Origin: an uncultured Planctomycetota bacterium | GTDB lineage: Bacteria > Planctomycetota > Phycisphaerae > Phycisphaerales > UBA5793 | NCBI GenBank assembly: GCA_900696685.1 | Contig: CAADHA010000152.1 | Coordinates: 1-55,563 of the forward strand | DNA: 55,563 bases | Direction: 5' to 3' | In this document: positions 1 through 55,563 of the stretch, one piece after another | Layout of the letters: each line of letters begins with the position of its first letter | How positions within the stretch are numbered: position 1 is the first letter of the stretch | Program-made: the position numbers and the translations under genes | The notes under the pieces: generated by a model | What the model saw: the letters and a program-made list of their open reading frames with translations, nothing else | Databases searched by the model: none | Told to the model about the DNA's origin: nothing

Positions 1-40
1 ACGGAGAACTGATCCTCTCCGAATGGCCATCAACCCCTTA

Positions 41-79
41 CGCCCGCGATGAGCGAGTCTTCGAGGTAATCGCGGGATG
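41..79. repeat. Dispersed palindrome, family A (long-loop form), copy 1
   Basis: Arms CGCCCGCGAT and ATCGCGGGATG surround a GAGCGAGTCTTCGAG-type loop, so a hairpin can form. This is a diverged member of a family found at 16611, 17431, 38746, 44379, 44409, 48789, 55193 and 55515. It lies upstream of the first glycosyltransferase gene. A smaller hairpin (CGGAGA...TCTCCG) sits at 2-21. The function of the repeat is unknown; REP-like is the best description. Confidence 0.7.
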
Positions 80-126
80 TTCTTGCGCCATTGACGTTGC
101 CCTCCACGCCGCCATGATCCCCTGAC

Positions 127-921
127 ATGGATGCGACCTACGACCCGGCGGCGCTGAGCGTGGCGATCATCGCCTGCGACAACGAGGCCACCATCGCGCG
201 CACCATCGAGAGCGTGCGCGGCCTGGCCGGGCGCATCATCGTCGTCGATTCCGGCTCCAGCGACCGCACGCGCGCCATCAGCCGCGACCTCGGCGCCGAA
301 GTCATCGAGCACGAGTGGGAAGGGCACGTGCGGCAGAAGCAGTTCGCCCTCGACCAGTGCGACACGCCCTGGGTTCTGAGCCTCGACAGCGATGAGTCGG
401 TGAGCGAGGAACTCGCCGGCGAAATCCGCCGCGTGGTGATGAGCGACGATCCGCACGTGGCGGGGTGCGAGGTCAACCGGCGGGTGTGGTTCGCGGGGCG
501 CGAGTTGCGCTACACGTGGCAGCCCGAGTGGCGCACGCGACTCGTGCGGCCGCAGTGCGCCAAGTGGGCGGGCTATGACCCGCACGACCGGCTGGATGTG
601 TCCGGCCCGACAAAGAAGTTACGCGGCGTATTGCGTCACGACGCCTTTGCCGACGTGCGCGAACTGCTGCGCAAGCAGGTCAACCACGGCCTGCACGCGG
701 GGGAGAGTTATCACGCGATGGGCCGGCGGGGGTCGATCCTCCACCTCGCGCTCTCCCCCACTGCCGCAATCCTCAAGCAACTTGTGTTCAAGTTCGCCTG
801 GCTGGACGGCTGGCCGGGCTGGGCGTGCGCCCTCGGTGCGGGCATGAGCGCGGCGGCCAAGCACATGCGCCTGCTTGAACTCGCGGCGGCGCCGCGCGAC
901 TCGGCGGATTCCACGCCGTGA
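127..921 (+). CDS. Family 2 glycosyltransferase (LPS-core type)
   Basis: This 264-residue protein probably transfers a sugar from a nucleotide donor to a lipopolysaccharide-type acceptor at the inner face of the cytoplasmic membrane. The N-terminus shows the GT-A fold pattern LSVAIIACDNEATIARTI, then VVDSGSSDRT and the metal/nucleotide-binding SLDSDE (DSDE at about 87-90). It resembles the WaaE/KdtX beta-glucosyltransferase group, which has the same W-rich middle and a short hydrophobic C-terminal part. The stop overlaps the GTG start of the O-antigen ligase gene by 4 bp, indicating translational coupling and a shared surface-polysaccharide role. Acceptor and donor cannot be told from sequence. 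Confidence 0.85.
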   Translation: MDATYDPAALSVAIIACDNEATIARTIESVRGLAGRIIVVDSGSSDRTRAISRDLGAEVIEHEWEGHVRQKQFALDQCDTPWVLSLDSDESVSEELAGEIRRVVMSDDPHVAGCEVNRRVWFAGRELRYTWQPEWRTRLVRPQCAKWAGYDPHDRLDVSGPTKKLRGVLRHDAFADVRELLRKQVNHGLHAGESYHAMGRRGSILHLALSPTAAILKQLVFKFAWLDGWPGWACALGAGMSAAAKHMRLLELAAAPRDSADSTP

Positions 922-2339
922 ACTCCGATCCCTCCATCCGCGCCGGCGGCCGCCCGCGCCCGGACGATGCGCGCGGCCTGCTCGCCTGGGCCAGGGAGTG
1001 CGATCCGCGCGGCGATCGGGCGCACGCAGTGCTCGTCGCGCTGGCGATGGTCGCGCTTCCACTCGGCACCACGACCTTCGCCATCATGTTCGGCATCGCG
1101 CTGGGCTACTCGCTGCTTCGACTGTGGGCGACCGGCCCCGCCGTCGGCTATCTGCTCTTCCGCGTCCCGCTGGTCGCGGTGCTGGCGGCATTGCTCGCCT
1201 GGACGTGCCTGTCGGTGCTCTGGTCGGTCGATCGGTCGCAGGCGTGGGACGAGATTGCGATCCTGCGATTCCAGGTTCCCGCGCTCATTCTCTTCTGGCC
1301 GGTGATTGACCGCTGGCGGTCGTATGTGCTCGCCTTGTCGATCGGCATGGCGCTGGCGGCGCTCATTCAGGTCGGGCAGTTCGTGCTCGGCGAATCCTGG
1401 CCTCTGGCGCTTTGGTGGCATGGAGAGCGCATCGCGGGCCGCTATCCCGGGATGCTGCACCCCAACTCGACGGCCGTGCTTGCAGTGGCCACCATCTTCC
1501 TCCTTCCGCACGTCGCGCGAGGGCGGTCGCCGCGGCGGCTGAGGGCTGCGGTTCTGGCGGCGGCGGCGCTGCTGAGCCTGGTGCTCACGGGCAGCCGGGG
1601 ATGCTGGATCGCGGCCATTGCGGGGCTGCTCGCCTCTGCGCCCTATTTCACGCTCAGAGCGCTCGCCGCGCGCCGTGCGCAGTCGGCGCCGGCAAGGGCG
1701 GGGCGGATTGATCCGGCCGCCGAACGCCTGCGGCGGATTGCGCTGGTCATCGTGGCGCCGGGAGTCATTGCGGCCGGTGTCTTCATCGGGCCGGTCGTCG
1801 TCTCCCGCGTGAGCAGCGGCGTGAGCGGCTTGCGCGCCGCGATTGAATCGAAGGACTACACAGGCGACGTTGCCGCCCGCTGGCGCCAGATCGAGATCAC
1901 CGCGGCTCTGCTGCGCGAGCGACCGTTCACGGGCGTCGGAGCCGGCTCGTTCTACGTCGCCGCCCGTGAATACGTGCAGGCGCCGCCTGCGCAGGGCGCC
2001 GGCACGGCGCCGCGCGGCACGGGGCTGCTCCATCACCCGCACAGCGCGCTGCTCTATCATGCGGCCGTGCTCGGCCTGCCGGGCCTGTTTCTCCTCGCAG
2101 CGACGTGGGCGATGCTGTTTCGCGCCGATCGAGCCGGGCCGGACGGCGCGCGGGTGCGCCCGACCTTCACCCCCGCCCTTGCCGCACTGCTCACGGCCTT
2201 CGTTCTCGACGCCCACAATCTCTCGGCGCCTGGTACGATCGCTGCGATGCTTCTCGCATCAATCATTCTCGCTCGCCGATATGCCGGTGAGCCATCGACG
2301 ACGAAGTCGGCTCCACATGCGAGCATGCCATGCGCCTGA
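918..2339 (+). CDS. O-antigen ligase / polymerase family membrane protein
   Basis: This 473-residue polytopic membrane protein has roughly ten or more hydrophobic segments. The Wzy_C region is visible as GSRGCWIAAIAGLL, then a large periplasmic loop with ERPFTGVGAGSF, and HHPHSALLYHAAVLGLPG around residue 370. That layout is typical of WaaL-type ligases, which join an undecaprenyl-linked glycan to lipid A-core, and of related polymerases; sequence alone does not separate the two. The GTG start overlaps the preceding glycosyltransferase stop, and its own stop overlaps the next glycosyltransferase start by about 10 bp, so the three genes form one tight operon. Confidence 0.85.
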   Translation: MNSDPSIRAGGRPRPDDARGLLAWARECDPRGDRAHAVLVALAMVALPLGTTTFAIMFGIALGYSLLRLWATGPAVGYLLFRVPLVAVLAALLAWTCLSVLWSVDRSQAWDEIAILRFQVPALILFWPVIDRWRSYVLALSIGMALAALIQVGQFVLGESWPLALWWHGERIAGRYPGMLHPNSTAVLAVATIFLLPHVARGRSPRRLRAAVLAAAALLSLVLTGSRGCWIAAIAGLLASAPYFTLRALAARRAQSAPARAGRIDPAAERLRRIALVIVAPGVIAAGVFIGPVVVSRVSSGVSGLRAAIESKDYTGDVAARWRQIEITAALLRERPFTGVGAGSFYVAAREYVQAPPAQGAGTAPRGTGLLHHPHSALLYHAAVLGLPGLFLLAATWAMLFRADRAGPDGARVRPTFTPALAALLTAFVLDAHNLSAPGTIAAMLLASIILARRYAGEPSTTKSAPHASMPCA

Positions 2340-3478
2340 TTATCGCCTTCGAGCACATCCGTCGATTCGTCGGAGCGCACGCGCAGGTAGTGACGGAACT
2401 GTCGCAGCGCCTGGGCCGGCGCGGACACGAGGTGACCATTGTCTGCGACACCGTCACCGATCCGGTGCTGTATCCCGACCTGCACATCATCGCGCGTCGT
2501 CCCTTTCAGATCGGCGGCTCGCACCGGCCCGCGATGCTTCATTTCTGGGCCAACCGCATCATCGACTCCCTCGAAAATGACCTCGTCCTGTCCTTCCATC
2601 CGGCGATTCCCGGAGATGTGATGGTGCCGACCTTCGGCTTTGACTTCGGGCCGGACCGCAACCGGCGCGGAGGCTGGCGAGGCCTCGTCCATGCGATTGA
2701 TCCGCGGTGGATCGTCTCGCGCTGGATCGGGCACAGGGCGCGCCGCAACGGGCGCGTACGCTGCGTGGCAGCGTTGAGCGAAGTCATGGCCGAAGCACTG
2801 CTCGACGCGGCGCCGCAGATCGAGCCGATGCTCCGCATCATTCCCGGCGCATCGCCGATTGAGCCGCCCGCTGATGAAGCCGTGCGGCACGCGATGGGCG
2901 AGGAGACGCGGGCGACGCTGCGCCTCGATCCGACGGACAGGGTCTTTCTGTGGGCGGCGAAGTCGCCGTACCAGAAGGGCGGCGCCGCCGTCCTGCACGC
3001 CTTCTCCGAAGTCGTTTCGCTTGGGCATCCATCCGCGCGGCTCATCATGGCGTGCGAGGATCCCTGGACGCTTCACGATTTCGCCGTCGATCTCAACTGC
3101 GACGACCGACTGCGCCTCGTCTCGCGCACGCGCGAGATGGAGCATCTGCTGTGCGCGGCGGACATCGGCGTGATGCCCGCGGAGCGGTCACTTCTCGGGC
3201 GCTTCGTGTGGGAGTGCCTCGCCTTCAGCCTGCCGGTGATCGCCAACACGCACACCGCGGGAACGGAACGGATGCGCGACTCCAGCGACCGCGTCGCCGG
3301 GCGGATCATCTCCTCGACGCGGCCTGAGGCGCTGCGCGACGCGATGATCGGCCTGCTCAACGCCGCACATCTCGAAGCCGCCCGCCGGTCCGCGAAGTCC
3401 ATCGCCCCCTCCATGCGCTTCGACCTCTTCGTTGATCGGATCGAGTCGCTCGCACAGGAGTTCGCGCACAGGCGGTGA
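2330..3478 (+). CDS. Family 4 (GT-B) glycosyltransferase
   Basis: This 382-residue protein is a predicted retaining glycosyltransferase of the surface glycan pathway. The N-terminal Rossmann half has MRLIIAFEHI and QRLGRRGHEVTIVCDT. The C-terminal nucleotide-sugar half has FLWAAKSPYQKGGAAVLHAF and ADIGVMPAERSLLGRFVWECLAFSLPVI, with the E(x7)-like segment RSLLGRFVWE of GT4 enzymes. It is translationally coupled to the O-antigen ligase gene. The organisation GT2, ligase, GT4 suggests assembly of a short core or O-chain. No membrane segment is evident, so it is probably peripheral. The exact sugar is unknown. Confidence 0.8.
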   Translation: MRLIIAFEHIRRFVGAHAQVVTELSQRLGRRGHEVTIVCDTVTDPVLYPDLHIIARRPFQIGGSHRPAMLHFWANRIIDSLENDLVLSFHPAIPGDVMVPTFGFDFGPDRNRRGGWRGLVHAIDPRWIVSRWIGHRARRNGRVRCVAALSEVMAEALLDAAPQIEPMLRIIPGASPIEPPADEAVRHAMGEETRATLRLDPTDRVFLWAAKSPYQKGGAAVLHAFSEVVSLGHPSARLIMACEDPWTLHDFAVDLNCDDRLRLVSRTREMEHLLCAADIGVMPAERSLLGRFVWECLAFSLPVIANTHTAGTERMRDSSDRVAGRIISSTRPEALRDAMIGLLNAAHLEAARRSAKSIAPSMRFDLFVDRIESLAQEFAHRR

Positions 3479-3565
3479 TGGGCCGGCTGCCGGCGGGATG
3501 GATAATGTCTGCATCGGCGCGCGGCGCGAGACCGCGGCGAACGATCCGAACGAAAGGACACCTGC

Positions 3566-4546
3566 ATGAAACTCGGCGTCATGGCAGCGCTCTTCACCGG
3601 CATGAAGTTCGAGCAGGCGCTGGACTACTGCGCCGAGATGGGCCTCGACGCCATCGAACTGCCCGTCGGCGGCTACCCGGGCAAACCCTTCTTCGATCCC
3701 GACAAGGTCAACTCCAGCGCCAGGCTCGTGGACGAGATCAAGGGGCAACTCAAGGAGCGCGGCCTGCAAGTCTCCGGCCTCGCGGTGCACGGCAATCCCG
3801 TCTCGCCTGTCAAGGCGGCCGCCAAGAAGGACCACGCCGATTTCCTCACCGCCTGCGAACTTGCCGGAAAACTCGGCACGGACACCATCATCACCTTCTC
3901 CGGCTGCCCCGGCGGCAGCGAGCGCGACACGATGCCCAACTGGGTCACCTGCGCCTGGCCGCCGGAGTTCGGTGCGATCCTCAAATTCCAGTGGGAGGAG
4001 GTGCTCATTCCCTACTGGAGCGAGCAGTCGAAACTCTGCCGCAAGCTCGGCGTGAAGGTCGCGTGGGAAGCGCATCCGGGCTTCAGCGTCTACAACCCCG
4101 ACACGCTGATGCGCCTGAGCGAAGCGTGCTGCGGCAAGGGCAAGGCGAATCTCGGCGCCAACCTTGACCCCTCCCACTTCTTCTGGCAGGGCATCGACCC
4201 CGTCGAGGCCGCCCGAGTCCTCGGAGAAGCCGGGCTGCTCTTCTACTGCCATGCCAAGGACACCGCGATCGACTCGCATCAGGCCCGCGTCAACGGCACG
4301 CTCGACACGCGCTCCTACGGCAATCTGCACGAACGGTCATGGGTCTTCCGCACGTGCGGGTACGGGCACGGCGACGAGTTCTGGAAGCCGTTTGTTTCCA
4401 TGCTCCGGCGCCAGGGCTACGACGGCGTCCTCTCCATCGAGCACGAAGACTCCTACATGTCCGTGAACGAAGGATTCGAGAAAGCGGTCGAATATCTCTC
4501 GAAGGTGATGATGTCCGAACCGGTCGGCAAGGCGTGGTGGTTCTGA
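3566..4546 (+). CDS. Sugar phosphate isomerase/epimerase-like TIM-barrel protein
   Basis: This 326-residue protein has the xylose-isomerase-like TIM-barrel (AP endonuclease 2 superfamily) pattern. Candidate metal ligands lie in order: the Glu of VAWEAHPGFS, the Asp/His of NLDPSHFFWQGIDP, the His of YCHAKD and the Glu of LSIEHEDS. Relatives include inosose dehydratase-like and sugar epimerase-like enzymes common in planctomycete sugar catabolism; the substrate is unknown. An AAGGA ribosome-binding site lies before the ATG, and a GATAAT hexamer at 3501-3506 could be a -10 element. It is not coupled to the upstream operon (87 bp gap). Confidence 0.85.
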   Translation: MKLGVMAALFTGMKFEQALDYCAEMGLDAIELPVGGYPGKPFFDPDKVNSSARLVDEIKGQLKERGLQVSGLAVHGNPVSPVKAAAKKDHADFLTACELAGKLGTDTIITFSGCPGGSERDTMPNWVTCAWPPEFGAILKFQWEEVLIPYWSEQSKLCRKLGVKVAWEAHPGFSVYNPDTLMRLSEACCGKGKANLGANLDPSHFFWQGIDPVEAARVLGEAGLLFYCHAKDTAIDSHQARVNGTLDTRSYGNLHERSWVFRTCGYGHGDEFWKPFVSMLRRQGYDGVLSIEHEDSYMSVNEGFEKAVEYLSKVMMSEPVGKAWWF

Positions 4547-4561
4547 GGGGAACGCATTGGT

Positions 4562-4600
4562 GAACCGCGACGTGGAGGCTCTGCACAGCGGAGCGCTCCG
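4562..4600 (+). repeat. Dispersed repeat family B, diverged copy 1
   Basis: The stretch AACCGCGACGTGGAGGCTCT followed by GCACAGCGGAGCGCT matches the family whose best copies flank the transposase at 40105 (consensus TTAGCCGCGACCCGAAGGCT then CTGCGAAGGGGAGCGC). It lies in the gap between the isomerase-like gene and the acetyltransferase. Several positions are diverged. Confidence 0.55.
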
Positions 4601-4645
4601 TCTGCGAAGCGATGCCCGGATCGTCGTGCCACGCGCGAGATACCG

Positions 4646-5107
4646 ATGACCACCACTATCCGGCCCATCCGCGACGGCGAGCACGCAACCTGCGAAGCAA
4701 TCCTCCGCGCCCTGCCGGAGTGGTTCGGCATCGAGAGCGCCCTGCTCGAGTACGTGCGCGACACGCGGACGATGCCGACGTGGCTCGCCGAGCACGAGGG
4801 CGAGGTGACAGGATTCATCACGACGCGTATTCACTTTCCGCGCGCGGCGGAGATTCACTGCATGGCGGTGCGGCCGGAGCATCACCGCGCCGGCAACGGA
4901 CGCGCGATGGTCGAGTTCATCGAGCGCGACCTGGCTCGGCGGGGGGTGCGGCTGCTGCAGGTCAAGACGCTCGGGCCTTCACGCCCCTGCGCGCCGTATG
5001 AGCGGACGCGGCGGTTCTACGAGGCGATGGGTTTCGCGCCGCTCGAGGAGTTTCCGAATCTCTGGCCGGGCAATCCGTGCCTGCTGCTGGTAAGAACCAT
5101 CGGCTGA
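4646..5107 (+). CDS. GNAT family N-acetyltransferase
   Basis: This 153-residue protein has a complete GNAT fold pattern: an N-terminal TIRPIRDGEHATCEAIL helix, a central strand IHCMAVRPEHHRAGNGRAMV holding the acetyl-CoA pyrophosphate-binding loop (HHRAGNGRA in place of Q/RxxGxG/A), and a C-terminal YERTRRFYEAMGFAPLEEF. Such proteins acetylate small amines or proteins using acetyl-CoA; the substrate is unknown. The ATG has only a weak ribosome-binding site. The gene is convergent with the large minus-strand gene, with a strong hairpin between them. Confidence 0.8.
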   Translation: MTTTIRPIRDGEHATCEAILRALPEWFGIESALLEYVRDTRTMPTWLAEHEGEVTGFITTRIHFPRAAEIHCMAVRPEHHRAGNGRAMVEFIERDLARRGVRLLQVKTLGPSRPCAPYERTRRFYEAMGFAPLEEFPNLWPGNPCLLLVRTIG

Positions 5108-5111
5108 AGAG

Positions 5112-5145
5112 CCGGCGCGCGGCCCTGTGGCAGACCGCGCGCCGG
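5112..5145. terminator. GC-rich hairpin between convergent genes
   Basis: Perfect 11-bp arms CCGGCGCGCGG (5112-5122) and CCGCGCGCCGG (5135-5145) surround a 12-nt loop. It sits between the acetyltransferase stop at 5107 and the stop of the convergent gene at 5160, so it may end transcription from both sides. No long U tract follows on either strand. Confidence 0.6.
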
Positions 5146-5159
5146 GGCCACTTTGTGGT

Positions 5160-6833
5160 TCACGGCACCTGGACGACGTTGCTCAGGGCGCACGAGCCGC
5201 CCTGGATGAGTTGCAGGAATCCTCCGCAGGCGCCGGATGAGGCCTGGCCGTTGAAGGCCCCGCTGCCGCTGTTGCCGGTGCTGAAGAATCCGGGCGGATC
5301 GACGAGCCTCAACTGGTTGCCGCCCAGTCCAAGGACGGTTCCGGCACATGGGTTGCCGGGCGGGATGATCTGGTTGCCCGTGCTGCGGGCGAAGAGCAGG
5401 CCCTGCTGCTGTCGCGGGGGGGCGCCGCTCCATTCGATGGTGACAAGGCCGGGACAGGCGCCTCGGATGGACAGACGGTAGCCTCCGCCGGGGGCGAACT
5501 TGTAGATTGCCGCCGGCCCAACGCCGGTGGTTCGCGGATCGCCGCCTCCGATGTACAGCCCCCCGTCCCCATCCACCGTGCAGGAACTGATTGACCAGAT
5601 GGATGGCAGCATGGTTCCGTTGAGGTCGGTCTCGAGGAGTTTGGTGACGGAATTGCCGTCGTCGCGCAGGACGATGAGCACGCCTCGCGCCGGGCTGAGC
5701 GTGAGGCCCTGCTTGACGGCGTAGATGTAGGTCTTGTTGTCCGGGGCCTTGACGGCGGAGATGCAGGTGTGCTCGTCGGCGAGGTCGCGGTACTCCCAGA
5801 GCAGCGTGGCGCTGGAAATGTCGTCGCGGTAGCAGGCGACGACGCCGTTGCCCCCGCCGCAGTAGATTCGGTTTCCGATGACGGAGGGTCGCGCGAAGAA
5901 GTTCATCTCGCGTGTGGGATCACCGCGAAAGCCGGGGACGCGCCAGAGGATGTTCCCGTTGTCCTTGTTGATGGCCCAGAGGGGAGCGACATCGCCGTCG
6001 TTGAAAGTTGTTACGTAGATGCGCTGGCCGTCGGCGCTCATCGCGCCGCTGCCCCACCAGTTGAAACTGTCCGGTCCGCCCATCCACAACTCGGTCGAAG
6101 TGTTGTCGCCGTTGTCGCGGATGGCGCTGCCGCCGAAGAAAGGCGCATTGCCGAAGTGCGCGATGACCTGCCGGCCGTTGCCGTCCTCCCACATCGGCCC
6201 GACGGCGCCGAAGAGACCTGCCGCCGGCAGGCTTCTCGACCACATGAGGTTGCCGTTGACAGAATCGACGGCGTGGAGCATCACGGCGTCGCGGTCAACA
6301 ACGTAGAGATTGCGGTGGCCGGCGTTGTTGAGGGCAGTGCCGAGCAGCGGCGTGCCACGGAGGCCCTGGAAAGCGGGGTTGGTGATCGTCGCGAGGACCG
6401 CGAGGGTCGACTTGTCGAGAACCTTGATGGACGTGTTTCCGGCAGATGTGTAGATCGTCGTGTAGATGCGACTGACCCCCACCGCGACGCCGGAGTAACT
6501 GCCGTTGACACCGCCGAGGTTGACACTCTGCGCGAGGATGCTGCCGTCCACGGGATTGAGGCGGTAGACGTAGCAGCCGTCGTCATCCATGCTCTTGTAG
6601 TAGATGTCGCCGTTGGCGGCGACGGAAAGGCCGCCGGGCGCTGGAATGCCGATGTTGGTGATCGTCCAGGCGTGATTCAGCGCGGGCGCGGCAGCGGCGA
6701 CGGCGCCGGACTTCTCGTTGTTGGCGCGGAACTGCGGCCAGACGCTGCCATCGAGTTGGGCGCGGGAAGGGGCGGCGACTGCGATCGCGGCCGCAAGGAC
6801 GATCAGGGTTTGACATGATTGCTTGGCTTTCAT
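5160..6833 (-). CDS. Exported PQQ-like beta-propeller protein with shared C-terminal module
   Basis: This 557-residue protein starts with a signal peptide (MKAKQSCQTLIVLAAAIAVA, cleavage probably after APSRA). The body has repeated propeller-like blades with WxxxxxGDI/NG patterns (LSVAANGDIYYKS, VDGSILAQSV, VNGNLMWSRSL, DNGNILWRVPG), resembling PQQ/YVTN repeat proteins. No cofactor ligands are clear, so an enzyme role is not supported. The last ~105 residues (about 453-557) hold a module starting CPGLVTIEWSGAPPRQQQG and ending GACGGFLQLIQ...VQVP. It is also present in the gene ending at 13734 and partly in the gene ending at 14800. A good AAGGAG site precedes the ATG. It is probably envelope or extracellular. 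Confidence 0.75.
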   Translation of the reverse strand: MKAKQSCQTLIVLAAAIAVAAPSRAQLDGSVWPQFRANNEKSGAVAAAAPALNHAWTITNIGIPAPGGLSVAANGDIYYKSMDDDGCYVYRLNPVDGSILAQSVNLGGVNGSYSGVAVGVSRIYTTIYTSAGNTSIKVLDKSTLAVLATITNPAFQGLRGTPLLGTALNNAGHRNLYVVDRDAVMLHAVDSVNGNLMWSRSLPAAGLFGAVGPMWEDGNGRQVIAHFGNAPFFGGSAIRDNGDNTSTELWMGGPDSFNWWGSGAMSADGQRIYVTTFNDGDVAPLWAINKDNGNILWRVPGFRGDPTREMNFFARPSVIGNRIYCGGGNGVVACYRDDISSATLLWEYRDLADEHTCISAVKAPDNKTYIYAVKQGLTLSPARGVLIVLRDDGNSVTKLLETDLNGTMLPSIWSISSCTVDGDGGLYIGGGDPRTTGVGPAAIYKFAPGGGYRLSIRGACPGLVTIEWSGAPPRQQQGLLFARSTGNQIIPPGNPCAGTVLGLGGNQLRLVDPPGFFSTGNSGSGAFNGQASSGACGGFLQLIQGGSCALSNVVQVP

Positions 6834-7230
6834 CTTCTCACTCCTTGCAAGTAAGGTTGGACGGTGGACCGGACTCAGGGGCGGCGCCGGGTTGCGCCCT
6901 CGGCGCGGACCCGGCGCAATTTCCCCCCCGGCGGACTATTAGACCAGAAAGAGGCCCGGCATTCAACCCCCAATTGCGTGATCGGGGAATTTTTCGCCCT
7001 TAGGCGCATTGCATGGGAGCAGAGTCTGCAGCCATCGATCTGGTCGCGGTCGGCTATGCCGCCCGGGATGCGACCCGATGCCGAACCGGAAAAAAACCAC
7101 CCGATCCGCGAAAAGTCCGCCGACTTGGCGGAACCGGCGGTCGCGAAACAGGGTAGAATGCGCCATAGGCGTGCATGAGCACGTTTCTCAGGCGCGGCGC
7201 CCCGCGCGGTGCGGCCGAAGGAGAACGAGC
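6834..7230. other. 397-bp divergent intergenic region
   Basis: This gap separates the minus-strand beta-propeller gene from the plus-strand pseudopilin gene, so it should carry promoters for both. It contains the AAGGAG site of the minus gene, a C-run at about 6922-6930, an A-run at 7091-7096 and a TAGAAT hexamer at about 7155-7160 that could be a -10 element for the plus gene. The paired -35 is not convincing. An open frame runs through part of it upstream of 7231 but has no coding character. No RNA gene is recognised. Confidence 0.6.
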
Positions 7231-8040
7231 ATGACCTCGCGATTCAAGGACATGCAGCGGGATCGGCCGGGCGCTTCGGACCGGCCGGCATTCACTCTCA
7301 TCGAACTGCTCGTGGTGATCTCGATCATCAGCCTGCTGATCGCCCTGCTTCTGCCGGGCCTGCAGCACGCGCGCGAGTCATCGAAGAATGTCGGGTGCCT
7401 TTCGAATCAGCGGCAACTCGCCCTGGCCTTCACTCTCTATGCCCAGGACTTCGGCCAGATCCCGGGGTGCACGGACCATGGACCGCGCGACGGCCTTGAC
7501 TGGTCGGGGTACCGCAATCGACATCCACCCAACGAACCGGCCTTTCCCTATGGCCGCATCTACCCCTACGTGAGCCGCGTCGCGCAGGCAGTCGAGTGTC
7601 CCAAGGCCAGGCGCCAGGCGAACAAAGAGTACGACTACACCTTCGTCGCGGGCATGGCGGGCGCCAGGCTGGACATCCAGTGGCGCACACTCTACCCGCG
7701 CGATCCGACGAACCCGTCGCGCGATCTTGCCGCTTTTCAGGCGATGCCGGTGCTCATCGAAGAGGACGAGGTCTGGTACAACAATTCCGTTCCCGACGGC
7801 ACGTGGGCGTGGTACGACCAGTTCTCCGACCGTCACGGAGGCAACGCCAACCTCGCCTACCTCGACGGTTCCGGCGGACCTTTCAAGAGTCCCAAGGGTC
7901 AGGACCCGGCCCGCGAGGAGGCGCAAGACCTCAAGGCCATTCACCTGCTCGTCGAGACCGTGCCCCAGACGCGCATCACGGGCCTTCACAAGTCGTCGTT
8001 CGACAAGTACGGCTGGATCAACCGGCCGCGCAACTGGTAA
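7231..8040 (+). CDS. Pseudopilin-like protein with N-terminal methylation motif (DUF1559-like)
   Basis: This 269-residue protein carries a class III (prepilin) signal with A/FTLIELLVVISIISLLIALL. It includes the conserved Glu at +5 of the mature protein, followed by LPGLQHARESSKNVGCLSNQRQL, the usual planctomycete form. The C-terminal RHGGNANLAYLDGS matches the H-x-GG-x-N-x8-DG signature of this paralog-rich family. Proteins of this type are expected to be processed by a prepilin peptidase and inserted in the inner membrane; their individual roles are mostly unknown. The start at 7231 was chosen because GGAGAACGAGC directly precedes this ATG and the signal begins soon after. The in-frame extension to 7009 lacks coding character. 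Confidence 0.8.
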   Translation: MTSRFKDMQRDRPGASDRPAFTLIELLVVISIISLLIALLLPGLQHARESSKNVGCLSNQRQLALAFTLYAQDFGQIPGCTDHGPRDGLDWSGYRNRHPPNEPAFPYGRIYPYVSRVAQAVECPKARRQANKEYDYTFVAGMAGARLDIQWRTLYPRDPTNPSRDLAAFQAMPVLIEEDEVWYNNSVPDGTWAWYDQFSDRHGGNANLAYLDGSGGPFKSPKGQDPAREEAQDLKAIHLLVETVPQTRITGLHKSSFDKYGWINRPRNW

Positions 8041-8379
8041 ATGCCGACTTCGATCAAGCAGGTGTCGTCCGGATCTTCGGCACATCCTCAATCAGCGGCA
8101 GGGATCGGCGTGAAATCAGCGACGAGCCGCCCTCACGACGCGAATCGCCCCGGCAGCGCGCAAAACCGCGCCGCAAGCGAAGCACGTGCAGCCCCCGCGC
8201 GCGAAAATAAACGGGACAGGTACATTTATTTCTGCATGGAAAACGCTGCGTAACTGCTTGATAATCCAAGACATAAAATGTACCTGTCCCGTTTGTTTCG
8301 CGCGGCCCGCATTCGTTCACCGGGGTTCCTATGATGCACTCCACTGGGACGATCGACCTTTCCTCCGAAGGACGGCGAC
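8041..8379. other. 339-bp intergenic region with an inverted-repeat element
   Basis: The gap between the pseudopilin gene and the membrane protein gene holds a ~107-bp element with long terminal inverted repeats (annotated separately at 8198-8304). GAAGGACGGCGAC just before 8380 is the ribosome-binding region of the next gene. No other gene or RNA is seen. Confidence 0.7.
8198..8304. repeat. MITE-like element with ~30-bp terminal inverted repeats
   Basis: The core arms are perfect 19-bp inverted copies: AAACGGGACAGGTACATTT at 8209-8227 and its complement at 8276-8294. The symmetry extends outward through GCGCGAAA-type sequence on both sides (about 8198 to 8304), giving arms of about 30 bp with few mismatches around a ~46-bp centre. 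It is too short to encode a transposase. I recall GGGACAGGTACATTT-type repeats near IS200-like transposases in environmental genomes, but this is memory and not checked. Confidence 0.75.
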
Positions 8380-8877
8380 ATGCAAAGCATTGATTGGGTA
8401 GCGGTACTCTTCCGCTGGCTGCACGTCATTCCTGCCATCGTCCTGCTGGGCGGGACGATCTTCGTGCGCTTCGCCGCGCTGCCCGCGCTCGGAGCCTCGG
8501 GCCAGGCCGCGCAATGGCTCGGCGCCGTGCGCAAGAAGTGGGCGATGATCTCCGGCCTGTGCATCCTTCTTCTGCTCGTGAGCGGCTTGTGGAACTTCAT
8601 GATGTACCGTCTCGATGAGGTGCGGGACACAGGGCCGCTGTATCACGCGCTCTTCGGCGTGAAGGTCTTGCTCGCACTGGCCGTGTTCTTCATCGTGTCG
8701 GTGATGTCGGGCACGAGCGCGGCCTTCGCGCCGATGCGGGCGAAGCCGGCGAAGATGCTGACCCTTGCCGCAGGCCTCGGTCTCGCAATCGTTCTGATCT
8801 CCGGCGTCCTGCGCGGCGTCAAGAAGGACACCTCGCTGCCCGCCCGTCCGGCGGACACCCGGCTTCCCACAGGCTGA
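8380..8877 (+). CDS. Four-helix inner-membrane protein (CopD-like fold)
   Basis: This 165-residue protein has four predicted transmembrane helices: VAVLFRWLHVIPAIVLLGGTIF, MISGLCILLLLVSGLWNF, GVKVLLALAVFFIVSVMSG and MLTLAAGLGLAIVLISGVL. The first helix has RWLHV and later histidines, as in CopD/DUF2269-type proteins that sometimes bind haem or copper. A function is not established. A GAAGGA site precedes the ATG. The gene lies just upstream of nuoA with a 69-bp gap. Confidence 0.7.
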   Translation: MQSIDWVAVLFRWLHVIPAIVLLGGTIFVRFAALPALGASGQAAQWLGAVRKKWAMISGLCILLLLVSGLWNFMMYRLDEVRDTGPLYHALFGVKVLLALAVFFIVSVMSGTSAAFAPMRAKPAKMLTLAAGLGLAIVLISGVLRGVKKDTSLPARPADTRLPTG

Positions 8878-8946
8878 TCGAGGCGCCGCACGCACTCCGA
8901 CCGGGGCCTCGTGCGCGGATAAACTGTTCTCCCAAGGCGCAACGCC

Positions 8947-9354
8947 ATGCCGCACGACCACGCTGCATCAACCTCGCTGATCGTTTCGACCTACTGGCCG
9001 ATACTGCTGCTGCTGTGCCTCGCGGCCTCGTTCGCCGTGGCGGTGCTGATCCTCACGCACCTGCTTGGGCCGCGCCGGGCGGGTGCGATCAAGGGCGGGG
9101 CTTACGAGTCGGGGCTGAATCCGATCGACACGGCACGGAAGCGGTTCAACGTCCGATACTACCTGCTCGCGATGACCTTCCTCGTCTTTGACGTGGAGAT
9201 CATTTTTCTCTACCCGTGGGCGACATCGTTTCGCCAGGTCGAGCCGGGCAGCGAGTTAGGGGCTGTGTTCCTCGGGCGCATCCTCTTCTTCCTGCTGGCC
9301 TCCGTGGCGGCGTATGTGTATGCGTGGCGCAAGGGCGTGTTCCGGTTTGACTAG
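8947..9354 (+). CDS. nuoA: NADH-quinone oxidoreductase subunit A (NuoA), orphan
   Basis: This 135-residue, three-helix membrane subunit belongs to the complex I proton-pumping arm near the quinone site. The family signature is clear: YESGLNPIDTARKRFNVRYYLLAMTFLVFDVEIIFLYPW, quoted here as overlapping pieces YESGLNPIDTARKRFN and FLVFDVEIIFLYPW with the two conserved acidic residues. Length fits the family. It is normally first in a nuoABCD... operon, but the next gene here encodes a c-di-GMP-type protein and no other nuo gene lies in the window. It may be separated from the rest of the operon or be an extra copy. Confidence 0.92.
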   Translation: MPHDHAASTSLIVSTYWPILLLLCLAASFAVAVLILTHLLGPRRAGAIKGGAYESGLNPIDTARKRFNVRYYLLAMTFLVFDVEIIFLYPWATSFRQVEPGSELGAVFLGRILFFLLASVAAYVYAWRKGVFRFD

Positions 9355-9522
9355 AGTCGATGCCCGCCCCTGATGGGGCGGCAATCGGCCGATGTCAATC
9401 CGAGTCGGGCAGGTGGCCCGCAAAATCAGCCGTAACGGCTTGCGGAATCGAAGTACCGGCGAATACTGGCCGATGTTCCCTGCACCGCGCGCCCGGACCA
9501 GCGCGCCGTGTGAGGCCCCGCC

Positions 9523-11334
9523 ATGACGCCGGACAGCCATTCAATCCTCACCACCGATGACGGAACGATCCGCAGCGAACTCAAGCGCCTGTTGAACGGC
9601 GGATTGCTGCGCGTGGTGTTCCAGCCGATTCTCGAGTTCCGCACGGGGCTGATCACCGCGCGCGAGGGGTTGATCCGCCCGCCTTCTGACAGCCCGTTCC
9701 ATCACGCCGGCGAACTGTTCGAGGCAGCGGAGCGCGTGGACATGCTCTGGGATTTCGAGCGCGCCTGCCGCGAGGCGACCTTCGCCGCCGCCGAGAACCT
9801 TCCGCCCGGCGAGTTCCTCTTCATGAATGTGACGCCGGCTGTTTTCTGCGACCCGCGTCTCATCGATGAACTCACCGCCCTCTGCCGCAACAGCGCCCGC
9901 TTCGATCCCTCGCACGTCACCATTGAACTCACCGAGCGCAGCGAGGCCGCAAGCATGGAAGTGCTGGCGAAGCAGTCCGACCGGCTGCGCGAGACGGGAT
10001 TCCAGTTCGCGATTGACGATGTGGGCGCCGGGACCAGCGGCCTCAACCGCATCATGCGCCTCCGGCCGAACTGGCTGAAACTCGACCGCGAACTCGTCTC
10101 AAACCTGCACACGGACCCGTTCCGCCGCAACCTCATCCAGTTCTTCGTTCACTTTGCGCGCCTGAGCAGCATTTTGCTCCTGGCGGAGGGCATCGAACGC
10201 GAGGAGGAGTTGCGGGCGGCCCTGGAACTGGGCGTGGCGTACGGCCAGGGGTTTCTCATGGCGCGGCCGGCCGGAGTGCGGCAGGCCATCGATCCCCTCT
10301 GGTATGAGGTCATTCCACTCATGCGCGACCGGATGGAGGCGAGGCGCTTCGAGGATCCCCGCATGGCGCCGATCGGCGAACTGTCTCAGCCCCTGGTCAC
10401 CTGCCCCGCCACCACCACCGCCGCCGAGGCCTTGCGAACCATCGGTTCGCTGCGCGAAGCAACCGCCCTGGCGATCGTGGACGGCTCGCGCGTGCTCGGT
10501 TCGGTCATGATCCAGCAGTTGAAGGAACTCGGGCGGACCAGCCCTGACCTGCCGCTCTCGCGCCTCTGTCATCCCGGCGTGATTGTGGCAAGCCCCGACA
10601 TGACCGTAGCAGAGACGATCAACTGGGCGGTCCTTCGCCCCGATCACGAGATCATGGAGCCGATCCTCGTCGCCAGCGAGGACGTGGTCGGGCTGCTCAC
10701 GATGCGATCGCTGATGGTGGCGGCGGGAAAGATGCGGCCCGAGGGGAGCCCGCACACCTCTTCGCTCACCGGCCTGCCCAACCGCGTGCAACTGGATTTC
10801 CAGATTCAGAGGCGCCTCGACCGGCGTCTGGACACGCTCGGCGGAATCGTCGATCTGCGCGGTTTCCACGCCTACAACCGCGCATACGGCTTCGACATGG
10901 GCGACGCCATGCTCCGCCAGCTTGCTGCCCTGCTCATGATCGAGTTCGGTGAGCACGAGTCCGACGAGTTCATCGCCCACATCGCCGACGACAACTTCTT
11001 CGTGCTCACCAGCCGGCGCGACCTCAAGGTCCGCTTGCGACTCGTCGCGGCCGAGTTCGACCGCTCGCGCGGACAGTTCTTCAATGCGGACGATCTTCAG
11101 CAGGGCTCGTTCGTGTCTGCGTGGCGCGGACCGGGGATGACGGTTCCGCTCTGCAGCCTGCGGATCTTCATCGTGCCGGAAATCTGCGGCGTGGTGCAGT
11201 CCAGCGGCGACCTGCTCGACCTGGCGAGGCGGGCCCGGCGCCAGGAAGAGAACACGCGGATCCCGAGCGAAAGCACCGTGCGGACCATCCGCCTCCGCCG
11301 CGGCGGCAAAGACGGCCGACGCGAAGCGGCGTAG
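9523..11334 (+). CDS. EAL - CBS pair - degenerate GGDEF signalling protein
   Basis: This 603-residue cytosolic protein has an N-terminal EAL domain (about 20-260), then a CBS-type region (about 285-405, LVTCPATTTAAEALRTIGSL and VASPDMTVAETINWAV), then a GGDEF-like domain (about 412-570, LTGLPNRVQLDFQIQRRL). The EAL signature is E-G-L (48-50), and the other catalytic landmarks remain: FMNVTP, IELTER, IDDVGAG, LKLDRE, AEGIE and YGQGF. Phosphodiesterase activity is therefore possible. The GGDEF signature is replaced by ADDNF (488-492), so cyclase activity is unlikely; it may bind nucleotides. The order EAL first and GGDEF last is less common than the reverse. No membrane segment is seen. Confidence 0.85.
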   Translation: MTPDSHSILTTDDGTIRSELKRLLNGGLLRVVFQPILEFRTGLITAREGLIRPPSDSPFHHAGELFEAAERVDMLWDFERACREATFAAAENLPPGEFLFMNVTPAVFCDPRLIDELTALCRNSARFDPSHVTIELTERSEAASMEVLAKQSDRLRETGFQFAIDDVGAGTSGLNRIMRLRPNWLKLDRELVSNLHTDPFRRNLIQFFVHFARLSSILLLAEGIEREEELRAALELGVAYGQGFLMARPAGVRQAIDPLWYEVIPLMRDRMEARRFEDPRMAPIGELSQPLVTCPATTTAAEALRTIGSLREATALAIVDGSRVLGSVMIQQLKELGRTSPDLPLSRLCHPGVIVASPDMTVAETINWAVLRPDHEIMEPILVASEDVVGLLTMRSLMVAAGKMRPEGSPHTSSLTGLPNRVQLDFQIQRRLDRRLDTLGGIVDLRGFHAYNRAYGFDMGDAMLRQLAALLMIEFGEHESDEFIAHIADDNFFVLTSRRDLKVRLRLVAAEFDRSRGQFFNADDLQQGSFVSAWRGPGMTVPLCSLRIFIVPEICGVVQSSGDLLDLARRARRQEENTRIPSESTVRTIRLRRGGKDGRREAA

Positions 11335-11374
11335 CCCAACAGCCGCCGCCACCGCTCCCCAACCACCACGAAAG

Positions 11375-11438
11375 TACACCCGTCCCTATTTTTCGCCCCT
11401 GAAAAACAAGGGTTAAAGAATACACCCGTCCCTATTTT
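11375..11438 (+). repeat. Pair of 18-bp direct repeats
   Basis: TACACCCGTCCCTATTTT occurs at 11375-11392 and again at 11421-11438. Between them lies a small hairpin-capable stretch (CCCCTG-AAAAA-CAAGGG-like). The position is the gap after the EAL protein gene and before dnaB. It resembles the outer sequence of degenerate transposon-associated repeats; no coding content is seen. Confidence 0.65.
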
Positions 11439-11623
11439 CCTGGTCGGCGAGGTCGACGAGTTGTCACAAGGGCGCGGTGGTCCGGCTCCCTGCCCACCGT
11501 CCATGCACACTTGAGCAGTTTCGCGGTAGATGGCCTTGCGAAAAGTCGCTCAGCACGAAGCGCGGCGATATCCTTGCGCAGCGCGCAGGCCGCACCGTTG
11601 CCTTGCCCATTCGCCGCAGGTTC

Positions 11624-13168
11624 ATGCCCGAAACCGCCCCTATCCCGGCGAGCAGTCAGCCCCCTGCCGGCGCTGCGCGCGAATCGCGCCGCCGTGAGCG
11701 CAAAACTATTGAACTGGGCGCTCTTTTCGACCGCCTCCCGCCTCACTCGGTCGAGACGGAGATGGCCCTGCTCGGCTCGATGATCCTCGATCCGAAAGTG
11801 ATCGGCGAGGTGATTCTGTCGGTGAAGAGCGCAGAAGACTTCTATCGCCCGGCGCACGGGGCAGTCTTCTCAGCCCTCGTGGAGTTGTACGACCGGCACG
11901 CCGCGGGCGACATTGCCCTGCTGCACCAGCGCCTCGAGGAGAAGGGCGTCCTGGCGGACATCGGCGGGGTCGAGTACCTCGTTCGGCTGGCCGAGAGCGT
12001 GCCGGCGGCGATCAACGCCCTCCACTACGCCCGAGTCGTGGCGGAGAAGGCGATGGTGCGGCGGCTCATCGGCGCGGCGGGCGAGATTCTCCACGCCGCC
12101 TACACCGAGGGCGGCGAGGTGCGCGACGTCCTCGACGCCGCCCAGAAGGCCATCTTCGACGTCGTCCTCCAGTTCGACCACGAGGGCACGCGCTCGCTCA
12201 GTTCGCTCCTCGAGGAGACGCTCAAGGCGATCGAGTCGCGCGAGCAGGGGCATATCACAGGTCTCGCCTCGCACTTCCGCGAACTTGATGAGATGACCTC
12301 GGGCATGCAGCCGGGCGAGATGATCATCGTCGCGGCGCGCCCCTCGATGGGCAAGACGTCATTCGCGCTCAACGTGGCGGAGAACGTCGCGCTGATGGGC
12401 CAGCCCGTGGGCATCTTCAGCCTCGAGATGGCCAAGCAGCAGCTCGCCGAGCGTCTCCTGTGTTCGCGCAGCGAGGTGGATTCGCACAAACTGCGGCGGA
12501 ACATGATCAGCAAGCACGACTACCACCGCATCGCCACGGCGGTGGGCCAGTTGAGCGAAGCGCCGATCTTCATCGACGACTCGCCGGGGCTGAGCGTCCT
12601 CGAACTGCGCGCCAAGGCGCGGCGCATGGTCGCGAAGTATCAGGTCAAACTCATCGTCGTGGACTATCTGCAACTGATGATGGGCCTGACGCGCGAGTCG
12701 CGCCAGCAGGAGGTCGCGGAAATCAGCCGCGGCGTCAAGTCGCTGGCGCGCGAGCTGAACATCCCCGTCATCTGCCTGAGCCAGTTGAACCGCGCCGCCG
12801 AGACGCGCGAGGACCACCGGCCGCGCATGGCCGACCTGCGCGAATCGGGCTCGATCGAGCAGGATGCGGACGTGGTGATGATGCTCCACCGCGAGGACTA
12901 CTACAACCAGAACAAGCCGGACTTCGAGCCGACGAACATCGCCGAACTCATCATCGCCAAGCAGCGCAACGGCCCGACGGGGACGGTGAAACTCACGTGG
13001 GTGGGCAGCAGCATGAAGTTCAAGGATTTCTCGCCGATGGCCCCGCCGGTCGAGACGGTGCGCCCCGCGCGCGCCGACGCCTCCGCCCCGCCCTATGCGG
13101 CTGCTTCCCGCCCGCGCCTGCCGCGCCCCGCGCCTGAGGACCATCTCGACGACGGCATTCCCATCTGA
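11624..13168 (+). CDS. dnaB: Replicative DNA helicase DnaB
   Basis: This 514-residue RecA-fold hexameric helicase unwinds DNA at the replication fork. The N-terminal primase-interaction domain begins PPHSVETEMALLGSMILDP. Walker A is AARPSMGKTSFAL (about residue 236-248), Walker B is KLIVVDYLQLMMG, and the arginine-finger region is ADLRESGSIEQDADVVMMLHR. The C-terminal extension after KFKDFSPM is proline/alanine-rich and low in conservation. The ATG at 11624 was chosen over an upstream GTG at 11477 because the extra 49 residues show no family similarity and GCAGG lies just before this ATG. The gene stands alone, with a small unknown gene downstream. Confidence 0.93.
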   Translation: MPETAPIPASSQPPAGAARESRRRERKTIELGALFDRLPPHSVETEMALLGSMILDPKVIGEVILSVKSAEDFYRPAHGAVFSALVELYDRHAAGDIALLHQRLEEKGVLADIGGVEYLVRLAESVPAAINALHYARVVAEKAMVRRLIGAAGEILHAAYTEGGEVRDVLDAAQKAIFDVVLQFDHEGTRSLSSLLEETLKAIESREQGHITGLASHFRELDEMTSGMQPGEMIIVAARPSMGKTSFALNVAENVALMGQPVGIFSLEMAKQQLAERLLCSRSEVDSHKLRRNMISKHDYHRIATAVGQLSEAPIFIDDSPGLSVLELRAKARRMVAKYQVKLIVVDYLQLMMGLTRESRQQEVAEISRGVKSLARELNIPVICLSQLNRAAETREDHRPRMADLRESGSIEQDADVVMMLHREDYYNQNKPDFEPTNIAELIIAKQRNGPTGTVKLTWVGSSMKFKDFSPMAPPVETVRPARADASAPPYAAASRPRLPRPAPEDHLDDGIPI

Positions 13169-13404
13169 TTCGGCTGACCGCGGGCACGGCGTCGGGCCGG
13201 ACACCTTCGACCGGCTGTTCTCACCCCAACACATTGCGGCAGGCTTTCTCGGACGTTTGCTGCGCGGCACGTGTGACTTTGCCAGTCGTGCGCGTCCGCA
13301 ATGCGGCCCGGGCGGCTGGGGCGTCAAGAACGTCATGGCCGGGGTCGATCTTCAAGCAGAGGGACCGATCCGGACGAAATGACCCCATCAAGGAGTGCCC
13401 CGTG

Positions 13405-13635
13405 ATGGTCTATCCCAATCTGAGGCTCACCGAGTCGTGCAGCCCGCGGAGCGAGACGGACTTCGAGCCCCTGCCTTTCCGCCTGATGGATGACCTGCTC
13501 CACCGGACGTGCGGGCCGTCTGCTGACAGCGGCGAAGACGTCCTGCACGCGATCGACCGCCTGAGCCTCTCGCTCGACTCCCTGCGCCGGCAACTCGACG
13601 AACTTGATGACGACAGCCCGCGCCCTGCGGCGTGA
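13405..13635 (+). CDS. Small hypothetical protein
   Basis: This is a 76-residue acidic protein I do not recognise. It has a well-placed AGGAG (13391-13395) upstream, and translation could also start one codon pair earlier at the GTG at 13402. The second half is a predicted amphipathic helix with regular leucines (HAIDRLSLSLDSLRRQLDELDDD), quoted in part as SLSLDSLRRQLDELDDD, which could form a short coiled coil. It lies about 235 bp after dnaB and is followed by a strong palindromic terminator-like hairpin. That supports it being a real transcribed gene. Function unknown. Confidence 0.6.
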   Translation: MVYPNLRLTESCSPRSETDFEPLPFRLMDDLLHRTCGPSADSGEDVLHAIDRLSLSLDSLRRQLDELDDDSPRPAA

Positions 13636-13667
13636 ATCTGTCCGGCGCACAACCTGGATGACAGACG

Positions 13668-13699
13668 AACAACCCCATCCCGGCCGGGATGGGGTTGTT
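13668..13699. terminator. Perfect 32-bp palindrome, terminator-like
   Basis: The 16-bp arm AACAACCCCATCCCGG is followed immediately by its exact complement, giving a 32-bp perfect palindrome between the small gene (stop 13635) and the convergent exported-protein gene (stop 13734). As RNA it would form a very stable stem on either strand. There is no long U tract, but the arm ends in GTTGTT on the plus strand. It is best read as a bidirectional terminator. Confidence 0.75.
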
Positions 13700-13733
13700 G
13701 ATGCTCCGACGCGCGGGGCGCCGGAACAACTGA

Positions 13734-14657
13734 TCACGGAACCTGCGCGACGTTGCTTGTCGTGCACGGGCTGCCGTCCACGACGACGAGCTGCAGAAAG
13801 CCCCCGCATGCGCCCGCACCCGCGTTGCCGTTGACCGTTCCGCTTCCATTCCCGGTGCTGATCACGTTCACCAACTGCAACTGAGTGGCGCCGAGGCCCA
13901 GCGCCGTTCCGGCGCACGGTCCGCCGGGAACGCGGAACGAGCCCGTGACTCGCGCAAAGACGATCCCCATCTGGCGCTGAGGCGTCGCGTTGCGCCAGGA
14001 GATCGCCACCACGCCGGGGCACTGCCCGGCCAATTGGAGCGTGGGACCGACGCCGCACGAGGCCGTCTCGAAGAGCATGCGCGCCGCGATCGTATCGGTC
14101 GAGTTGCCGAAGATCGGCGAGTTCCATGCCCGCGAAGCGTCCGGCAGCCCGGCGGTCGTTGAGATGGCGATGCCGAGCGTGCTGCCGCCGAGATCGATCT
14201 GAACGAGGAGATTCCCGTTGCCCGGTTCGTAGCAGAACGGCGAGGAGAACTGAAGCCTCATGGAGAAGTGATCCGGGCCGCCGGCATCCACGATGCCGTG
14301 AAAGGATGGAACGTTGAGCACCTCGGTCCATGACCCCCTGAGGTTGCTGGGCAGATTGGATGAGAGTCCGCCCGGCGCCTTGTCGGTGTAGCCCAGCCGG
14401 ACGACCAGCCCGGAGATGATGTAGTCTTCGCCGTGGTAGAAGGAGTCGGGCGCGAATGACAGCGAGCGAATGAGAAGCGGGTCCGCACCGAACTGGCCCG
14501 CCGCGAAGACCTGCTGATATGAGCAGGGCTCCGTCCAGAAGGGGATTCCGTTCCACCCGCCGTGCGGGCGATTGGGGTAGACCTGGCCGAGCGCCAGGGA
14601 TTCGCAGACGGTTACCGCGGACGCCACAGCCGCCGCCAGGATCACGGTACGTGTCAT
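13734..14657 (-). CDS. Exported protein with shared GACGGF C-terminal module
   Basis: This 307-residue protein has an N-terminal signal peptide (MTRTVILAAAVASAVTVCES, cleavage near LALG). The middle resembles that of the neighbouring gene ending at 14800: both have a YNRP/GAHTFFN-like opening, conserved LGYTxKxPG, SNLPSNLRGSWTEVLN and FCYEPGNGNLLVQIDLGGS. The two are therefore tandem paralogs. The C-terminus has the full module CPGVVAISWRNATPQRQMG... to GACGGFLQLV...NVAQVP, shared with the beta-propeller protein at 5160. AAGGAGAAAG precedes the ATG at 14657; the longer frame upstream is rejected because it lacks a signal. Probably a cell-surface or secreted protein; function unknown. Confidence 0.75.
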   Translation of the reverse strand: MTRTVILAAAVASAVTVCESLALGQVYPNRPHGGWNGIPFWTEPCSYQQVFAAGQFGADPLLIRSLSFAPDSFYHGEDYIISGLVVRLGYTDKAPGGLSSNLPSNLRGSWTEVLNVPSFHGIVDAGGPDHFSMRLQFSSPFCYEPGNGNLLVQIDLGGSTLGIAISTTAGLPDASRAWNSPIFGNSTDTIAARMLFETASCGVGPTLQLAGQCPGVVAISWRNATPQRQMGIVFARVTGSFRVPGGPCAGTALGLGATQLQLVNVISTGNGSGTVNGNAGAGACGGFLQLVVVDGSPCTTSNVAQVP

Positions 14658-14799
14658 GACCTTTCTCCTTTGTAGTGCAACGGGCGGCGGTGTCGTGTGT
14701 ACGGTGCGAAGCGCCGCGCTCGTCTTGAGAACAATATTCGACATCGTCGCAGAGCAGACGCGCCCTGCGCTCGAAACGGCCGCAAACAGGGTAGTTTCC

Positions 14800-15675
14800 T
14801 CACCCGCGCACACGAGCGCGCACTGAACGGACAGTGACAAGGGTGCTCTGTTGCAGGACGCGCGAGACCCGGAAGTGCGCGTGAACCAGCATCCAGGCCG
14901 TCTGCGTGCCGGCGCAGACGCCTCCGGGAATGACGAAGTTGCCCGTGCTGGCGGCGAAGAGGATTCCCATCGGGCGGCTCGGAGTGGCGCCTGCCCATGC
15001 AACGGTCATGCGGCCGGGGCACGCGCCGCTCAACCGCAGGCTCGGCCCGGTGCTGCAGGCTTCTTCGTAGAAGTCCATGCGGGTCGCCGTGGTGGGCGAG
15101 GCCGCGTTGCCGAAACGCGTCGAGTTGTACGCAAGCGAGGACTCAGCGCTGCCGTTGGTGCGCGAGACGCGCAGGTCGGCGCCGGAAACGAAGGACGAGA
15201 AGATCTCGACGAGCAGATTGCCCTGCGAGGGGTCGTAGCACCAGGGCGTATGGAAGCGGAGAATGAACTGGAAGTCCTCAGGCCCGGATCCGGAGAGAAC
15301 CTGCGAAACGCGGGCGTTGAAGACTTCAGTCATCGCGCCGCTGGGGTTCTGTGTGAGATCCGAGTCCAATCCCGTCGGCGGAGACTGTCCGGGGATCTTG
15401 GCGGTGTAGCCCAGCTTGATGATGATGTCGCTGTCGTACTGCTGGCCGTTAAGTCCGTTGTTTGCGGAGAATCCCAGCGCGGAGATCTCCATCGGCCCAC
15501 TCCACAAGGTCGCGTCGAACACCTGGTGCTGCGTGCAGACCTGAGTGCCGCCGAACGGGATGAAGTTGAAGAAGGTGTGCGCTCCAGACGGCCGACGCAC
15601 CTGAGCATTTGCCGCGGAAGCAATCGCGACCGCCGCGATGCCCATGGCAAAACCTGTACGCAAGAACCTTGACAT
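14800..15675 (-). CDS. Exported paralog with truncated C-terminal module
   Basis: This 291-residue protein has a signal peptide MSRFLRTGFAMGIAAVAIAS (AANA cleavage). The body matches the next gene (LGYTAKIPGQSPPTGLDSDL, TEVFNARVSQ, WCYDPSQGNLLVEIFSS). The shared module starts normally (CPGRMTVAWAGATPSRPMG, then FVIPGGVCAGT), but after CAGT the expected LGLG...GACGGFLQL...VP part is absent and an unrelated ~35-residue tail follows. The other two frames of that tail do not restore the module, so this looks like loss or replacement, not a simple frameshift. It lies upstream of its paralog with a 142-bp gap. Function unknown. Confidence 0.7.
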   Translation of the reverse strand: MSRFLRTGFAMGIAAVAIASAANAQVRRPSGAHTFFNFIPFGGTQVCTQHQVFDATLWSGPMEISALGFSANNGLNGQQYDSDIIIKLGYTAKIPGQSPPTGLDSDLTQNPSGAMTEVFNARVSQVLSGSGPEDFQFILRFHTPWCYDPSQGNLLVEIFSSFVSGADLRVSRTNGSAESSLAYNSTRFGNAASPTTATRMDFYEEACSTGPSLRLSGACPGRMTVAWAGATPSRPMGILFAASTGNFVIPGGVCAGTQTAWMLVHAHFRVSRVLQQSTLVTVRSVRARVRG

Positions 15676-15833
15676 TGATCTACTTCTATTGAAGAAAACG
15701 CGGTCAGGGGCGCCCACGATTGCCACGCGCAAACTGCCTCCCCCGCCGATTGCGCCATGACACCGGCCGATGAGGGGGTCCGGGGAGAAAAAGGGCGAGT
15801 TTGGTTGGAAAAGTGCATACACTGGGAATACAC

Positions 15834-16625
15834 GTGATCGACACCCATTGCCACCTGACGTTTCCCCAGTTTGACAGTCGCGTGGAAGCGGTGCTGGACG
15901 CAGCACGGGCGGTTGGGGTTCTGGGCGCCATCACGGTCTGCACCACCACGTCCAACGCCGCGGCTTGCCTCCGCCTGACCCGCGAACACCCCAACCTCTG
16001 GTGCTCGGCCGGCGTCCATCCCCTGCACTCTGATGAGCCGGCCGACTGGGGCGAGATGCTCCGCGTCGCCCGGGAGGACCGGTGCGTCGCCTTCGGCGAA
16101 CTCGGCCTCGACAAGCACTACGACCGCCCCCCGCTCGACACTCAGCGCCGACTCCTCCGCGAGCAACTCGACGCGATCGCCGGCAGCGGCCTGGACCTGC
16201 CCATCATTGTGCATTGCCGGGAGGCGTTCGATGAACTTCTGCCGACCTTCCGCGAATGCGGCCTGGCGGGCGAGCGCTTCGTCTTTCACTGCTTCACCGG
16301 CGATGCGGATGAGGCGCGGGCGGTGCTCGACTTCGGGGCGATGATCAGTTACACAGGCATCATCACCTTCCGCAACGCGCGCGACATACAGGAAGCGGCG
16401 AAGATCACGCCGCTCGACCGGATCATGATCGAGACGGATGCCCCCTTCCTGACCCCAGAGCCGCACCGCAAGGTGCACCCGAACGAACCGAAGTACGCGA
16501 TGGACACCGCGAGGTTCGTGGCGCAGTTGCGCGGTGAGTCGTGGGAGGCGTTCCACGCGGCGATCGACGCAAACACGCGGCGGTACTTTGGAATCGAGTG
16601 GACGCAAGCCCCACGCCCGCGATGA
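15834..16625 (+). CDS. TatD family metal-dependent hydrolase / DNase
   Basis: This protein of about 263 residues has a TIM-barrel amidohydrolase fold. Metal-binding motifs appear in order: IDTHCHL at the N-terminus, GELGLDKHYD, IVHCREAFDELLP, FVFHCFTG and MIETDAPFLTPEPHR. TatD proteins are 3'-5' deoxyribonucleases linked to DNA quality control. The GTG at 15834 gives the usual MIDTHCHL start; in-frame TTG 15801 and GTG 15813 are possible alternatives, with a GGGCGAG site before the former. The last codons and the TGA lie inside a family A palindrome, so the repeat set the C-terminus (APRPR). Confidence 0.88.
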   Translation: MIDTHCHLTFPQFDSRVEAVLDAARAVGVLGAITVCTTTSNAAACLRLTREHPNLWCSAGVHPLHSDEPADWGEMLRVAREDRCVAFGELGLDKHYDRPPLDTQRRLLREQLDAIAGSGLDLPIIVHCREAFDELLPTFRECGLAGERFVFHCFTGDADEARAVLDFGAMISYTGIITFRNARDIQEAAKITPLDRIMIETDAPFLTPEPHRKVHPNEPKYAMDTARFVAQLRGESWEAFHAAIDANTRRYFGIEWTQAPRPR

Positions 16626-16654
16626 GCGAGTCTTCGAGCGAATCGTGGGGTGCG
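16611..16654. repeat. Dispersed palindrome, family A (long-loop form), copy 2
   Basis: CCACGCCCGCGATGAGCGAG and TCTTCGAGCGAATCGTGGGG form a hairpin with CGCGAT/ATCGTG arms. The element overlaps the 3' end of the TatD gene and provides its stop codon. Near-identical to the copy at 55515. Confidence 0.8.
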
Positions 16655-16720
16655 CCAGACCGGCATTCAGGAAACCAAGGAGGCATCGCCGCGCCCCAGG
16701 CGCTGCGGCGGAACACTCCG

Positions 16721-16726
16721 TATCAT
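16721..16726 (+). promoter_or_regulatory. TATCAT -10-like hexamer, 5 nt before ATG (leaderless candidate)
   Basis: TATCAT is followed by CCACC and the ATG at 16732, with no Shine-Dalgarno sequence. This TANNNT spacing matches leaderless promoters known in Deinococcus and Actinobacteria. It is one of five such cases in the window. No -35 is evident. Confidence 0.4.
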
Positions 16727-16731
16727 CCACC

Positions 16732-19074
16732 ATGAATCCCCGGCAATCCCAACTCGACCGGCTCATCGCGCGGACGCGGCAGCGGCTTCTGATAGCCGAC
16801 GCCGTCAGGCTCGGCGGATTGTGGCTGGCGATCACGACGGCGCTGGCGTTGATTCTGGCGGTCGGCGACCGCTTCCTCGCTCTCGGTCTGGGGTTGTGGC
16901 TTCTGGGCGCCGTCGCGCTGGCCGGCCTGCCGATCGCGGCGGTGGCGGCGTGGCGGCGGAGGGCAGATGTGCTGGAGGTGGCCGCACGCCTTGACGCGAC
17001 GCTGCGCCTCAAGGACCGCCTCGGCACGGCCGTGGCAGTCGATCAGCACGACGGGGCGATGGCACACCTTGTGCGAGAGCAGGCGCAGCAGATCGCGGCT
17101 CGCGTCGATCCGCGGGCGGTGAACCGCATCACTTGGCCGCCTTCCTGGGGCGCTGCGGGACTGTGCCTCGCGGCGTGCGCAGCGCTGCTCTGGCTCGTCG
17201 AGCCGCGCAATGTCTTCGCCCGGCCGCGGCGGGCCGCGGAGATCGCAGCCGTCGAAGCGGCGCGGCAGCAGGCCGCGGACTCGCTGCGAAGGCGCGCCGA
17301 CGAGTTGCGCGCCGACCTGCCCGGGAATGACGCGATCGCGCCCGAGCACCAGTCGGAAGCGGCGCGGCAGGCGCTGAACACGCTCGACCGCCTCGCGGAG
17401 CAGTTCTCCACGGCGCCGCGAGAATCAGGCGCACCCCACGATTCGAAGACTCAACGTGGGCGTGAGAGTGATGCCGAGTTTTCGCACGCGGCGCGCGAGG
17501 CGATCGAACTGGCCGAGCGACTGGAGCGCGATGTGGCCCTGGCGCGCGAAGCGCAGCGGCAGGCCGTCGAACGCCTGGGCCGTCTGCCGAGGCCGATCGA
17601 ACCGGGGCAGGCGGACGAATTCATGCAGTCGCTGCGCGAAGGCGATCTGAACGCGGCGGCCGAGTGGCTCGATTCCCTTGAGCAGCGGCTGCACGATGCG
17701 CCGCAGGAAGAGCGCGAAGCGGTCGCCCAGGCCCTGCGCGACGCGGCCGGGCAGATGGAAAGCGTCGCCCGGCCGCGCGAGGACCGCGCGGAAGATCGAC
17801 CGCCGCGCGCGATGCCCGCCGACGCTGAAGTGAGCGAGCAGCAGATCGAGAAGTGGCTCGAACGTCCGCCGAGCCTCGATGAGATCCGCCGCACGCTTCG
17901 GGAGCAGGGACGCGACCCGATCGATGCCCAGCAGATGGCCGAGCAGATTGAACGTAACCTGCGAGAGCGCGCGGCCGAAGACCGGGCGCGGCGTCAGATC
18001 GAGGATGCGGCGCAGCGCGTGCGCGACCTCGCGGAAACGGTCCAGTCGCCGCCGGCGCAGGAGGAGCGCAGGGCGGCAAGCGAGAATGCGCAGGGCGAGG
18101 TTGACGGCCAGGGCGTCCGCAATGCGCAGGATGTCGCCGACCCTCGCTCAGGCGAGGGAACTCCGCCGCGAGGCGACGAGACGCGTCCGGCGCCGGGGGA
18201 GAAGCCCGAAGGCGGCCCGGTCCCGCGTGAACAGCCGGGCGCTGCGCCGGGGCGGCAGCAGGGGGCGAAGCCCGTCGAGCGGCCGGGCGAGAAGCCCGAC
18301 GTGAAGCCTCGCCCCGATGCTGCGCCTGCGGGAGCAGACAAGCCCGAAGGATCGCCCATTGCGGAGCAGGGCGCAGCGCCTCAACCCGGTCAGCCCCCCC
18401 CCTCAGGCGAAGAGGCGATGCGCGCGACGCCGCGCGGCGGTGATGGTGAGAAGACGCCGAATCCGGCCGGGCCGGGTGGCGAGCAGGCGGAGACGGAGGG
18501 GCCAGGAGAGCAGCCGCCCCAGCCGCCGCCGACCATCGGAGACCGCGCTCGCAACGTCCGCGAGATTCTCGAGGAAATCGATCGCAGCGGCCGCTTCGCC
18601 GACCGGGACCAGGAGATCTCGCAGGAGATGCGCGACGCGGCGAAGGAACTGCTCGAGCAGATGTCGCCGCAGGAACGTGAGGAGATCGCCAGGTGGGCGG
18701 CGCAGAAGGCGCGAGAGATGGAGGGCGGCGGCCCGGGGGACATGTCGCCCGGCCTGTCTTCCAATCGATCCTTGCCGACGCAGGCGATCGATTCGCCTCC
18801 GTTTGACTTTGAGACGGATGAGGTGGACCTCGTGAACCGCGACGAGGGCGTGAACGACCGCGTGATCGCGGAAATGTACGGCCCGGAGGAGTCGCGCCCG
18901 CAAGGCGAGATTGACCGGCAGCCCATGGCGGCCCGGCAGGTCCGGGAGGCGGCGCAGGCGATCGAACGCGCCCTCAACGAGGAGGCGATTCCCGCTCGTT
19001 ACCGCACGCTGATCCGCAACTGGGCGCGAAGACTGCCTCAGACGATCGAGTCACAGGAGCGCAAAGAGGAGTAG
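16732..19074 (+). CDS. Large membrane-anchored coiled-coil protein, function unknown
   Basis: This 780-residue protein has two N-terminal transmembrane helices (about 26-68) and a third around 143-160 ([19 protein letters not shown]), then a long charged region rich in E, R, A and Q with coiled-coil character. A proline/glycine/glutamate-rich linker (about 465-605) follows, and then a more conserved end ([47 protein letters not shown]). Similar long proteins in planctomycetes sit near MoxR/Bat genes, but none is here. Residues 234-245 ([12 protein letters not shown]) are translated from a family A palindrome in frame. The start has no ribosome-binding site but a TATCAT 5 nt upstream. Confidence 0.7.
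17431..17466. repeat. Family A palindrome inside a coding sequence
   Basis: GCACCCCACGATTCGAAGAC and TCAACGTGGGCGTGAG match the intergenic copies (for example 44409 and 55193), with a shortened, slightly diverged right arm. It is read in frame as residues 234-245 of the large coiled-coil protein without a stop or frameshift. Confidence 0.75.
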
Positions 19075-19238
19075 ACCGCGGCGCGGCGCCAGATGCGAAG
19101 TATCAAGCGGGGATCGGACGTTCCCGACATCCGCTCGCGCCTTTGCTTCCGCTGCGGCGCGTTTCATCGCTTCGCGCTGCGGCGCGCTGCTACACTCCCG
19201 CTCCGGCGCCCGGGCGCCGCAGGGTGGAGCAGTCGCAC

Positions 19239-20756
19239 ATGATCGAAGAGCGGGCGGACATCGGGCTGATCGGCCTGGGCACAATGGGGCGCAACCTCGT
19301 GCTCAACATGGCGGACCACGGCTTCCACGTCGCGGTCTACAACCGCACGACTTCCGTCACCGATGAGTTCATCGCCGCAAATCCGGCGACGCCCGGCGGC
19401 CTGACCGCGTGCCGCACGCCGGGCGAGTTCGTCGCGGCACTCAGGCCCCCGCGCATCGCGGTGCTGCTCGTCCCCGCCGGCAAGCCGGTGGACGCGATCA
19501 CGCAGCAACTCATCGACGCGGGCCTGGCGCGCGACGACCTCGTCGTGGACGCCGGCAATTCGCTCTGGACGGACACGATCCGGCGCGAGCGAGAGTACGC
19601 CGACCGGCTCAGGTTCTTCGGCTCCGGAGTAAGCGGCGGGTCGGAGGGGGCCCGGTTCGGGCCGTCACTCATGGCCGGGGGCGATGCCGGCAGTTGGCAG
19701 CGCCTCAGGCCGATCTGGGAAGCGATCGCGGCGAAAGTCGATCCCAGGACCGGCCGACCCATCGAAGGCGCCGCGCCCGGCAAACCCGTCAAGGGCGGGG
19801 AGCCCTGCGCCGCCTGGATCGGGCCCAACGGTTCCGGCCACTACGTGAAGATGGTGCACAACGGCATCGAGTATGCCGACATGCAACTCATCGGCGAGGC
19901 GTACTGGCTGCTGCGCACACTGCTGAACCTCGAGCCACCCGAGATCGGCGACGTCTTCGCTGAGTGGAACAAGGGCGTTCTCGACAGTTACCTCGTCGAA
20001 ATCTCCGCCGACGTCCTCCGCCAGAAGGACCCCGCGCGGCGCGGCAGATATCTCGTCGATTCGATCCTTGATGCCGCGGGCCAGAAGGGCACGGGCAAGT
20101 GGACGAGCGTCAACGCGCTGGACACGGGCGTGGCGGCGCCGACGATCGCCGAAGCGGTCTTTGCGCGCATTATCAGCGCCCTCAAGGACGAACGCCTCGC
20201 GGCGGCGAAACTCCTCAAGGGGCCGGCTCCGCTCACCCGGCGGGCCCTCGGCCCGCGCGAGAAAATCATCGAAGCAATACGCCAGGCGCTCTATTGCTCC
20301 AAGGTCTGTGCCTATGCGCAGGGGTTCCAACTGATGCGCGAGGCGCAGAAGGAGTACGGCTGGACGCTGGACTTCGCCACGATCGCGCGAATCTGGCGCG
20401 GCGGATGCATCATCCGTGCGCGCTTCCTCCAGCGCATCGCGGCGGCCTATGCGGAGAAACCCGACCTCGCGAACCTGCTGCTCGACCGCACGTTCCGGCG
20501 GCAGATGAAGGAGGCGCAGGACGCCTGGCGGCGCGTGGTTTCAGTTGCGGCCCTGGCCGGCGTGCCCTGCCCGGCCTTCATGTCCGCTCTCGCGTACTAC
20601 GACAGTTACCGATCCGCCCGCCTCCCCGCCAACCTCCTCCAGGCCCAGCGCGATTACTTCGGCTCGCATACCTATGAGCGCATCGACCAGCCTCGCGGCG
20701 CGTTCTTTCACCTCGACTGGTCGAATCCCGGCCGGCCCCAGCTACGCGCGGAGTGA
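19239..20756 (+). CDS. gnd: 6-phosphogluconate dehydrogenase, decarboxylating
   Basis: This 505-residue cytosolic enzyme converts 6-phosphogluconate and NADP+ to ribulose 5-phosphate, CO2 and NADPH in the oxidative pentose phosphate pathway. The Rossmann start is [20 protein letters not shown], then VYNRT. The substrate-binding [21 protein letters not shown] appears as [18 protein letters not shown], and the catalytic lysine region is [20 protein letters not shown]. The C-terminal half is full length and ends GAFFHLDWS-like. An ~15-residue insertion with [20 protein letters not shown] precedes the catalytic region. AGGGTGGA lies 10 nt before the ATG; an in-frame GTG at 19224 is the alternative. 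Confidence 0.93.
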
Positions 20757-20758
20757 CT

Positions 20759-21310
20759 CTACTGCACGCGCTGAATCACGCCCGTGCGCGCGGTAATTCT
20801 GATGACGTGCCCGCCCGAGATGGTGATCGTGGCGTCGTCGCTGAGCGGGCGCTCGTCAACGGTGATGGGGCGGCCGCGGGTGTCGAATCCGACCTCCGAA
20901 CCTCCGCCGACGCTGATGCTCTCGATCGCCGCGCCGCGCCACTCGGCACGTCCGAAGCGAACGACCATGGCGCGACCCGTCGCGTCGTCGATCATGGGCA
21001 CGCGGCGCGTGCGGCCGGGCGCCGCGACATCCTCGACGAAGAGCGCGTACTGCTGCGCGGCCCCGTCGAGAACCACCCACGTCCGCACGCCCTGCGCCAC
21101 CGACCGCTGCCGCGCCAGTTGCAGATCGCGCGCGAGGCGCGCCGCCGCCGCCGCTGCCTGGCGCGTCGCGCCCAGGTTGGTCAGGGCGGCAGCAGCGAAG
21201 ACGCTGATGACCGCCAGCACAACCACCAGGACGGTCAGTTCAGTCAGCGTGAAGCCGTTGATGCGCAGGAAGCATCGGCGGCGGGGATTCGTTTCCGCGC
21301 GAGGCGTCAT
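20759..21310 (-). CDS. GspH-like pseudopilin
   Basis: This 183-residue protein has a prepilin signal: a basic leader (NPRRRCFLRING), cleavage at G/FTLTELTVLVVVLAVISVF with Glu at +5, then a long amphipathic helix with many alanines (ARLARDLQLARQRSVAQG). This fits the GspH/FimT type of minor pseudopilins. It would be processed by a prepilin peptidase and sit in the inner membrane. The ATG lies 3 bp after the stop of the upstream pilin-like gene, so the two are co-transcribed. The stop is 2 bp from the convergent gnd stop, leaving no room for a terminator. Confidence 0.8.
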   Translation of the reverse strand: MTPRAETNPRRRCFLRINGFTLTELTVLVVVLAVISVFAAAALTNLGATRQAAAAAARLARDLQLARQRSVAQGVRTWVVLDGAAQQYALFVEDVAAPGRTRRVPMIDDATGRAMVVRFGRAEWRGAAIESISVGGGSEVGFDTRGRPITVDERPLSDDATITISGGHVIRITARTGVIQRVQ

Positions 21311-21313
21311 GGT

Positions 21314-21742
21314 TCACCAGGTGTTCTCGCCAACCGTGTCGCTGTTGGCCCAGAATCTGCCAGTCGCTTCGTCGTAGCACCAGCCGCGGTTCCCCGAAAC
21401 GGGCGGATTTCCGACCTCCCAAGTCGCGGCGAGCAGGCGGCTGTCGCCGTTGTAGGGATTCTCAGGGATTGCATCGCCGAGAACCGTGCCGATCGTGCGC
21501 AGTTGGGCGATCGTCGGGTAGAGGGGCGATCCAGTTTCGTATGCGTTGCTGTAGAACCCGGACAGAGCGGCGCGCACATTGCCCAGCGCATTCCGGCACG
21601 CCGCCTCCTTCGCCTTGGCCGAGTAGTCAAAGAAGCGCGGCAAGGCAACGCCCGAAAGAATCGCAAGCACGACGATCACGGCAATGAGTTCGATGAGTGT
21701 AAAGGCGCGGCGGGCGCCTGACGCGGAAGGTTGGATGAGCAC
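21314..21742 (-). CDS. GspG/PilE-like pseudopilin
   Basis: This protein of about 142 residues has cleavage at [31 protein letters not shown] (quoted in part as [16 protein letters not shown]) with Glu at +5. The globular part has paired cysteines (AACRNALGN and [12 protein letters not shown]). The preceding leader [10 protein letters not shown] is short and basic. The start is uncertain: a GTG at 21742 with GGCAGG upstream fits a short leader, and the same frame stays open to an ATG at 21925, but that extension looks non-coding. It is probably the major or minor pilin partner of the adjacent GspH-like protein. Confidence 0.75.
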
Positions 21743-22002
21743 CGGTGCACCTGCCTTTGGAGCGAGCGCGGTGTGTGCTGCGGCAGAGCGCCGCAACGGG
21801 GGCACCGTCGGGGTCCACTGCGAGCAATCGGTCGCCAGCGCCACGCCCGTGAGCGCCGGCCGCTGTGCCGTGTACAAGGGAGCATGATACGAACCGCGCG
21901 ATCGTGAACGATCCGCTATCCTCACGCCCCGGGGCCCGGCCCTGCCGCAAGATCGACTCCGATAACAACGGAGCCTGCACGACGCGAAGGGGCGTCAGAT
22001 CA

Positions 22003-22671
22003 TCAGGCTTCAATGGCCTTGAGGTCGGGCGACCACCAGATTTCTGCCGCTGTGGCGCGCTCGACATCCTGCCGCGTCACGCCGGGGGCGAGTTCAGTGA
22101 CCTCGAATCGTCTCCGGCCCTGGTTCTCGCGCATGTGCATGACGCACAACTCGGTGATGATCATGTCGATGCACGCCTTGCCCGTGAGGGGCAGAGTGCA
22201 GGATTTGATGATCTTGGGCTCGCCCTTCTTGGTCGTGTGCTCCATCGTGACGACGACGCGCTTGACGCCGGCGACGAGGTCCATCGCCCCGCCGACTCCC
22301 TTGACCATCTTGCCGGGAACCATCCAGTTGGCGATGTCCCCTTCCTCGCTGATCTCCATGGCGCCGAGGATGGCCATGTCGATGTGCCCGCCTCGGATCA
22401 TCGCGAACGACGTCGCGCCGTCGAAGAACGAGGCGCCGGGAACGGCTGTCACCGTCTGCTTGCCGGCGTTGATGAGGTCGGCGTCCACCTCATCGTCGTA
22501 GGGGAATCGGCCCATTCCGAGCAGACCGTTTTCTGACTGGAGCCACACCTGCATCCCTGCGGGCACGTGGTTGGCGACGAGCGTCGGCATGCCGATGCCG
22601 AGGTTGACGTAGAAGCCGTCGCGGAGTTCCTGCGCGGCGCGCCTGGTGATCTGATCTCTCGTGAGGGGCAT
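22003..22671 (-). CDS. scoB: 3-oxoacid CoA-transferase subunit B
   Basis: This 222-residue beta subunit of a family I CoA-transferase moves CoA from succinyl-CoA to acetoacetate or another 3-oxoacid. The catalytic glutamate lies in the SENGLLGMG motif (LQSENGLLGMGRFP) and is present. Other family segments are GFYVNLGIGMPTLVANH, GGHIDMAILGAMEIS and GMPTLV. GGAG precedes the ATG. It follows scoA with a 74-bp gap that holds a perfect 33-nt palindrome. The location next to tryptophan catabolic genes suggests catabolic or ketone-body use; the actual acyl substrate (3-oxoadipate is also possible) is not fixed by sequence. Confidence 0.88.
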   Translation of the reverse strand: MPLTRDQITRRAAQELRDGFYVNLGIGMPTLVANHVPAGMQVWLQSENGLLGMGRFPYDDEVDADLINAGKQTVTAVPGASFFDGATSFAMIRGGHIDMAILGAMEISEEGDIANWMVPGKMVKGVGGAMDLVAGVKRVVVTMEHTTKKGEPKIIKSCTLPLTGKACIDMIITELCVMHMRENQGRRRFEVTELAPGVTRQDVERATAAEIWWSPDLKAIEA

Positions 22672-22700
22672 GGGATGCTCCGAATCTTCAATGTCGGGCG

Positions 22701-22733
22701 CCGAAGCCCACGTTCACTGAACGTGGGCTTCGG
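22701..22733. repeat. Palindrome family C, copy 1
   Basis: CCGAAGCCCACGTTCA and its exact complement surround a single C, a perfect 33-nt palindrome between scoA and scoB. A second copy with one mismatch lies at 46150-46178 between paaB and paaC. Both sit inside operon gaps, so it may shape the mRNA between two coding regions. Confidence 0.8.
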
Positions 22734-22745
22734 GCTGTATGCAGG

Positions 22746-23447
22746 TTACGCGCGCGGCGTCGTCGTGCGCTGCTCGATGCGCTTCACGCTGACCGTCCTG
22801 ACGATCCGATCGACAAAGATGCCCGGCGTGTGGACAGAGTCGGGATCGATGTATCCCGCGGGGACGATCTCCTCAACCTCGGCAACGGTGACGCGGCCGG
22901 CCATGGCCATCATGGGGTTGAAGTTGCGGGCCGTCTTGCGGTAGACGAGGTTGCCGACGGTGTCCGCCTTCCACGCTTTGACGAGGGACACATCCGCCTT
23001 GAGCCAGCGCTCCATGACGTAGGTGTGCCCCTCGAAGTCGTGGTGCTCCTTGCCCTCGGCGAGCGGCGTGCCCACGGCGGTGCGGGTGAAGAACGCCGGG
23101 ATGCCGGCCCCGCCGGCGCGGATGCGCTCGGCAAACGTCCCCTGCGGGACGAACTCGATCTCGAGTTCGCCCGAGAGGAACTGGCGGGCGAACTCGTCGT
23201 TCTCGCCGACGTAGGTCGAGACCATCTTGCGGATCTGCCGCGTCTGGAGGAGCAGCCCCAGGCCCCAGTCGTCGACGCCGGCGTTGTTGGAGATGGCGGT
23301 GAGGTTTTTCGCACCGCTGTCGCGCAGGGCGAGGATGAGTTTCTCCGGGATTCCGCACAGGCCGAAACCGCCGACCATCAGCGTGATCCCGTCGCGGATC
23401 AGCCCGTCGAGCGCGGCCTGCGGGCTCGGATAGACTTTGTTGATCAT
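22746..23447 (-). CDS. scoA: 3-oxoacid CoA-transferase subunit A
   Basis: This 233-residue alpha subunit pairs with the downstream scoB product. The CoA-transferase I signature is GGFGLCGIPEKLI near the N-terminus, followed by SNNAGVDDWGLGLLL, FVPQGTFAERIRAGGAGIPAF and YRKTARNFNPMMAMAG. The start at 23447 gives MINKVY, typical for the family. The ribosome-binding site is weak, and the frame stays open upstream to 23552, which would overlap the divergent dioxygenase gene. A TACGAT hexamer lies 9 nt before the ATG. Confidence 0.88.
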   Translation of the reverse strand: MINKVYPSPQAALDGLIRDGITLMVGGFGLCGIPEKLILALRDSGAKNLTAISNNAGVDDWGLGLLLQTRQIRKMVSTYVGENDEFARQFLSGELEIEFVPQGTFAERIRAGGAGIPAFFTRTAVGTPLAEGKEHHDFEGHTYVMERWLKADVSLVKAWKADTVGNLVYRKTARNFNPMMAMAGRVTVAEVEEIVPAGYIDPDSVHTPGIFVDRIVRTVSVKRIEQRTTTPRA

Positions 23448-23532
23448 GGCAGGATCATCGTAGGCCGCACGTGAATACCCCGGCACGGGAGCGCCGGGGC
23501 CTTCAGGAGCCAACGCCGCAGGGGGAGGATGA

Positions 23533-24336
23533 ATGACCAGCGCCGCCGTCACCTACTCGAACTACCTGAAGATCAACGAACTCCTGTCATGCCAGCAGTG
23601 TCGATCGACGGACCCCGACGGCCGGGCCGAGCACGACGAGATGCTCTTCATCATTATTCACCAGGTTTACGAACTCTGGTTCAAGCAGGTGCTCCACGAA
23701 CTCGACCACCTGCGTACGACACTTGAGGGCAACGATACCCCCGGTTCGCTGCATACCTTCAAGCGCATTCTGACAATCCTCAAGACGCTCGTGGCGCAAG
23801 TGGACATCCTCGAAACGATGACCCCCCTCTCGTTCAGTTCCTTCCGCGGGCGGCTCGAAAGCGCCAGCGGATTCCAGTCGGCGCAGTTCCGTGAGGTGGA
23901 GTTTGTGCTCGGACACCGGCAGGCGTCGGCGATCGCGGCGCATCCGGAAGGCAGCGCAGCGCGGGCAAGGCTGGAGCGGCGCATGAAGGAACCGACGCTC
24001 TTCGATTCGTTCCTGAAGTTCCTCTCGCTCAACGGCTTCGACGTGCCGCGCCAACTGCTCAGCCGCGATGTGACGCGGCGTTGGGAGCCTTCGGAGCGCC
24101 TGCAGGAGGTGCTCGTGCGGGTCTATCGTGAGCATCCGATCTGCGCCCAGGTCTGCGAGCGCCTCGTCGATCTCGATGAAGGATTGCAGGAGTGGCGCTA
24201 CCGGCACGTCAAGATGGTCGAGCGCACGATCGGGGCCAAGCCGGGCACGGGCGGGAGCGCGGGGGCGGAGTACCTGCGCCAGACGCTCTTTTGCCCGCTC
24301 TTTCCCGACCTGTGGGCGATACGGATTCACCTTTGA
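23533..24336 (+). CDS. kynA: Tryptophan 2,3-dioxygenase
   Basis: This 267-residue haem enzyme oxidises L-tryptophan to N-formylkynurenine, the first step of the kynurenine pathway. The family segments are YLKINELLSCQ, HDEMLFIIIHQVYELWFKQ (distal His at 43), SFRGRLESASGFQSAQFREVE and the haem-ligand region YRHVKMVERTIG (His about 225), followed by GTGGSAGAEYL. Length fits the family. GAGGATGA overlaps the start region. It is divergent from scoA (85 bp between starts) and is followed after 8 bp by kynureninase, so the two form an operon. No kynurenine formamidase is in the window. Confidence 0.92.
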   Translation: MTSAAVTYSNYLKINELLSCQQCRSTDPDGRAEHDEMLFIIIHQVYELWFKQVLHELDHLRTTLEGNDTPGSLHTFKRILTILKTLVAQVDILETMTPLSFSSFRGRLESASGFQSAQFREVEFVLGHRQASAIAAHPEGSAARARLERRMKEPTLFDSFLKFLSLNGFDVPRQLLSRDVTRRWEPSERLQEVLVRVYREHPICAQVCERLVDLDEGLQEWRYRHVKMVERTIGAKPGTGGSAGAEYLRQTLFCPLFPDLWAIRIHL

Positions 24337-24344
24337 GAAGCGAG

Positions 24345-25688
24345 ATGAAGCACAATCGCGAACTCGACGGCGCGAAAACGCAGGCGGAAGTCGGGAGTGC
24401 CCTGACGCCCGTGGCGCCTTTGCTCTCTCCCGCTGATCTGTACGACGAAGACAACGCGCTGGCGCCGCACTACGCGCGATTCGACGTCGCCAACCGGCTG
24501 CTGCTCACGGGCCACTCGCACCAGGCGTGGCCGGACTGTTCGCGGGAGGGGCAGATCGAAGCGTGGGAGGATGCGGCCACGCACGTCGACGACAAGTGGC
24601 CCCGCGCGTTCGCGAAGCGCGACCGCTACCAGCGCGGCCTCATGGAGCGCCTCGGAGACCGCGACGGCCACTACGCCTTCGGGTCGAACACGCATGAACT
24701 CGTCGTGCGCCTCATCTCCGCCCTTCCCCTGCGCGACCGGCCGCGCATCGTCACGACAGACGGGGAGTACCACAGCGCACGGCGCCAGTTCGACCGTCTC
24801 GCAGAAGAGCGGGTGCTCGATATCGTGAAGGTCCCGAGCAAGCCGAGCGCCGACATCGCGTGGCGCATGGTCGAGCGGATCGACGACCGCACGTCGCTCG
24901 TCATGGTCTCGCACGTGCTCTACCGCACGGGGCAGATTGTTTCCGGTCTGCATGACGTGGCGCTTGAATGCGAGCGGTCCGGCGCCGCGCTGCTGATTGA
25001 CATGTACCACAGCGTGAACGTCGTCGATGCGCTTGAACACTACGACGGCGCTGAGGAGCGAGTGGATTCCGCCGGCGCCCGTTCCCCCCTTGCATCTTCG
25101 CTTCTCGAAGGTCTCGAACGCGCCTTCATCGTCGGGGGCGGGTACAAGTACCTCCAGTGCGGCGAGGGCAACTGCTTTCTGCGCATCCCTCCTCACTGCA
25201 CCCTGCGCCCCGTTATCACCGGGTGGTTCGCCGAGTTCGACGCGATCGCCGACCCGCGGCGTCCCGGCGGGGTGAAGTACGCCGAGGGGGGCGGCCGCTT
25301 TGCCGGCGCGACCTACGACCCGACGAGCCACTATCGCGCCGCGCGCGTGCTCGAGTTCTTCGATGAGCGTGGCCTGACGCCGCGACTTCTGCGCGAGGTG
25401 AGCCAGCACCAGGTGGGCCTGCTCGCCGAGAAGTTTGACGCGCTCGATGCCGATCCGGCGATCATCTCGCGCGACCGGTCGATTCCCCTCCAGCGCCTGG
25501 GCGGCTTTCTTGCGCTCGACTCGCCGTATGCCGGCGACCTCTGTGCAGCGCTTCGCGCACGCGGCATGTTCACGGATCACCGCGACGGCGTGCTGCGCCT
25601 CGGGCCGGCGCCTTACCTTTCCGACCGGCAACTGACGGCCGCGATCGACACCCTCGCCGAAGCGGTCGATGAGATCGCGGGCCGCTGA
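24345..25688 (+). CDS. kynU: Kynureninase
   Basis: This 447-residue PLP enzyme of the aspartate aminotransferase fold cleaves kynurenine to anthranilate and alanine. The PLP lysine lies in GGGYKYLQCGEGNCF (Lys268). Other features are the N-terminal NRLLLTGHSHQAWPD, HYAFGSNTHELVVRL, LLIDMYHSVNVVDAL and the C-terminal FTDHRDGVLRLGPAPYLSD. The ATG 8 bp after the dioxygenase stop was chosen; the same frame is open upstream but overlaps the dioxygenase. With the dioxygenase it makes a short tryptophan-to-anthranilate route. Confidence 0.88.
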   Translation: MKHNRELDGAKTQAEVGSALTPVAPLLSPADLYDEDNALAPHYARFDVANRLLLTGHSHQAWPDCSREGQIEAWEDAATHVDDKWPRAFAKRDRYQRGLMERLGDRDGHYAFGSNTHELVVRLISALPLRDRPRIVTTDGEYHSARRQFDRLAEERVLDIVKVPSKPSADIAWRMVERIDDRTSLVMVSHVLYRTGQIVSGLHDVALECERSGAALLIDMYHSVNVVDALEHYDGAEERVDSAGARSPLASSLLEGLERAFIVGGGYKYLQCGEGNCFLRIPPHCTLRPVITGWFAEFDAIADPRRPGGVKYAEGGGRFAGATYDPTSHYRAARVLEFFDERGLTPRLLREVSQHQVGLLAEKFDALDADPAIISRDRSIPLQRLGGFLALDSPYAGDLCAALRARGMFTDHRDGVLRLGPAPYLSDRQLTAAIDTLAEAVDEIAGR

Positions 25689-25709
25689 GCACGCGGAGAG
25701 GTCGTGTAC

Positions 25710-27359
25710 TCAGCGCTCGTCGTCCGACGGGGCTTCCGGGGGGGCCTGGTCCTCGGTGGTCGTGAGCACCATTGTGCGGGCCGTGAGATCGCCGAGGCTC
25801 TGACGGTACTGGTTGAGATAGACAAAGAGAAACAGCACGGGGACAAGCAGGGCGATGAGTTTCATTGCGTTGCGCACGAGGATGGCCAGCGGCGGCGCCA
25901 CGCGCCCGTCGATCCCCCGGACCGAGCAGTCCATCATCACCTTGCCGAGCGTTCGCCCCCAGAGCAACTCGCACAACGTGCTGTGGGCGGCACAGATCAC
26001 GAGCATGAGCAGCATGGGCGCCATGTCCTCGAGGTGCTGGGCGCGCATGGGCAGGCGCGAGAGGCTGAAAACGTCGAGCAGCGGAATGCGGAGGATGAGG
26101 CTGCTCAGTATCGCCGCGGGAAGGAGATCGATGAGCAGGGCGACGAACCGGCGCCGCGGTTCGGCGACCTGCATCCCGCGAGGCATCTGCACCGTGACGC
26201 GAGACGGATCGCCGGGTCGGAAGAGGAACATCAGCAGCATTGCCACGAGCAGGGCCCCGACGAGAATGAGGAGGCTGAAATCCTCAAGCGCGGGCCGCAG
26301 GCGACGGCGAAGTTCGGTGACTTCGCCCATCGTGCCGGCGGCAACGTCAATGGCCCTGAGCCGGACACCGCCGCGATCGGCCGTCGCCTCCACCAGCGCC
26401 AACTCTCCGCGAAGCGAAACGAGCGTCAGGTCGCGCCCCGTCGGCACGGCCTGCACGATCGGGTACGTGCGCCCATGGCGGAGGAGCACGACATCCGTGC
26501 GCCGCGACGCGGCGTCATGCATCGCGATGAACGTCTGCCCGTCATGAAGTGCGGCGCCGGCAATGCGATCCAGGTCGATCGCCGAGGGCTGCGAGGTCCA
26601 TCTGTCATCCTCTTCAAGAGTCCAGGCAATGCACTCGCTTGCTTCGTCGGTCGCGGTGAGGAGAATGGGACGCGTGCCGGGAAGCAGGTAAAACCCTGCC
26701 CGCGCTCTCGCATCCTCGGGCAGATCAACGTCCTGCCATTGCCCGAGGCGCAGGCGCTTGAGCAAGGGCCTGTCGGCTGCCTCCTCGGCCGGCTGCCCGT
26801 CCGGATCGGTTGCGGGCCGAAACGGGGCCAGCAGAACCAGCGGATCGCGCCCGTCGGCCACGACGCCGCAGATGACCCCTGCGCCGGGAAGGTCGGCGAC
26901 GGTCCTTGCCCTCGGCGACGGGTTGTAGTCCCACTTGTGCGCCGATCGATCCCAGGACTCCGCGCGCAAGGTTGAGACGGGCCGGTTTATGAAACCGCCG
27001 TCGGGAGTGCGCCGTCCCCGGAAAAAGCAAAAGAGTCTCGCATCGACGGCAAGCACGGCCTCCGGCAGATCCTCGGTCAGCGACGCCTGCCATGCCTCGG
27101 ACGGAGCGTGGAACGGGCCATTATGCAGGACCAGCACTCGCCGCGAATCCCCCACGGACGCCGACTCGAAGAACCACAGGTGATTCCCGTCGCTTGCGGC
27201 CACCGGCTCGACGACGCGACTGTCGGCGGGGGTACGTGCGCCCGCGCCCTCCGCCGCGCTGCACAGGCCGCACATCAGCGCCAGCGCCGCCACCAGGAGA
27301 CACAGGTCCGGCCGGACTGTTCGCACCAGGCTCTTCAAATCGGAAGCTCCCACGAGCAT
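25710..27359 (-). CDS. RDD-domain membrane protein with large exported region
   Basis: This 549-residue protein starts with a signal-anchor (LCLLVAALALMCGLCSA), then has a ~330-residue predicted periplasmic part with beta-rich, propeller-like repeats. A transmembrane helix follows (SLLILVGALLVAMLLMFLF), and then an RDD domain with three helices (RRFVALLIDLLPAAILSSLI, MLLMLVICAAHSTLCELLWG and KLIALLVPVLFLFVYLNQ). The R...D...D signature is visible as RRFVALLIDLL. The GRTLGKVMM segment is typical of RDD proteins. The ATG at 27359 has GGAG 5 nt upstream; ATG 27374 is an alternative. It follows the lipoprotein gene, with starts closely spaced. Function unknown; RDD proteins are thought to move ions or small solutes. 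Confidence 0.75.
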   Translation of the reverse strand: MLVGASDLKSLVRTVRPDLCLLVAALALMCGLCSAAEGAGARTPADSRVVEPVAASDGNHLWFFESASVGDSRRVLVLHNGPFHAPSEAWQASLTEDLPEAVLAVDARLFCFFRGRRTPDGGFINRPVSTLRAESWDRSAHKWDYNPSPRARTVADLPGAGVICGVVADGRDPLVLLAPFRPATDPDGQPAEEAADRPLLKRLRLGQWQDVDLPEDARARAGFYLLPGTRPILLTATDEASECIAWTLEEDDRWTSQPSAIDLDRIAGAALHDGQTFIAMHDAASRRTDVVLLRHGRTYPIVQAVPTGRDLTLVSLRGELALVEATADRGGVRLRAIDVAAGTMGEVTELRRRLRPALEDFSLLILVGALLVAMLLMFLFRPGDPSRVTVQMPRGMQVAEPRRRFVALLIDLLPAAILSSLILRIPLLDVFSLSRLPMRAQHLEDMAPMLLMLVICAAHSTLCELLWGRTLGKVMMDCSVRGIDGRVAPPLAILVRNAMKLIALLVPVLFLFVYLNQYRQSLGDLTARTMVLTTTEDQAPPEAPSDDER

Positions 27360-27393
27360 GATCGCTCCGATCATAGCCGGGGGTTCGAGCCCG

Positions 27394-28317
27394 TCAGGGT
27401 CGGTCCGACATGGCCGGGCGCTCGCACGCGGCATCGAGGACGATCACTTCGCGCGGTCTCATGCTGCGAGCGATGGCGTCGAAGTCAAAGAGCGCCGGGT
27501 TGATGCGAGTGTGTCCCGGCGCCACGTCCGCGGGATTGGAGAGCGTCAGGCGCACAGATCCCTGGAGGCGCTGCTCGCCGCCGGCGCGGACTTCCACTCG
27601 CGTCGGCATCAGCGGAAACCTCCCCGGCGCGATGCCGCGGATTGACATGGCGCGATACTCCGACAGTTCGCTGCTTGCCCAGACGCGGCCCGAAGCCGCA
27701 TCAAACAACTCGACCCGGATCGGCCGGAAGGAGAGGGCGTCGAGCCAGACGCGGCGATGGCACCATCGCCCCGGCACGGTCACGATCCAGGCGGACCGCC
27801 CTTCATCGCCCCGCACCGGCGCGCCTGGTTCGGCGGGCAGACTGAAGACGCCGTAGAGATCGATCAGTTCCGCCGGGAGCATCGGAATGGGGAACTCTTC
27901 GCACCGCGGGTCAAAGATATTCTCATTGCGGGCGAGGTAGGCGCGCGAGATGTCCCCCCCCCAGAGCATCCAGGACCGTTCCGGCCCGCCGCCGAGCCAG
28001 AGATAGGACTTGCCGAGTTTCTCGAAGGTGAGTGCGACCTGGTCGGGGCGCGTGAAGATCAGGTTGCCCTCGCCGATCTCGCGCTGGAGTTGACCCGCCT
28101 CGTCGGTCCAGGTGACTTCGACGCTGGCCGCGGCGTAGAAGCCCGCCACGTCGGCGACGCGGGTGTTCTGGTGATCAGCGAGTTCGCTCCAGGAGGGCGG
28201 ATCGCCCATGGGCGGCCCGCTGGTCGGCGAACCCGGTTGGCCGGATCGGCAGCCGCCGACCGCCGCAAGGGCAAGAAACATCGCCACACCGGCGGCGGCG
28301 CGAGCCTTGCGCTTCAC
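27394..28317 (-). CDS. Lipoprotein, function unknown (LolA/LolB-like fold possible)
   Basis: This 307-residue protein has a lipoprotein signal ending in the lipobox LAAVGGC (Cys at 23). It is rich in beta strands (VEVTWTDEAGQL, GEGNLIFTRPDQVALTFE, KSYLWLGGG, RVWLDALSFRPIRVELFD), which resembles LolA/LolB-type half-barrels that bind lipids. This is inference from pattern only. Its ATG overlaps the upstream gene's stop by 4 bp, and the RDD gene starts 34 bp downstream, so three genes form one transcription unit. Likely attached to a membrane facing the periplasm. Confidence 0.7.
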   Translation of the reverse strand: MKRKARAAAGVAMFLALAAVGGCRSGQPGSPTSGPPMGDPPSWSELADHQNTRVADVAGFYAAASVEVTWTDEAGQLQREIGEGNLIFTRPDQVALTFEKLGKSYLWLGGGPERSWMLWGGDISRAYLARNENIFDPRCEEFPIPMLPAELIDLYGVFSLPAEPGAPVRGDEGRSAWIVTVPGRWCHRRVWLDALSFRPIRVELFDAASGRVWASSELSEYRAMSIRGIAPGRFPLMPTRVEVRAGGEQRLQGSVRLTLSNPADVAPGHTRINPALFDFDAIARSMRPREVIVLDAACERPAMSDRP

Positions 28318-28841
28318 AACTCACCCCGAAGCACTTCACCGAGTTGATCGGAAACCTCTCGCACCTGCTCTGAAGTGAGTCGAGGATCGGCCACTTCGAT
28401 CGGCGGCGTTTCGGGCGGCTCTCCCCTGAGCCGCATCAACCACACGACCTGTTCGCCGCGATTCTGCGTCGAGTCATGCTTCAGGAGACGCTTGCGAAGG
28501 AGGATGAGCGCGAGGACGAAGCGGTAGGCGATGCGCTGGGGCTGCGGATCGTCCGCGAGTCGATGAAACAGATTCAGCAGCACTTCGTCATCGACGAACG
28601 CGCCGGCCCGGCGACTGGGTTCGGGCATCACGGCCCGCCAGGAGGAGAAGAGGCGCTGAGGGCGATCGCCGCGCTCCCATGCCTGCATCGAGTAATCCAG
28701 GCGATCGAAACCGTCATCGCTCTCTCGTTCGCAGAGCGTGGCAATGTACGTTTCGCCCGGTGCGATGACCGCGCCGGTCGAAGCGCAACGCCCCGTGGCG
28801 CGGGCGACGTCGTAGGAGGGACGCGCGGAGAATCTGGTCAT
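28314..28841 (-). CDS. Conserved hypothetical protein
   Basis: This 175-residue protein starts MTRFSARPSYDVARATGRCA and has a Cys pair (ATGRCAST and ATLCERES) in an otherwise charged protein. I recall similar proteins as conserved but uncharacterised in planctomycetes; this is not checked. The C-terminal half is helical and charged. The start lacks a ribosome-binding site but is preceded by TACCAT 6 nt upstream, so a leaderless mRNA is possible. It heads the run with the lipoprotein and RDD genes (4-bp overlap). Confidence 0.6.
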   Translation of the reverse strand: MTRFSARPSYDVARATGRCASTGAVIAPGETYIATLCERESDDGFDRLDYSMQAWERGDRPQRLFSSWRAVMPEPSRRAGAFVDDEVLLNLFHRLADDPQPQRIAYRFVLALILLRKRLLKHDSTQNRGEQVVWLMRLRGEPPETPPIEVADPRLTSEQVREVSDQLGEVLRGEL

Positions 28842-28847
28842 GCGGGA

Positions 28848-28853
28848 ATGGTA
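28848..28853 (-). promoter_or_regulatory. TACCAT -10-like hexamer, 6 nt before ATG (leaderless candidate)
   Basis: On the minus strand, TACCAT is followed by TCCCGC and the ATG at 28841. There is no Shine-Dalgarno sequence. One of five matching cases in the window. Confidence 0.35.
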
Positions 28854-28943
28854 GACGGGGCGGGAGACGCCGCTTGCGGCTTGCCGATCTTCTCGATCCG
28901 AGGCATCGCAGCGCCATCACTCCGGCGTGAGCACTCGGCTCGC

Positions 28944-29096
28944 TTACTGCGCTTCAAACATGCGGCGGGCCGTGCCCCCGGGGCCGATGCGCGCGCTGAC
29001 CCGCGCCCCGCAGCGCGGACAACACCCGCTGTAGAGGGTCTGGGCGCGGTTGCGATAGAGCCGGCCGTAGGCATGGCAGCAGCGGAAGTGGACCAT
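28944..29096 (-). CDS. Small zinc-ribbon-like protein
   Basis: This 50-residue basic protein has cysteines arranged as FRCCHAYGRLY and SGCCPRCGARV, which could bind one zinc ion. Residues downstream (GPGGTARRMFEAQ) are basic and probably helical. The ATG at 29096 gives MVHFRCC; the same frame is open to a GTG at 29165, which adds a non-conserved Pro/Arg-rich leader. It lies between the cyclodeaminase gene (its stop at 29221) and the hypothetical at 28841. Function unknown; nucleic-acid or protein binding is plausible from the fold only. Confidence 0.55.
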   Translation of the reverse strand: MVHFRCCHAYGRLYRNRAQTLYSGCCPRCGARVSARIGPGGTARRMFEAQ

Positions 29097-29220
29097 CAGC
29101 CAGGGCCTGTGTGATGGGCGCGGCGTCTGTGGCCGCGGCGAAGATGTGTCATAGCAGTCAGTCACGCCAGCATGATCGGCTGCGGCGACTCAGCAGGTTC
29201 AGGAAACTGCATCGCCCGGC

Positions 29221-29838
29221 TCACGCCAGCCGACGCCGGCACACCGCTTCCGCCCGGTACGAGCCCGCAGCGGCGAGCGCCACCCGATCGGTCAACCGGG
29301 AAGCCAGTCGGTCCCGCTCCCTCGCGGCCGTCAGCAGAGGAAGGTTGACGCGGACGTTCCACGCGGCGCTTCGTGCGGCGGCATCGGCAAGGATCGCGGC
29401 GATTGCCAGATCGCTGAGCAGTCCCCGCGCGCACTGCTCAGCGGTGTCGCACAGCAGCCCAGCCAGGCCGCAGGAGGCTTCAACCACCGACATGGGTGCA
29501 TCGATGGCCGCTCGCACGGCCGCATCCCACCGCAGCACGCGTTGCGGATCGTCGGGCGTGAGCCTCTGCAAGCGATCGACCTCGGCATAAGCGATGGCGT
29601 CCTGTTGAGCGAGGTCGAGCATCTGGCGGCCGAGGGCCACCACGTGGTCGATCGCGCCCTGAATGTCGCGCCTCTGATCGTCGCTGGACCGGCGGTTTAT
29701 GGAGTAGGCCAGGGCCATGCGTCCGAGCGCCGCGCCAAGGGAGCCGACAATGGAGGCGACGGCGCCGCCGCCGGGCGTCGGGGTGCGGGCAGCGATGGCC
29801 TCGAGGAGGGATTCGAGTGTCTGGTCGTGCAACGGCAT
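29221..29838 (-). CDS. Cyclodeaminase/cyclohydrolase family protein
   Basis: This 205-residue helical protein is of the formiminotransferase-cyclodeaminase C-terminal domain family. The signature TPTPGGGAVASIVGSLGAALGRMA at the N-terminus is the nucleotide/folate-contact helix (quoted in part: TPGGGAVASIVGSLGAAL). Relatives remove ammonia from 5-formimino-THF or hydrolyse methenyl-THF (FchA). It is stand-alone, without the formiminotransferase domain. Length fits the single-domain group. GGAGCG precedes the ATG. Substrate between the two reactions is not resolved. Confidence 0.85.
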   Translation of the reverse strand: MPLHDQTLESLLEAIAARTPTPGGGAVASIVGSLGAALGRMALAYSINRRSSDDQRRDIQGAIDHVVALGRQMLDLAQQDAIAYAEVDRLQRLTPDDPQRVLRWDAAVRAAIDAPMSVVEASCGLAGLLCDTAEQCARGLLSDLAIAAILADAAARSAAWNVRVNLPLLTAARERDRLASRLTDRVALAAAGSYRAEAVCRRRLA

Positions 29839-29852
29839 GGCAGGCGCTCCGA

Positions 29853-29880
29853 ATGACCCTCAGGGGCGGGCGACTATACT
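29853..29880 (+). promoter_or_regulatory. Candidate sigma-70-like promoter
   Basis: ATGACC at 29853-29858 (4/6 match to TTGACA) and TATACT at 29875-29880 (5/6 match to TATAAT) are separated by 16 bp. They lie in the gap between the divergent cyclodeaminase and methyltransferase genes. The site supports the later TTG start of the methyltransferase at 29970. Confidence 0.45.
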
Positions 29881-29969
29881 ACCGGCCGTTTGCCCGCCTT
29901 CCTGCCCTTTGGTTCTGCCGCCTCTGCCTCGGCCCATGCGGCCCACACTTCAACGCAAGGGGCATCGCG

Positions 29970-30599
29970 TTGTTTACGCACATCAGAGTCGCCCTGAAGG
30001 ACTATTACCATACCGGCACGCCGGTTCCCAGCACTCCCACCTTTGCGCGCCTGATGACGAGGGAGTGCCGCGAAGCACTCCCGCCGCGGCGCATCCTCGA
30101 GGTCGGTCCCGGCGCCGGTCCGATGACCGAGCAGATTGTCGCCTGCCTCGGCGACGGCGATGTCTTTGACGTCGTCGAGATCAACGCCGACTTCGCTCGA
30201 AACCTTGACAGGAGATTCCTGGGACCGGCGCGGAAGCGAGTGCCCGGTGCAACGATCCGCATGTTCATCGACCCGATCCAGACGGCAGCGCTCGAAGGAA
30301 GCTACGGCTTCATCGTCTCCTCGTTGCCGCTGAACAACTTTGAGCCGCAGGAGGTCCGCGAGATTCTCGCGCGGATGAAGGGCCTCTTGGCGCCCGGCGG
30401 GCACCTGAGTTTCTTCGAGTACGCGGGGATTCGACGCATTGCCCGGCCCTTCAAGAAGAAGCAGGACCGCCGGCGCCTCGGCGACATCGGCCGTGTGCTC
30501 ACCGAGTTCGACCGGGAGAACGGCGTCAAGAAGCGCGTGTGCCTCCTGAACTTCCCGCCGGCCCTCAAGCGCTCATTGCAGCTGAAGGCCCGCTCTTGA
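29970..30599 (+). CDS. SAM-dependent methyltransferase (phospholipid N-methyltransferase-like)
   Basis: This protein of about 209 residues has a class I methyltransferase pattern: PSTPTFARLMTRECREALPP, then ILEVGPGAGPMTEQIVACL (motif I) and VFDVVEINADFARNLDRRF (acidic loop). It resembles the PmtA-type rRNA-adenine-dimethyltransferase-like enzymes that methylate phosphatidylethanolamine. A TTG at 29970 is proposed as start because AGGGG lies 7 nt upstream and a promoter-like TATACT lies 90 bp before it. ATG 29853 and ATG 29817 are in-frame alternatives but would place the start at or before the promoter. The true substrate is not known. Confidence 0.7.
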   Translation: MFTHIRVALKDYYHTGTPVPSTPTFARLMTRECREALPPRRILEVGPGAGPMTEQIVACLGDGDVFDVVEINADFARNLDRRFLGPARKRVPGATIRMFIDPIQTAALEGSYGFIVSSLPLNNFEPQEVREILARMKGLLAPGGHLSFFEYAGIRRIARPFKKKQDRRRLGDIGRVLTEFDRENGVKKRVCLLNFPPALKRSLQLKARS

Positions 30600-30639
30600 A
30601 GCACTGCGGATACTGAACGCATCCCACAAGCGCTCGATT

Positions 30640-31578
30640 TCAGGTCGCCGCGGACGCCGGCACGCCGCCGCGCAACGCCGCGAGGCCGGGATTCGGCCAA
30701 TCGGGGCGCGTCTCGTAGCCGTAGCGAATGAGCAGCGGCGTCACCCAGGGCCGCATCGTCTCGATCTGCTGCGGCGTGCACTCCGTCGGCCATTTCACGT
30801 TTCGGTTCTCAAGGTGAACCGGGTAGCACGACACGGCCTTGTCATCGGCGGCGAGGCCGAACTGCCGGCACAGGCGCCGCATGATCTCGCGCGTCTCGAC
30901 GATGAACTCCTCGTACTTGACACGGAAGATGCGCTGCGGATCGAGGCCGGCGAGGTCGGCCTGGACCACTTCTTCGATGCCGGCCCACTGGCGAGCATGC
31001 GCTTCGTACGGGTCAGCCCTGTAGTACTCCTGCCAGCCCGGCGGGCGCGCGAAGTCCGCCAGCGTCCGATCCTGCTTGCCCTGCTTCTCCATCACACGGA
31101 TCATCGAGCGCACGACCGCGCGGCCGTCGCGGATGATGTGCACAAACAGGGCGTCGGGAAAGATCGACAGCAGCCAGGGTACGCGCAACGTGTTGCGCGG
31201 CAGTTTGTTGGTGAAGCGGTGAGCGGGCAGGCGCTGCCTCAGCGCGATGTAGCGCGTGTACCAGTAGACGTTGGAGCGCACCCGACGCGATCCGAAGGGC
31301 GTCGCGTCCGCCTCGGTCCAGCGGTGCTCATTGGTCTGGCGGCGGTAGTGCGGGTCGAAGAGAAAGTGCCCCTCGGACCAGTTCGCCAGTTCACGATGCG
31401 CACCGAAAAGGCGGCTGAAGACGCTCGTGCCCGAGCGCGGCGAGCCGAGTATGAAGATCGGCCGATCGACCCGGCCGTGCGGCAGAAGGCCGACCAGCGC
31501 AAGCGTCAGCGGGTTGCGCCCCCACAAGGTGTACCACAGCACGCGCTCGAACTTCGACGGTATCCGCATGAAAGCCAT
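30640..31578 (-). CDS. Sulfotransferase family protein
   Basis: This 312-residue protein has the PAPS-binding loop FILGSPRSGTSVF (45-52) and the second PAPS site HIIRDGRAVVRSMIRV. Such enzymes transfer sulfate from PAPS to a hydroxyl or amine on a glycan or small molecule. There is no clear signal peptide, though the N-terminus has a short hydrophobic stretch (LTLALVGLL). GAGGGG precedes the ATG. A sulfated surface glycan is a plausible target given the glycan genes at the window start, but that link is speculative. Confidence 0.85.
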   Translation of the reverse strand: MAFMRIPSKFERVLWYTLWGRNPLTLALVGLLPHGRVDRPIFILGSPRSGTSVFSRLFGAHRELANWSEGHFLFDPHYRRQTNEHRWTEADATPFGSRRVRSNVYWYTRYIALRQRLPAHRFTNKLPRNTLRVPWLLSIFPDALFVHIIRDGRAVVRSMIRVMEKQGKQDRTLADFARPPGWQEYYRADPYEAHARQWAGIEEVVQADLAGLDPQRIFRVKYEEFIVETREIMRRLCRQFGLAADDKAVSCYPVHLENRNVKWPTECTPQQIETMRPWVTPLLIRYGYETRPDWPNPGLAALRGGVPASAAT

Positions 31579-31725
31579 CCCCTCGCCGCCGGGCGACCAC
31601 GAATCAGCAGGCCCCGCCTCGATGTCTGGCCGCCGAGTGCGCTGAGCATAGGCCCGTGAAGAGGCCAGGCGATTGCACGCCCGGCCAACTCCTGCGGATC
31701 CCTCACCGCCCCAATGCGTCCGTCC

Positions 31726-32514
31726 TCACATCCCCATCGTGCAGTAGCCCGCGTCGCCGTAGATCGTCTGGCCGGTGACGCCCGTGGAAAGATCGCTCAG
31801 GAGCCAGACGGCGGTGTCGCCGACCTCGCCTCCCTCGATGTTGCGGCCAAGGGGGGATTTGGAGGCGACATGGTCGAGCATGGTTGAAAAGCCTCCCACA
31901 CCCATGGCGCTAAGGGTCTTGAGCGGCCCGCCGGAGATCGTGTTTACGCGGATGCCCCTCCCGGCGCGGCCAAGTTCGGCGGCGAGGTAGCGGCAGGTGC
32001 ACTCAAGCGCAGCCTTGGCCACGCCCATGACGTTGTAGCCGGGCACGACCTTCTCAGCGCCGTAGTAGGTCATGCCGAGGATCGAGCCGCCCTGAGTCAT
32101 ATGCGGCTTCGCGGCGCGGGCCATGCTCAGCAGCGTATAGGCGCTGACCTCCATCGCCTGGAGGTAGGCTGCTTTGGGCGTGTCCACGAACCTGCCGACT
32201 TCGAGCCAGGTCTTGTCGGCAAAGGCGATGGAGTGGACGACGAAGTCCAGGCGACCGCCCGCATGCCCGGCCGCTTCGGCAAAAACCGACTCGACGGCAG
32301 CGTCATCGGTTGCGTCGAGAGGGCGCAGCCAGGCGTTGGCGATGCCGAGTTCCTCGATGGCCGAGCGGACGCGGCGCTCCATCTTCTCGCCGGGCAGGTT
32401 GGTGAACATCAACTCCGCGCCGTGGGCCTTGAGGGAATGGGCGATGTGCCAGGCATAACTGCGGTCATTGGCGATGCCGATGACGAGACCCTTCTTGCCG
32501 GACATCAGACCCAT
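31726..32514 (-). CDS. fabI: Enoyl-[acyl-carrier-protein] reductase FabI
   Basis: This 262-residue short-chain dehydrogenase-type enzyme reduces trans-2-enoyl-ACP with NAD(P)H in the last step of each fatty-acid elongation cycle. The cofactor start is KKGLVIGIANDRSYAW. The catalytic set is present in MTYYGAEKVVPGYNVMGVAK, with the Y-x6-K spacing of FabI. The C-terminus is GGEVGDTAVWLLSDLSTGVTG and GQTIYGDAGY. GGAGG lies before the ATG at 32514; the upstream frame is not homologous. The gene is alone and divergent from the exported coiled-coil gene. Confidence 0.93.
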   Translation of the reverse strand: MGLMSGKKGLVIGIANDRSYAWHIAHSLKAHGAELMFTNLPGEKMERRVRSAIEELGIANAWLRPLDATDDAAVESVFAEAAGHAGGRLDFVVHSIAFADKTWLEVGRFVDTPKAAYLQAMEVSAYTLLSMARAAKPHMTQGGSILGMTYYGAEKVVPGYNVMGVAKAALECTCRYLAAELGRAGRGIRVNTISGGPLKTLSAMGVGGFSTMLDHVASKSPLGRNIEGGEVGDTAVWLLSDLSTGVTGQTIYGDAGYCTMGM

Positions 32515-32770
32515 CGCTTGCCTCCAGGTGGGGAACGGGCCGGCGCGGGAGCGGTCGGCCGCAGAAGCCAAGGATAGGTTTGATTCCGGTGAGTGAAAAG
32601 CCGGTTTGCCAACGGGGCGCACGTGCCGCCGTAGCGAACGGGCCGTCGGCGATTCTCGAACCGGCGCGAAGGTGCGGCGGCGGCGGCGTTTCACCTGCAG
32701 AGTGCCGCGCCACTCGCCCTGCTTCTGGACGGGCGCGACGGCAACCCACTTCACCTCTGGAGGTCAAATC

Positions 32771-33715
32771 ATGCCCGTGAATCTTCGCCTTGTCGCAGCC
32801 GCGTTCGTGCTGACGGCCGGAACCTCTGCCGGCATCTGCAGCGCCCAGAGCCAGGATGGCGCCACGGTTGCTCAAACGATCCAGACGCCGAACCTGATCG
32901 ACCTCGACTTCCGAGGCGGCACGGCCGTGGATTTCATCCAGGCGATCCGCAAGGCGACCGGCGATCGCGCGAACATCGTGGTTACTCCTTACGTCGAGGA
33001 CGTCCGCATTCCGCCGATGTCGCTGCGGCGCGTGGATGTGTTTGCGGCAGTTGGGCTTCTCGAAGGCGAGCGCGCCGAATCGCCTGAACGCAGCGTCATG
33101 CTGAAGGTCCGTCAACTCGGCGCAGTGTCAGGGGGTATTGCGCCGCTGATGAAGGTCATCGCGGAAGCCAGGTTTGTGCAGTCACCCGGCCGTCCGGAGC
33201 AATCGAGCATCTGGTCCGTGGCTGACCTCATCGCCTCCGGGACCTCTGCCGAGCACATCACGACGGCGGTGAGCGCCGCCCTGGAACTGCTCGGCCCTGA
33301 CTCGCACAAGGCGCAGGTCCGCTTCCACAAGGAAACATCTCTCCTTCTGGCGCGGGCGAACGCTGAGCAGATCCAGATCATTGAAAGCGTGATCGACCAG
33401 TTGCGCCGCTCCAGCGTCCATCGGCGCGAGCAGACTCTCAAACCTCTGCACGAGGAGATCGCCGCGCTTCGGGAGCGAGCGGAAGCCGCGCAGAATGACC
33501 GCCGCGTCATCGAGAAGGAAGCCGTCGAGCGGCTGCGCATGGCCGAGACCGCCAATGTCCGCGCCGAGGCCATGGAGCGCCGCACAGCCGAACTCGAAGC
33601 GGCTGTCGCCCGGCTTCGCGACGAACTCATGCAGCGAGAGTCCATCATCCGCGCGCTCGAGGAAGAGGCGGCGCGGCTGCGTGAGCAAGTGAAGAGCCGG
33701 CCCGATCGTGAGTAG
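32771..33715 (+). CDS. Exported STN-like/coiled-coil protein
   Basis: This 314-residue protein has a signal peptide (MPVNLRLVAAAFVLTAGTSA, cleavage near ICSA). A region at about 35-80 (LIDLDFRGGTAVDFIQAIRK...NIVVTPYVEDVRIPPMSL) resembles the STN/secretin N-domain that often begins secretins and TonB-linked proteins. From about 205 to the end it is a long charged coiled coil (QIIESVIDQLRRS to EEEAARLREQVK). GGAGGTCAAATC precedes the ATG. An ECF sigma factor gene begins 55 bp downstream, so it may belong to that regulatory unit. Envelope role likely; function unknown. Confidence 0.65.
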   Translation: MPVNLRLVAAAFVLTAGTSAGICSAQSQDGATVAQTIQTPNLIDLDFRGGTAVDFIQAIRKATGDRANIVVTPYVEDVRIPPMSLRRVDVFAAVGLLEGERAESPERSVMLKVRQLGAVSGGIAPLMKVIAEARFVQSPGRPEQSSIWSVADLIASGTSAEHITTAVSAALELLGPDSHKAQVRFHKETSLLLARANAEQIQIIESVIDQLRRSSVHRREQTLKPLHEEIAALRERAEAAQNDRRVIEKEAVERLRMAETANVRAEAMERRTAELEAAVARLRDELMQRESIIRALEEEAARLREQVKSRPDRE

Positions 33716-33770
33716 ACTCCTTGAGCCGGACTGACACGAGTTTCCGGATACCTCTTCCCCGGAGCCGCAG

Positions 33771-34331
33771 GTGGACGACCCTGCCACCCGAACCGATGTG
33801 TCAGCGCGTACGCAGGCCATTGCCGACGGCGATGCGTCTGCCTTTGCACGATTCTACGACGAATGGTTCGATCGGCTCTGCGGCATGGCGCGAGGCGCGA
33901 CCGGGCGGGACGAGTCCTTCTGCCTTGACGTTGTACAGGAGGCGATGCTCAAGATCATGCGGTCAATGAAGCGGTTCGACGACGAGAAGACCCTTGAGGC
34001 GTGGCTGCGCGTCGTCGTGATGCGCTGCGCGCTGGACCTGTTGCGCGCCGACCGCCGGCGCCGCGCACGGGAAGAAGAGCATGCCGCCAGGCGCCGGGAC
34101 GCTGATCGGACCGATGATCGCGACGACGAACGCCTCGCCTGGCTCTCCGACCGCGTCGCCGAACTCGATCGCGACCGCTCGCGCCTGCTGGCGCTGCGCT
34201 ATCGCCTGGGCGCAACGCTCGATCAGATAGGCCGCCTCGTCGGTCTGCGCCCCGGCGCGGTGGACGGTCGCATCGGTCGATCGCTGGCGCAGATCAGGGC
34301 CTCGGCCCGGGAGCAGTTCGATGATGCGTGA
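33771..34331 (+). CDS. ECF-type RNA polymerase sigma factor
   Basis: This 186-residue sigma-70 family protein directs RNA polymerase to its own promoters. Region 2 shows FARFYDEWFDRLCGMARGAT and DVVQEAMLKIMRSMKRF, and region 4 shows LALRYRLGATLDQIGRLVGLRPGAVDGRIGRSLAQIR (quoted in part: QIGRLVGLRPGAVDGRI). A charged, arginine-rich linker lies between. The GTG start is used; an upstream ATG is not in frame. Its stop overlaps the next membrane-protein gene by 11 bp, the usual arrangement of an ECF sigma factor with its anti-sigma factor. Confidence 0.85.
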   Translation: MDDPATRTDVSARTQAIADGDASAFARFYDEWFDRLCGMARGATGRDESFCLDVVQEAMLKIMRSMKRFDDEKTLEAWLRVVVMRCALDLLRADRRRRAREEEHAARRRDADRTDDRDDERLAWLSDRVAELDRDRSRLLALRYRLGATLDQIGRLVGLRPGAVDGRIGRSLAQIRASAREQFDDA

Positions 34332-34863
34332 ATCGCCCGAGCAATTCTTCACCGCGTCCGCGCTGTACCGTCGCCAGACCATGCGCGCCGAGTTAATCGA
34401 CGCATATGTTCTGATGCACCGCAGGCGGCGCTTGAGGCGGCGAGCGTCCGCGGGCATGGTCGCAGCGGTGCTGGCGGGCGCTTCCCTCTGGCTCACGGCC
34501 CACTTCGGCTCGCGATCGCCGCACTCCGCGGAAACCGCGCACGGCGGCGACGTCATGCCTCTTGTTGAGGTCTTCGACCGCCCGCTTGTCGGCCGCTCGG
34601 TTGATTTCCAGATCATCGGCGCCGATCGGCCGTCCCTCGTGGCGACAGTCAACGGCGCGCCTTCCCTCGTCGAAACTATCAGCGATGGCGACCTCGTGCG
34701 CCTGCTGGAGGAGATGGGCCGGCCGGCGGGCCTGATCGAAGTCGGCGGCGTCGTACGCCTCACGCGCGACGTGGTTGGCGCGGCTCCAGACGCGGCGCCC
34801 CCATCCGACTCGGACGCCGGACGTCCGCTCGCGCCTCGCGCCAGAGCAGTCGAAGCGGCCTGA
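34321..34863 (+). CDS. Probable membrane-bound anti-sigma factor
   Basis: This 180-residue protein has a cytosolic N-terminus (about 45 residues), one transmembrane helix (ASAGMVAAVLAGASLWLTAH) and an exported C-terminus. It overlaps the ECF sigma factor gene by 11 bp. The N-terminal part (AELIDAYVLMHRRRRLRRRA) lacks the zinc-binding HxxxCxxC of the common anti-sigma group, so the assignment rests on position and topology. Confidence 0.6.
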   Translation: MMRESPEQFFTASALYRRQTMRAELIDAYVLMHRRRRLRRRASAGMVAAVLAGASLWLTAHFGSRSPHSAETAHGGDVMPLVEVFDRPLVGRSVDFQIIGADRPSLVATVNGAPSLVETISDGDLVRLLEEMGRPAGLIEVGGVVRLTRDVVGAAPDAAPPSDSDAGRPLAPRARAVEAA

Positions 34864-35010
34864 TCGCCGGCCCCTGACCGATCCCCAACATCAACGCCGT
34901 CCCTTCATTCAGGCGAACCACGGCTGTCTCGCACGAGTACAATCGCGGACGTCGAGTTCCCCGTTTGAAATCTCCGGTCTATTTCACACGAAAGAGAAAG
35001 GACTGCGTCA

Positions 35011-35637
35011 ATGAGGAAGATGATGATTCGTATCGGTTGTGCAGCCCTGGTTGCGGCGTCGGCGATCGGATTCGCCGGCCTGACCCTGCCGGCGGCAGAG
35101 CAGGCGACGGCCGCGTCCGCCCAGGACCTCGAAGTTTTCACAATCGACACGGTACACTCCAGTGTCGTCTTCAAGGTCAAGCACCTGGGAGTCAGCTGGT
35201 TCTACGGCCGCTTCAACGACATCACAGGCGAGATCGGCTGGAACGGCGATGAGCCGACCGGCCACTCCATCAAGGCCGAGATCAAGGCCGTCAGCGTGGA
35301 CACGGCCAACAAGGGGCGCGACGACCACCTGCGCGGGCCCGACTTCTTCGACACCGCCAACTACCCCGTCATCTCCTTCGTCAGCAAGGGCGCCAAGAAG
35401 TCCGGAGACAGGAGATACGAAGTCAGCGGCGATCTCACCATGCACGGCGTGACCAAGTCCATCACCGTCATGGTCGATCACGTGGGCACCGCCACGGCGC
35501 GCGGCAAGCGCATCGGCATCGCCTGCGAGTTCACCGTCAAGCGCAGCGACTTCGGCATGACCTACGGCATCGACGGACCCGTGAGCGATGAAGTCACCAT
35601 CTTCCTCGGCATCGAGGGCGTCAAATCCGATCGCTGA
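35011..35637 (+). CDS. YceI family exported lipid-binding protein
   Basis: This 208-residue protein has a signal peptide (MIRIGCAALVAASAIGFAGL) followed by a YceI-type lipocalin-like barrel. Family motifs include FTIDTVHSSVVFKVKHLGVS, GRFNDITGEIGW, NYPVISFVSKGAKK, YEVSGDLTMHGVTKSITVMV and RSDFGMTYG. These proteins bind polyisoprenoid or amide lipids in the periplasm; their physiological role is often unclear. AAAGGACTG precedes the ATG. The downstream membrane protein starts 9 bp after the stop. Confidence 0.9.
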   Translation: MRKMMIRIGCAALVAASAIGFAGLTLPAAEQATAASAQDLEVFTIDTVHSSVVFKVKHLGVSWFYGRFNDITGEIGWNGDEPTGHSIKAEIKAVSVDTANKGRDDHLRGPDFFDTANYPVISFVSKGAKKSGDRRYEVSGDLTMHGVTKSITVMVDHVGTATARGKRIGIACEFTVKRSDFGMTYGIDGPVSDEVTIFLGIEGVKSDR

Positions 35638-35646
35638 CCAGCGCGC

Positions 35647-36516
35647 ATGCAGGAGTTCATTGTCAATCAAGTCGTGTGGGCGGTGGCGATGCCCCTGGGC
35701 GTCGCCGCCGTCTGCATGGTGATCGCCTGGCGGCCATGGAAGCGCGAGGCCCGCGAATCGATTCGCGGGCACTGGGGCGGCGCTCCGGCCATCGGCTTCG
35801 CCTACCTCATCGGCCACGTGGCGATCAACAAGTGGCCGAACCTGCCTCCGGCGCAACCAACCGACTTTCTCTTTCTGATCGCCTGTGCCGCGATCATCAT
35901 CGGTCTGCTCGAGTCGCTGCGCATGCCCGCGGCCGCTCGATGGGCGCTGCGCCTGCTGCTGTGCACGAGCGTCTCGTGGTTCATGCTCTCAAAGGGCTTT
36001 CGAACGAGTCAGCCCGGCGGCGTCGTCGCGATGTGGACGGCAGGTCAGGCGCTCTCCATCTTCCTCGTCTGGACGCTCCTCGAACGCCTCGCGCAGCGGC
36101 GAACAGGCCCTTCGATTCCGCTTGCACTTTCCCTTCTCATCGCCGTCGCAAGCGTCTTCTTCCTCAAGGCAAGCAGCGGGAAACTGGCGCAGCTGGCCGG
36201 CGTGCTTTCGGCGGCACTGGGCGGCGTTTCACTGGTGACCATGATCGCGCCTCGCATCTCCACCGCGCGCGGCATGCTCGCGGTGATTGTGCCGCTGTAT
36301 TGCGGTCTGCTGCTCTACGCCTGGCAGTATCCGCAGCCCTGGGGCACGCCGATCATTCTTGCCGCCGCACCGCTGCTGCTGTGGATGGCGGAATGGCGCG
36401 AGTCGGTAACATCGGTGATGAGCCGCTCGCTCCTCGCCATGCTCCCCGCGCTCATCGCCCTGATTCTCCTTCTTTGGCACGCGCTCGACCAGACAACGGG
36501 CGAGTCGCTCTACTGA
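35647..36516 (+). CDS. Polytopic membrane protein, function unknown
   Basis: This 289-residue protein has about eight hydrophobic helices, for example VVWAVAMPLGVAAVCMVIAW, FLFLIACAAIIIGLLES, IPLALSLLIAVASVFFL, LAGVLSAALGGVSLVTMIA and LLAMLPALIALILLLWHAL. I do not recognise the family. It is probably co-transcribed with the YceI gene (9-bp gap), and the pairing suggests a lipid or envelope role, but there is no sequence evidence beyond that. Confidence 0.65.
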   Translation: MQEFIVNQVVWAVAMPLGVAAVCMVIAWRPWKREARESIRGHWGGAPAIGFAYLIGHVAINKWPNLPPAQPTDFLFLIACAAIIIGLLESLRMPAAARWALRLLLCTSVSWFMLSKGFRTSQPGGVVAMWTAGQALSIFLVWTLLERLAQRRTGPSIPLALSLLIAVASVFFLKASSGKLAQLAGVLSAALGGVSLVTMIAPRISTARGMLAVIVPLYCGLLLYAWQYPQPWGTPIILAAAPLLLWMAEWRESVTSVMSRSLLAMLPALIALILLLWHALDQTTGESLY

Positions 36517-36607
36517 CCCGATCTGCGGTCCCGAGATTGAAACGCGGACCGCCTGAACTCGTATAAGCCCCAGGGGTGGTTTCACCTCGTGCTCAGGAGC
36601 GCACGTC

Positions 36608-37498
36608 ATGTCGAATACGCTCACCAGCCTCGCCGCCGCGTTCATTCTGGTTCAGGCCAACCCGGCTCCGGCGGCGCAAGACCCTCTGGCCGGGCCGAGG
36701 GTGGAGATCGCCCCGCAGTCGCAAGCGAAGACTCTCGTGCGGCGCGGTTTCAACGGCGAGGTGGAGGTGCTCGCCACGGAAGCAGATGTCGCCGCGATCG
36801 ACCTGCTCGATCTGACCGATGAGCAGCGCACGATCTTCGATCGCCTGCGAATCGAGCGCAGCGCCATCTTCAGCAAGGCGATCCGCGGGAACTTTGACCT
36901 CTTGACGCAGTTCGGCTCGATTGACGCGAAGGCGCAACCGGCTGAGTTCGCCATCCTGCTCCGCCGCACCGGCGAGGCGCTGAGCGAGTATCGCGCGCGG
37001 GGAACCTTGATGCGCGAGATGGGGCCGCACCTCACCCTTGCCCAGCGGCGTGAGGCCCGTGCGCTCGTCGCCGAGTACGTCCAGGCGCGCGCGGAGTCGA
37101 TCCGGCGCGAAACGGGCGGTGAAGTCAACGCCGCCGAACTCTTCATCCGCATCAAGGTCGAGACGCTGGGCAAGATGGCCGAATCGGCGATTCAGTCCGC
37201 GGCCGCGATGGGAACGGCCGTGTTTGAGGACCTCGCGCTCCGCCTCAAACTCACGCCCGAACAGAAGCAGGCCGTGCAGAAGATCTTCGAGCCGATCGCA
37301 ATTCAGGAGTTTCAAGGCAGGGAAGTGGCGCCGCTGGTCAAGTTCCGCGCGTTCATCGAGTTGTCGCACCTGCTGTCGAAGGAGCAGATGGCCGCACTGG
37401 GCGAGTACACGCGGGAGGAGCGGGCGGCCGCACGCTCGCTTCAGGCCCCGACCACGCAATCAGGCGAAGGCCTGATGCGAATGGACGGCGACCGCTGA
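36608..37498 (+). CDS. Exported helical protein with LTxxQ-like motifs
   Basis: This 296-residue protein has a weak signal peptide (LTSLAAAFILVQANPAPAAQ). The mature part is helical and contains LTDEQRTIFDRLR, LTLAQRREARALV and LTPEQKQAVQKIF. These resemble the LTxxQ repeats of the Spy/CpxP periplasmic stress proteins, so a chaperone-like or metal-stress role is possible but not shown. AGGAG lies upstream of the ATG. It precedes the aminotransferase gene. Confidence 0.55.
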   Translation: MSNTLTSLAAAFILVQANPAPAAQDPLAGPRVEIAPQSQAKTLVRRGFNGEVEVLATEADVAAIDLLDLTDEQRTIFDRLRIERSAIFSKAIRGNFDLLTQFGSIDAKAQPAEFAILLRRTGEALSEYRARGTLMREMGPHLTLAQRREARALVAEYVQARAESIRRETGGEVNAAELFIRIKVETLGKMAESAIQSAAAMGTAVFEDLALRLKLTPEQKQAVQKIFEPIAIQEFQGREVAPLVKFRAFIELSHLLSKEQMAALGEYTREERAAARSLQAPTTQSGEGLMRMDGDR

Positions 37499-37511
37499 AC
37501 GCCGGTGAGTC

Positions 37512-37517
37512 TATGAT
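37512..37517 (+). promoter_or_regulatory. TATGAT -10-like hexamer, 5 nt before an ATG (leaderless candidate)
   Basis: TATGAT is followed by GCCTC and an in-frame ATG at 37523 of the aminotransferase gene. The position would give a leaderless message starting 14 codons upstream of the annotated ATG at 37565. One of five such cases. Confidence 0.35.
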
Positions 37518-37564
37518 GCCTCATGCGGCGTGCGGCTGATCCGCCGCCGCACCCCGGTGACGCC

Positions 37565-38737
37565 ATGACCACTCCCGGACACGCGATGATCGACCTCGAG
37601 GCACTCCTGAGCGAACGGATGCAGGCGATGGAGCCTTCAGGCATCCGCCGCGTCTTCGAACTCGCGTCGAAGATGCGCGATCCGGTCAATTTCTCGATCG
37701 GCCAGCCCGATTTCGATGTGCCCGAGCCGATCAAGCAGGCGGCCATCGACGCCATCCGCGCCGGGCGCAACGGCTACACGATCACGCAGGGAATCGCCGA
37801 ACTTCGCGCTGCCGTCGCGCTGAAACTCTCCGGTGAGTTCGGCTGGGAGATCGGCCCGGGACTCGAATGCGACGTGCTCATCACCAACGGCACGAGCGCG
37901 GGCCTTCTGCTCGCCTACACGGCCCTTGCCGATCCAGGCGACGAGATCATCATCCCCGACCCCTACTTCGTCTCCTATCCCCAGGTGGCGGCCATGGTCG
38001 GTGCGGTCGTGCGCTACTGCGACACCTATCCCGACTTCCGCATGACGGCGGCGCGCCTCGAGCCGCTCCTCACCGACCGCACGAAGTTCGTCGTGCTCAA
38101 CTCGCCCGGCAATCCTTCCGGCGTGGTGCTGAGCAGCGACGAACTGCGGGAGATCGTCGATCTGTGCGAGTCGCGCGGGGTCCTGCTGCTGAGCGACGAG
38201 ATCTACGACGAGTTCACGTACGGCGACGGGCGGGAGGCGGGCGTCTTTCCGACTCCGGCGCGATTCTCGAACCAGATGCTCGTGTTGCGCGGCTTCAGCA
38301 AGACGTGGGGCATGACGGGCTGGCGCCTCGGCTATGCCGTCGGACCATCCCGCCTCATCCGTGAGATGACCAAGGTCAACCAGTACTCTTTCGTCTGCGC
38401 GCCGCACATGGTGCAGCACGCCGGCGTCGTCGCGCTGCGAACCGACATGTCCTCTTACGTTGCGGCCTACGAGCGCAAGCGCGACATGGTCGTCGAAGCC
38501 CTGGGCGGCCTGACGGAGATCGCCCACCCCGCCGGCGCGTTCTACGCCTTTCCTCGGGTGCCGCAACATCTCAGCCTTACCGGCGACGCCTTCTTCCGCA
38601 AGGCGCTCGAGCGCAACGTTCTCGTCATCCCCGGCAACATCTTCTCGCAGCGCGACACGCATTTTCGCATCAGTTATGCCGTCGATGACGCGCGACTCGC
38701 CCGCGGCCTCGAAATCCTCGCGGCGCTGATGAAGTAA
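37565..38737 (+). CDS. Class I/II PLP aminotransferase (aspartate/aromatic type)
   Basis: This 390-residue aminotransferase of fold type I has the PLP lysine in GFSKTWGMTGWRLGYA (Lys246). Other landmarks are GQPDFDVPEPIKQAAIDAI, NGYTITQGIAELRAAVA, LITNGTSAGLLLAYTALADP, NSPGNPSG and LLLSDEIYDEFTYG. It belongs to the aspartate/broad-range group. It could move amino groups from phenylalanine or tyrosine, but substrate is not fixed by sequence. It sits 5' of the paa genes and may feed phenylpyruvate to the dehydrogenase complex. An alternative ATG at 37523 is preceded by TATGAT. Confidence 0.82.
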   Translation: MTTPGHAMIDLEALLSERMQAMEPSGIRRVFELASKMRDPVNFSIGQPDFDVPEPIKQAAIDAIRAGRNGYTITQGIAELRAAVALKLSGEFGWEIGPGLECDVLITNGTSAGLLLAYTALADPGDEIIIPDPYFVSYPQVAAMVGAVVRYCDTYPDFRMTAARLEPLLTDRTKFVVLNSPGNPSGVVLSSDELREIVDLCESRGVLLLSDEIYDEFTYGDGREAGVFPTPARFSNQMLVLRGFSKTWGMTGWRLGYAVGPSRLIREMTKVNQYSFVCAPHMVQHAGVVALRTDMSSYVAAYERKRDMVVEALGGLTEIAHPAGAFYAFPRVPQHLSLTGDAFFRKALERNVLVIPGNIFSQRDTHFRISYAVDDARLARGLEILAALMK

Positions 38738-38745
38738 GAACTCAA

Positions 38746-38783
38746 CCCACGCCCACGATGAGGCTCTGCGAATCGTGGGGTGG
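38746..38783. repeat. Dispersed palindrome, family A (short-loop form), copy 3
   Basis: CCCACGCCCACGATGAGGCT and CTGCGAATCGTGGGGTGG form a hairpin with CCCACGAT/ATCGTGGG arms. It is in the gap between the aminotransferase and the thioesterase, right upstream of the thioesterase -10-like site. Confidence 0.8.
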
Positions 38784-38791
38784 TCCCAGCA

Positions 38792-38797
38792 TAGACT
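38792..38797 (+). promoter_or_regulatory. TAGACT -10-like hexamer, 6 nt before ATG (leaderless candidate)
   Basis: TAGACT is followed by CCCCCG and the ATG at 38804. There is no ribosome-binding site. One of five cases; it directly follows a family A palindrome. Confidence 0.35.
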
Positions 38798-38803
38798 CCC
38801 CCG

Positions 38804-39211
38804 ATGAAGCCCGGACTGAGAATCGGCAATCGCGCCGAGGTCATCATCACGGTAACGGAAGACATGTGTCCCGCATTCGACGGCATCGTGGTGCATCATG
38901 TCTACTCCACCTGGTCGATGGCCCACCACATGGAGATCGCCGCCCGCAAGGTGCTCATGCCGCACCTCGAGGAACATGAGGAAGGCATCGGTTCGCACCT
39001 CTGCATCGACCACCTCGCGCCGACGCCGGCGGGGCGCACGGTGCGCATCGAGGCCGTGGCCGTCGAACTCGATCCGACGACGCTGGTGTGCGAGGTGACC
39101 GCATATCATGTCCGCCCGGATGGGGAGAAGGTGGTCGGGCGCGGCCGGCAGGTGCAGCGCATCCTTCCGCGGACCAAACTGGAAGCCCTCATCAGGCGTG
39201 AATCACATTGA
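38804..39211 (+). CDS. FlK-like hotdog thioesterase
   Basis: This 135-residue hotdog-fold protein resembles fluoroacetyl-CoA thioesterase FlK: VVHHVYSTWSMAHHMEIAAR, then IGSHLCIDHLAPTPAG and GRTVRIEAVAVELDPTTLVC. Ser/Thr-Glu and His residues at the FlK active-site positions are present (STWSMAHHMEI and DHLAP). In paa clusters a hotdog thioesterase (PaaI) removes trapped CoA esters, so this protein may play that part, though the family is different. It is encoded just before paaF. Confidence 0.75.
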   Translation: MKPGLRIGNRAEVIITVTEDMCPAFDGIVVHHVYSTWSMAHHMEIAARKVLMPHLEEHEEGIGSHLCIDHLAPTPAGRTVRIEAVAVELDPTTLVCEVTAYHVRPDGEKVVGRGRQVQRILPRTKLEALIRRESH

Positions 39212-39232
39212 TCGCCCGCAACGGATGGCAAC

Positions 39233-40012
39233 ATGAGCAACGAAGAACCGCTGATTCTCACCGAGACCGAAGGCCACGTCGCCATCATCCGCCTCAACCG
39301 CCCCAAGGTGCTCAACGCGCTCAATCCCGAACTCATGTCAATGCTCGCGACGCAGATGGAGGCGTACGACAAGGATCCGGGCATCTATGTCATCGTCCTC
39401 TCGGGCAGCGAGAAGGCGTGGGCGGCGGGGGCGGACATCGGCGACATGGCCGAGCAGTCGGCCATCAGCATGTACGAGCGCGACCAGTTCGCCACGTGGG
39501 AGCGCATCAAGCGCGTCAAGAAGCCGATCGTCGCGGCCGTCAGCGGCTGGTGCCTCGGCGGCGGTTGCGAACTCATGATGCACTGCGACGTCGTCGTGGC
39601 GTCGGAGACGGCCCAGTTCGGCCAGCCGGAGATCAACATCGGCGTCATGCCCGGCGCCGGCGGCACGCAGCGCCTCCCCCGCGCGCTCGGCAAGGCGCTC
39701 GCCATGGACGTCATCCTCAGCGGACGCTTTCTCTCCGCGCAGGAAGCGCTTGAGCACGGCCTGGTGAGCCGCGTCGTTCCCAGGGAGCACTTCTTCACCG
39801 AGGCGGTCAAGGTGGCCCACGCGATCGCCTCGAAAGGCCCCATCGCCCTCCGCTTCGCCAAGGAGGGCGTCCTCAAGGCCTTCGAGACGCCCCTCTCGGA
39901 AGGACTCGAATACGAACGCAAACTCTTCTACATGCTCTTCGCCACCGAGGACCAGAAGGAAGGCATGCGCGCCTTCATCGAGAAGCGCAAGGCCGATTTC
40001 AAGGGCAGATAG
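39233..40012 (+). CDS. paaF: 2,3-dehydroadipyl-CoA hydratase-type enoyl-CoA hydratase
   Basis: This 259-residue crotonase-fold enzyme hydrates 2,3-dehydroadipyl-CoA to 3-hydroxyadipyl-CoA in the beta-oxidation part of the phenylacetate pathway. The oxyanion hole is in SGWCLGGGCELMMHCD and the catalytic glutamates are in GGGCELMM and GQPEINIGVMPGAGGTQRL. The name rests on position next to paaG/H/J; other enoyl-CoA hydratases look alike. It starts 21 bp after the thioesterase gene, so both share a transcript. Confidence 0.8.
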   Translation: MSNEEPLILTETEGHVAIIRLNRPKVLNALNPELMSMLATQMEAYDKDPGIYVIVLSGSEKAWAAGADIGDMAEQSAISMYERDQFATWERIKRVKKPIVAAVSGWCLGGGCELMMHCDVVVASETAQFGQPEINIGVMPGAGGTQRLPRALGKALAMDVILSGRFLSAQEALEHGLVSRVVPREHFFTEAVKVAHAIASKGPIALRFAKEGVLKAFETPLSEGLEYERKLFYMLFATEDQKEGMRAFIEKRKADFKGR

Positions 40013-40024
40013 AGAACGATCGCG

Positions 40025-40080
40025 CGGAACTGTTTAGCCGCGACCCGAAGGCTCTGCGCAGGGGAGCGCTCCGGAGAGCG
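40025..40080 (+). repeat. Repeat family B, copy 2 (left flank of transposase)
   Basis: CGGAACTGTTTAGCCGCGAC, CCGAAGGCTCTGCGCAGGGG and AGCGCTCC lie 25 bp before the transposase ATG. It is inverted relative to the copy at 40701, so the two flank the gene. It is the best-preserved forward copy. Confidence 0.85.
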
Positions 40081-40104
40081 CCGCTTGGAATCAGGATCAT
40101 CCGA

Positions 40105-40695
40105 ATGGTCCTCGCCTCCCACCTCATCCTCACCGCCTACGGCTTCTGGCTCCCCAACGACCCCCGCGGCTCGTGGTCCGACTTCGTCGGCGCATGGGAA
40201 CTGAGGCGCTTCGGCCCGGCCACCAAGACGACGCAGCGTCGGTCGCTCGCGCACGACCCGCACGATCGGAACCTTCGCCTCGCCGCAGAGTCCGCGCTCA
40301 AGCGCCCGCCGGTGGTCTTCAACGGCATTCAGGCGCGATCGATCGCGCGCGGTTTCGCCGATGCCGTCACCAGACACGGCTTGACCAGCCACGCCTGCTC
40401 AATCATGCCCGAGCACGTCCACATGGTCATTGCGCGACACCACATGAAGGTCGAGACGATCGCCAACTTGCTCAAGGGCGCAGCGACGCGGAAGATCGCA
40501 GAAGACGGACTTCATCCTTTCGCCGGTCTGCCCACAAAGTCCGGCCGACCCCCGAAGATGTGGACGCGCGGCGAGTGGAAGGTGTTCCTGAACCCTCCGC
40601 GGGATATCGTGAGGGCGATCCGGTACGTGCAGGAGAACCCGTTGCGCGAGGGCAAGAAGGCGCAGGCGTGGAAGTTCGTCGTACCGTATGGTTGA
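40105..40695 (+). CDS. REP-associated tyrosine transposase (Y1, IS200-like)
   Basis: This 196-residue HUH-fold nuclease has the metal-binding histidines in SIMPEHVHMVIARHH (H-x-H within HVH), and a tyrosine in RAIRYVQENPLREGKKAQAW that could be the nucleophile. The YVQENPLR segment is typical of REP-associated transposases. The ATG has AGGA 8 nt upstream. Being single-copy in the window and flanked by inverted family B repeats, it is likely a domesticated element that acts on those repeats. Confidence 0.85.
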   Translation: MVLASHLILTAYGFWLPNDPRGSWSDFVGAWELRRFGPATKTTQRRSLAHDPHDRNLRLAAESALKRPPVVFNGIQARSIARGFADAVTRHGLTSHACSIMPEHVHMVIARHHMKVETIANLLKGAATRKIAEDGLHPFAGLPTKSGRPPKMWTRGEWKVFLNPPRDIVRAIRYVQENPLREGKKAQAWKFVVPYG

Positions 40696-40700
40696 ATCGG

Positions 40701-40750
40701 GAGCCGCGCCGCGCTCCCCTTCGCAGAGCCTTCGGGTCGCGGCTAAACAT
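40701..40750 (-). repeat. Repeat family B, copy 3 (right flank of transposase)
   Basis: Inverted relative to the copy at 40025: on the minus strand it reads GTTTAGCCGCGACCCGAAGG then CTCTGCGAAGGGGAGCGC. It begins 6 bp after the transposase stop and lies upstream of paaG. Confidence 0.85.
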
Positions 40751-40779
40751 GAAGGCACCGCCTCATTCGGGAGATCCAC

Positions 40780-41592
40780 ATGACCGCCGCCGCCGCACCG
40801 ACGTATGAGACGATCCAGTACGATGCCGCCAGCCACGTTGCGACCATCACGCTCAATCGCCCCGACGTCTTCAACGCGTTCAACGATCCGCTGTCGAAGG
40901 AACTCCTCGCGGCACTCAAGGAGGCCGAGCGCGACGCCGCGGTGCGCGTCGTCATCCTCACCGGCGCCGGCAAGGCGTTCAGCAGCGGGCAGGACCTGGG
41001 CGATCTCAAGAAGAAGTACGTGCCCGGCCACGTGCCGCACCTCGGCGACGACCTGCGCCGCCGCTACGACCCGATCATCAGGAAGATCGCGGAGTTGGAC
41101 AAGCCGACCATCGCCGCCGTCAACGGCGTCGCGGCCGGGGCCGGCTGCAGCCTGGCGCTGGCCTGCGACCTGCGCATCGCCTCGGATCAGGCGACATTCA
41201 TCGAAGTGTTTATTAATGTCGGGTTGATACCCGATTCCGCGAGCACCTTTTTCCTGCCTCGCCTCATCGGCCTCGGCCGGGCGATGGAACTGTGCTGCAT
41301 CGGCCGCAAGGTTGATGCGGAGGAAGCGCTTCGCATCGGCCTGGTCAACCAGGTCGTCCCCGCCGGCGAACTTGTGACGGCGGCCAGGGCGCTCGCCGCC
41401 CGACTCGCCTCGCTGCCCGGTCGCGGCCTCGCACTGACCAGGCAACTGCTGCGAAAGAGTTTCGAGCGCTCCCTCGATGAACAACTTGTCGCCGAAGCGT
41501 TCGCGCAGGAGACCGCGGGCATGACCGCCGACCATTATGAGGGCGTGATCGCCTTCATCGAAAAACGCAAACCCGTCTTCACCGGCAAGTGA
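40780..41592 (+). CDS. paaG: 2-(1,2-epoxy-1,2-dihydrophenyl)acetyl-CoA isomerase
   Basis: This 270-residue crotonase-fold enzyme isomerises ring-1,2-epoxyphenylacetyl-CoA to the oxepin form and later acts on dehydrosuberyl-CoA. The PaaG pattern is FSSGQDLGDLKK, NGVAAGAGCSLALACDLRIA and EVFINVGLIPDSASTFFLPRLIG, quoted in pieces such as INVGLIPDSASTFF with the catalytic Asp in GLIPDSAS. GGGAGATCC precedes the ATG. It is separated from paaF by the transposase element. Length and motifs fit PaaG better than a general hydratase. Confidence 0.88.
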   Translation: MTAAAAPTYETIQYDAASHVATITLNRPDVFNAFNDPLSKELLAALKEAERDAAVRVVILTGAGKAFSSGQDLGDLKKKYVPGHVPHLGDDLRRRYDPIIRKIAELDKPTIAAVNGVAAGAGCSLALACDLRIASDQATFIEVFINVGLIPDSASTFFLPRLIGLGRAMELCCIGRKVDAEEALRIGLVNQVVPAGELVTAARALAARLASLPGRGLALTRQLLRKSFERSLDEQLVAEAFAQETAGMTADHYEGVIAFIEKRKPVFTGK

Positions 41593-41593
41593 G

Positions 41594-41640
41594 ACGCGGA
41601 ACTGGTTAGCCGCGGCGCGATGGTCCCGGAGCGGAGCGCG
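41594..41640 (+). repeat. Repeat family B, diverged copy 4
   Basis: ACGCGGAACTGGTTAGCCGC followed by GGCGCGATGGTCCCGGAGCG and GAGCGCG matches family B with a changed middle. It lies directly between the paaG stop and the paaH start. Confidence 0.65.
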
Positions 41641-41676
41641 TCCGGGCCGACGCGCCGTCCGCGCGGAGGACTCACC

Positions 41677-42897
41677 ATGCACACCAGCACCGTCGGCATC
41701 CTCGGGGGCGGGACGATGGGCGCAGGCATCGCGCAGGTCGCCGCGATGCACGGCTGGATGGTCGAGTTGCGCGACGTGGATGAAGCCGCGGCCAGGCGTT
41801 CGATCGTGGGCATCACCCGCCGCCTCGATCAACTCGCCGAGAAAGGCCGACTCACGCCTGAGCAGCGCAACGACGCCGAGTCGCGCCTGTGCCTCGCCCG
41901 CTGCCCCGACTGCCTGGGCGACTGCGAACTCGTGATCGAGGCGATCGTCGAGCAGATTGAGGTCAAGGCCGCCGCCTTCCGCGAACTGCTCCCTTCCCTC
42001 CGCCCTGACGCGATTCTCGCCACGAACACCTCATCGCTCTCGGTAACGAAACTGGGCGAGGCGGTGGGCCAGCCGCAGCGCCTCGTGGGGATGCACTTCT
42101 TCAACCCGGCGCCGATCATGAAACTTGTCGAAGTGATTGCCGGTGAGCGGAGCGATCCGGCGGTCGTCGATCGCGTGGCGCAGATCGCGCAGCAGTGGGG
42201 CAAGGTTGTCGCCCGCGCCAGCGATTCGCCCGGCTTCATCGTCAACCACGTCGCCCGGCCGTACTACCTCGAAGCCTTCCGGATTCTCGAGGCGGGACAT
42301 GCGAGCGTCGAGGAGATCGACGCGGCGATGCGCGAGGTCGGCGGCTTCCGCATGGGACCGCTCGAACTGGCCGACCTCATCGGCATGGACATCAACACTG
42401 CCGCGGCGCGCTCGGTGTGGGAGCAACTTGGCAGGCCGGCGCTGCTCGAGCCCAGCGCGCTGCAGGAGCGAATCGTCGCGGCGGGTCATCTCGGCCGCAA
42501 GACGCAGCGCGGCTGCTACGACTACGCGCTCGATCCGCCGGCACCGGCGATCGAGATCGAGCGCCGGCCGATCGAGTTGACCGAGACCGCGCGCGACCTC
42601 GTGTCCCGCTTCGCGCAGCGCGGCGCTGCGGCGCCCGGAACGGACCTTCAGAACTACATCTTCGCGCGCATTCTTGTCTGCATCGTCGCGCAGGCGGCGA
42701 TGGCCTTCCGCCGCGGCGTGGCCCGGCGCGAGGATATCGACGCCGCGATGCGCTTCGGCGTCAACTACCCGCGAGGCCCCTTCGAGTGGATGCGGTTGAT
42801 CGGACCGGACCTCTGCGACCAGTGGCTTGCCGCCCTCGCCGCATCGAGCGGCTCCGACCGCTACCGCCTCTCGCCGCTGGCAGAGGTCGCAGGATGA
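41677..42897 (+). CDS. paaH: 3-hydroxyadipyl-CoA dehydrogenase
   Basis: This 406-residue NAD-dependent dehydrogenase oxidises 3-hydroxyadipyl-CoA to 3-oxoadipyl-CoA. The NAD-binding start is VGILGGGTMGAGIAQVAAMH; the catalytic segment is LVGMHFFNPAPIMKLVEVIAG, quoted in part as GMHFFNPAPIMKLVEV, and IVNHVARPYYLEAFRILEAG follows. A C-terminal second helical domain (about 290-400) is present, as in PaaH. GGAGGACTCACC precedes the ATG. An in-frame ATG at 41620 would lie in the repeat and is rejected. Confidence 0.9.
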   Translation: MHTSTVGILGGGTMGAGIAQVAAMHGWMVELRDVDEAAARRSIVGITRRLDQLAEKGRLTPEQRNDAESRLCLARCPDCLGDCELVIEAIVEQIEVKAAAFRELLPSLRPDAILATNTSSLSVTKLGEAVGQPQRLVGMHFFNPAPIMKLVEVIAGERSDPAVVDRVAQIAQQWGKVVARASDSPGFIVNHVARPYYLEAFRILEAGHASVEEIDAAMREVGGFRMGPLELADLIGMDINTAAARSVWEQLGRPALLEPSALQERIVAAGHLGRKTQRGCYDYALDPPAPAIEIERRPIELTETARDLVSRFAQRGAAAPGTDLQNYIFARILVCIVAQAAMAFRRGVARREDIDAAMRFGVNYPRGPFEWMRLIGPDLCDQWLAALAASSGSDRYRLSPLAEVAG

Positions 42898-42917
42898 TGG
42901 AGCGTCAATCGCAGATG

Positions 42918-43021
42918 GTGTGGCAGGGCGTCGCGCTTCGCGTCGCTATGCCCTCGCGGCAAGGGCGACCGAGCACACCTGCCCGTTCGGCATAGCCAGG
43001 CGAAGCGCCAGGCCATGCCAC
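42918..43021. repeat. Inverted pair of ~33-bp palindrome-like units, family D
   Basis: The left unit (42918-42952, beginning GTGTGGCAGGGCGTCGCGCT) and right unit (42989-43021, beginning GGCATAGCCAGGCGAAGCGC) are imperfect inverted copies (about three quarters identical) ending in CTATGCC/GGCATAG. They are separated by 36 bp between paaH and paaJ. Neither matches families A-C. Confidence 0.7.
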
Positions 43022-43063
43022 CCGCTGTCAGAATTGACCGCCTCGATCCCGCGCAACTTTTGC

Positions 43064-43069
43064 TATCAT
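43064..43069 (+). promoter_or_regulatory. TATCAT -10-like hexamer, 5 nt before ATG (leaderless candidate)
   Basis: TATCAT is followed by CCGCC and the ATG at 43075 of the thiolase gene. The arrangement is almost identical to 16721. A TTGACC at 43034 lies 24 bp upstream, too far for a normal spacer. Confidence 0.4.
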
Positions 43070-43074
43070 CCGCC

Positions 43075-44280
43075 ATGCGAAAAGTCGCCGTCATTGACGC
43101 GGTCCGCACGCCGATCGGGCGCTACGGCGGGGCGCTGGCCGCGGTCCGGCCTGACGACCTCGCGGCGCTGGTCATCGCCGCCGTCGTTGCGCGCACGAAG
43201 ATCGACCCGGCCGTCATCGAAGAAGTCTACTTCGGCGACGCGAACCAGGCGGGCGAAGACAATCGCAACGTCGCGCGCATGGCCGCCCTGCTCGCAGGCC
43301 TGCCGGAAACCGTCGCCGGCTGCACGATCAACCGCCTCTGCTCCTCCGGCCTTGACGCCATCAACATCGCCTCGAGGATGATCGAGAGCGGCACGGGCGA
43401 CGTGATGATTGCCGGCGGCGTCGAGTCGATGAGCCGCGCACCCTTCGTCTTCGCCAAGCACGAAAGCGCCTGGGATCGCACGCCGCCCGAGGTCTTCGAC
43501 ACCACCATCGGCTGGCGCTTCACGAACCCGAAACTCGCAAAGTTGCATTACCCCTGGTCGATGGGCGAGACGGCCGAGAACGTCGCACGCAAGTACGAGA
43601 TCAGCCGCGCCGACCAGGATCGATTCGCATTGCGGAGTCAGGAGAAATGGGCGGCGGCGCAGCAGGCGGGAAAGTGGGACGAGGAGGTCATTCCCGTCGA
43701 GATCCCGCAGCGCAAGGGGCCGCCGGTGTTGGTGAAGATCGATGAGCACCCGCGCCCGGACACAACGCTCGAAGCGCTTGCCAACCTCCGCCCGGCCTTC
43801 GCGAAAGATGACAAGGGAACGGTGACGGCGGGCAATTCATCCGGCATCAACGACGGGGCCGCGGCTCTGCTGCTCGTCGAGGCGGGTCGAGCCAAGCAAC
43901 TGGGTCTCAGGCCGCTGGCCTTTGTCGGACCCAGCGCGAGCGCCGGCGTCGATCCTGCGTACATGGGCGTCGGACCCGTGCCCGCCACGGAAAAAGTGCT
44001 CCGACGCTGCGGAAAGACAGCGGCGGGTCTCGATATCATCGAACTGAACGAGGCGTTCGCCGCCCAGAGCCTCGCGGTCCTGCGGCTGCTGGGTCTCGAA
44101 GCGGCCAACGTGAATCCCAACGGCGGCGCGATCGCCATGGGTCACCCGCTGGGATGCTCCGGCGCCAGGCTCGTCACGACGCTCGTTCACGAGATGAAGC
44201 GGACAAAGGCCCGAATCGGTCTGGCGACATTGTGCGTCGGCGTCGGCCAGGGCGTGGCGACGATCATTGAAGGAGGATGA
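43075..44280 (+). CDS. paaJ: 3-oxoadipyl-CoA/3-oxo-5,6-dehydrosuberyl-CoA thiolase
   Basis: This 401-residue thiolase cleaves 3-oxoadipyl-CoA to succinyl-CoA and acetyl-CoA. Catalytic cysteine 1 lies in INRLCSSGLDAINIA, His in GGAIAMGHPLGCSGARL, and cysteine 2 in LATLCVGVGQGVA. Family segments DAVRTPIGRYGG and NVNPNGGAIAMGHPLG are present. The N-terminal MRKVAVIDAVRTPIG fits the usual start; an in-frame ATG at 43015 is not homologous. The acetyl-CoA acetyltransferase reading is possible but the paa position favours PaaJ. Confidence 0.88.
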   Translation: MRKVAVIDAVRTPIGRYGGALAAVRPDDLAALVIAAVVARTKIDPAVIEEVYFGDANQAGEDNRNVARMAALLAGLPETVAGCTINRLCSSGLDAINIASRMIESGTGDVMIAGGVESMSRAPFVFAKHESAWDRTPPEVFDTTIGWRFTNPKLAKLHYPWSMGETAENVARKYEISRADQDRFALRSQEKWAAAQQAGKWDEEVIPVEIPQRKGPPVLVKIDEHPRPDTTLEALANLRPAFAKDDKGTVTAGNSSGINDGAAALLLVEAGRAKQLGLRPLAFVGPSASAGVDPAYMGVGPVPATEKVLRRCGKTAAGLDIIELNEAFAAQSLAVLRLLGLEAANVNPNGGAIAMGHPLGCSGARLVTTLVHEMKRTKARIGLATLCVGVGQGVATIIEGG

Positions 44281-44287
44281 AATGCGC

Positions 44288-44329
44288 TCGTTTCGCCGCG
44301 ACCCGAATACTCTGCGAAGGGGAGCGCTG
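44288..44329 (+). repeat. Repeat family B, copy 5
   Basis: TCGTTTCGCCGCGACCCGAA followed by TACTCTGCGAAGGGGAGCGC is a close copy. It lies just after the thiolase stop (44280), in the gap before paaA. Confidence 0.75.
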
Positions 44330-44378
44330 ATCACGTTGCTGACCGAACCCGCGAATGGAGTTGTCGACGTGTCCGACC

Positions 44379-44444
44379 CACCCCACGATTCGCTCGAAGA
44401 CTCGAAACGCACCCCACGATTCGCAGAGCCTCATCGTGGGCGTG
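44379..44444. repeat. Two adjoining family A palindromes
   Basis: A truncated long-loop copy (44379-44405, CCACCCCACGATTCGCTCGA) is followed directly by a full short-loop copy (44409-44444, GCACCCCACGATTCGCAGAG then CCTCATCGTGGGCGTG). They fill most of the paaJ-paaA gap, together with family B at 44288. Confidence 0.85.
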
Positions 44445-44456
44445 ACTTCCCCCCCA

Positions 44457-44486
44457 AGTGCCTAATGCCCAGTGCCTAGTGCCTAC
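44457..44486 (+). repeat. Short tandem repeat, GTGCCTA type
   Basis: AGTGCCTAATGCCCAGTGCC then TAGTGCCTAC contains three degenerate GTGCCTA units, 15 bp upstream of the paaA start. The AAGGATCCGCC ribosome-binding site of paaA follows at 44490-44500. Confidence 0.7.
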
Positions 44487-44501
44487 TCTTAAGGATCCGC
44501 C

Positions 44502-45524
44502 ATGTCAGGCAGCGCCAACGTCGGAGTTCACGTCGATCACGAACATCCCGAAGTCCCCGGCCTCCTCGCCGAGTTCCAGGCCAAGATCGACTCCGGCCAA
44601 CTCATTGAGGCCGATGACTGGATGCCCGCGGCCTACCGCAAAGGCATGCTCATGATGGCCGAGCATCACGCCAACAGCGAGATCGTCGGCGCGCTTCCGG
44701 AGGGTGAGTGGATCACCCGCGCGCCTTCACTTCGCCGCACACTCGCCCTCACCGCCAAGGTGCAGGACGAGGTCGGTCACGGCCAGATGCTCTACCGCGT
44801 CTCCCAGGACCTCGGCAAGACGCGCGACGCGATGCTGCGCGACCTCATCACCGGCAAGACGAAGTACCACAACTGCTTCAACTACCCCGCGCCCACCTGG
44901 GGCGACATCGCCATGATCCAGTGGCTCATCGATGGGGCCGCGATCATGAACCAGAAGACGCTCGCCGACGGCGGCTACGGCCCCTACGTCCGCACCATGC
45001 GCCGCATCAACATGGAAGAGGCGTTCCACTTCAAGAGCGGCGAGGACATGGTCCTTACGCTCATGAGCGGCACGAAAGGGCAGAAGGAAATGGCACAGGA
45101 CGCCTTCGACCGCTGGTGGGGGCCGTCGCTCATGTTCTTCGGCCCGCCCGACAAGCCCAATGCGCATCAGTTGCCGCCCATGCGCTGGCGCATGAAGACC
45201 GTCACCAACGATGATCTCCGCCAGCGCTTCGTCGATCGATTCGTTCCGGCAGCGCTTGATCTCGGCCTGAAAATTCACGTCGTGGAGAAGGACGATCGCG
45301 GCTATGTGACGAGCAAGCGCCCCGACGAGAAGATCGCTCTCAACAACGCCACGGGCCACTGGGAGTTCACCCAGCCGGACTGGGATGAGTTCTTCCGCGT
45401 GATCCGCGGCAACGGGCCGTGCAACGACAAGCGTCTCGCGTTGCGGCGGCTGTCGTACGAGCAGGGGCGGTGGGTGCGCCAGGCGATTCTCTGTGGGTCA
45501 ACCTCGCTGCCTCCCGCCGCGTGA
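44502..45524 (+). CDS. paaA: Phenylacetyl-CoA 1,2-epoxidase, catalytic subunit A
   Basis: This 340-residue diiron subunit of the multicomponent epoxidase adds one oxygen atom to the aromatic ring of phenylacetyl-CoA. Metal ligands are visible in the helices: E in LIEADDWMP, E-x-x-H in KVQDEVGHGQMLYR, and E-E-A-F-H in NMEEAFHFKSGED. The N-terminal IEADDWMPAAYRKGM and later WWGPSLMFFGPPD are typical of PaaA. AAGGATCC lies before the ATG. It starts an operon with paaB, paaC and paaD. Confidence 0.95.
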   Translation: MSGSANVGVHVDHEHPEVPGLLAEFQAKIDSGQLIEADDWMPAAYRKGMLMMAEHHANSEIVGALPEGEWITRAPSLRRTLALTAKVQDEVGHGQMLYRVSQDLGKTRDAMLRDLITGKTKYHNCFNYPAPTWGDIAMIQWLIDGAAIMNQKTLADGGYGPYVRTMRRINMEEAFHFKSGEDMVLTLMSGTKGQKEMAQDAFDRWWGPSLMFFGPPDKPNAHQLPPMRWRMKTVTNDDLRQRFVDRFVPAALDLGLKIHVVEKDDRGYVTSKRPDEKIALNNATGHWEFTQPDWDEFFRVIRGNGPCNDKRLALRRLSYEQGRWVRQAILCGSTSLPPAA

Positions 45525-45540
45525 ATCTTCGGAGAGATCG

Positions 45541-46140
45541 ATGTCCAGACTCCGCGAAGAAGTTGAAGTCGTCAGCGGCGACCTCGAGACGCCGCCCGAG
45601 GGCGATCTCGCGCCCTACGTCATCTTCACGCAGTTGAAGCCCGGCCAGCCCTTTCTCTACGCCGGCTACCTCGACGCCGCGGATGACGACATGGCCCTGA
45701 TCTTCGCGCGCGAGCGCTACGGCCAGGACCAGGAGTGCATCGGCATCTGGGCGATCCCCGTCGAGACGGTCGCCGGCACCGACTCCATTCATCCCGCCAG
45801 CCACGACGTCGGAGGCATGCAGGCCTACCAGGTCTTCGTGCAGGCCAGGCGCGGCGCCGGGCATGTCTCCGCGGAAACGCTTGAAGCCCGTTCGCCGGCC
45901 GAGGCGATCGAGAAGGCGAAGGAGATTCACCGCGACCCGAAGAAGTACTACACCCTCTGGGTCGTGCCGCAACGGACCATTGCCGCCACGAGCACGGGCG
46001 ATCTCATCTGGCGCTTCAGCGACCAGTCCTATCGCCTCGCGCGCGGCTACAGCAAGGAGGTGCGCGAAAAGTGGACGCGCTTCCGCGACGAGAGCGACCT
46101 GCGCGAGTATGAGAAGGAAGATCTGAAGGAATCATTCTGA
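45541..46140 (+). CDS. paaB: Epoxidase subunit B with two PaaB domains
   Basis: This 199-residue protein contains two PaaB-like domains. The first (about 25-76) has PYVIFTQLKPGQPFLYAGYL and MALIFARERYGQDQECIGIW. The second (about 94-147) has AYQVFVQARRGAGHVSAETL and AIEKAKEIHRDPKKYYTLWV. The usual PaaB of Proteobacteria has one such domain (about 95 residues). PaaB bridges PaaA and PaaC in the epoxidase complex. A charged tail (148-199) follows. A tandem fusion is the simple reading. The start is the ATG 17 bp after the paaA stop; GGAGAG is upstream. Confidence 0.85.
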   Translation: MSRLREEVEVVSGDLETPPEGDLAPYVIFTQLKPGQPFLYAGYLDAADDDMALIFARERYGQDQECIGIWAIPVETVAGTDSIHPASHDVGGMQAYQVFVQARRGAGHVSAETLEARSPAEAIEKAKEIHRDPKKYYTLWVVPQRTIAATSTGDLIWRFSDQSYRLARGYSKEVREKWTRFRDESDLREYEKEDLKESF

Positions 46141-46149
46141 GCACGCGCC

Positions 46150-46178
46150 CAAGCCCACGTTCATTGAACGCGGGCTTG
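46150..46178. repeat. Palindrome family C, copy 2
   Basis: CAAGCCCACGTTCA and TGAACGCGGGCTTG surround a central T; one mismatch to a perfect palindrome. It is within the operon between paaB and paaC. The other copy (22701) lies between scoA and scoB. Confidence 0.8.
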
Positions 46179-46204
46179 AGCGTGGAAACTCCACAAGAGC
46201 CATC

Positions 46205-46984
46205 ATGCCCGACCTGCCCGAACATCTCACCAAGCCCTTCGTCAACCTCCTCCTCGCCGCCGCGGACGACAAACTCTTCCTCGGCCACCGCAACAGCGAG
46301 TGGACCGGCCTCGGGCCGATTCTCGAAGAAGATATCGCCTTCTCCGCCCTCGCGCAGGACGAAATGGCGCACGCCTCGGCCCTCTACGAACTCGCAGGGA
46401 CGCTCGACGGGCGCAGCGCCGATCAACTCGCCTTTGGCCGCAAGGGCGCCGAGTACCGCTGCGCCGCAATCGTCGAAGTTCCCGACGAGTTCGACTGGGC
46501 GACGGCCATGGCGCGGCGGCTCTTCTGCAATCACTTCGACGTGCTTCGCCTGGAGCGATTCTCGCACAGCGCCTACAAGCCGCTCTCGCACCTCGCCCGC
46601 CGCCTCGCCGCGGAGCAGCAGGCGCACGTGCAGCACGTGGACGACTGGATGGTGCGCCTCGGCACGGGCACGCCGGAGTCGCACCGCCGCATTCAGCAGG
46701 CGATCGCAGCGCTGGCGCGGATTGCGCCGCAACTCTTCGAGCCGGTTGAATCGCAGGATCAACTGGTCGCCGCGGGCCTGTATCCCGGCCGCGATCAGGA
46801 GATGTACGGGCAATGGTGCAGGGAGATCGAGCACGTTCTCGGCCGGGCGCATCTCAGCGCGCATCTTGACGCCTTCAATCCGGAAGATCGCGGCGGCCGG
46901 CGCGGCGTGCATACCGTCCACCTCGCCGCCATGCTCGATGAGATGTGCGAGGTCTACCGCCTCGAACCGGATGCCGCGTGGTGA
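46205..46984 (+). CDS. paaC: Phenylacetyl-CoA epoxidase subunit C
   Basis: This 259-residue structural subunit of the epoxidase forms a ferritin-like four-helix fold with PaaA. It keeps LAQDEMAHASALYELAG (E-x-x-H) and LAAEQQAHVQHVDDW, although PaaC usually does not bind the catalytic irons. The N-terminal LPEHLTKPFVNLLLAAADDK and DNSEWTGLGP-like segment fit the family. Its stop overlaps the GTG start of paaD by 4 bp. The ribosome-binding site is weak. Confidence 0.9.
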   Translation: MPDLPEHLTKPFVNLLLAAADDKLFLGHRNSEWTGLGPILEEDIAFSALAQDEMAHASALYELAGTLDGRSADQLAFGRKGAEYRCAAIVEVPDEFDWATAMARRLFCNHFDVLRLERFSHSAYKPLSHLARRLAAEQQAHVQHVDDWMVRLGTGTPESHRRIQQAIAALARIAPQLFEPVESQDQLVAAGLYPGRDQEMYGQWCREIEHVLGRAHLSAHLDAFNPEDRGGRRGVHTVHLAAMLDEMCEVYRLEPDAAW

Positions 46985-47502
46985 ATCGCGTGATCGATCG
47001 CCGCTCCATCATGGACGTCCTGCGCACCATCCCCGATCCGGAGATGCCCATCAGCATCGTCGATCTCGGGTTGATCGAGTCTGTCGAGGTGGCGCCCTCG
47101 GGCGATCAGAGCGCGGTCCGCGTCGTCGCCCTGCCGACGTTCGTCGGCTGCCCGGCGCTGGACATGATCCGCCGCGACATTGAAGATCGCGTCGGCGCGC
47201 TGCTGGGCGTCAGGTCGGTTGAGGTGCAGTGGGTGAACGAACCGCCGTGGTCCGTCGATCGCATCAGCGCCGCCGGCCGCGAGTCGCTCCGCGCGCACGG
47301 CGTCACGGTGCCGGACCCCGGCGGTCAACTCGCCGGCTCGGGCGCGGCGACAGTCGCCCTCACCGTCGCCGGCGCCGTGCCCTGCCCCTTCTGCGGTTCG
47401 ATAATGACGCGCCAGGATAGCCCCTTCGGCCCCACGCGCTGCCGCATGATCTACTACTGCGACGCCTGCCGCAACTCCTTCGAGCATCTCAAGCGCGTGT
47501 GA
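46981..47502 (+). CDS. paaD: PaaD-type iron-sulfur assembly protein
   Basis: This 173-residue protein begins with a MIP18 (DUF59) domain: LRTIPDPEMPISIVDLGLIE and PTFVGCPALDMIRRDIEDRV, quoted in part. It ends with a zinc-ribbon CPFCGSIMTRQDSPFGPTRC...YYCDACRNSFEHLK, a layout seen in PaaD. PaaD helps mature the epoxidase or its reductase. The GTG start overlaps the paaC stop. No paaE follows; the next gene encodes the dehydrogenase E1alpha. Confidence 0.9.
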   Translation: MNRVIDRRSIMDVLRTIPDPEMPISIVDLGLIESVEVAPSGDQSAVRVVALPTFVGCPALDMIRRDIEDRVGALLGVRSVEVQWVNEPPWSVDRISAAGRESLRAHGVTVPDPGGQLAGSGAATVALTVAGAVPCPFCGSIMTRQDSPFGPTRCRMIYYCDACRNSFEHLKRV

Positions 47503-47578
47503 TAACGCAATGGCGATTCTCCACCCGCTCGCGTAGGATGCATCGACGATTCACCAGCCCCTGAGAGGGCCTGCCTGC

Positions 47579-48733
47579 ATGTCGCCGCGCTCCGCCACTT
47601 CGAACTCCGCCGCCTCCCGCACGCATCCTGTGCGCATTGAGAGCAGGGCCGACGGCTCGATCGACCTTGGCTCGATCGAGGTGATCCGCGTGCTTGACGA
47701 GCAGGGCGATGTCGTCAACGCCGACCTCGATCCGAGCCTCTCCGACAGCGATCTGCTCCGCATCTATCGCGGCATGGTCCGCTCGCGCCGTCTCGACCTT
47801 CGCATGCTCGCCATGCAGCGGCAGGGCGAGATGGGCACGTTCGCCCCCGGCCTCGGGCAGGAAGCGACGCAGATCGGCCAGGTCTACCCCATGACCAGCC
47901 GCGACTGGTATGCCCCGTCGTACCGCTCGATCGGCGCGCAGGTCTGGCGCGGCTGGTCGATGGATCAACTTCTGCTGCTCTGGGCCGGCTACTTCGAGGG
48001 CTTCGGCATTCCCGAGGGGGTCAACGACCTGCCCTTCTCCATTGTCATCGGCGCCCACGTGCCCGTCGCCACCGGCGTGGCGATGGGGATTCGCAACCGC
48101 AAGGATGACGGCGTCGTCGTGACCAACTTCGGCGATGGCGCCTCCTCGCAGGGCATCGTGGCCGAGTCCTTCAACTTCGCGGCCGTGTACAAGGCCCCGA
48201 TCATCTTCATCGTCGAAAGCAACGGCTGGGCGATCTCGACGCCGATCGAGAAGCAGTGCGGCAATCCGGTGCTGGCCGCACGCGGCGTGGGCTTCGGCCT
48301 GCCCGCGGTGCGCGTGGACGGCAACGACGTACTCGGCATGATCGCCGCCTGCAGCCGCGCGATCGATCATGCCCGCAGCGGGCGCGGGCCCTACCTCGTC
48401 GAGGCCGTCACCTACCGCATGAGCCTGCACACCACTGCAGATGATCCAAAGGTCTACCGCAAGGATGAAGAGGTGAAGGCGTGGGAGGCCAAGTGCCCGA
48501 TCCGGCGCTTCGAGAACTACCTCAAGGCCCGCGACGTGCTCGATGATGAGGCCATCGCGCGCATCGGCGAGGAGATCGAGCAGGAAGTGCTGGCGGCGCG
48601 CGAGACGTTCCGCAAGCGCGCGGTGCCTCGCCCCAAGGAGATCTTCGACTTCGTCTACGAACAACTTCCCGCGGACCTGCAAGGACAGAAAGCGGAGTAC
48701 CTGGAGCGATTGAAACGCAAGAGTGTGGAGTAG
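47579..48733 (+). CDS. 2-oxoacid dehydrogenase E1 component, alpha subunit
   Basis: This 384-residue thiamine-diphosphate enzyme subunit has the TPP-binding motif NFGDGASSQGIVAESFNFAA and FIVESNGWAIS. The N-terminal QRQGEMGTFAPGLGQEATQI and YAPSYRSIGAQVWRG are typical of the branched-chain/pyruvate E1alpha family. Substrate (pyruvate, branched-chain 2-oxoacid or arylpyruvate) is not fixed by sequence. It begins about 75 bp after paaD, with GAGAGGG upstream. With E1beta, E2 and E3 it forms a complete complex within the paa island. Confidence 0.88.
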   Translation: MSPRSATSNSAASRTHPVRIESRADGSIDLGSIEVIRVLDEQGDVVNADLDPSLSDSDLLRIYRGMVRSRRLDLRMLAMQRQGEMGTFAPGLGQEATQIGQVYPMTSRDWYAPSYRSIGAQVWRGWSMDQLLLLWAGYFEGFGIPEGVNDLPFSIVIGAHVPVATGVAMGIRNRKDDGVVVTNFGDGASSQGIVAESFNFAAVYKAPIIFIVESNGWAISTPIEKQCGNPVLAARGVGFGLPAVRVDGNDVLGMIAACSRAIDHARSGRGPYLVEAVTYRMSLHTTADDPKVYRKDEEVKAWEAKCPIRRFENYLKARDVLDDEAIARIGEEIEQEVLAARETFRKRAVPRPKEIFDFVYEQLPADLQGQKAEYLERLKRKSVE

Positions 48734-48780
48734 CGCGGAACAAGTTAGCCGCGATCCGGAGGTTTTACGGAGCGGAGCGC
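48734..48780 (+). repeat. Repeat family B, diverged copy 6
   Basis: CGCGGAACAAGTTAGCCGCG, ATCCGGAGGTTTTACGGAGC and GGAGCGC match the family with a degenerate middle. It begins right after the E1alpha stop (48733). Confidence 0.7.
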
Positions 48781-48788
48781 GGGGGAAT

Positions 48789-48824
48789 GCACCCCACGAT
48801 TCGCAGAGCCTCATCGTGGGCGTG
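48789..48824. repeat. Dispersed palindrome, family A (short-loop form)
   Basis: GCACCCCACGATTCGCAGAG then CCTCATCGTGGGCGTG: identical to the copy at 44409. It directly follows the family B copy, in the E1alpha-E1beta gap, 25 bp before the E1beta start. Confidence 0.85.
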
Positions 48825-48849
48825 AGGCGGAACAGAGGATGATCGAGTC

Positions 48850-49833
48850 ATGCCGCAACTGACGATGGTCGAGGCCCTCAACCTGGCGCTGGGCGAGTCC
48901 ATGGCCGCGGACGATCGCGTCTGCGTCATGGGCGAGGACGTCGGCATCAACGGCGGCGTCTTCCGCGTCACCAAGGGGCTGCTCGACCGCTTCGGACCCG
49001 AGCGCGTCATCGACACGCCCCTGGCCGAGAACGCCATCGTCGGCACGGCCGTCGGCATGGCGGTCTACGGCCTCAAGCCCGTCGCCGAGATCCAGTTCTC
49101 CGGCTTTACGATGCAGGCCTTCGACCAGATCGAGCAGAACATGGCGCGCTATCGCAACCGCACGCGCCACCGCTACCCCATCTCGATGGTGATGCGCGCG
49201 CCCTATGGCGGAGGCATCCGCGCCGTCGAGCATCACAGCGAGTCGCGCGAAGCCTACTGGGCCCACACGCCGGGCCTCAAGGTCGTCATCCCCTCCGGCC
49301 CGCGCAACGCTCGCGCCCTGCTCGCCGCGGCCATTGCCGACCCCGACCCCGTCATCTTCTACGAGCCAAAGGCCGTCTACCGCGCCTTCCGCGAAGAAGT
49401 GAGCGAAGAACCGGAGGTGATGGAGATCGGCAAGGCGCACGTCGTGCGGCTCGGCGGCGACCTCACGCTCATCGGCTACGGCGCCATGATGCGCCCTGTC
49501 CTCGAAGCGGCCGATGATCTCGTCGAGGAGCACGGCGTCGATGTCGAGGTGATCGACCTCCTCTCCATCAAGCCGATGGACACGCCGGCGCTGGTCGAAT
49601 CGGTGAGCAAAACTGGCCGCTGCGTCATCGTGCACGAAGGGCCGCGCACCTGCGGCGTGGCGGCCGAGATCATCGCCCGTCTCAACGAGTACGCGTTCGA
49701 GTACCTGCTCGCGCCGATCCGCCGCGTGACGGGATTTGATATTCACTTCCCCTTCTTCCAGGTGGAGAAGCACTACCTCCCCGACAGCGACTCGATCGTC
49801 GCGGCGGTGAAGGAGACGATGTCGTGGAGGTGA
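48850..49833 (+). CDS. 2-oxoacid dehydrogenase E1 component, beta subunit
   Basis: This 327-residue transketolase-like subunit has MVEALNLALGESMAADDRVC, GEDVGINGGVFRVTKGLLDR and DTPLAENAIVGTAVGMAVYG (quoted in part), the usual pyrimidine-binding E1beta pattern. The C-terminal transketolase half has IVHEGPRTCGVAAEIIARLN. AGAGGATGATCGAGTC precedes the ATG. It pairs with the E1alpha gene; the gap between them holds two unrelated palindromic repeats (48734 and 48789). Confidence 0.9.
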   Translation: MPQLTMVEALNLALGESMAADDRVCVMGEDVGINGGVFRVTKGLLDRFGPERVIDTPLAENAIVGTAVGMAVYGLKPVAEIQFSGFTMQAFDQIEQNMARYRNRTRHRYPISMVMRAPYGGGIRAVEHHSESREAYWAHTPGLKVVIPSGPRNARALLAAAIADPDPVIFYEPKAVYRAFREEVSEEPEVMEIGKAHVVRLGGDLTLIGYGAMMRPVLEAADDLVEEHGVDVEVIDLLSIKPMDTPALVESVSKTGRCVIVHEGPRTCGVAAEIIARLNEYAFEYLLAPIRRVTGFDIHFPFFQVEKHYLPDSDSIVAAVKETMSWR

Positions 49834-49854
49834 ACTCGAATCGGAAGCAGAACG

Positions 49855-49986
49855 CTTACCACGAAGAGCACAAAGTCACCAAGGAGGCACAAGGGTAGCG
49901 TCAAAGAACTGGATCAAATGATTCGGTGCATCAGACTCAGGATCTGCTTCGTGCCCCTTTTGTGCCTTTGTGTCCTTTGTGGTGAA
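49855..49986. repeat. Inverted pair of CACAAAGTC-type repeats, family E
   Basis: The left unit (49855-49895) contains TTACCACGAAGAGCACAAAG and CACCAAGGAGGCACAAGGG; the right unit (49951-49986) is an inverted copy (reading TCACCACAAAGGACACAAAG on the minus strand). They are 55 bp apart and fill most of the E1beta-E2 gap (49834-50000). I recall this CACAAAG-type repeat in many bacteria, near degenerate transposase remnants; this is memory. Confidence 0.75.
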
Positions 49987-50000
49987 TGCAGGACGAGAAC

Positions 50001-51338
50001 ATGGCAACGAAAGATTTCATCCTCCCCGATCTCGGCGAAGGCGTGCATGAAGGCCAGATTGTGCGCCTCATGGCCAGGACCGGCGACGCCGTCCGCGAAG
50101 ATCAGCCGCTCATGGAGGTCGAGACGGACAAGGCCTCGGTCGAGATTCCCTCGCCCTTCTCCGGCACGATCGCCAAGTGGCACGTGAAAGAGGGGCAGGC
50201 GGTCAAGGTCGGAGAGGTCATGGTGACGTTCGCCGACGGCCCCGCTGAATCGGGCGAGGGAAACCTCGGCGCGACCGAGCGTTCGAGTCCGGCGGCATCG
50301 TTGTCGGCCTCCATTGTGCGACCCGGCGCCGACAAGGCCGCAGCCAACGGCGGCGTCGCCGTCGCCGTCGCCGCCCCGGCCGCTCGGCGTGCGCCCGCTT
50401 CCCCTGCCGTACGCAAACTGGCCCGCCAGCACAATCTTGACATCGAAACGATTCGCGGCAGCGGCCCGGGCGGGCGCATCACCCGCGCCGACGTGGAGCG
50501 CGCCGCTTCCAGCGTTGCCCCGTCTCGCGCTGCAACCGACTCCGTCGCGCGCCTGCCGTCTTCGCCTCCAATCGTGGGGCCGCGCCCTGCGCCCATCGCG
50601 GAACCAGTCGAACCTCCCGGCGCCTCGGATCATGACAACTGGGGTCCGGTCCGTCGCCAGAAGAATTCAATGGCGCGAAGGACCATCGCCGCCAACATGG
50701 TCCAGTCGTGGACCACGATCCCGCACGTCACCGACAGCGATGATGCGGACGTGACCGACCTCGACCGCCTCCGCCGCGGCTACCCGGCCCCGGAGAACGG
50801 GCAACGGAAGATCACCATGCTTGCGTTCGTCATCCGCGCCGTCGCCCGCGCGCTGACGATGCATCCGGAGTTCAACGCCGTCTTCGACGCCGAGCACGAT
50901 CAGATCGTGTATCGCCGCTACATCAACATCGCGATCGGCGTTCACACGGAGCGCGGCCTGATCACGCCGGTGATCCGAAACACCGATCAACTGAGCGTCA
51001 TCGAGATCGCCGACTCGCTCATTGACCTTTCTGCCAAGGCGCGCGAGGCGAAGTTCACCGTGAACGACACGCGCGGCGGGACGTACACGCTCTCCAATCC
51101 CGGCGCGCTGGGGGGCAGCCGCTACAGCACGCCCATTATCCCACCCGGCCAGTGTGCCGTGCTCGCGCTGGGGCGCATGCGCCTCATGCCCTGGGTCGTT
51201 GACGGCGTCCTCCAGCCGCGTCTCATCCTGCCGCTGAGCCACTCCTTCGATCACCGCATCGCCGATGGCGGGCATGAGGTCGCCTTCATGCGGCAGGTGA
51301 TCGAATCGCTCGAGAATCCGGCCCGGCTGCTGCTCTGA
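50001..51338 (+). CDS. Dihydrolipoyl acyltransferase E2 component
   Basis: This 445-residue E2 has one lipoyl domain (DLGEGVHEGQIVRLMARTGD, lipoyl Lys44 in EVETDKASVEIP), an alanine/proline linker, a peripheral subunit-binding domain (ASPAVRKLARQHNLDIETIR, then GSGPGGRITRADVERAA) and an acyltransferase domain ending in the active site LSHSFDHRIADGGHE. The GEGVHEGQ start is of the branched-chain type (GEG-x-x-E). AGGACGAG is upstream of the ATG; ATG 49986 is an alternative. It transfers the acyl group from lipoyl to CoA. The short linker fits a compact single-lipoyl E2. Confidence 0.9.
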   Translation: MATKDFILPDLGEGVHEGQIVRLMARTGDAVREDQPLMEVETDKASVEIPSPFSGTIAKWHVKEGQAVKVGEVMVTFADGPAESGEGNLGATERSSPAASLSASIVRPGADKAAANGGVAVAVAAPAARRAPASPAVRKLARQHNLDIETIRGSGPGGRITRADVERAASSVAPSRAATDSVARLPSSPPIVGPRPAPIAEPVEPPGASDHDNWGPVRRQKNSMARRTIAANMVQSWTTIPHVTDSDDADVTDLDRLRRGYPAPENGQRKITMLAFVIRAVARALTMHPEFNAVFDAEHDQIVYRRYINIAIGVHTERGLITPVIRNTDQLSVIEIADSLIDLSAKAREAKFTVNDTRGGTYTLSNPGALGGSRYSTPIIPPGQCAVLALGRMRLMPWVVDGVLQPRLILPLSHSFDHRIADGGHEVAFMRQVIESLENPARLLL

Positions 51339-51366
51339 GGCCAACCGAAAGGCGCGAGGCACACGC

Positions 51367-52746
51367 ATGGTCGTCGGCGAGTTCACGCAGGAGGCGAATC
51401 TGGTCATCATCGGCGCCGGGCCGGGTGGCTACAGCGCCGCGTTCCGCGCGGCCGAACTCGGCCTCAATCCCGTCATCGTGGACAGCCGCAAGGACCTCGG
51501 CGGCATCTGCCTTCACGCCGGATGCATTCCCTCCAAGACGCTGCTGCACATCGCGGAGACGATCAACATCGGCAAGCGGGCCGAAGCGTTCGGCGTGTCC
51601 TATGGCGAGCCGCGCATCGATCTTGACAAGGTCCGCGCGTGGGTGAGTCAGACGACGGACCGGCTCGCGTCGGGGTTGGCGAACCGGGCGAAGAACCTCG
51701 GGGTCGAGATCGTCACGGGCCGCGCGACGTTCGATGATGGGAGAAGCCTCTCGATCCACGGCGGCTCGGTCCCGCGTTTCAGATTCCGCAGGGCGATTCT
51801 CGCCGTCGGGGCACGTGCGATTGAGCACGCGGCCGCTCCCTTCGACAATCGCCTCATCATCGATCCCTGGCAGGCGCTGCGGCTCGAACGCGTGCCGGCG
51901 CGCCTGCTCGTCATCGGCGCGGGCGCTCCAGCCGTGGAACTCGCCTCGATCTACGCCGCGCTGGGAAGCAGGGTCACCCTCGCCTTCGAGCAGGCCCAGT
52001 GCCTGCCCGCGGCGGATACCGATCTGGTTCGGCCGCTTCAGCGCCAGCTTGCCGAGCGGCTCAAGGCCGTGATGCCAGGTGCGACCGTCGCGGAGATGCG
52101 AGTCGTTGCAGAGGAAGTCAAAGCCACATTCATCTCCGGCGACAAGAGCGAGTCGCAGGCTTTCGACGCCGTCATCGTCGCGCTCGGACAGCGCGGCAAC
52201 ACGGGCGATCTCGGCCTCGAGAACACGAAAGTGAAGATCGACGCCGAGGGCTTCGTCGAGATTGATGAGCAGATGCACACGACCGAGCCGCGCATCATGG
52301 CGGTGGGTGACGTGACCGGACGGCCGTGGACTGCGGACCGCGCCCTGGCGCAGGGCCGCGTGGCCGCGGAGGTCGCCGCCGGCTGGAACAGCGCCTTTGA
52401 CGCCCGCGCCGTGCCGCGCGTCGCCTTCACCGATCCGCAGATCGCGTGGTGCGGCCTCACCGAGGCCCAGGCGAACAGCCAGGGCGTTGCGCACAAGGTG
52501 GCCAAGATCCCCTGGGGCGCTTCGGGCCGCGCCGTCGGAATGAACCGCGCCGACGGACTCACCAAGCTCATCTACGACCCCGACACGAAAATGGTCCTCG
52601 GCGTGGGCATCGTCGGCGCCGGCGCGGCGGAGATGATCGGCGAAGGCGCCCTCGCCGTCGAGATGGGCGTCGAACTCGACGACCTCGCGGGGACGATCCA
52701 TCCGCATCCGTCGATGTGTGAACTGCTCGGCGATGCGGCGCGGTGA
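51367..52746 (+). CDS. lpdA: Dihydrolipoamide dehydrogenase (E3)
   Basis: This 459-residue FAD/NAD disulfide reductase has FAD motif VIIGAGPGGYSAAFRAAELG, redox disulfide GGICLHAGCIPSKTLLH (Cys48 and Cys53), the NAD motif LLVIGAGAPAVELASIYAAL (with GAGAPAV in place of the usual GGGxIG), and the C-terminal IHPHPSMCELL with the His-Glu base. It re-oxidises the E2 lipoyl arm. It starts 28 bp after the E2 stop. The unusual HAGC and GAGAP forms mark it as distinct from the housekeeping Lpd, so it may be dedicated to this complex. Confidence 0.93.
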   Translation: MVVGEFTQEANLVIIGAGPGGYSAAFRAAELGLNPVIVDSRKDLGGICLHAGCIPSKTLLHIAETINIGKRAEAFGVSYGEPRIDLDKVRAWVSQTTDRLASGLANRAKNLGVEIVTGRATFDDGRSLSIHGGSVPRFRFRRAILAVGARAIEHAAAPFDNRLIIDPWQALRLERVPARLLVIGAGAPAVELASIYAALGSRVTLAFEQAQCLPAADTDLVRPLQRQLAERLKAVMPGATVAEMRVVAEEVKATFISGDKSESQAFDAVIVALGQRGNTGDLGLENTKVKIDAEGFVEIDEQMHTTEPRIMAVGDVTGRPWTADRALAQGRVAAEVAAGWNSAFDARAVPRVAFTDPQIAWCGLTEAQANSQGVAHKVAKIPWGASGRAVGMNRADGLTKLIYDPDTKMVLGVGIVGAGAAEMIGEGALAVEMGVELDDLAGTIHPHPSMCELLGDAAR

Positions 52747-52769
52747 AGCGCGCGGCGAGCTCGTCGATT

Positions 52770-52848
52770 GATGCGAAGACGCAAGCGACGCCGCGAATGT
52801 TTGCCTCGATGTTCGTCCAGCGCGCCCGACGTCGCTTGCGACTTCGCC
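52770..52848. repeat. Inverted repeat between convergent genes, family F
   Basis: GATGCGAAGACGCAAGCGACG (about 52771-52791; 21 nt in total) and CGTCGCTTGCGACTTCGC (52829-52846) are inverted near-copies about 38 bp apart. They lie between the lpdA stop (52746) and the paaY stop (52849). A terminator or REP-like role is possible. Confidence 0.65.
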
Positions 52849-53445
52849 TCACTTCCGCTCATGCTTCGGCGCATACCGGTGCAGCGGGACGCGCGGACGC
52901 TGGTCTTCCACCTCGCGCAGCGGCTCCACTTCGCGCATCGTCGCGTTGTAGTTCCGCGCCACTTCCTGGTAGATTTCCGTCCCCTGCGTCTTCCACTTCA
53001 CTTCGTCATCCGAGAGTCGACGGATGACCCTGGCGGGAATGCCGGCCACCAGCGTGCGCGGCTCGACGATCATCCCGGCTTTCACGAACGTGAGCGCCGC
53101 CACGAACGCTTCCTCGCCGATCACCGCGTCGTCCATGACGACCGCGAGCATGCCGACCATCGCGTTGCGCCTGATTGTGCAACTGTGCAGGACGGCGCCG
53201 TGGCCGATGTGCCCGTTCTCTTCGACGACGACGTTCTTGCCGGGGAAGCAGTGCAACGTGCAATTGTCCTGCACGTTGCAGCCGGCCTTGAGGATGAGTT
53301 GTCCGATGTCGCCGCGCAGCGAAGCGCCGGGTCCGACGAGGCACGCCGGCCCGACGATCACGTCGCCGACGAGCGACGCCGTCGGATGCACGAACGCCGT
53401 CGCATCCACGACCGGCCGCACACCCATGAACTCATAACACGGCAT
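52849..53445 (-). CDS. paaY: PaaY-type gamma-carbonic-anhydrase-fold thioesterase
   Basis: This 198-residue left-handed beta-helix protein matches the PaaY pattern closely: FVHPTASLVGDVIVGPACLV, GASLRGDIGQLILKAGCNVQ, DNCTLHCFPG, GHIGHGAVLHSCTIRRNAMV and VGMLAVVMDDAVIGEEAFVA. The C-terminal EVEPLREVEDQRPRV is also family-typical. PaaY hydrolyses the CoA ester of a dead-end tropone product and works with PaaG/PaaI. The three zinc-type histidines are in place. GAGGTGATG precedes the ATG. It faces lpdA across an inverted repeat. Confidence 0.92.
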   Translation of the reverse strand: MPCYEFMGVRPVVDATAFVHPTASLVGDVIVGPACLVGPGASLRGDIGQLILKAGCNVQDNCTLHCFPGKNVVVEENGHIGHGAVLHSCTIRRNAMVGMLAVVMDDAVIGEEAFVAALTFVKAGMIVEPRTLVAGIPARVIRRLSDDEVKWKTQGTEIYQEVARNYNATMREVEPLREVEDQRPRVPLHRYAPKHERK

Positions 53446-53486
53446 GGGACATCACCTCGCGTGATTGCCGCAGCGATGAACGGACG

Positions 53487-55163
53487 TCAGCCCGCCACAG
53501 GTATCCGGCTCTGCACGATGCGGAAGCGATTGGCGACGAAGGCGCCGTCGCAGAGCGTCGCGTTGCCGGCCGGATTGGCGCCCGACACGTGGAAGTCGCT
53601 GAACGCCGCCGCCTGGTTCACCCATATCGAGCCGGTGAGGTTGCACGAGAGGGCCACGCCCGCGTCCATCGCCGCCTCCTCCGCCTTCTCGATGACCTTC
53701 GGGTTCGTCGAGTAGATCGCGCAGGTGATGGCCCCCTTCTCGCGCGCGATGTCCGCGGCGAGGCGGATGCTCTCATCGGTGCCGGCAGTCGCGATGACGT
53801 AGGCGATCGGGCCGAACATCTCGCGCGCGAACTTCTCGCGATCCTTCGACTCCGCCCTGAGAATGATCGGGCTGCGCAGGCGGGCCTTGGGAAACGCCTC
53901 GTTGACCACCGGCTTCGACTCGCGCAGGACCGGCAGGCCCTGCTGCTTTGCCTCGTCGACGCGCCGGGCGGTGTTCTCGTTCTGGATCGCGCCGAGGACT
54001 TCGGCGGCGCGCTTGGGCTCGCTGAGGAACCAGTCGACGGCCTTGACGATCGCACCGGCAACTTCATCAAACGACTTGTGTCCTTCGGTCGTCTCGATGC
54101 CATCGCGCGGAATGAAGATGTTCTGGCTCGTCGTGCACATCTGGCCGGAGTAGAGGCTGAGCGTAAAGGCCAGATTGCCCGTAACGGCCTTGAGATTGTC
54201 GACGCTGTCGATGATGACGGAGTTGACGCCCGCCTTCTCGGTGTGGACGACGGCGTGTTTCGCGTTCTGCTCGATCCACTCGCCGAAGGCGCTGGAGCCG
54301 GTGTAGTCGATGATCTTCACCTCGGGCCGCTGAACGAGGGTCTTGGTGATGGGAGCATTCGCTTCGTCCGCCGCGAGGGTAATGACGTTCGGATCAAAGC
54401 CCGCTTCACGCAGCACCTCGCGCGCGATCTCCACGGTAATCGCCAGCGGCAGGATCGCGCCGGGATGCGGCTTGACGATCACCGCGTTGCCCGTGGCGAG
54501 GCTGGCGAAGATCCCCGGATAGCCGTTCCACGTCGGGAAGGTCGAGCAGCCGATGGTCAGCGCGATCCCGCGCGGCACGATGCGGAACGTCTTGCGCAGC
54601 GTCACCGTCTCTTCCTTGCCGACGCGCTTGGACCAGATCGCCTGCCGCGGCGTGCGGGTCATCTCCTCATAGGCATACGCGACGGCCTCGAGGCCCCGGT
54701 CCTGCGCGTGCGGCCCGCCGGCCTGGAAGGCCATCATCCACCCCTGCCCCGTCGTGTGCATCACCGCCAGCGCCATTTCGAAACTGCGCCGATTGAGGCG
54801 GTTGAGGATTTCGAGGCACACGCCGATCCGCGCCTCGACGTCGGCCCGCTTCCAACCCTCCCACGCCTTGCCCGATGCGGCGATGAGCGAGTCGAGATCC
54901 ACTCGGGGATACCTGATCCCGAGCGACAGGCCATAAGGCGACGCTTCCGCCCCGACAGCGCCGGGTGCGCCGGGGTGGGCGGTAAGGATGAAGGGCTTGT
55001 CGAGGCGCGCTTCGAAGGCCTTCTGGCCGTCGTCCTTGGCGCTCTCGCCGTAGACCTTTCCGCTGGGGATTTCGGGGTACGCGCTCCAGCAGGCGCGCTC
55101 GCGGATGGCCTTGAGGGCGCTGTCAAGCGTGGCGCGGTGGGCGGTGAAGAATGATTGACTCAC
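53487..55163 (-). CDS. paaN: PaaN-type semialdehyde dehydrogenase (no hydratase domain)
   Basis: This 558-residue aldehyde dehydrogenase-family protein is of the PaaN (TIGR02288-like) group: FRIVPRGIALTIGCSTFPTW, NAVIVKPHPGAILPL and the catalytic Cys343 in LYSGQMCTTSQNIF. It likely oxidises 3-oxo-5,6-dehydrosuberyl-CoA semialdehyde after ring opening. The MaoC-type hydratase domain of PaaZ is absent, so a separate hydrolase would be needed for ring opening. The start is a GTG with GAGGA 8 nt upstream. It is about 40 bp from paaY, so the two share one transcript. Confidence 0.88.
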   Translation of the reverse strand: MSQSFFTAHRATLDSALKAIRERACWSAYPEIPSGKVYGESAKDDGQKAFEARLDKPFILTAHPGAPGAVGAEASPYGLSLGIRYPRVDLDSLIAASGKAWEGWKRADVEARIGVCLEILNRLNRRSFEMALAVMHTTGQGWMMAFQAGGPHAQDRGLEAVAYAYEEMTRTPRQAIWSKRVGKEETVTLRKTFRIVPRGIALTIGCSTFPTWNGYPGIFASLATGNAVIVKPHPGAILPLAITVEIAREVLREAGFDPNVITLAADEANAPITKTLVQRPEVKIIDYTGSSAFGEWIEQNAKHAVVHTEKAGVNSVIIDSVDNLKAVTGNLAFTLSLYSGQMCTTSQNIFIPRDGIETTEGHKSFDEVAGAIVKAVDWFLSEPKRAAEVLGAIQNENTARRVDEAKQQGLPVLRESKPVVNEAFPKARLRSPIILRAESKDREKFAREMFGPIAYVIATAGTDESIRLAADIAREKGAITCAIYSTNPKVIEKAEEAAMDAGVALSCNLTGSIWVNQAAAFSDFHVSGANPAGNATLCDGAFVANRFRIVQSRIPVAG

Positions 55164-55192
55164 AGATTAATCCTCTTGTGTCCTCTTGAAAC

Positions 55193-55228
55193 GCACCCCA
55201 CGATTCGCGGAGCCTCATCGTGGGCGTG
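55193..55228. repeat. Dispersed palindrome, family A (short-loop form)
   Basis: GCACCCCACGATTCGCGGAG then CCTCATCGTGGGCGTG. It lies between paaN (5' end at 55163) and the minus-strand tRNA-Arg, and matches the copies at 44409 and 48789 with one change. Confidence 0.85.
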
Positions 55229-55242
55229 GGTCGAATCTGAAG

Positions 55243-55316
55243 CGCACCCGGCGGGATTCGAACCTGCGACCTGCGATTTAGGAAACCGCTGCTCTATCCT
55301 GCTGAGCTACGGGTGC
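55243..55316 (-). tRNA. tRNA-Arg (anticodon CCT)
   Basis: On the minus strand the acceptor stem GCACCCG/CGGGTGC, D arm GCTC...GAGC, anticodon stem GCGGT/ATCGC with loop TTCCTAA (anticodon CCT, reading AGG), and T arm GCAGG-TTCGAAT-CCCGC are all present. The 3' CCA is not encoded. The gene is divergent from the tRNA-Arg at 55431, with 114 bp between. Confidence 0.95.
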
Positions 55317-55430
55317 ACGAGGCGGCCCGTCCGCGGACCGCTCGACAAAGATACCGTCTATACGATAGGGAGGCCAGCGGGCGATGCGGTTGCCCGTCCA
55401 AAGGCCGGTGCTACCCTCATCTCTGCGCGT

Positions 55431-55504
<74 letters not shown>

Positions 55505-55514
55505 TTCCAGTCCG

Positions 55515-55559
55515 CCCACGCCCACGATGAGCGAGTTTTCGAGCGAATCGTGGGGTGCA
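55515..55559. repeat. Dispersed palindrome, family A (long-loop form), last copy
   Basis: CCCACGCCCACGATGAGCGA, GTTTTCGAGCGAATCGTGGG and GTGCA: nearly identical to the copy at 16611. It follows the tRNA-Arg (TCG) gene and reaches the window end. Confidence 0.85.
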
Positions 55560-55563
55560 TCCA

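Follow-up and report, generated by a model that had tools for sequence, protein, structure and literature searches.

PaaK is usually regarded as the enzyme through which the Paa pathway is entered. A paa cluster that has no paaK and encloses a full 2-oxoacid dehydrogenase complex raises the question of how its phenylacetyl-CoA is supplied. Such a cluster lies at positions 37565-55163 of the window, the whole 55,563-nucleotide stretch of DNA from an uncultured Planctomycetota bacterium that was analyzed. We consider it likely, with a probability of roughly 0.7, that the complex is a dedicated phenylpyruvate dehydrogenase, forming phenylacetyl-CoA straight from the 2-oxoacid and taking the place of PaaK; its substrate is what we infer.

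Gene content and proposed route

The aminotransferase, the ten paa genes and the E1alpha-E1beta-E2-E3 genes listed in the initial annotation were all present at the positions given there (Table 1). One strand (+) carries the aminotransferase, paaF, G, H, J, A, B, C and D, followed by E1alpha-E1beta-E2-E3, which may be transcribed jointly, and the opposite strand carries paaY and paaN. The coordinates of the complex (47579-52746, + strand) agree with its described location between paaD and paaY. PaaA, PaaC, PaaD and PaaN passed their NCBIfam cut-offs, and PaaF, PaaG, PaaH, PaaJ and PaaY were best or near-best family matches, yet below theirs. Neither paaK nor paaE was found among the scanned ORFs of the cluster, in line with its earlier description as lacking paaK. 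An FlK-like thioesterase and a Y1-transposase-like ORF were absent from the first gene list.

Table 1. Features of the paa cluster in the window
Positions	Strand	Feature	Evidence
37565..38737	+	Class I/II aminotransferase, probably aromatic	Pfam Aminotran_1_2, 222.5 bits
38804..39211	+	FlK-like hotdog thioesterase, possible PaaI analogue	Pfam FlK, 96.7 bits (cut-off 27)
39233..40012	+	PaaF-like enoyl-CoA hydratase	NCBIfam PaaF NF007239, 313.8 bits, third best (cut-off 371); Pfam ECH_1
40105..40695		Y1-transposase-like ORF between paaF and paaG	
40780..41592	+	PaaG-like isomerase	TIGR02280, 273.2 bits, best match (cut-off 345.15)
41677..42897	+	PaaH-like 3-hydroxyacyl-CoA dehydrogenase	NF006124, 445.1 bits (cut-off 508); TIGR02279, 381.8 (cut-off 669.4); Pfam 3HCDH
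43072..44280	+	PaaJ/PcaF 3-oxoadipyl-CoA thiolase	NF006551, 581.2 bits (cut-off 605); TIGR02430, 567.3 (cut-off 597)
44502..45524	+	PaaA, phenylacetyl-CoA epoxidase subunit	TIGR02156, 394.8 bits, above cut-off 280
45535..46140	+	PaaB	Passes Pfam PaaB, 67.3 bits, 2 stretches; TIGR02157, 59.8, below cut-off 85.45
46205..46984	+	PaaC	TIGR02158, 215.9 bits, above cut-off 133.35
47014..47502	+	PaaD	TIGR02159, 144.2 bits, above cut-off 108.15
47579..48733	+	E1alpha of 2-oxoacid dehydrogenase complex	TIGR03181, 410.8 bits (cut-off 411.35); Pfam E1_dh, 240.9
48850..49833	+	E1beta	NF006667, 300.9 bits (cut-off 321)
49986..51338	+	E2: lipoyl, E3-binding and acyltransferase domains	Pfam Biotin_lipoyl, E3_binding, 2-oxoacid_dh, each above cut-off
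51367..52746	+	E3 dihydrolipoyl dehydrogenase	TIGR01350, 396.9 bits (cut-off 408.8); redox pair C48/C53 at 51508-51525
52849..53445	-	PaaY	TIGR02287, 270 bits, best match (cut-off 319.6)
53487..55163	-	PaaN type 2 aldehyde dehydrogenase	TIGR02288, 851.2 bits, above cut-off 578.75

In the proposed route, phenylalanine would be transaminated to phenylpyruvate, which the complex would decarboxylate, transferring the phenylacetyl group via lipoate to CoA and forming phenylacetyl-CoA, CO2 and NADH. Phenylacetyl-CoA would then be epoxidized by PaaABC(D), and PaaG, PaaN, PaaF, PaaH and PaaJ would carry the epoxide product to acetyl-CoA and succinyl-CoA; free phenylacetate would not be activated by the complex. 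Since the complex would replace the ATP-dependent ligase PaaK, the cell would gain NADH where PaaK would spend ATP. If this is true, a widespread environmental group of planctomycetes degrades phenylalanine aerobically, with a yield of NADH instead of a cost in ATP.

The cluster resembles the phenylacetyl-CoA catabolon in its homologues of PaaA, B, C, D, F, G, H, J, Y and N. However, in contrast to the PaaK-bearing pathway, the planctomycetes showed neither a strong PaaK match nor a PaaE over the cut-off, and the proposed entry is from a 2-oxoacid rather than from phenylacetate. A 2026 survey examined the neighbourhood of paaK out to a distance of 20 genes (PMC13186573); surveys centred in this way would presumably overlook PaaK-less clusters of the planctomycete type or rate them incomplete. 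The nearest precedent for the phenylpyruvate step, itself a proposed step, is PglB/PglC, a two-subunit E1 similar to that of pyruvate dehydrogenase (PDH) in L-phenylglycine biosynthesis of Streptomyces pristinaespiralis, for which conversion of phenylpyruvate to phenylacetyl-CoA has been proposed (PMC7089894). The pgl operon also has an aminotransferase and a thioesterase, but it is biosynthetic, belongs to an antibiotic cluster and, as its genes A-E are listed in that source, comes without E2 and E3 (PMC7089894), whereas the planctomycetes have the full E1-E2-E3 set in a catabolic paa cluster without recognisable PaaK. This comparison covers the proposed function and the gene content.

PaaK scores and co-occurrence with PaaA

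The best PaaK-family matches in the rest of the window genome scored 251 and 147.5 bits, far below the 549 bits given by the same model to a genuine-looking haloarchaeal PaaK, which served as the yardstick. Likely PaaKs elsewhere in the searches scored 508-582 bits. The cut-off of TIGR02155 (PaaK), 646.3 bits, is too strict for some PaaKs and was missed by the haloarchaeal protein, so PaaK is judged absent because its matches score low, not because they miss the cut-off. PaaA was found in 24 of the 201 sampled genomes of one order (Phycisphaerales by record titles). The highest PaaK-family score in these 24 was 251 bits, and 18 of them had no PaaK-family match at E 1e-40.

The two matches in the window genome could point to an unrecognised CoA ligase elsewhere that activates free phenylacetate, leaving the complex with an unrelated task; the ligase search covered the PaaK family. 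However, the 251-bit ligase adjoins MeaB (306.4 bits, above cut-off), a methylmalonyl-CoA mutase-family protein (684.1 bits) and a 2-hydroxyacyl-CoA lyase (769.7 bits, above cut-off). These neighbours suggest a ligase of the 2-hydroxyisobutyrate type. In view of this context and of the 18 genomes without a match, we regard such a ligase as the least probable of the explanations considered.

E1alpha of the window type (455 bits or more; next best match 271.5 bits) was present in the same 24 genomes as PaaA and adjoined paaC/paaD in 24/24, counts that come from related genomes and hence are not independent events. Each of the 24 genomes also had at least one further E1alpha match. The wider set comprised 62 clade loci, found among the best 80 of 279 kept. 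In 51 of them E1alpha shared its locus with one or more of paaA-D, and the remaining 11 genomes had a PaaA match elsewhere in the genome, two of these partial. E1alpha was retained alongside PaaA even on different contigs in four genomes (G205, G206, G207 and G210). Among planctomycetes outside the order, G238 has the same cluster together with a PaaX regulator (278.1 bits, cut-off 264.55), its highest PaaK-family score being 243.7 bits, and G317 has PaaA with a PaaK-family ligase of 576.2 bits and lacks the clade E1alpha. G283 (83% complete) and G495 (61%) have PaaA and neither a strong PaaK nor a clade E1alpha, two cases that speak against the reading.

Comparison with related genomes gives good support to the earlier proposal of a complex dedicated to the paa genes, here as a substitute for PaaK: co-occurrence and linkage were complete (24/24), PaaK-family scores in these genomes reached at most 251 bits, and other E1alpha genes were present. 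The proposed reading fits the planctomycete genomes well: with a 2-oxoacid dehydrogenase complex of their own and no recognisable PaaK, phenylalanine probably enters directly through phenylpyruvate.

E1, E2 and the other 2-oxoacid enzymes

The features of E1, E2 and E3 identify the complex, at the level of sequence, as a 2-oxoacid dehydrogenase multienzyme complex, and E2 carries all the expected domains (lipoyl, subunit-binding and acyltransferase in Pfam). E1alpha missed the PDH family threshold of TIGR03181 only marginally (410.8 versus 411.35 bits). The nearest solved structures were PDH E1alpha 1w85/3duf for E1alpha and 1um9_B and 3duf_B for E1beta. Alignment with the Gst E1 reference residues (PMC2663715) showed that the catalytic residues of the ThDP site, Y102a, I206a, H271a and H128b, are kept in the window proteins. 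In the nest round H128b, Gst P125b is replaced by Val in 53/53 clade rows and by Leu in 16/16 sisters. E59b, a further ThDP-site residue of Gst E1, is also kept. Most pocket residues are the same as in ordinary PDH or sister complexes, and the E1 sequence alone does not prove a phenyl pocket.

The complex is similar to the Bacillus-type PDH complex in its domains and catalytic residues, and the Bacillus operon has the same order, E1alpha-E1beta-E2-E3. However, the planctomycete E1alpha forms a separate clade (SH-aLRT 99) tied to PaaA, and some residues bordering the active site are peculiar to this clade. The closest named families and structures are those of PDH, and at one locus of the sister group (L174) a gene of the lipoyl ligase type (171.1 bits) comes after E1-E2-E3, as in an ordinary PDH operon; the complex might accordingly be a third PDH that sits among the paa genes merely for co-regulation with aromatic catabolism. 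We find this quite improbable, since the window genome has a separate PDH E1alpha (423.7 bits) and E1beta (463.8 bits), both above cut-off, with E2 on contig C33, and since a third PDH would explain neither the missing PaaK nor the persistence of E1alpha with PaaA on different contigs.

Another separate E1alpha, PDH by family name (423.3 bits, above 411.35), lies on contig C47. Its neighbours, among which no E1beta was observed, are a Glu/Leu/Phe/Val dehydrogenase, an acyl-CoA dehydrogenase and an enoyl-CoA hydratase, and this neighbourhood suits branched-chain acids. The combination named earlier as counter-evidence, a paaK elsewhere with this complex as the sole pyruvate or branched-chain dehydrogenase, was not found in the window genome. 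Three PF01558 (POR-domain) matches were a pyruvate:ferredoxin oxidoreductase, a 2-oxoacid:acceptor oxidoreductase alpha subunit with an IOR_alpha score of 22.3 bits, and a PorC/KorC gamma subunit. Indolepyruvate/aryl-pyruvate ferredoxin oxidoreductases (Ior) catalyze the same net class of conversion, aryl-pyruvate to aryl-acetyl-CoA, but are ferredoxin enzymes of another family than the 2-oxoacid dehydrogenase complex, and the POR-domain genes match the other types named above.

Phenylpyruvate might also be just one of many substrates, the complex supplying the Paa route from different 2-oxoacids or from several of them (4-hydroxyphenylpyruvate, indolepyruvate, branched-chain acids). The PDH/BKD-like family, the only slightly altered pocket and the lack of a constant aminotransferase partner are consistent with such breadth. 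It is nevertheless unlikely given the linkage and co-occurrence with the epoxidase, whose established substrate is phenylacetyl-CoA, and the branched-chain-like setting already occupied by the C47 E1alpha, despite its family name and missing E1beta neighbour.

Aminotransferase, PaaE and E3

The structure nearest to the aminotransferase was 1dju (deposited as an aromatic aminotransferase; E 9.8e-69), with 1gd9 (deposited as an aspartate aminotransferase) close behind. Its position 5' of the paa genes, as first described, holds in the window, but the gene does not always accompany the cluster: the comparison found it in 5/24, all of one genus, several other clusters being cut by contig ends. Two further genomes have a different, aspartate-type class I aminotransferase adjoining E1alpha (L113 and L114), with aspartate transaminase as the nearest models, below cut-off. 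The FlK-like thioesterase was found in 18/24 clusters.

PaaE, the epoxidase reductase, was over the cut-off in none of the 24 PaaA genomes. Weaker long matches occurred in three (177.1, 173.5 and 119.1 bits), and six, including the window genome, had no match at E 0.001. A Thermus control was positive for PaaA and not for PaaE, so the PaaE model may miss distant forms. The CxxxxC redox motif was lost in 8 of 40 aligned cluster E3 sequences. Like the inconstant aminotransferase, the missing PaaE and the lost E3 cysteines weigh against the proposed reading. There is a faint chance that complex and epoxidase form one redox unit: in lineages whose cluster E3 lacks the disulfide, this flavoprotein, once a dihydrolipoyl dehydrogenase, would now be the electron donor of PaaABC, replacing the unrecognised PaaE and driving ring epoxidation, and a second E3 elsewhere would serve the complex.

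The window E3 itself retains the redox disulfide pair and the C-terminal His-Glu pair. Its motif, GGICLHAGCIPSK, is as quoted in the initial annotation, where it was called unusual and used to argue for a dedicated function. That argument does not hold: C-L-H was present in 28 of the 32 rows keeping CxxxxC (40 rows aligned), and because it is usual throughout the clade, the motif is a mark of the lineage rather than an oddity of the window genome.

Composition and conservation of the cluster

The window is contig C152 of an assembly of 4.3 Mb with 94.4% completeness, and the gene content and order that the initial annotation gave for its cluster of paa genes and a 2-oxoacid dehydrogenase complex were confirmed. 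The spacers from paaD to E3 measured 76, 116, 152 and 28 bases, a spacing that would be compatible with a single transcript but is not proof of one. The GC content stayed between 0.644 and 0.677 throughout positions 30000-53999, and two tRNA-Arg genes followed paaN. ORFs similar to the transposase-like ORF in the cluster were also found in four other loci (L045, L049, L121 and L123).

Features of the cluster and of loci on other contigs, with coordinates
Sequence	Position	Strand	Feature
Window	37565-55163	+, then -	Cluster; + strand in order: aminotransferase, FlK-like thioesterase, paaF, Y1-transposase-like ORF, paaG, H, J, A, B, C, D, E1alpha, E1beta, E2, E3; - strand after E3: paaY, then paaN
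Window	40105-40695	+	Y1/IS200-type transposase-like ORF between paaF and paaG
Window	45535-46140	+	PaaB, ~200 aa, two PaaB stretches matched; family model of ~90 positions
Window	51367-52746	+	E3, intact
L113	2934-4067	-	Class I aminotransferase, divergent, adjoining clade E1alpha-E1beta; paaA-D not in locus
L114	2-1213	-	As for L113
L010 (contig C59)	1243-10845		251-bit PaaK-family ligase with MeaB, methylmalonyl-CoA mutase-family protein, 2-hydroxyacyl-CoA lyase, acyl-CoA dehydratase activase and benzoyl-CoA reductase/2-hydroxyacyl-CoA dehydratase-type subunit

We searched 201 genomes of the order Phycisphaerales and found PaaA in 24, the window's genome included; 23 had a match over the cut-off, and in one the gene was split across two contigs. 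The same 24 genomes carried the window-type E1alpha (at least 455 bits, identity at least 56%), the next best match listed scoring 271.5 bits, and each had at least two E1alpha matches. Within the genus g47, both PaaA and the window-type E1alpha were missing in one genome (G077) and present in five others. Gene neighbourhoods were compared in stretches from the 23 relatives and the window, several of which ended at contig ends. E1alpha and E1beta followed paaC and paaD in 24/24, with paaA lying away from this stretch in two (G198 and G032). The aminotransferase was found in 5/24 clusters and the FlK-like gene in 18/24, contig ends truncating several stretches. Because the 24 genomes are related to one another, the independent events are fewer than these counts suggest. 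A chance neighbourhood was rejected, since linkage and co-occurrence hold throughout the sampled order.

PaaK and 2-oxoacid enzymes elsewhere in the genome

The complex had been proposed to make phenylacetyl-CoA from phenylpyruvate, standing in for the phenylacetate-CoA ligase PaaK. A search of the rest of the genome recovered two weak PaaK-family members, scoring 251 and 147.5 bits where the cut-off is 646.3, and a PaaK elsewhere in this genome was discarded as a candidate. A haloarchaeal PaaK that passes with its own model (811.6 bits) reached 549 bits with the model used here; the cut-off is thus strict, and the low scores weigh more than the cut-off itself. No PaaK over the cut-off was found in the 201 genomes of the order. 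Among the 24 PaaA genomes the best score was 251 bits, and 18 had no PaaK-family match at E 1e-40. Strong PaaK-like pairs (508-582 bits) occurred in four of the 201 genomes, and PaaA in none of these four. The 251-bit ligase lies in a gene set of unusual mixture (L010), perhaps for 2-hydroxyisobutyrate-like acids.

Two E1alpha genes besides that of the cluster were found in the window's genome, which rules out the cluster complex as its only pyruvate dehydrogenase (PDH) or branched-chain dehydrogenase. The combination of a paaK elsewhere with the complex as the sole such enzyme, which the initial annotation had set against its own proposal, was thus not found in this genome. On contig C33, E1alpha is accompanied by E1beta and E2, and both E1 subunits exceed the PDH cut-offs. 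The E1alpha on contig C47, which at 423.3 bits exceeds the PDH_x cut-off, adjoins a Glu/Leu/Phe/Val dehydrogenase, an acyl-CoA dehydrogenase and an enoyl-CoA hydratase. Three POR-domain genes encode a pyruvate:ferredoxin oxidoreductase, a 2-oxoacid:acceptor oxidoreductase alpha subunit and a PorC/KorC gamma subunit.

Relatives in wider searches

A pattern-based scan of species genomes gave 279 relatives, of which the best 80 were kept, most of them labelled Phycisphaerales, Phycisphaerae or Planctomycetota. These 80 comprised 62 loci of the E1alpha clade to which the window belongs and 18 sister loci (42-48% identity). At least one of paaA-D lay in the same locus in 51/62 clade loci versus 0/18 sisters, the latter judged on the available stretches, some of them short. 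The 11 clade genomes without paaA-D at the locus all had a PaaA match elsewhere, partial in two (168 and 71 bits); once three more genomes were included, a match was found in 14/14 and exceeded the cut-off in 12/14. In four of these genomes (G205, G206, G207 and G210), which represent one lineage, PaaA and the clade E1alpha were on different contigs, apart from other cluster genes in the stretches read, and the pair therefore persists without visible linkage. The aminotransferases in L113 and L114 were closest to aspartate transaminase models. One locus that contains the cluster, with 94% E1alpha identity (L107, WYBR01000033.1), is labelled Vicinamibacteraceae, a label that looks wrong.

A sample of 392 genomes spanning the phylum included 10 with PaaA at E 1e-30, and four of these 10 lie outside the order. 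One of these outside genomes (G238) had a clade E1alpha of 438.3 bits and a best PaaK score of 243.7, with a PaaX-type regulator, over its cut-off, between paaD and E1alpha. Another PaaA-bearing genome outside the order (G317) had a PaaK-family ligase of 576.2 bits, and the clade E1alpha was not found in it. Neither a strong PaaK nor a clade E1alpha was found in two further PaaA-bearing genomes, G283 (83% complete) and G495 (61% complete). In a tree of 62 rows built by a quick method, the clade (37 rows, being 36 of the 62 clade loci and the window) formed one side of a branch with an SH-aLRT of 99, with G238 outermost; a long-branch warning applies to the distant rows, particularly the PDH of the window's own genome and the Geobacillus stearothermophilus row.

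Plasmid searches with E1alpha, E1beta and PaaA found E1alpha relatives in 149 records, none of them reaching 60% identity, and PaaA relatives in 175. Three regions were examined. On the Halostella plasmid, paaA and the E1 pair are ~13 kb apart and the paa block includes a PaaK that exceeds the haloarchaeal cut-off (811.6 bits). It was dropped as an archaeal parallel because the block has its own PaaK and the E1 genes stand apart. No paa genes next to E1 were among the features listed for the Microbacterium and Halobaculum regions, whose gene tables are incomplete.

E1 residues, proposed reaction and the E3 component

For the residue counts, each named locus contributed a single row and the window one more (63 E1alpha and 53 E1beta rows in all), with E1 rows shorter than 280 aa excluded. 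E59beta, one of the catalytic residues of G. stearothermophilus PDH, is retained in the E1. The catalytic residues described in PMC2663715 for that enzyme are retained as well. P125beta of that enzyme, part of the nest around the catalytic His128beta, is replaced by Val in 53/53 clade rows and by Leu in 16/16 sisters. The residues directly after Tyr102alpha are likewise clade-specific. These differences would fit an altered pocket, but one invariant nest change and several differing neighbours are insufficient to name the substrate from sequence. The closest solved relative of the window aminotransferase is called "aromatic aminotransferase", one called aspartate aminotransferase being nearly equal.

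The genomic context suggests that the complex would oxidatively decarboxylate phenylpyruvate, because phenylpyruvate is the 2-oxoacid that this reaction turns into phenylacetyl-CoA, for which no other source was recognised in this analysis. A dedicated phenylpyruvate dehydrogenase replacing PaaK is the best explanation of the cluster complex, with a probability of roughly 70%, its substrate being deduced from context. PMC7089894 proposes the same reaction for PglB/C, which is likewise PDH-like but belongs to phenylglycine biosynthesis. Among the literature matches listed, titles and abstract openings described no such complex inside a paa cluster.

The epoxidase reductase PaaE was over the cut-off in 0/24 PaaA genomes of the order, with a model that also fails in a Thermus control where PaaA is detected. 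Weaker long matches occurred in G009, G024 and G110 (177.1, 173.5 and 119.1 bits), and six of the 24, the window's genome included, had no match at E 0.001. By pattern searches, with two of the genomes also aligned, the cluster E3 lacked the CxxxxC redox pair in 8/40 clade rows, and HPxxxE was also gone in 7 of those 8. With a full E3 found elsewhere in 25/25 genomes checked, the complex would have to borrow its E3 in these lineages. The E3-like flavoprotein gene remains in place in the clusters lacking CxxxxC (L133, L134, L140, L142, L143, L118, L126 and L159).
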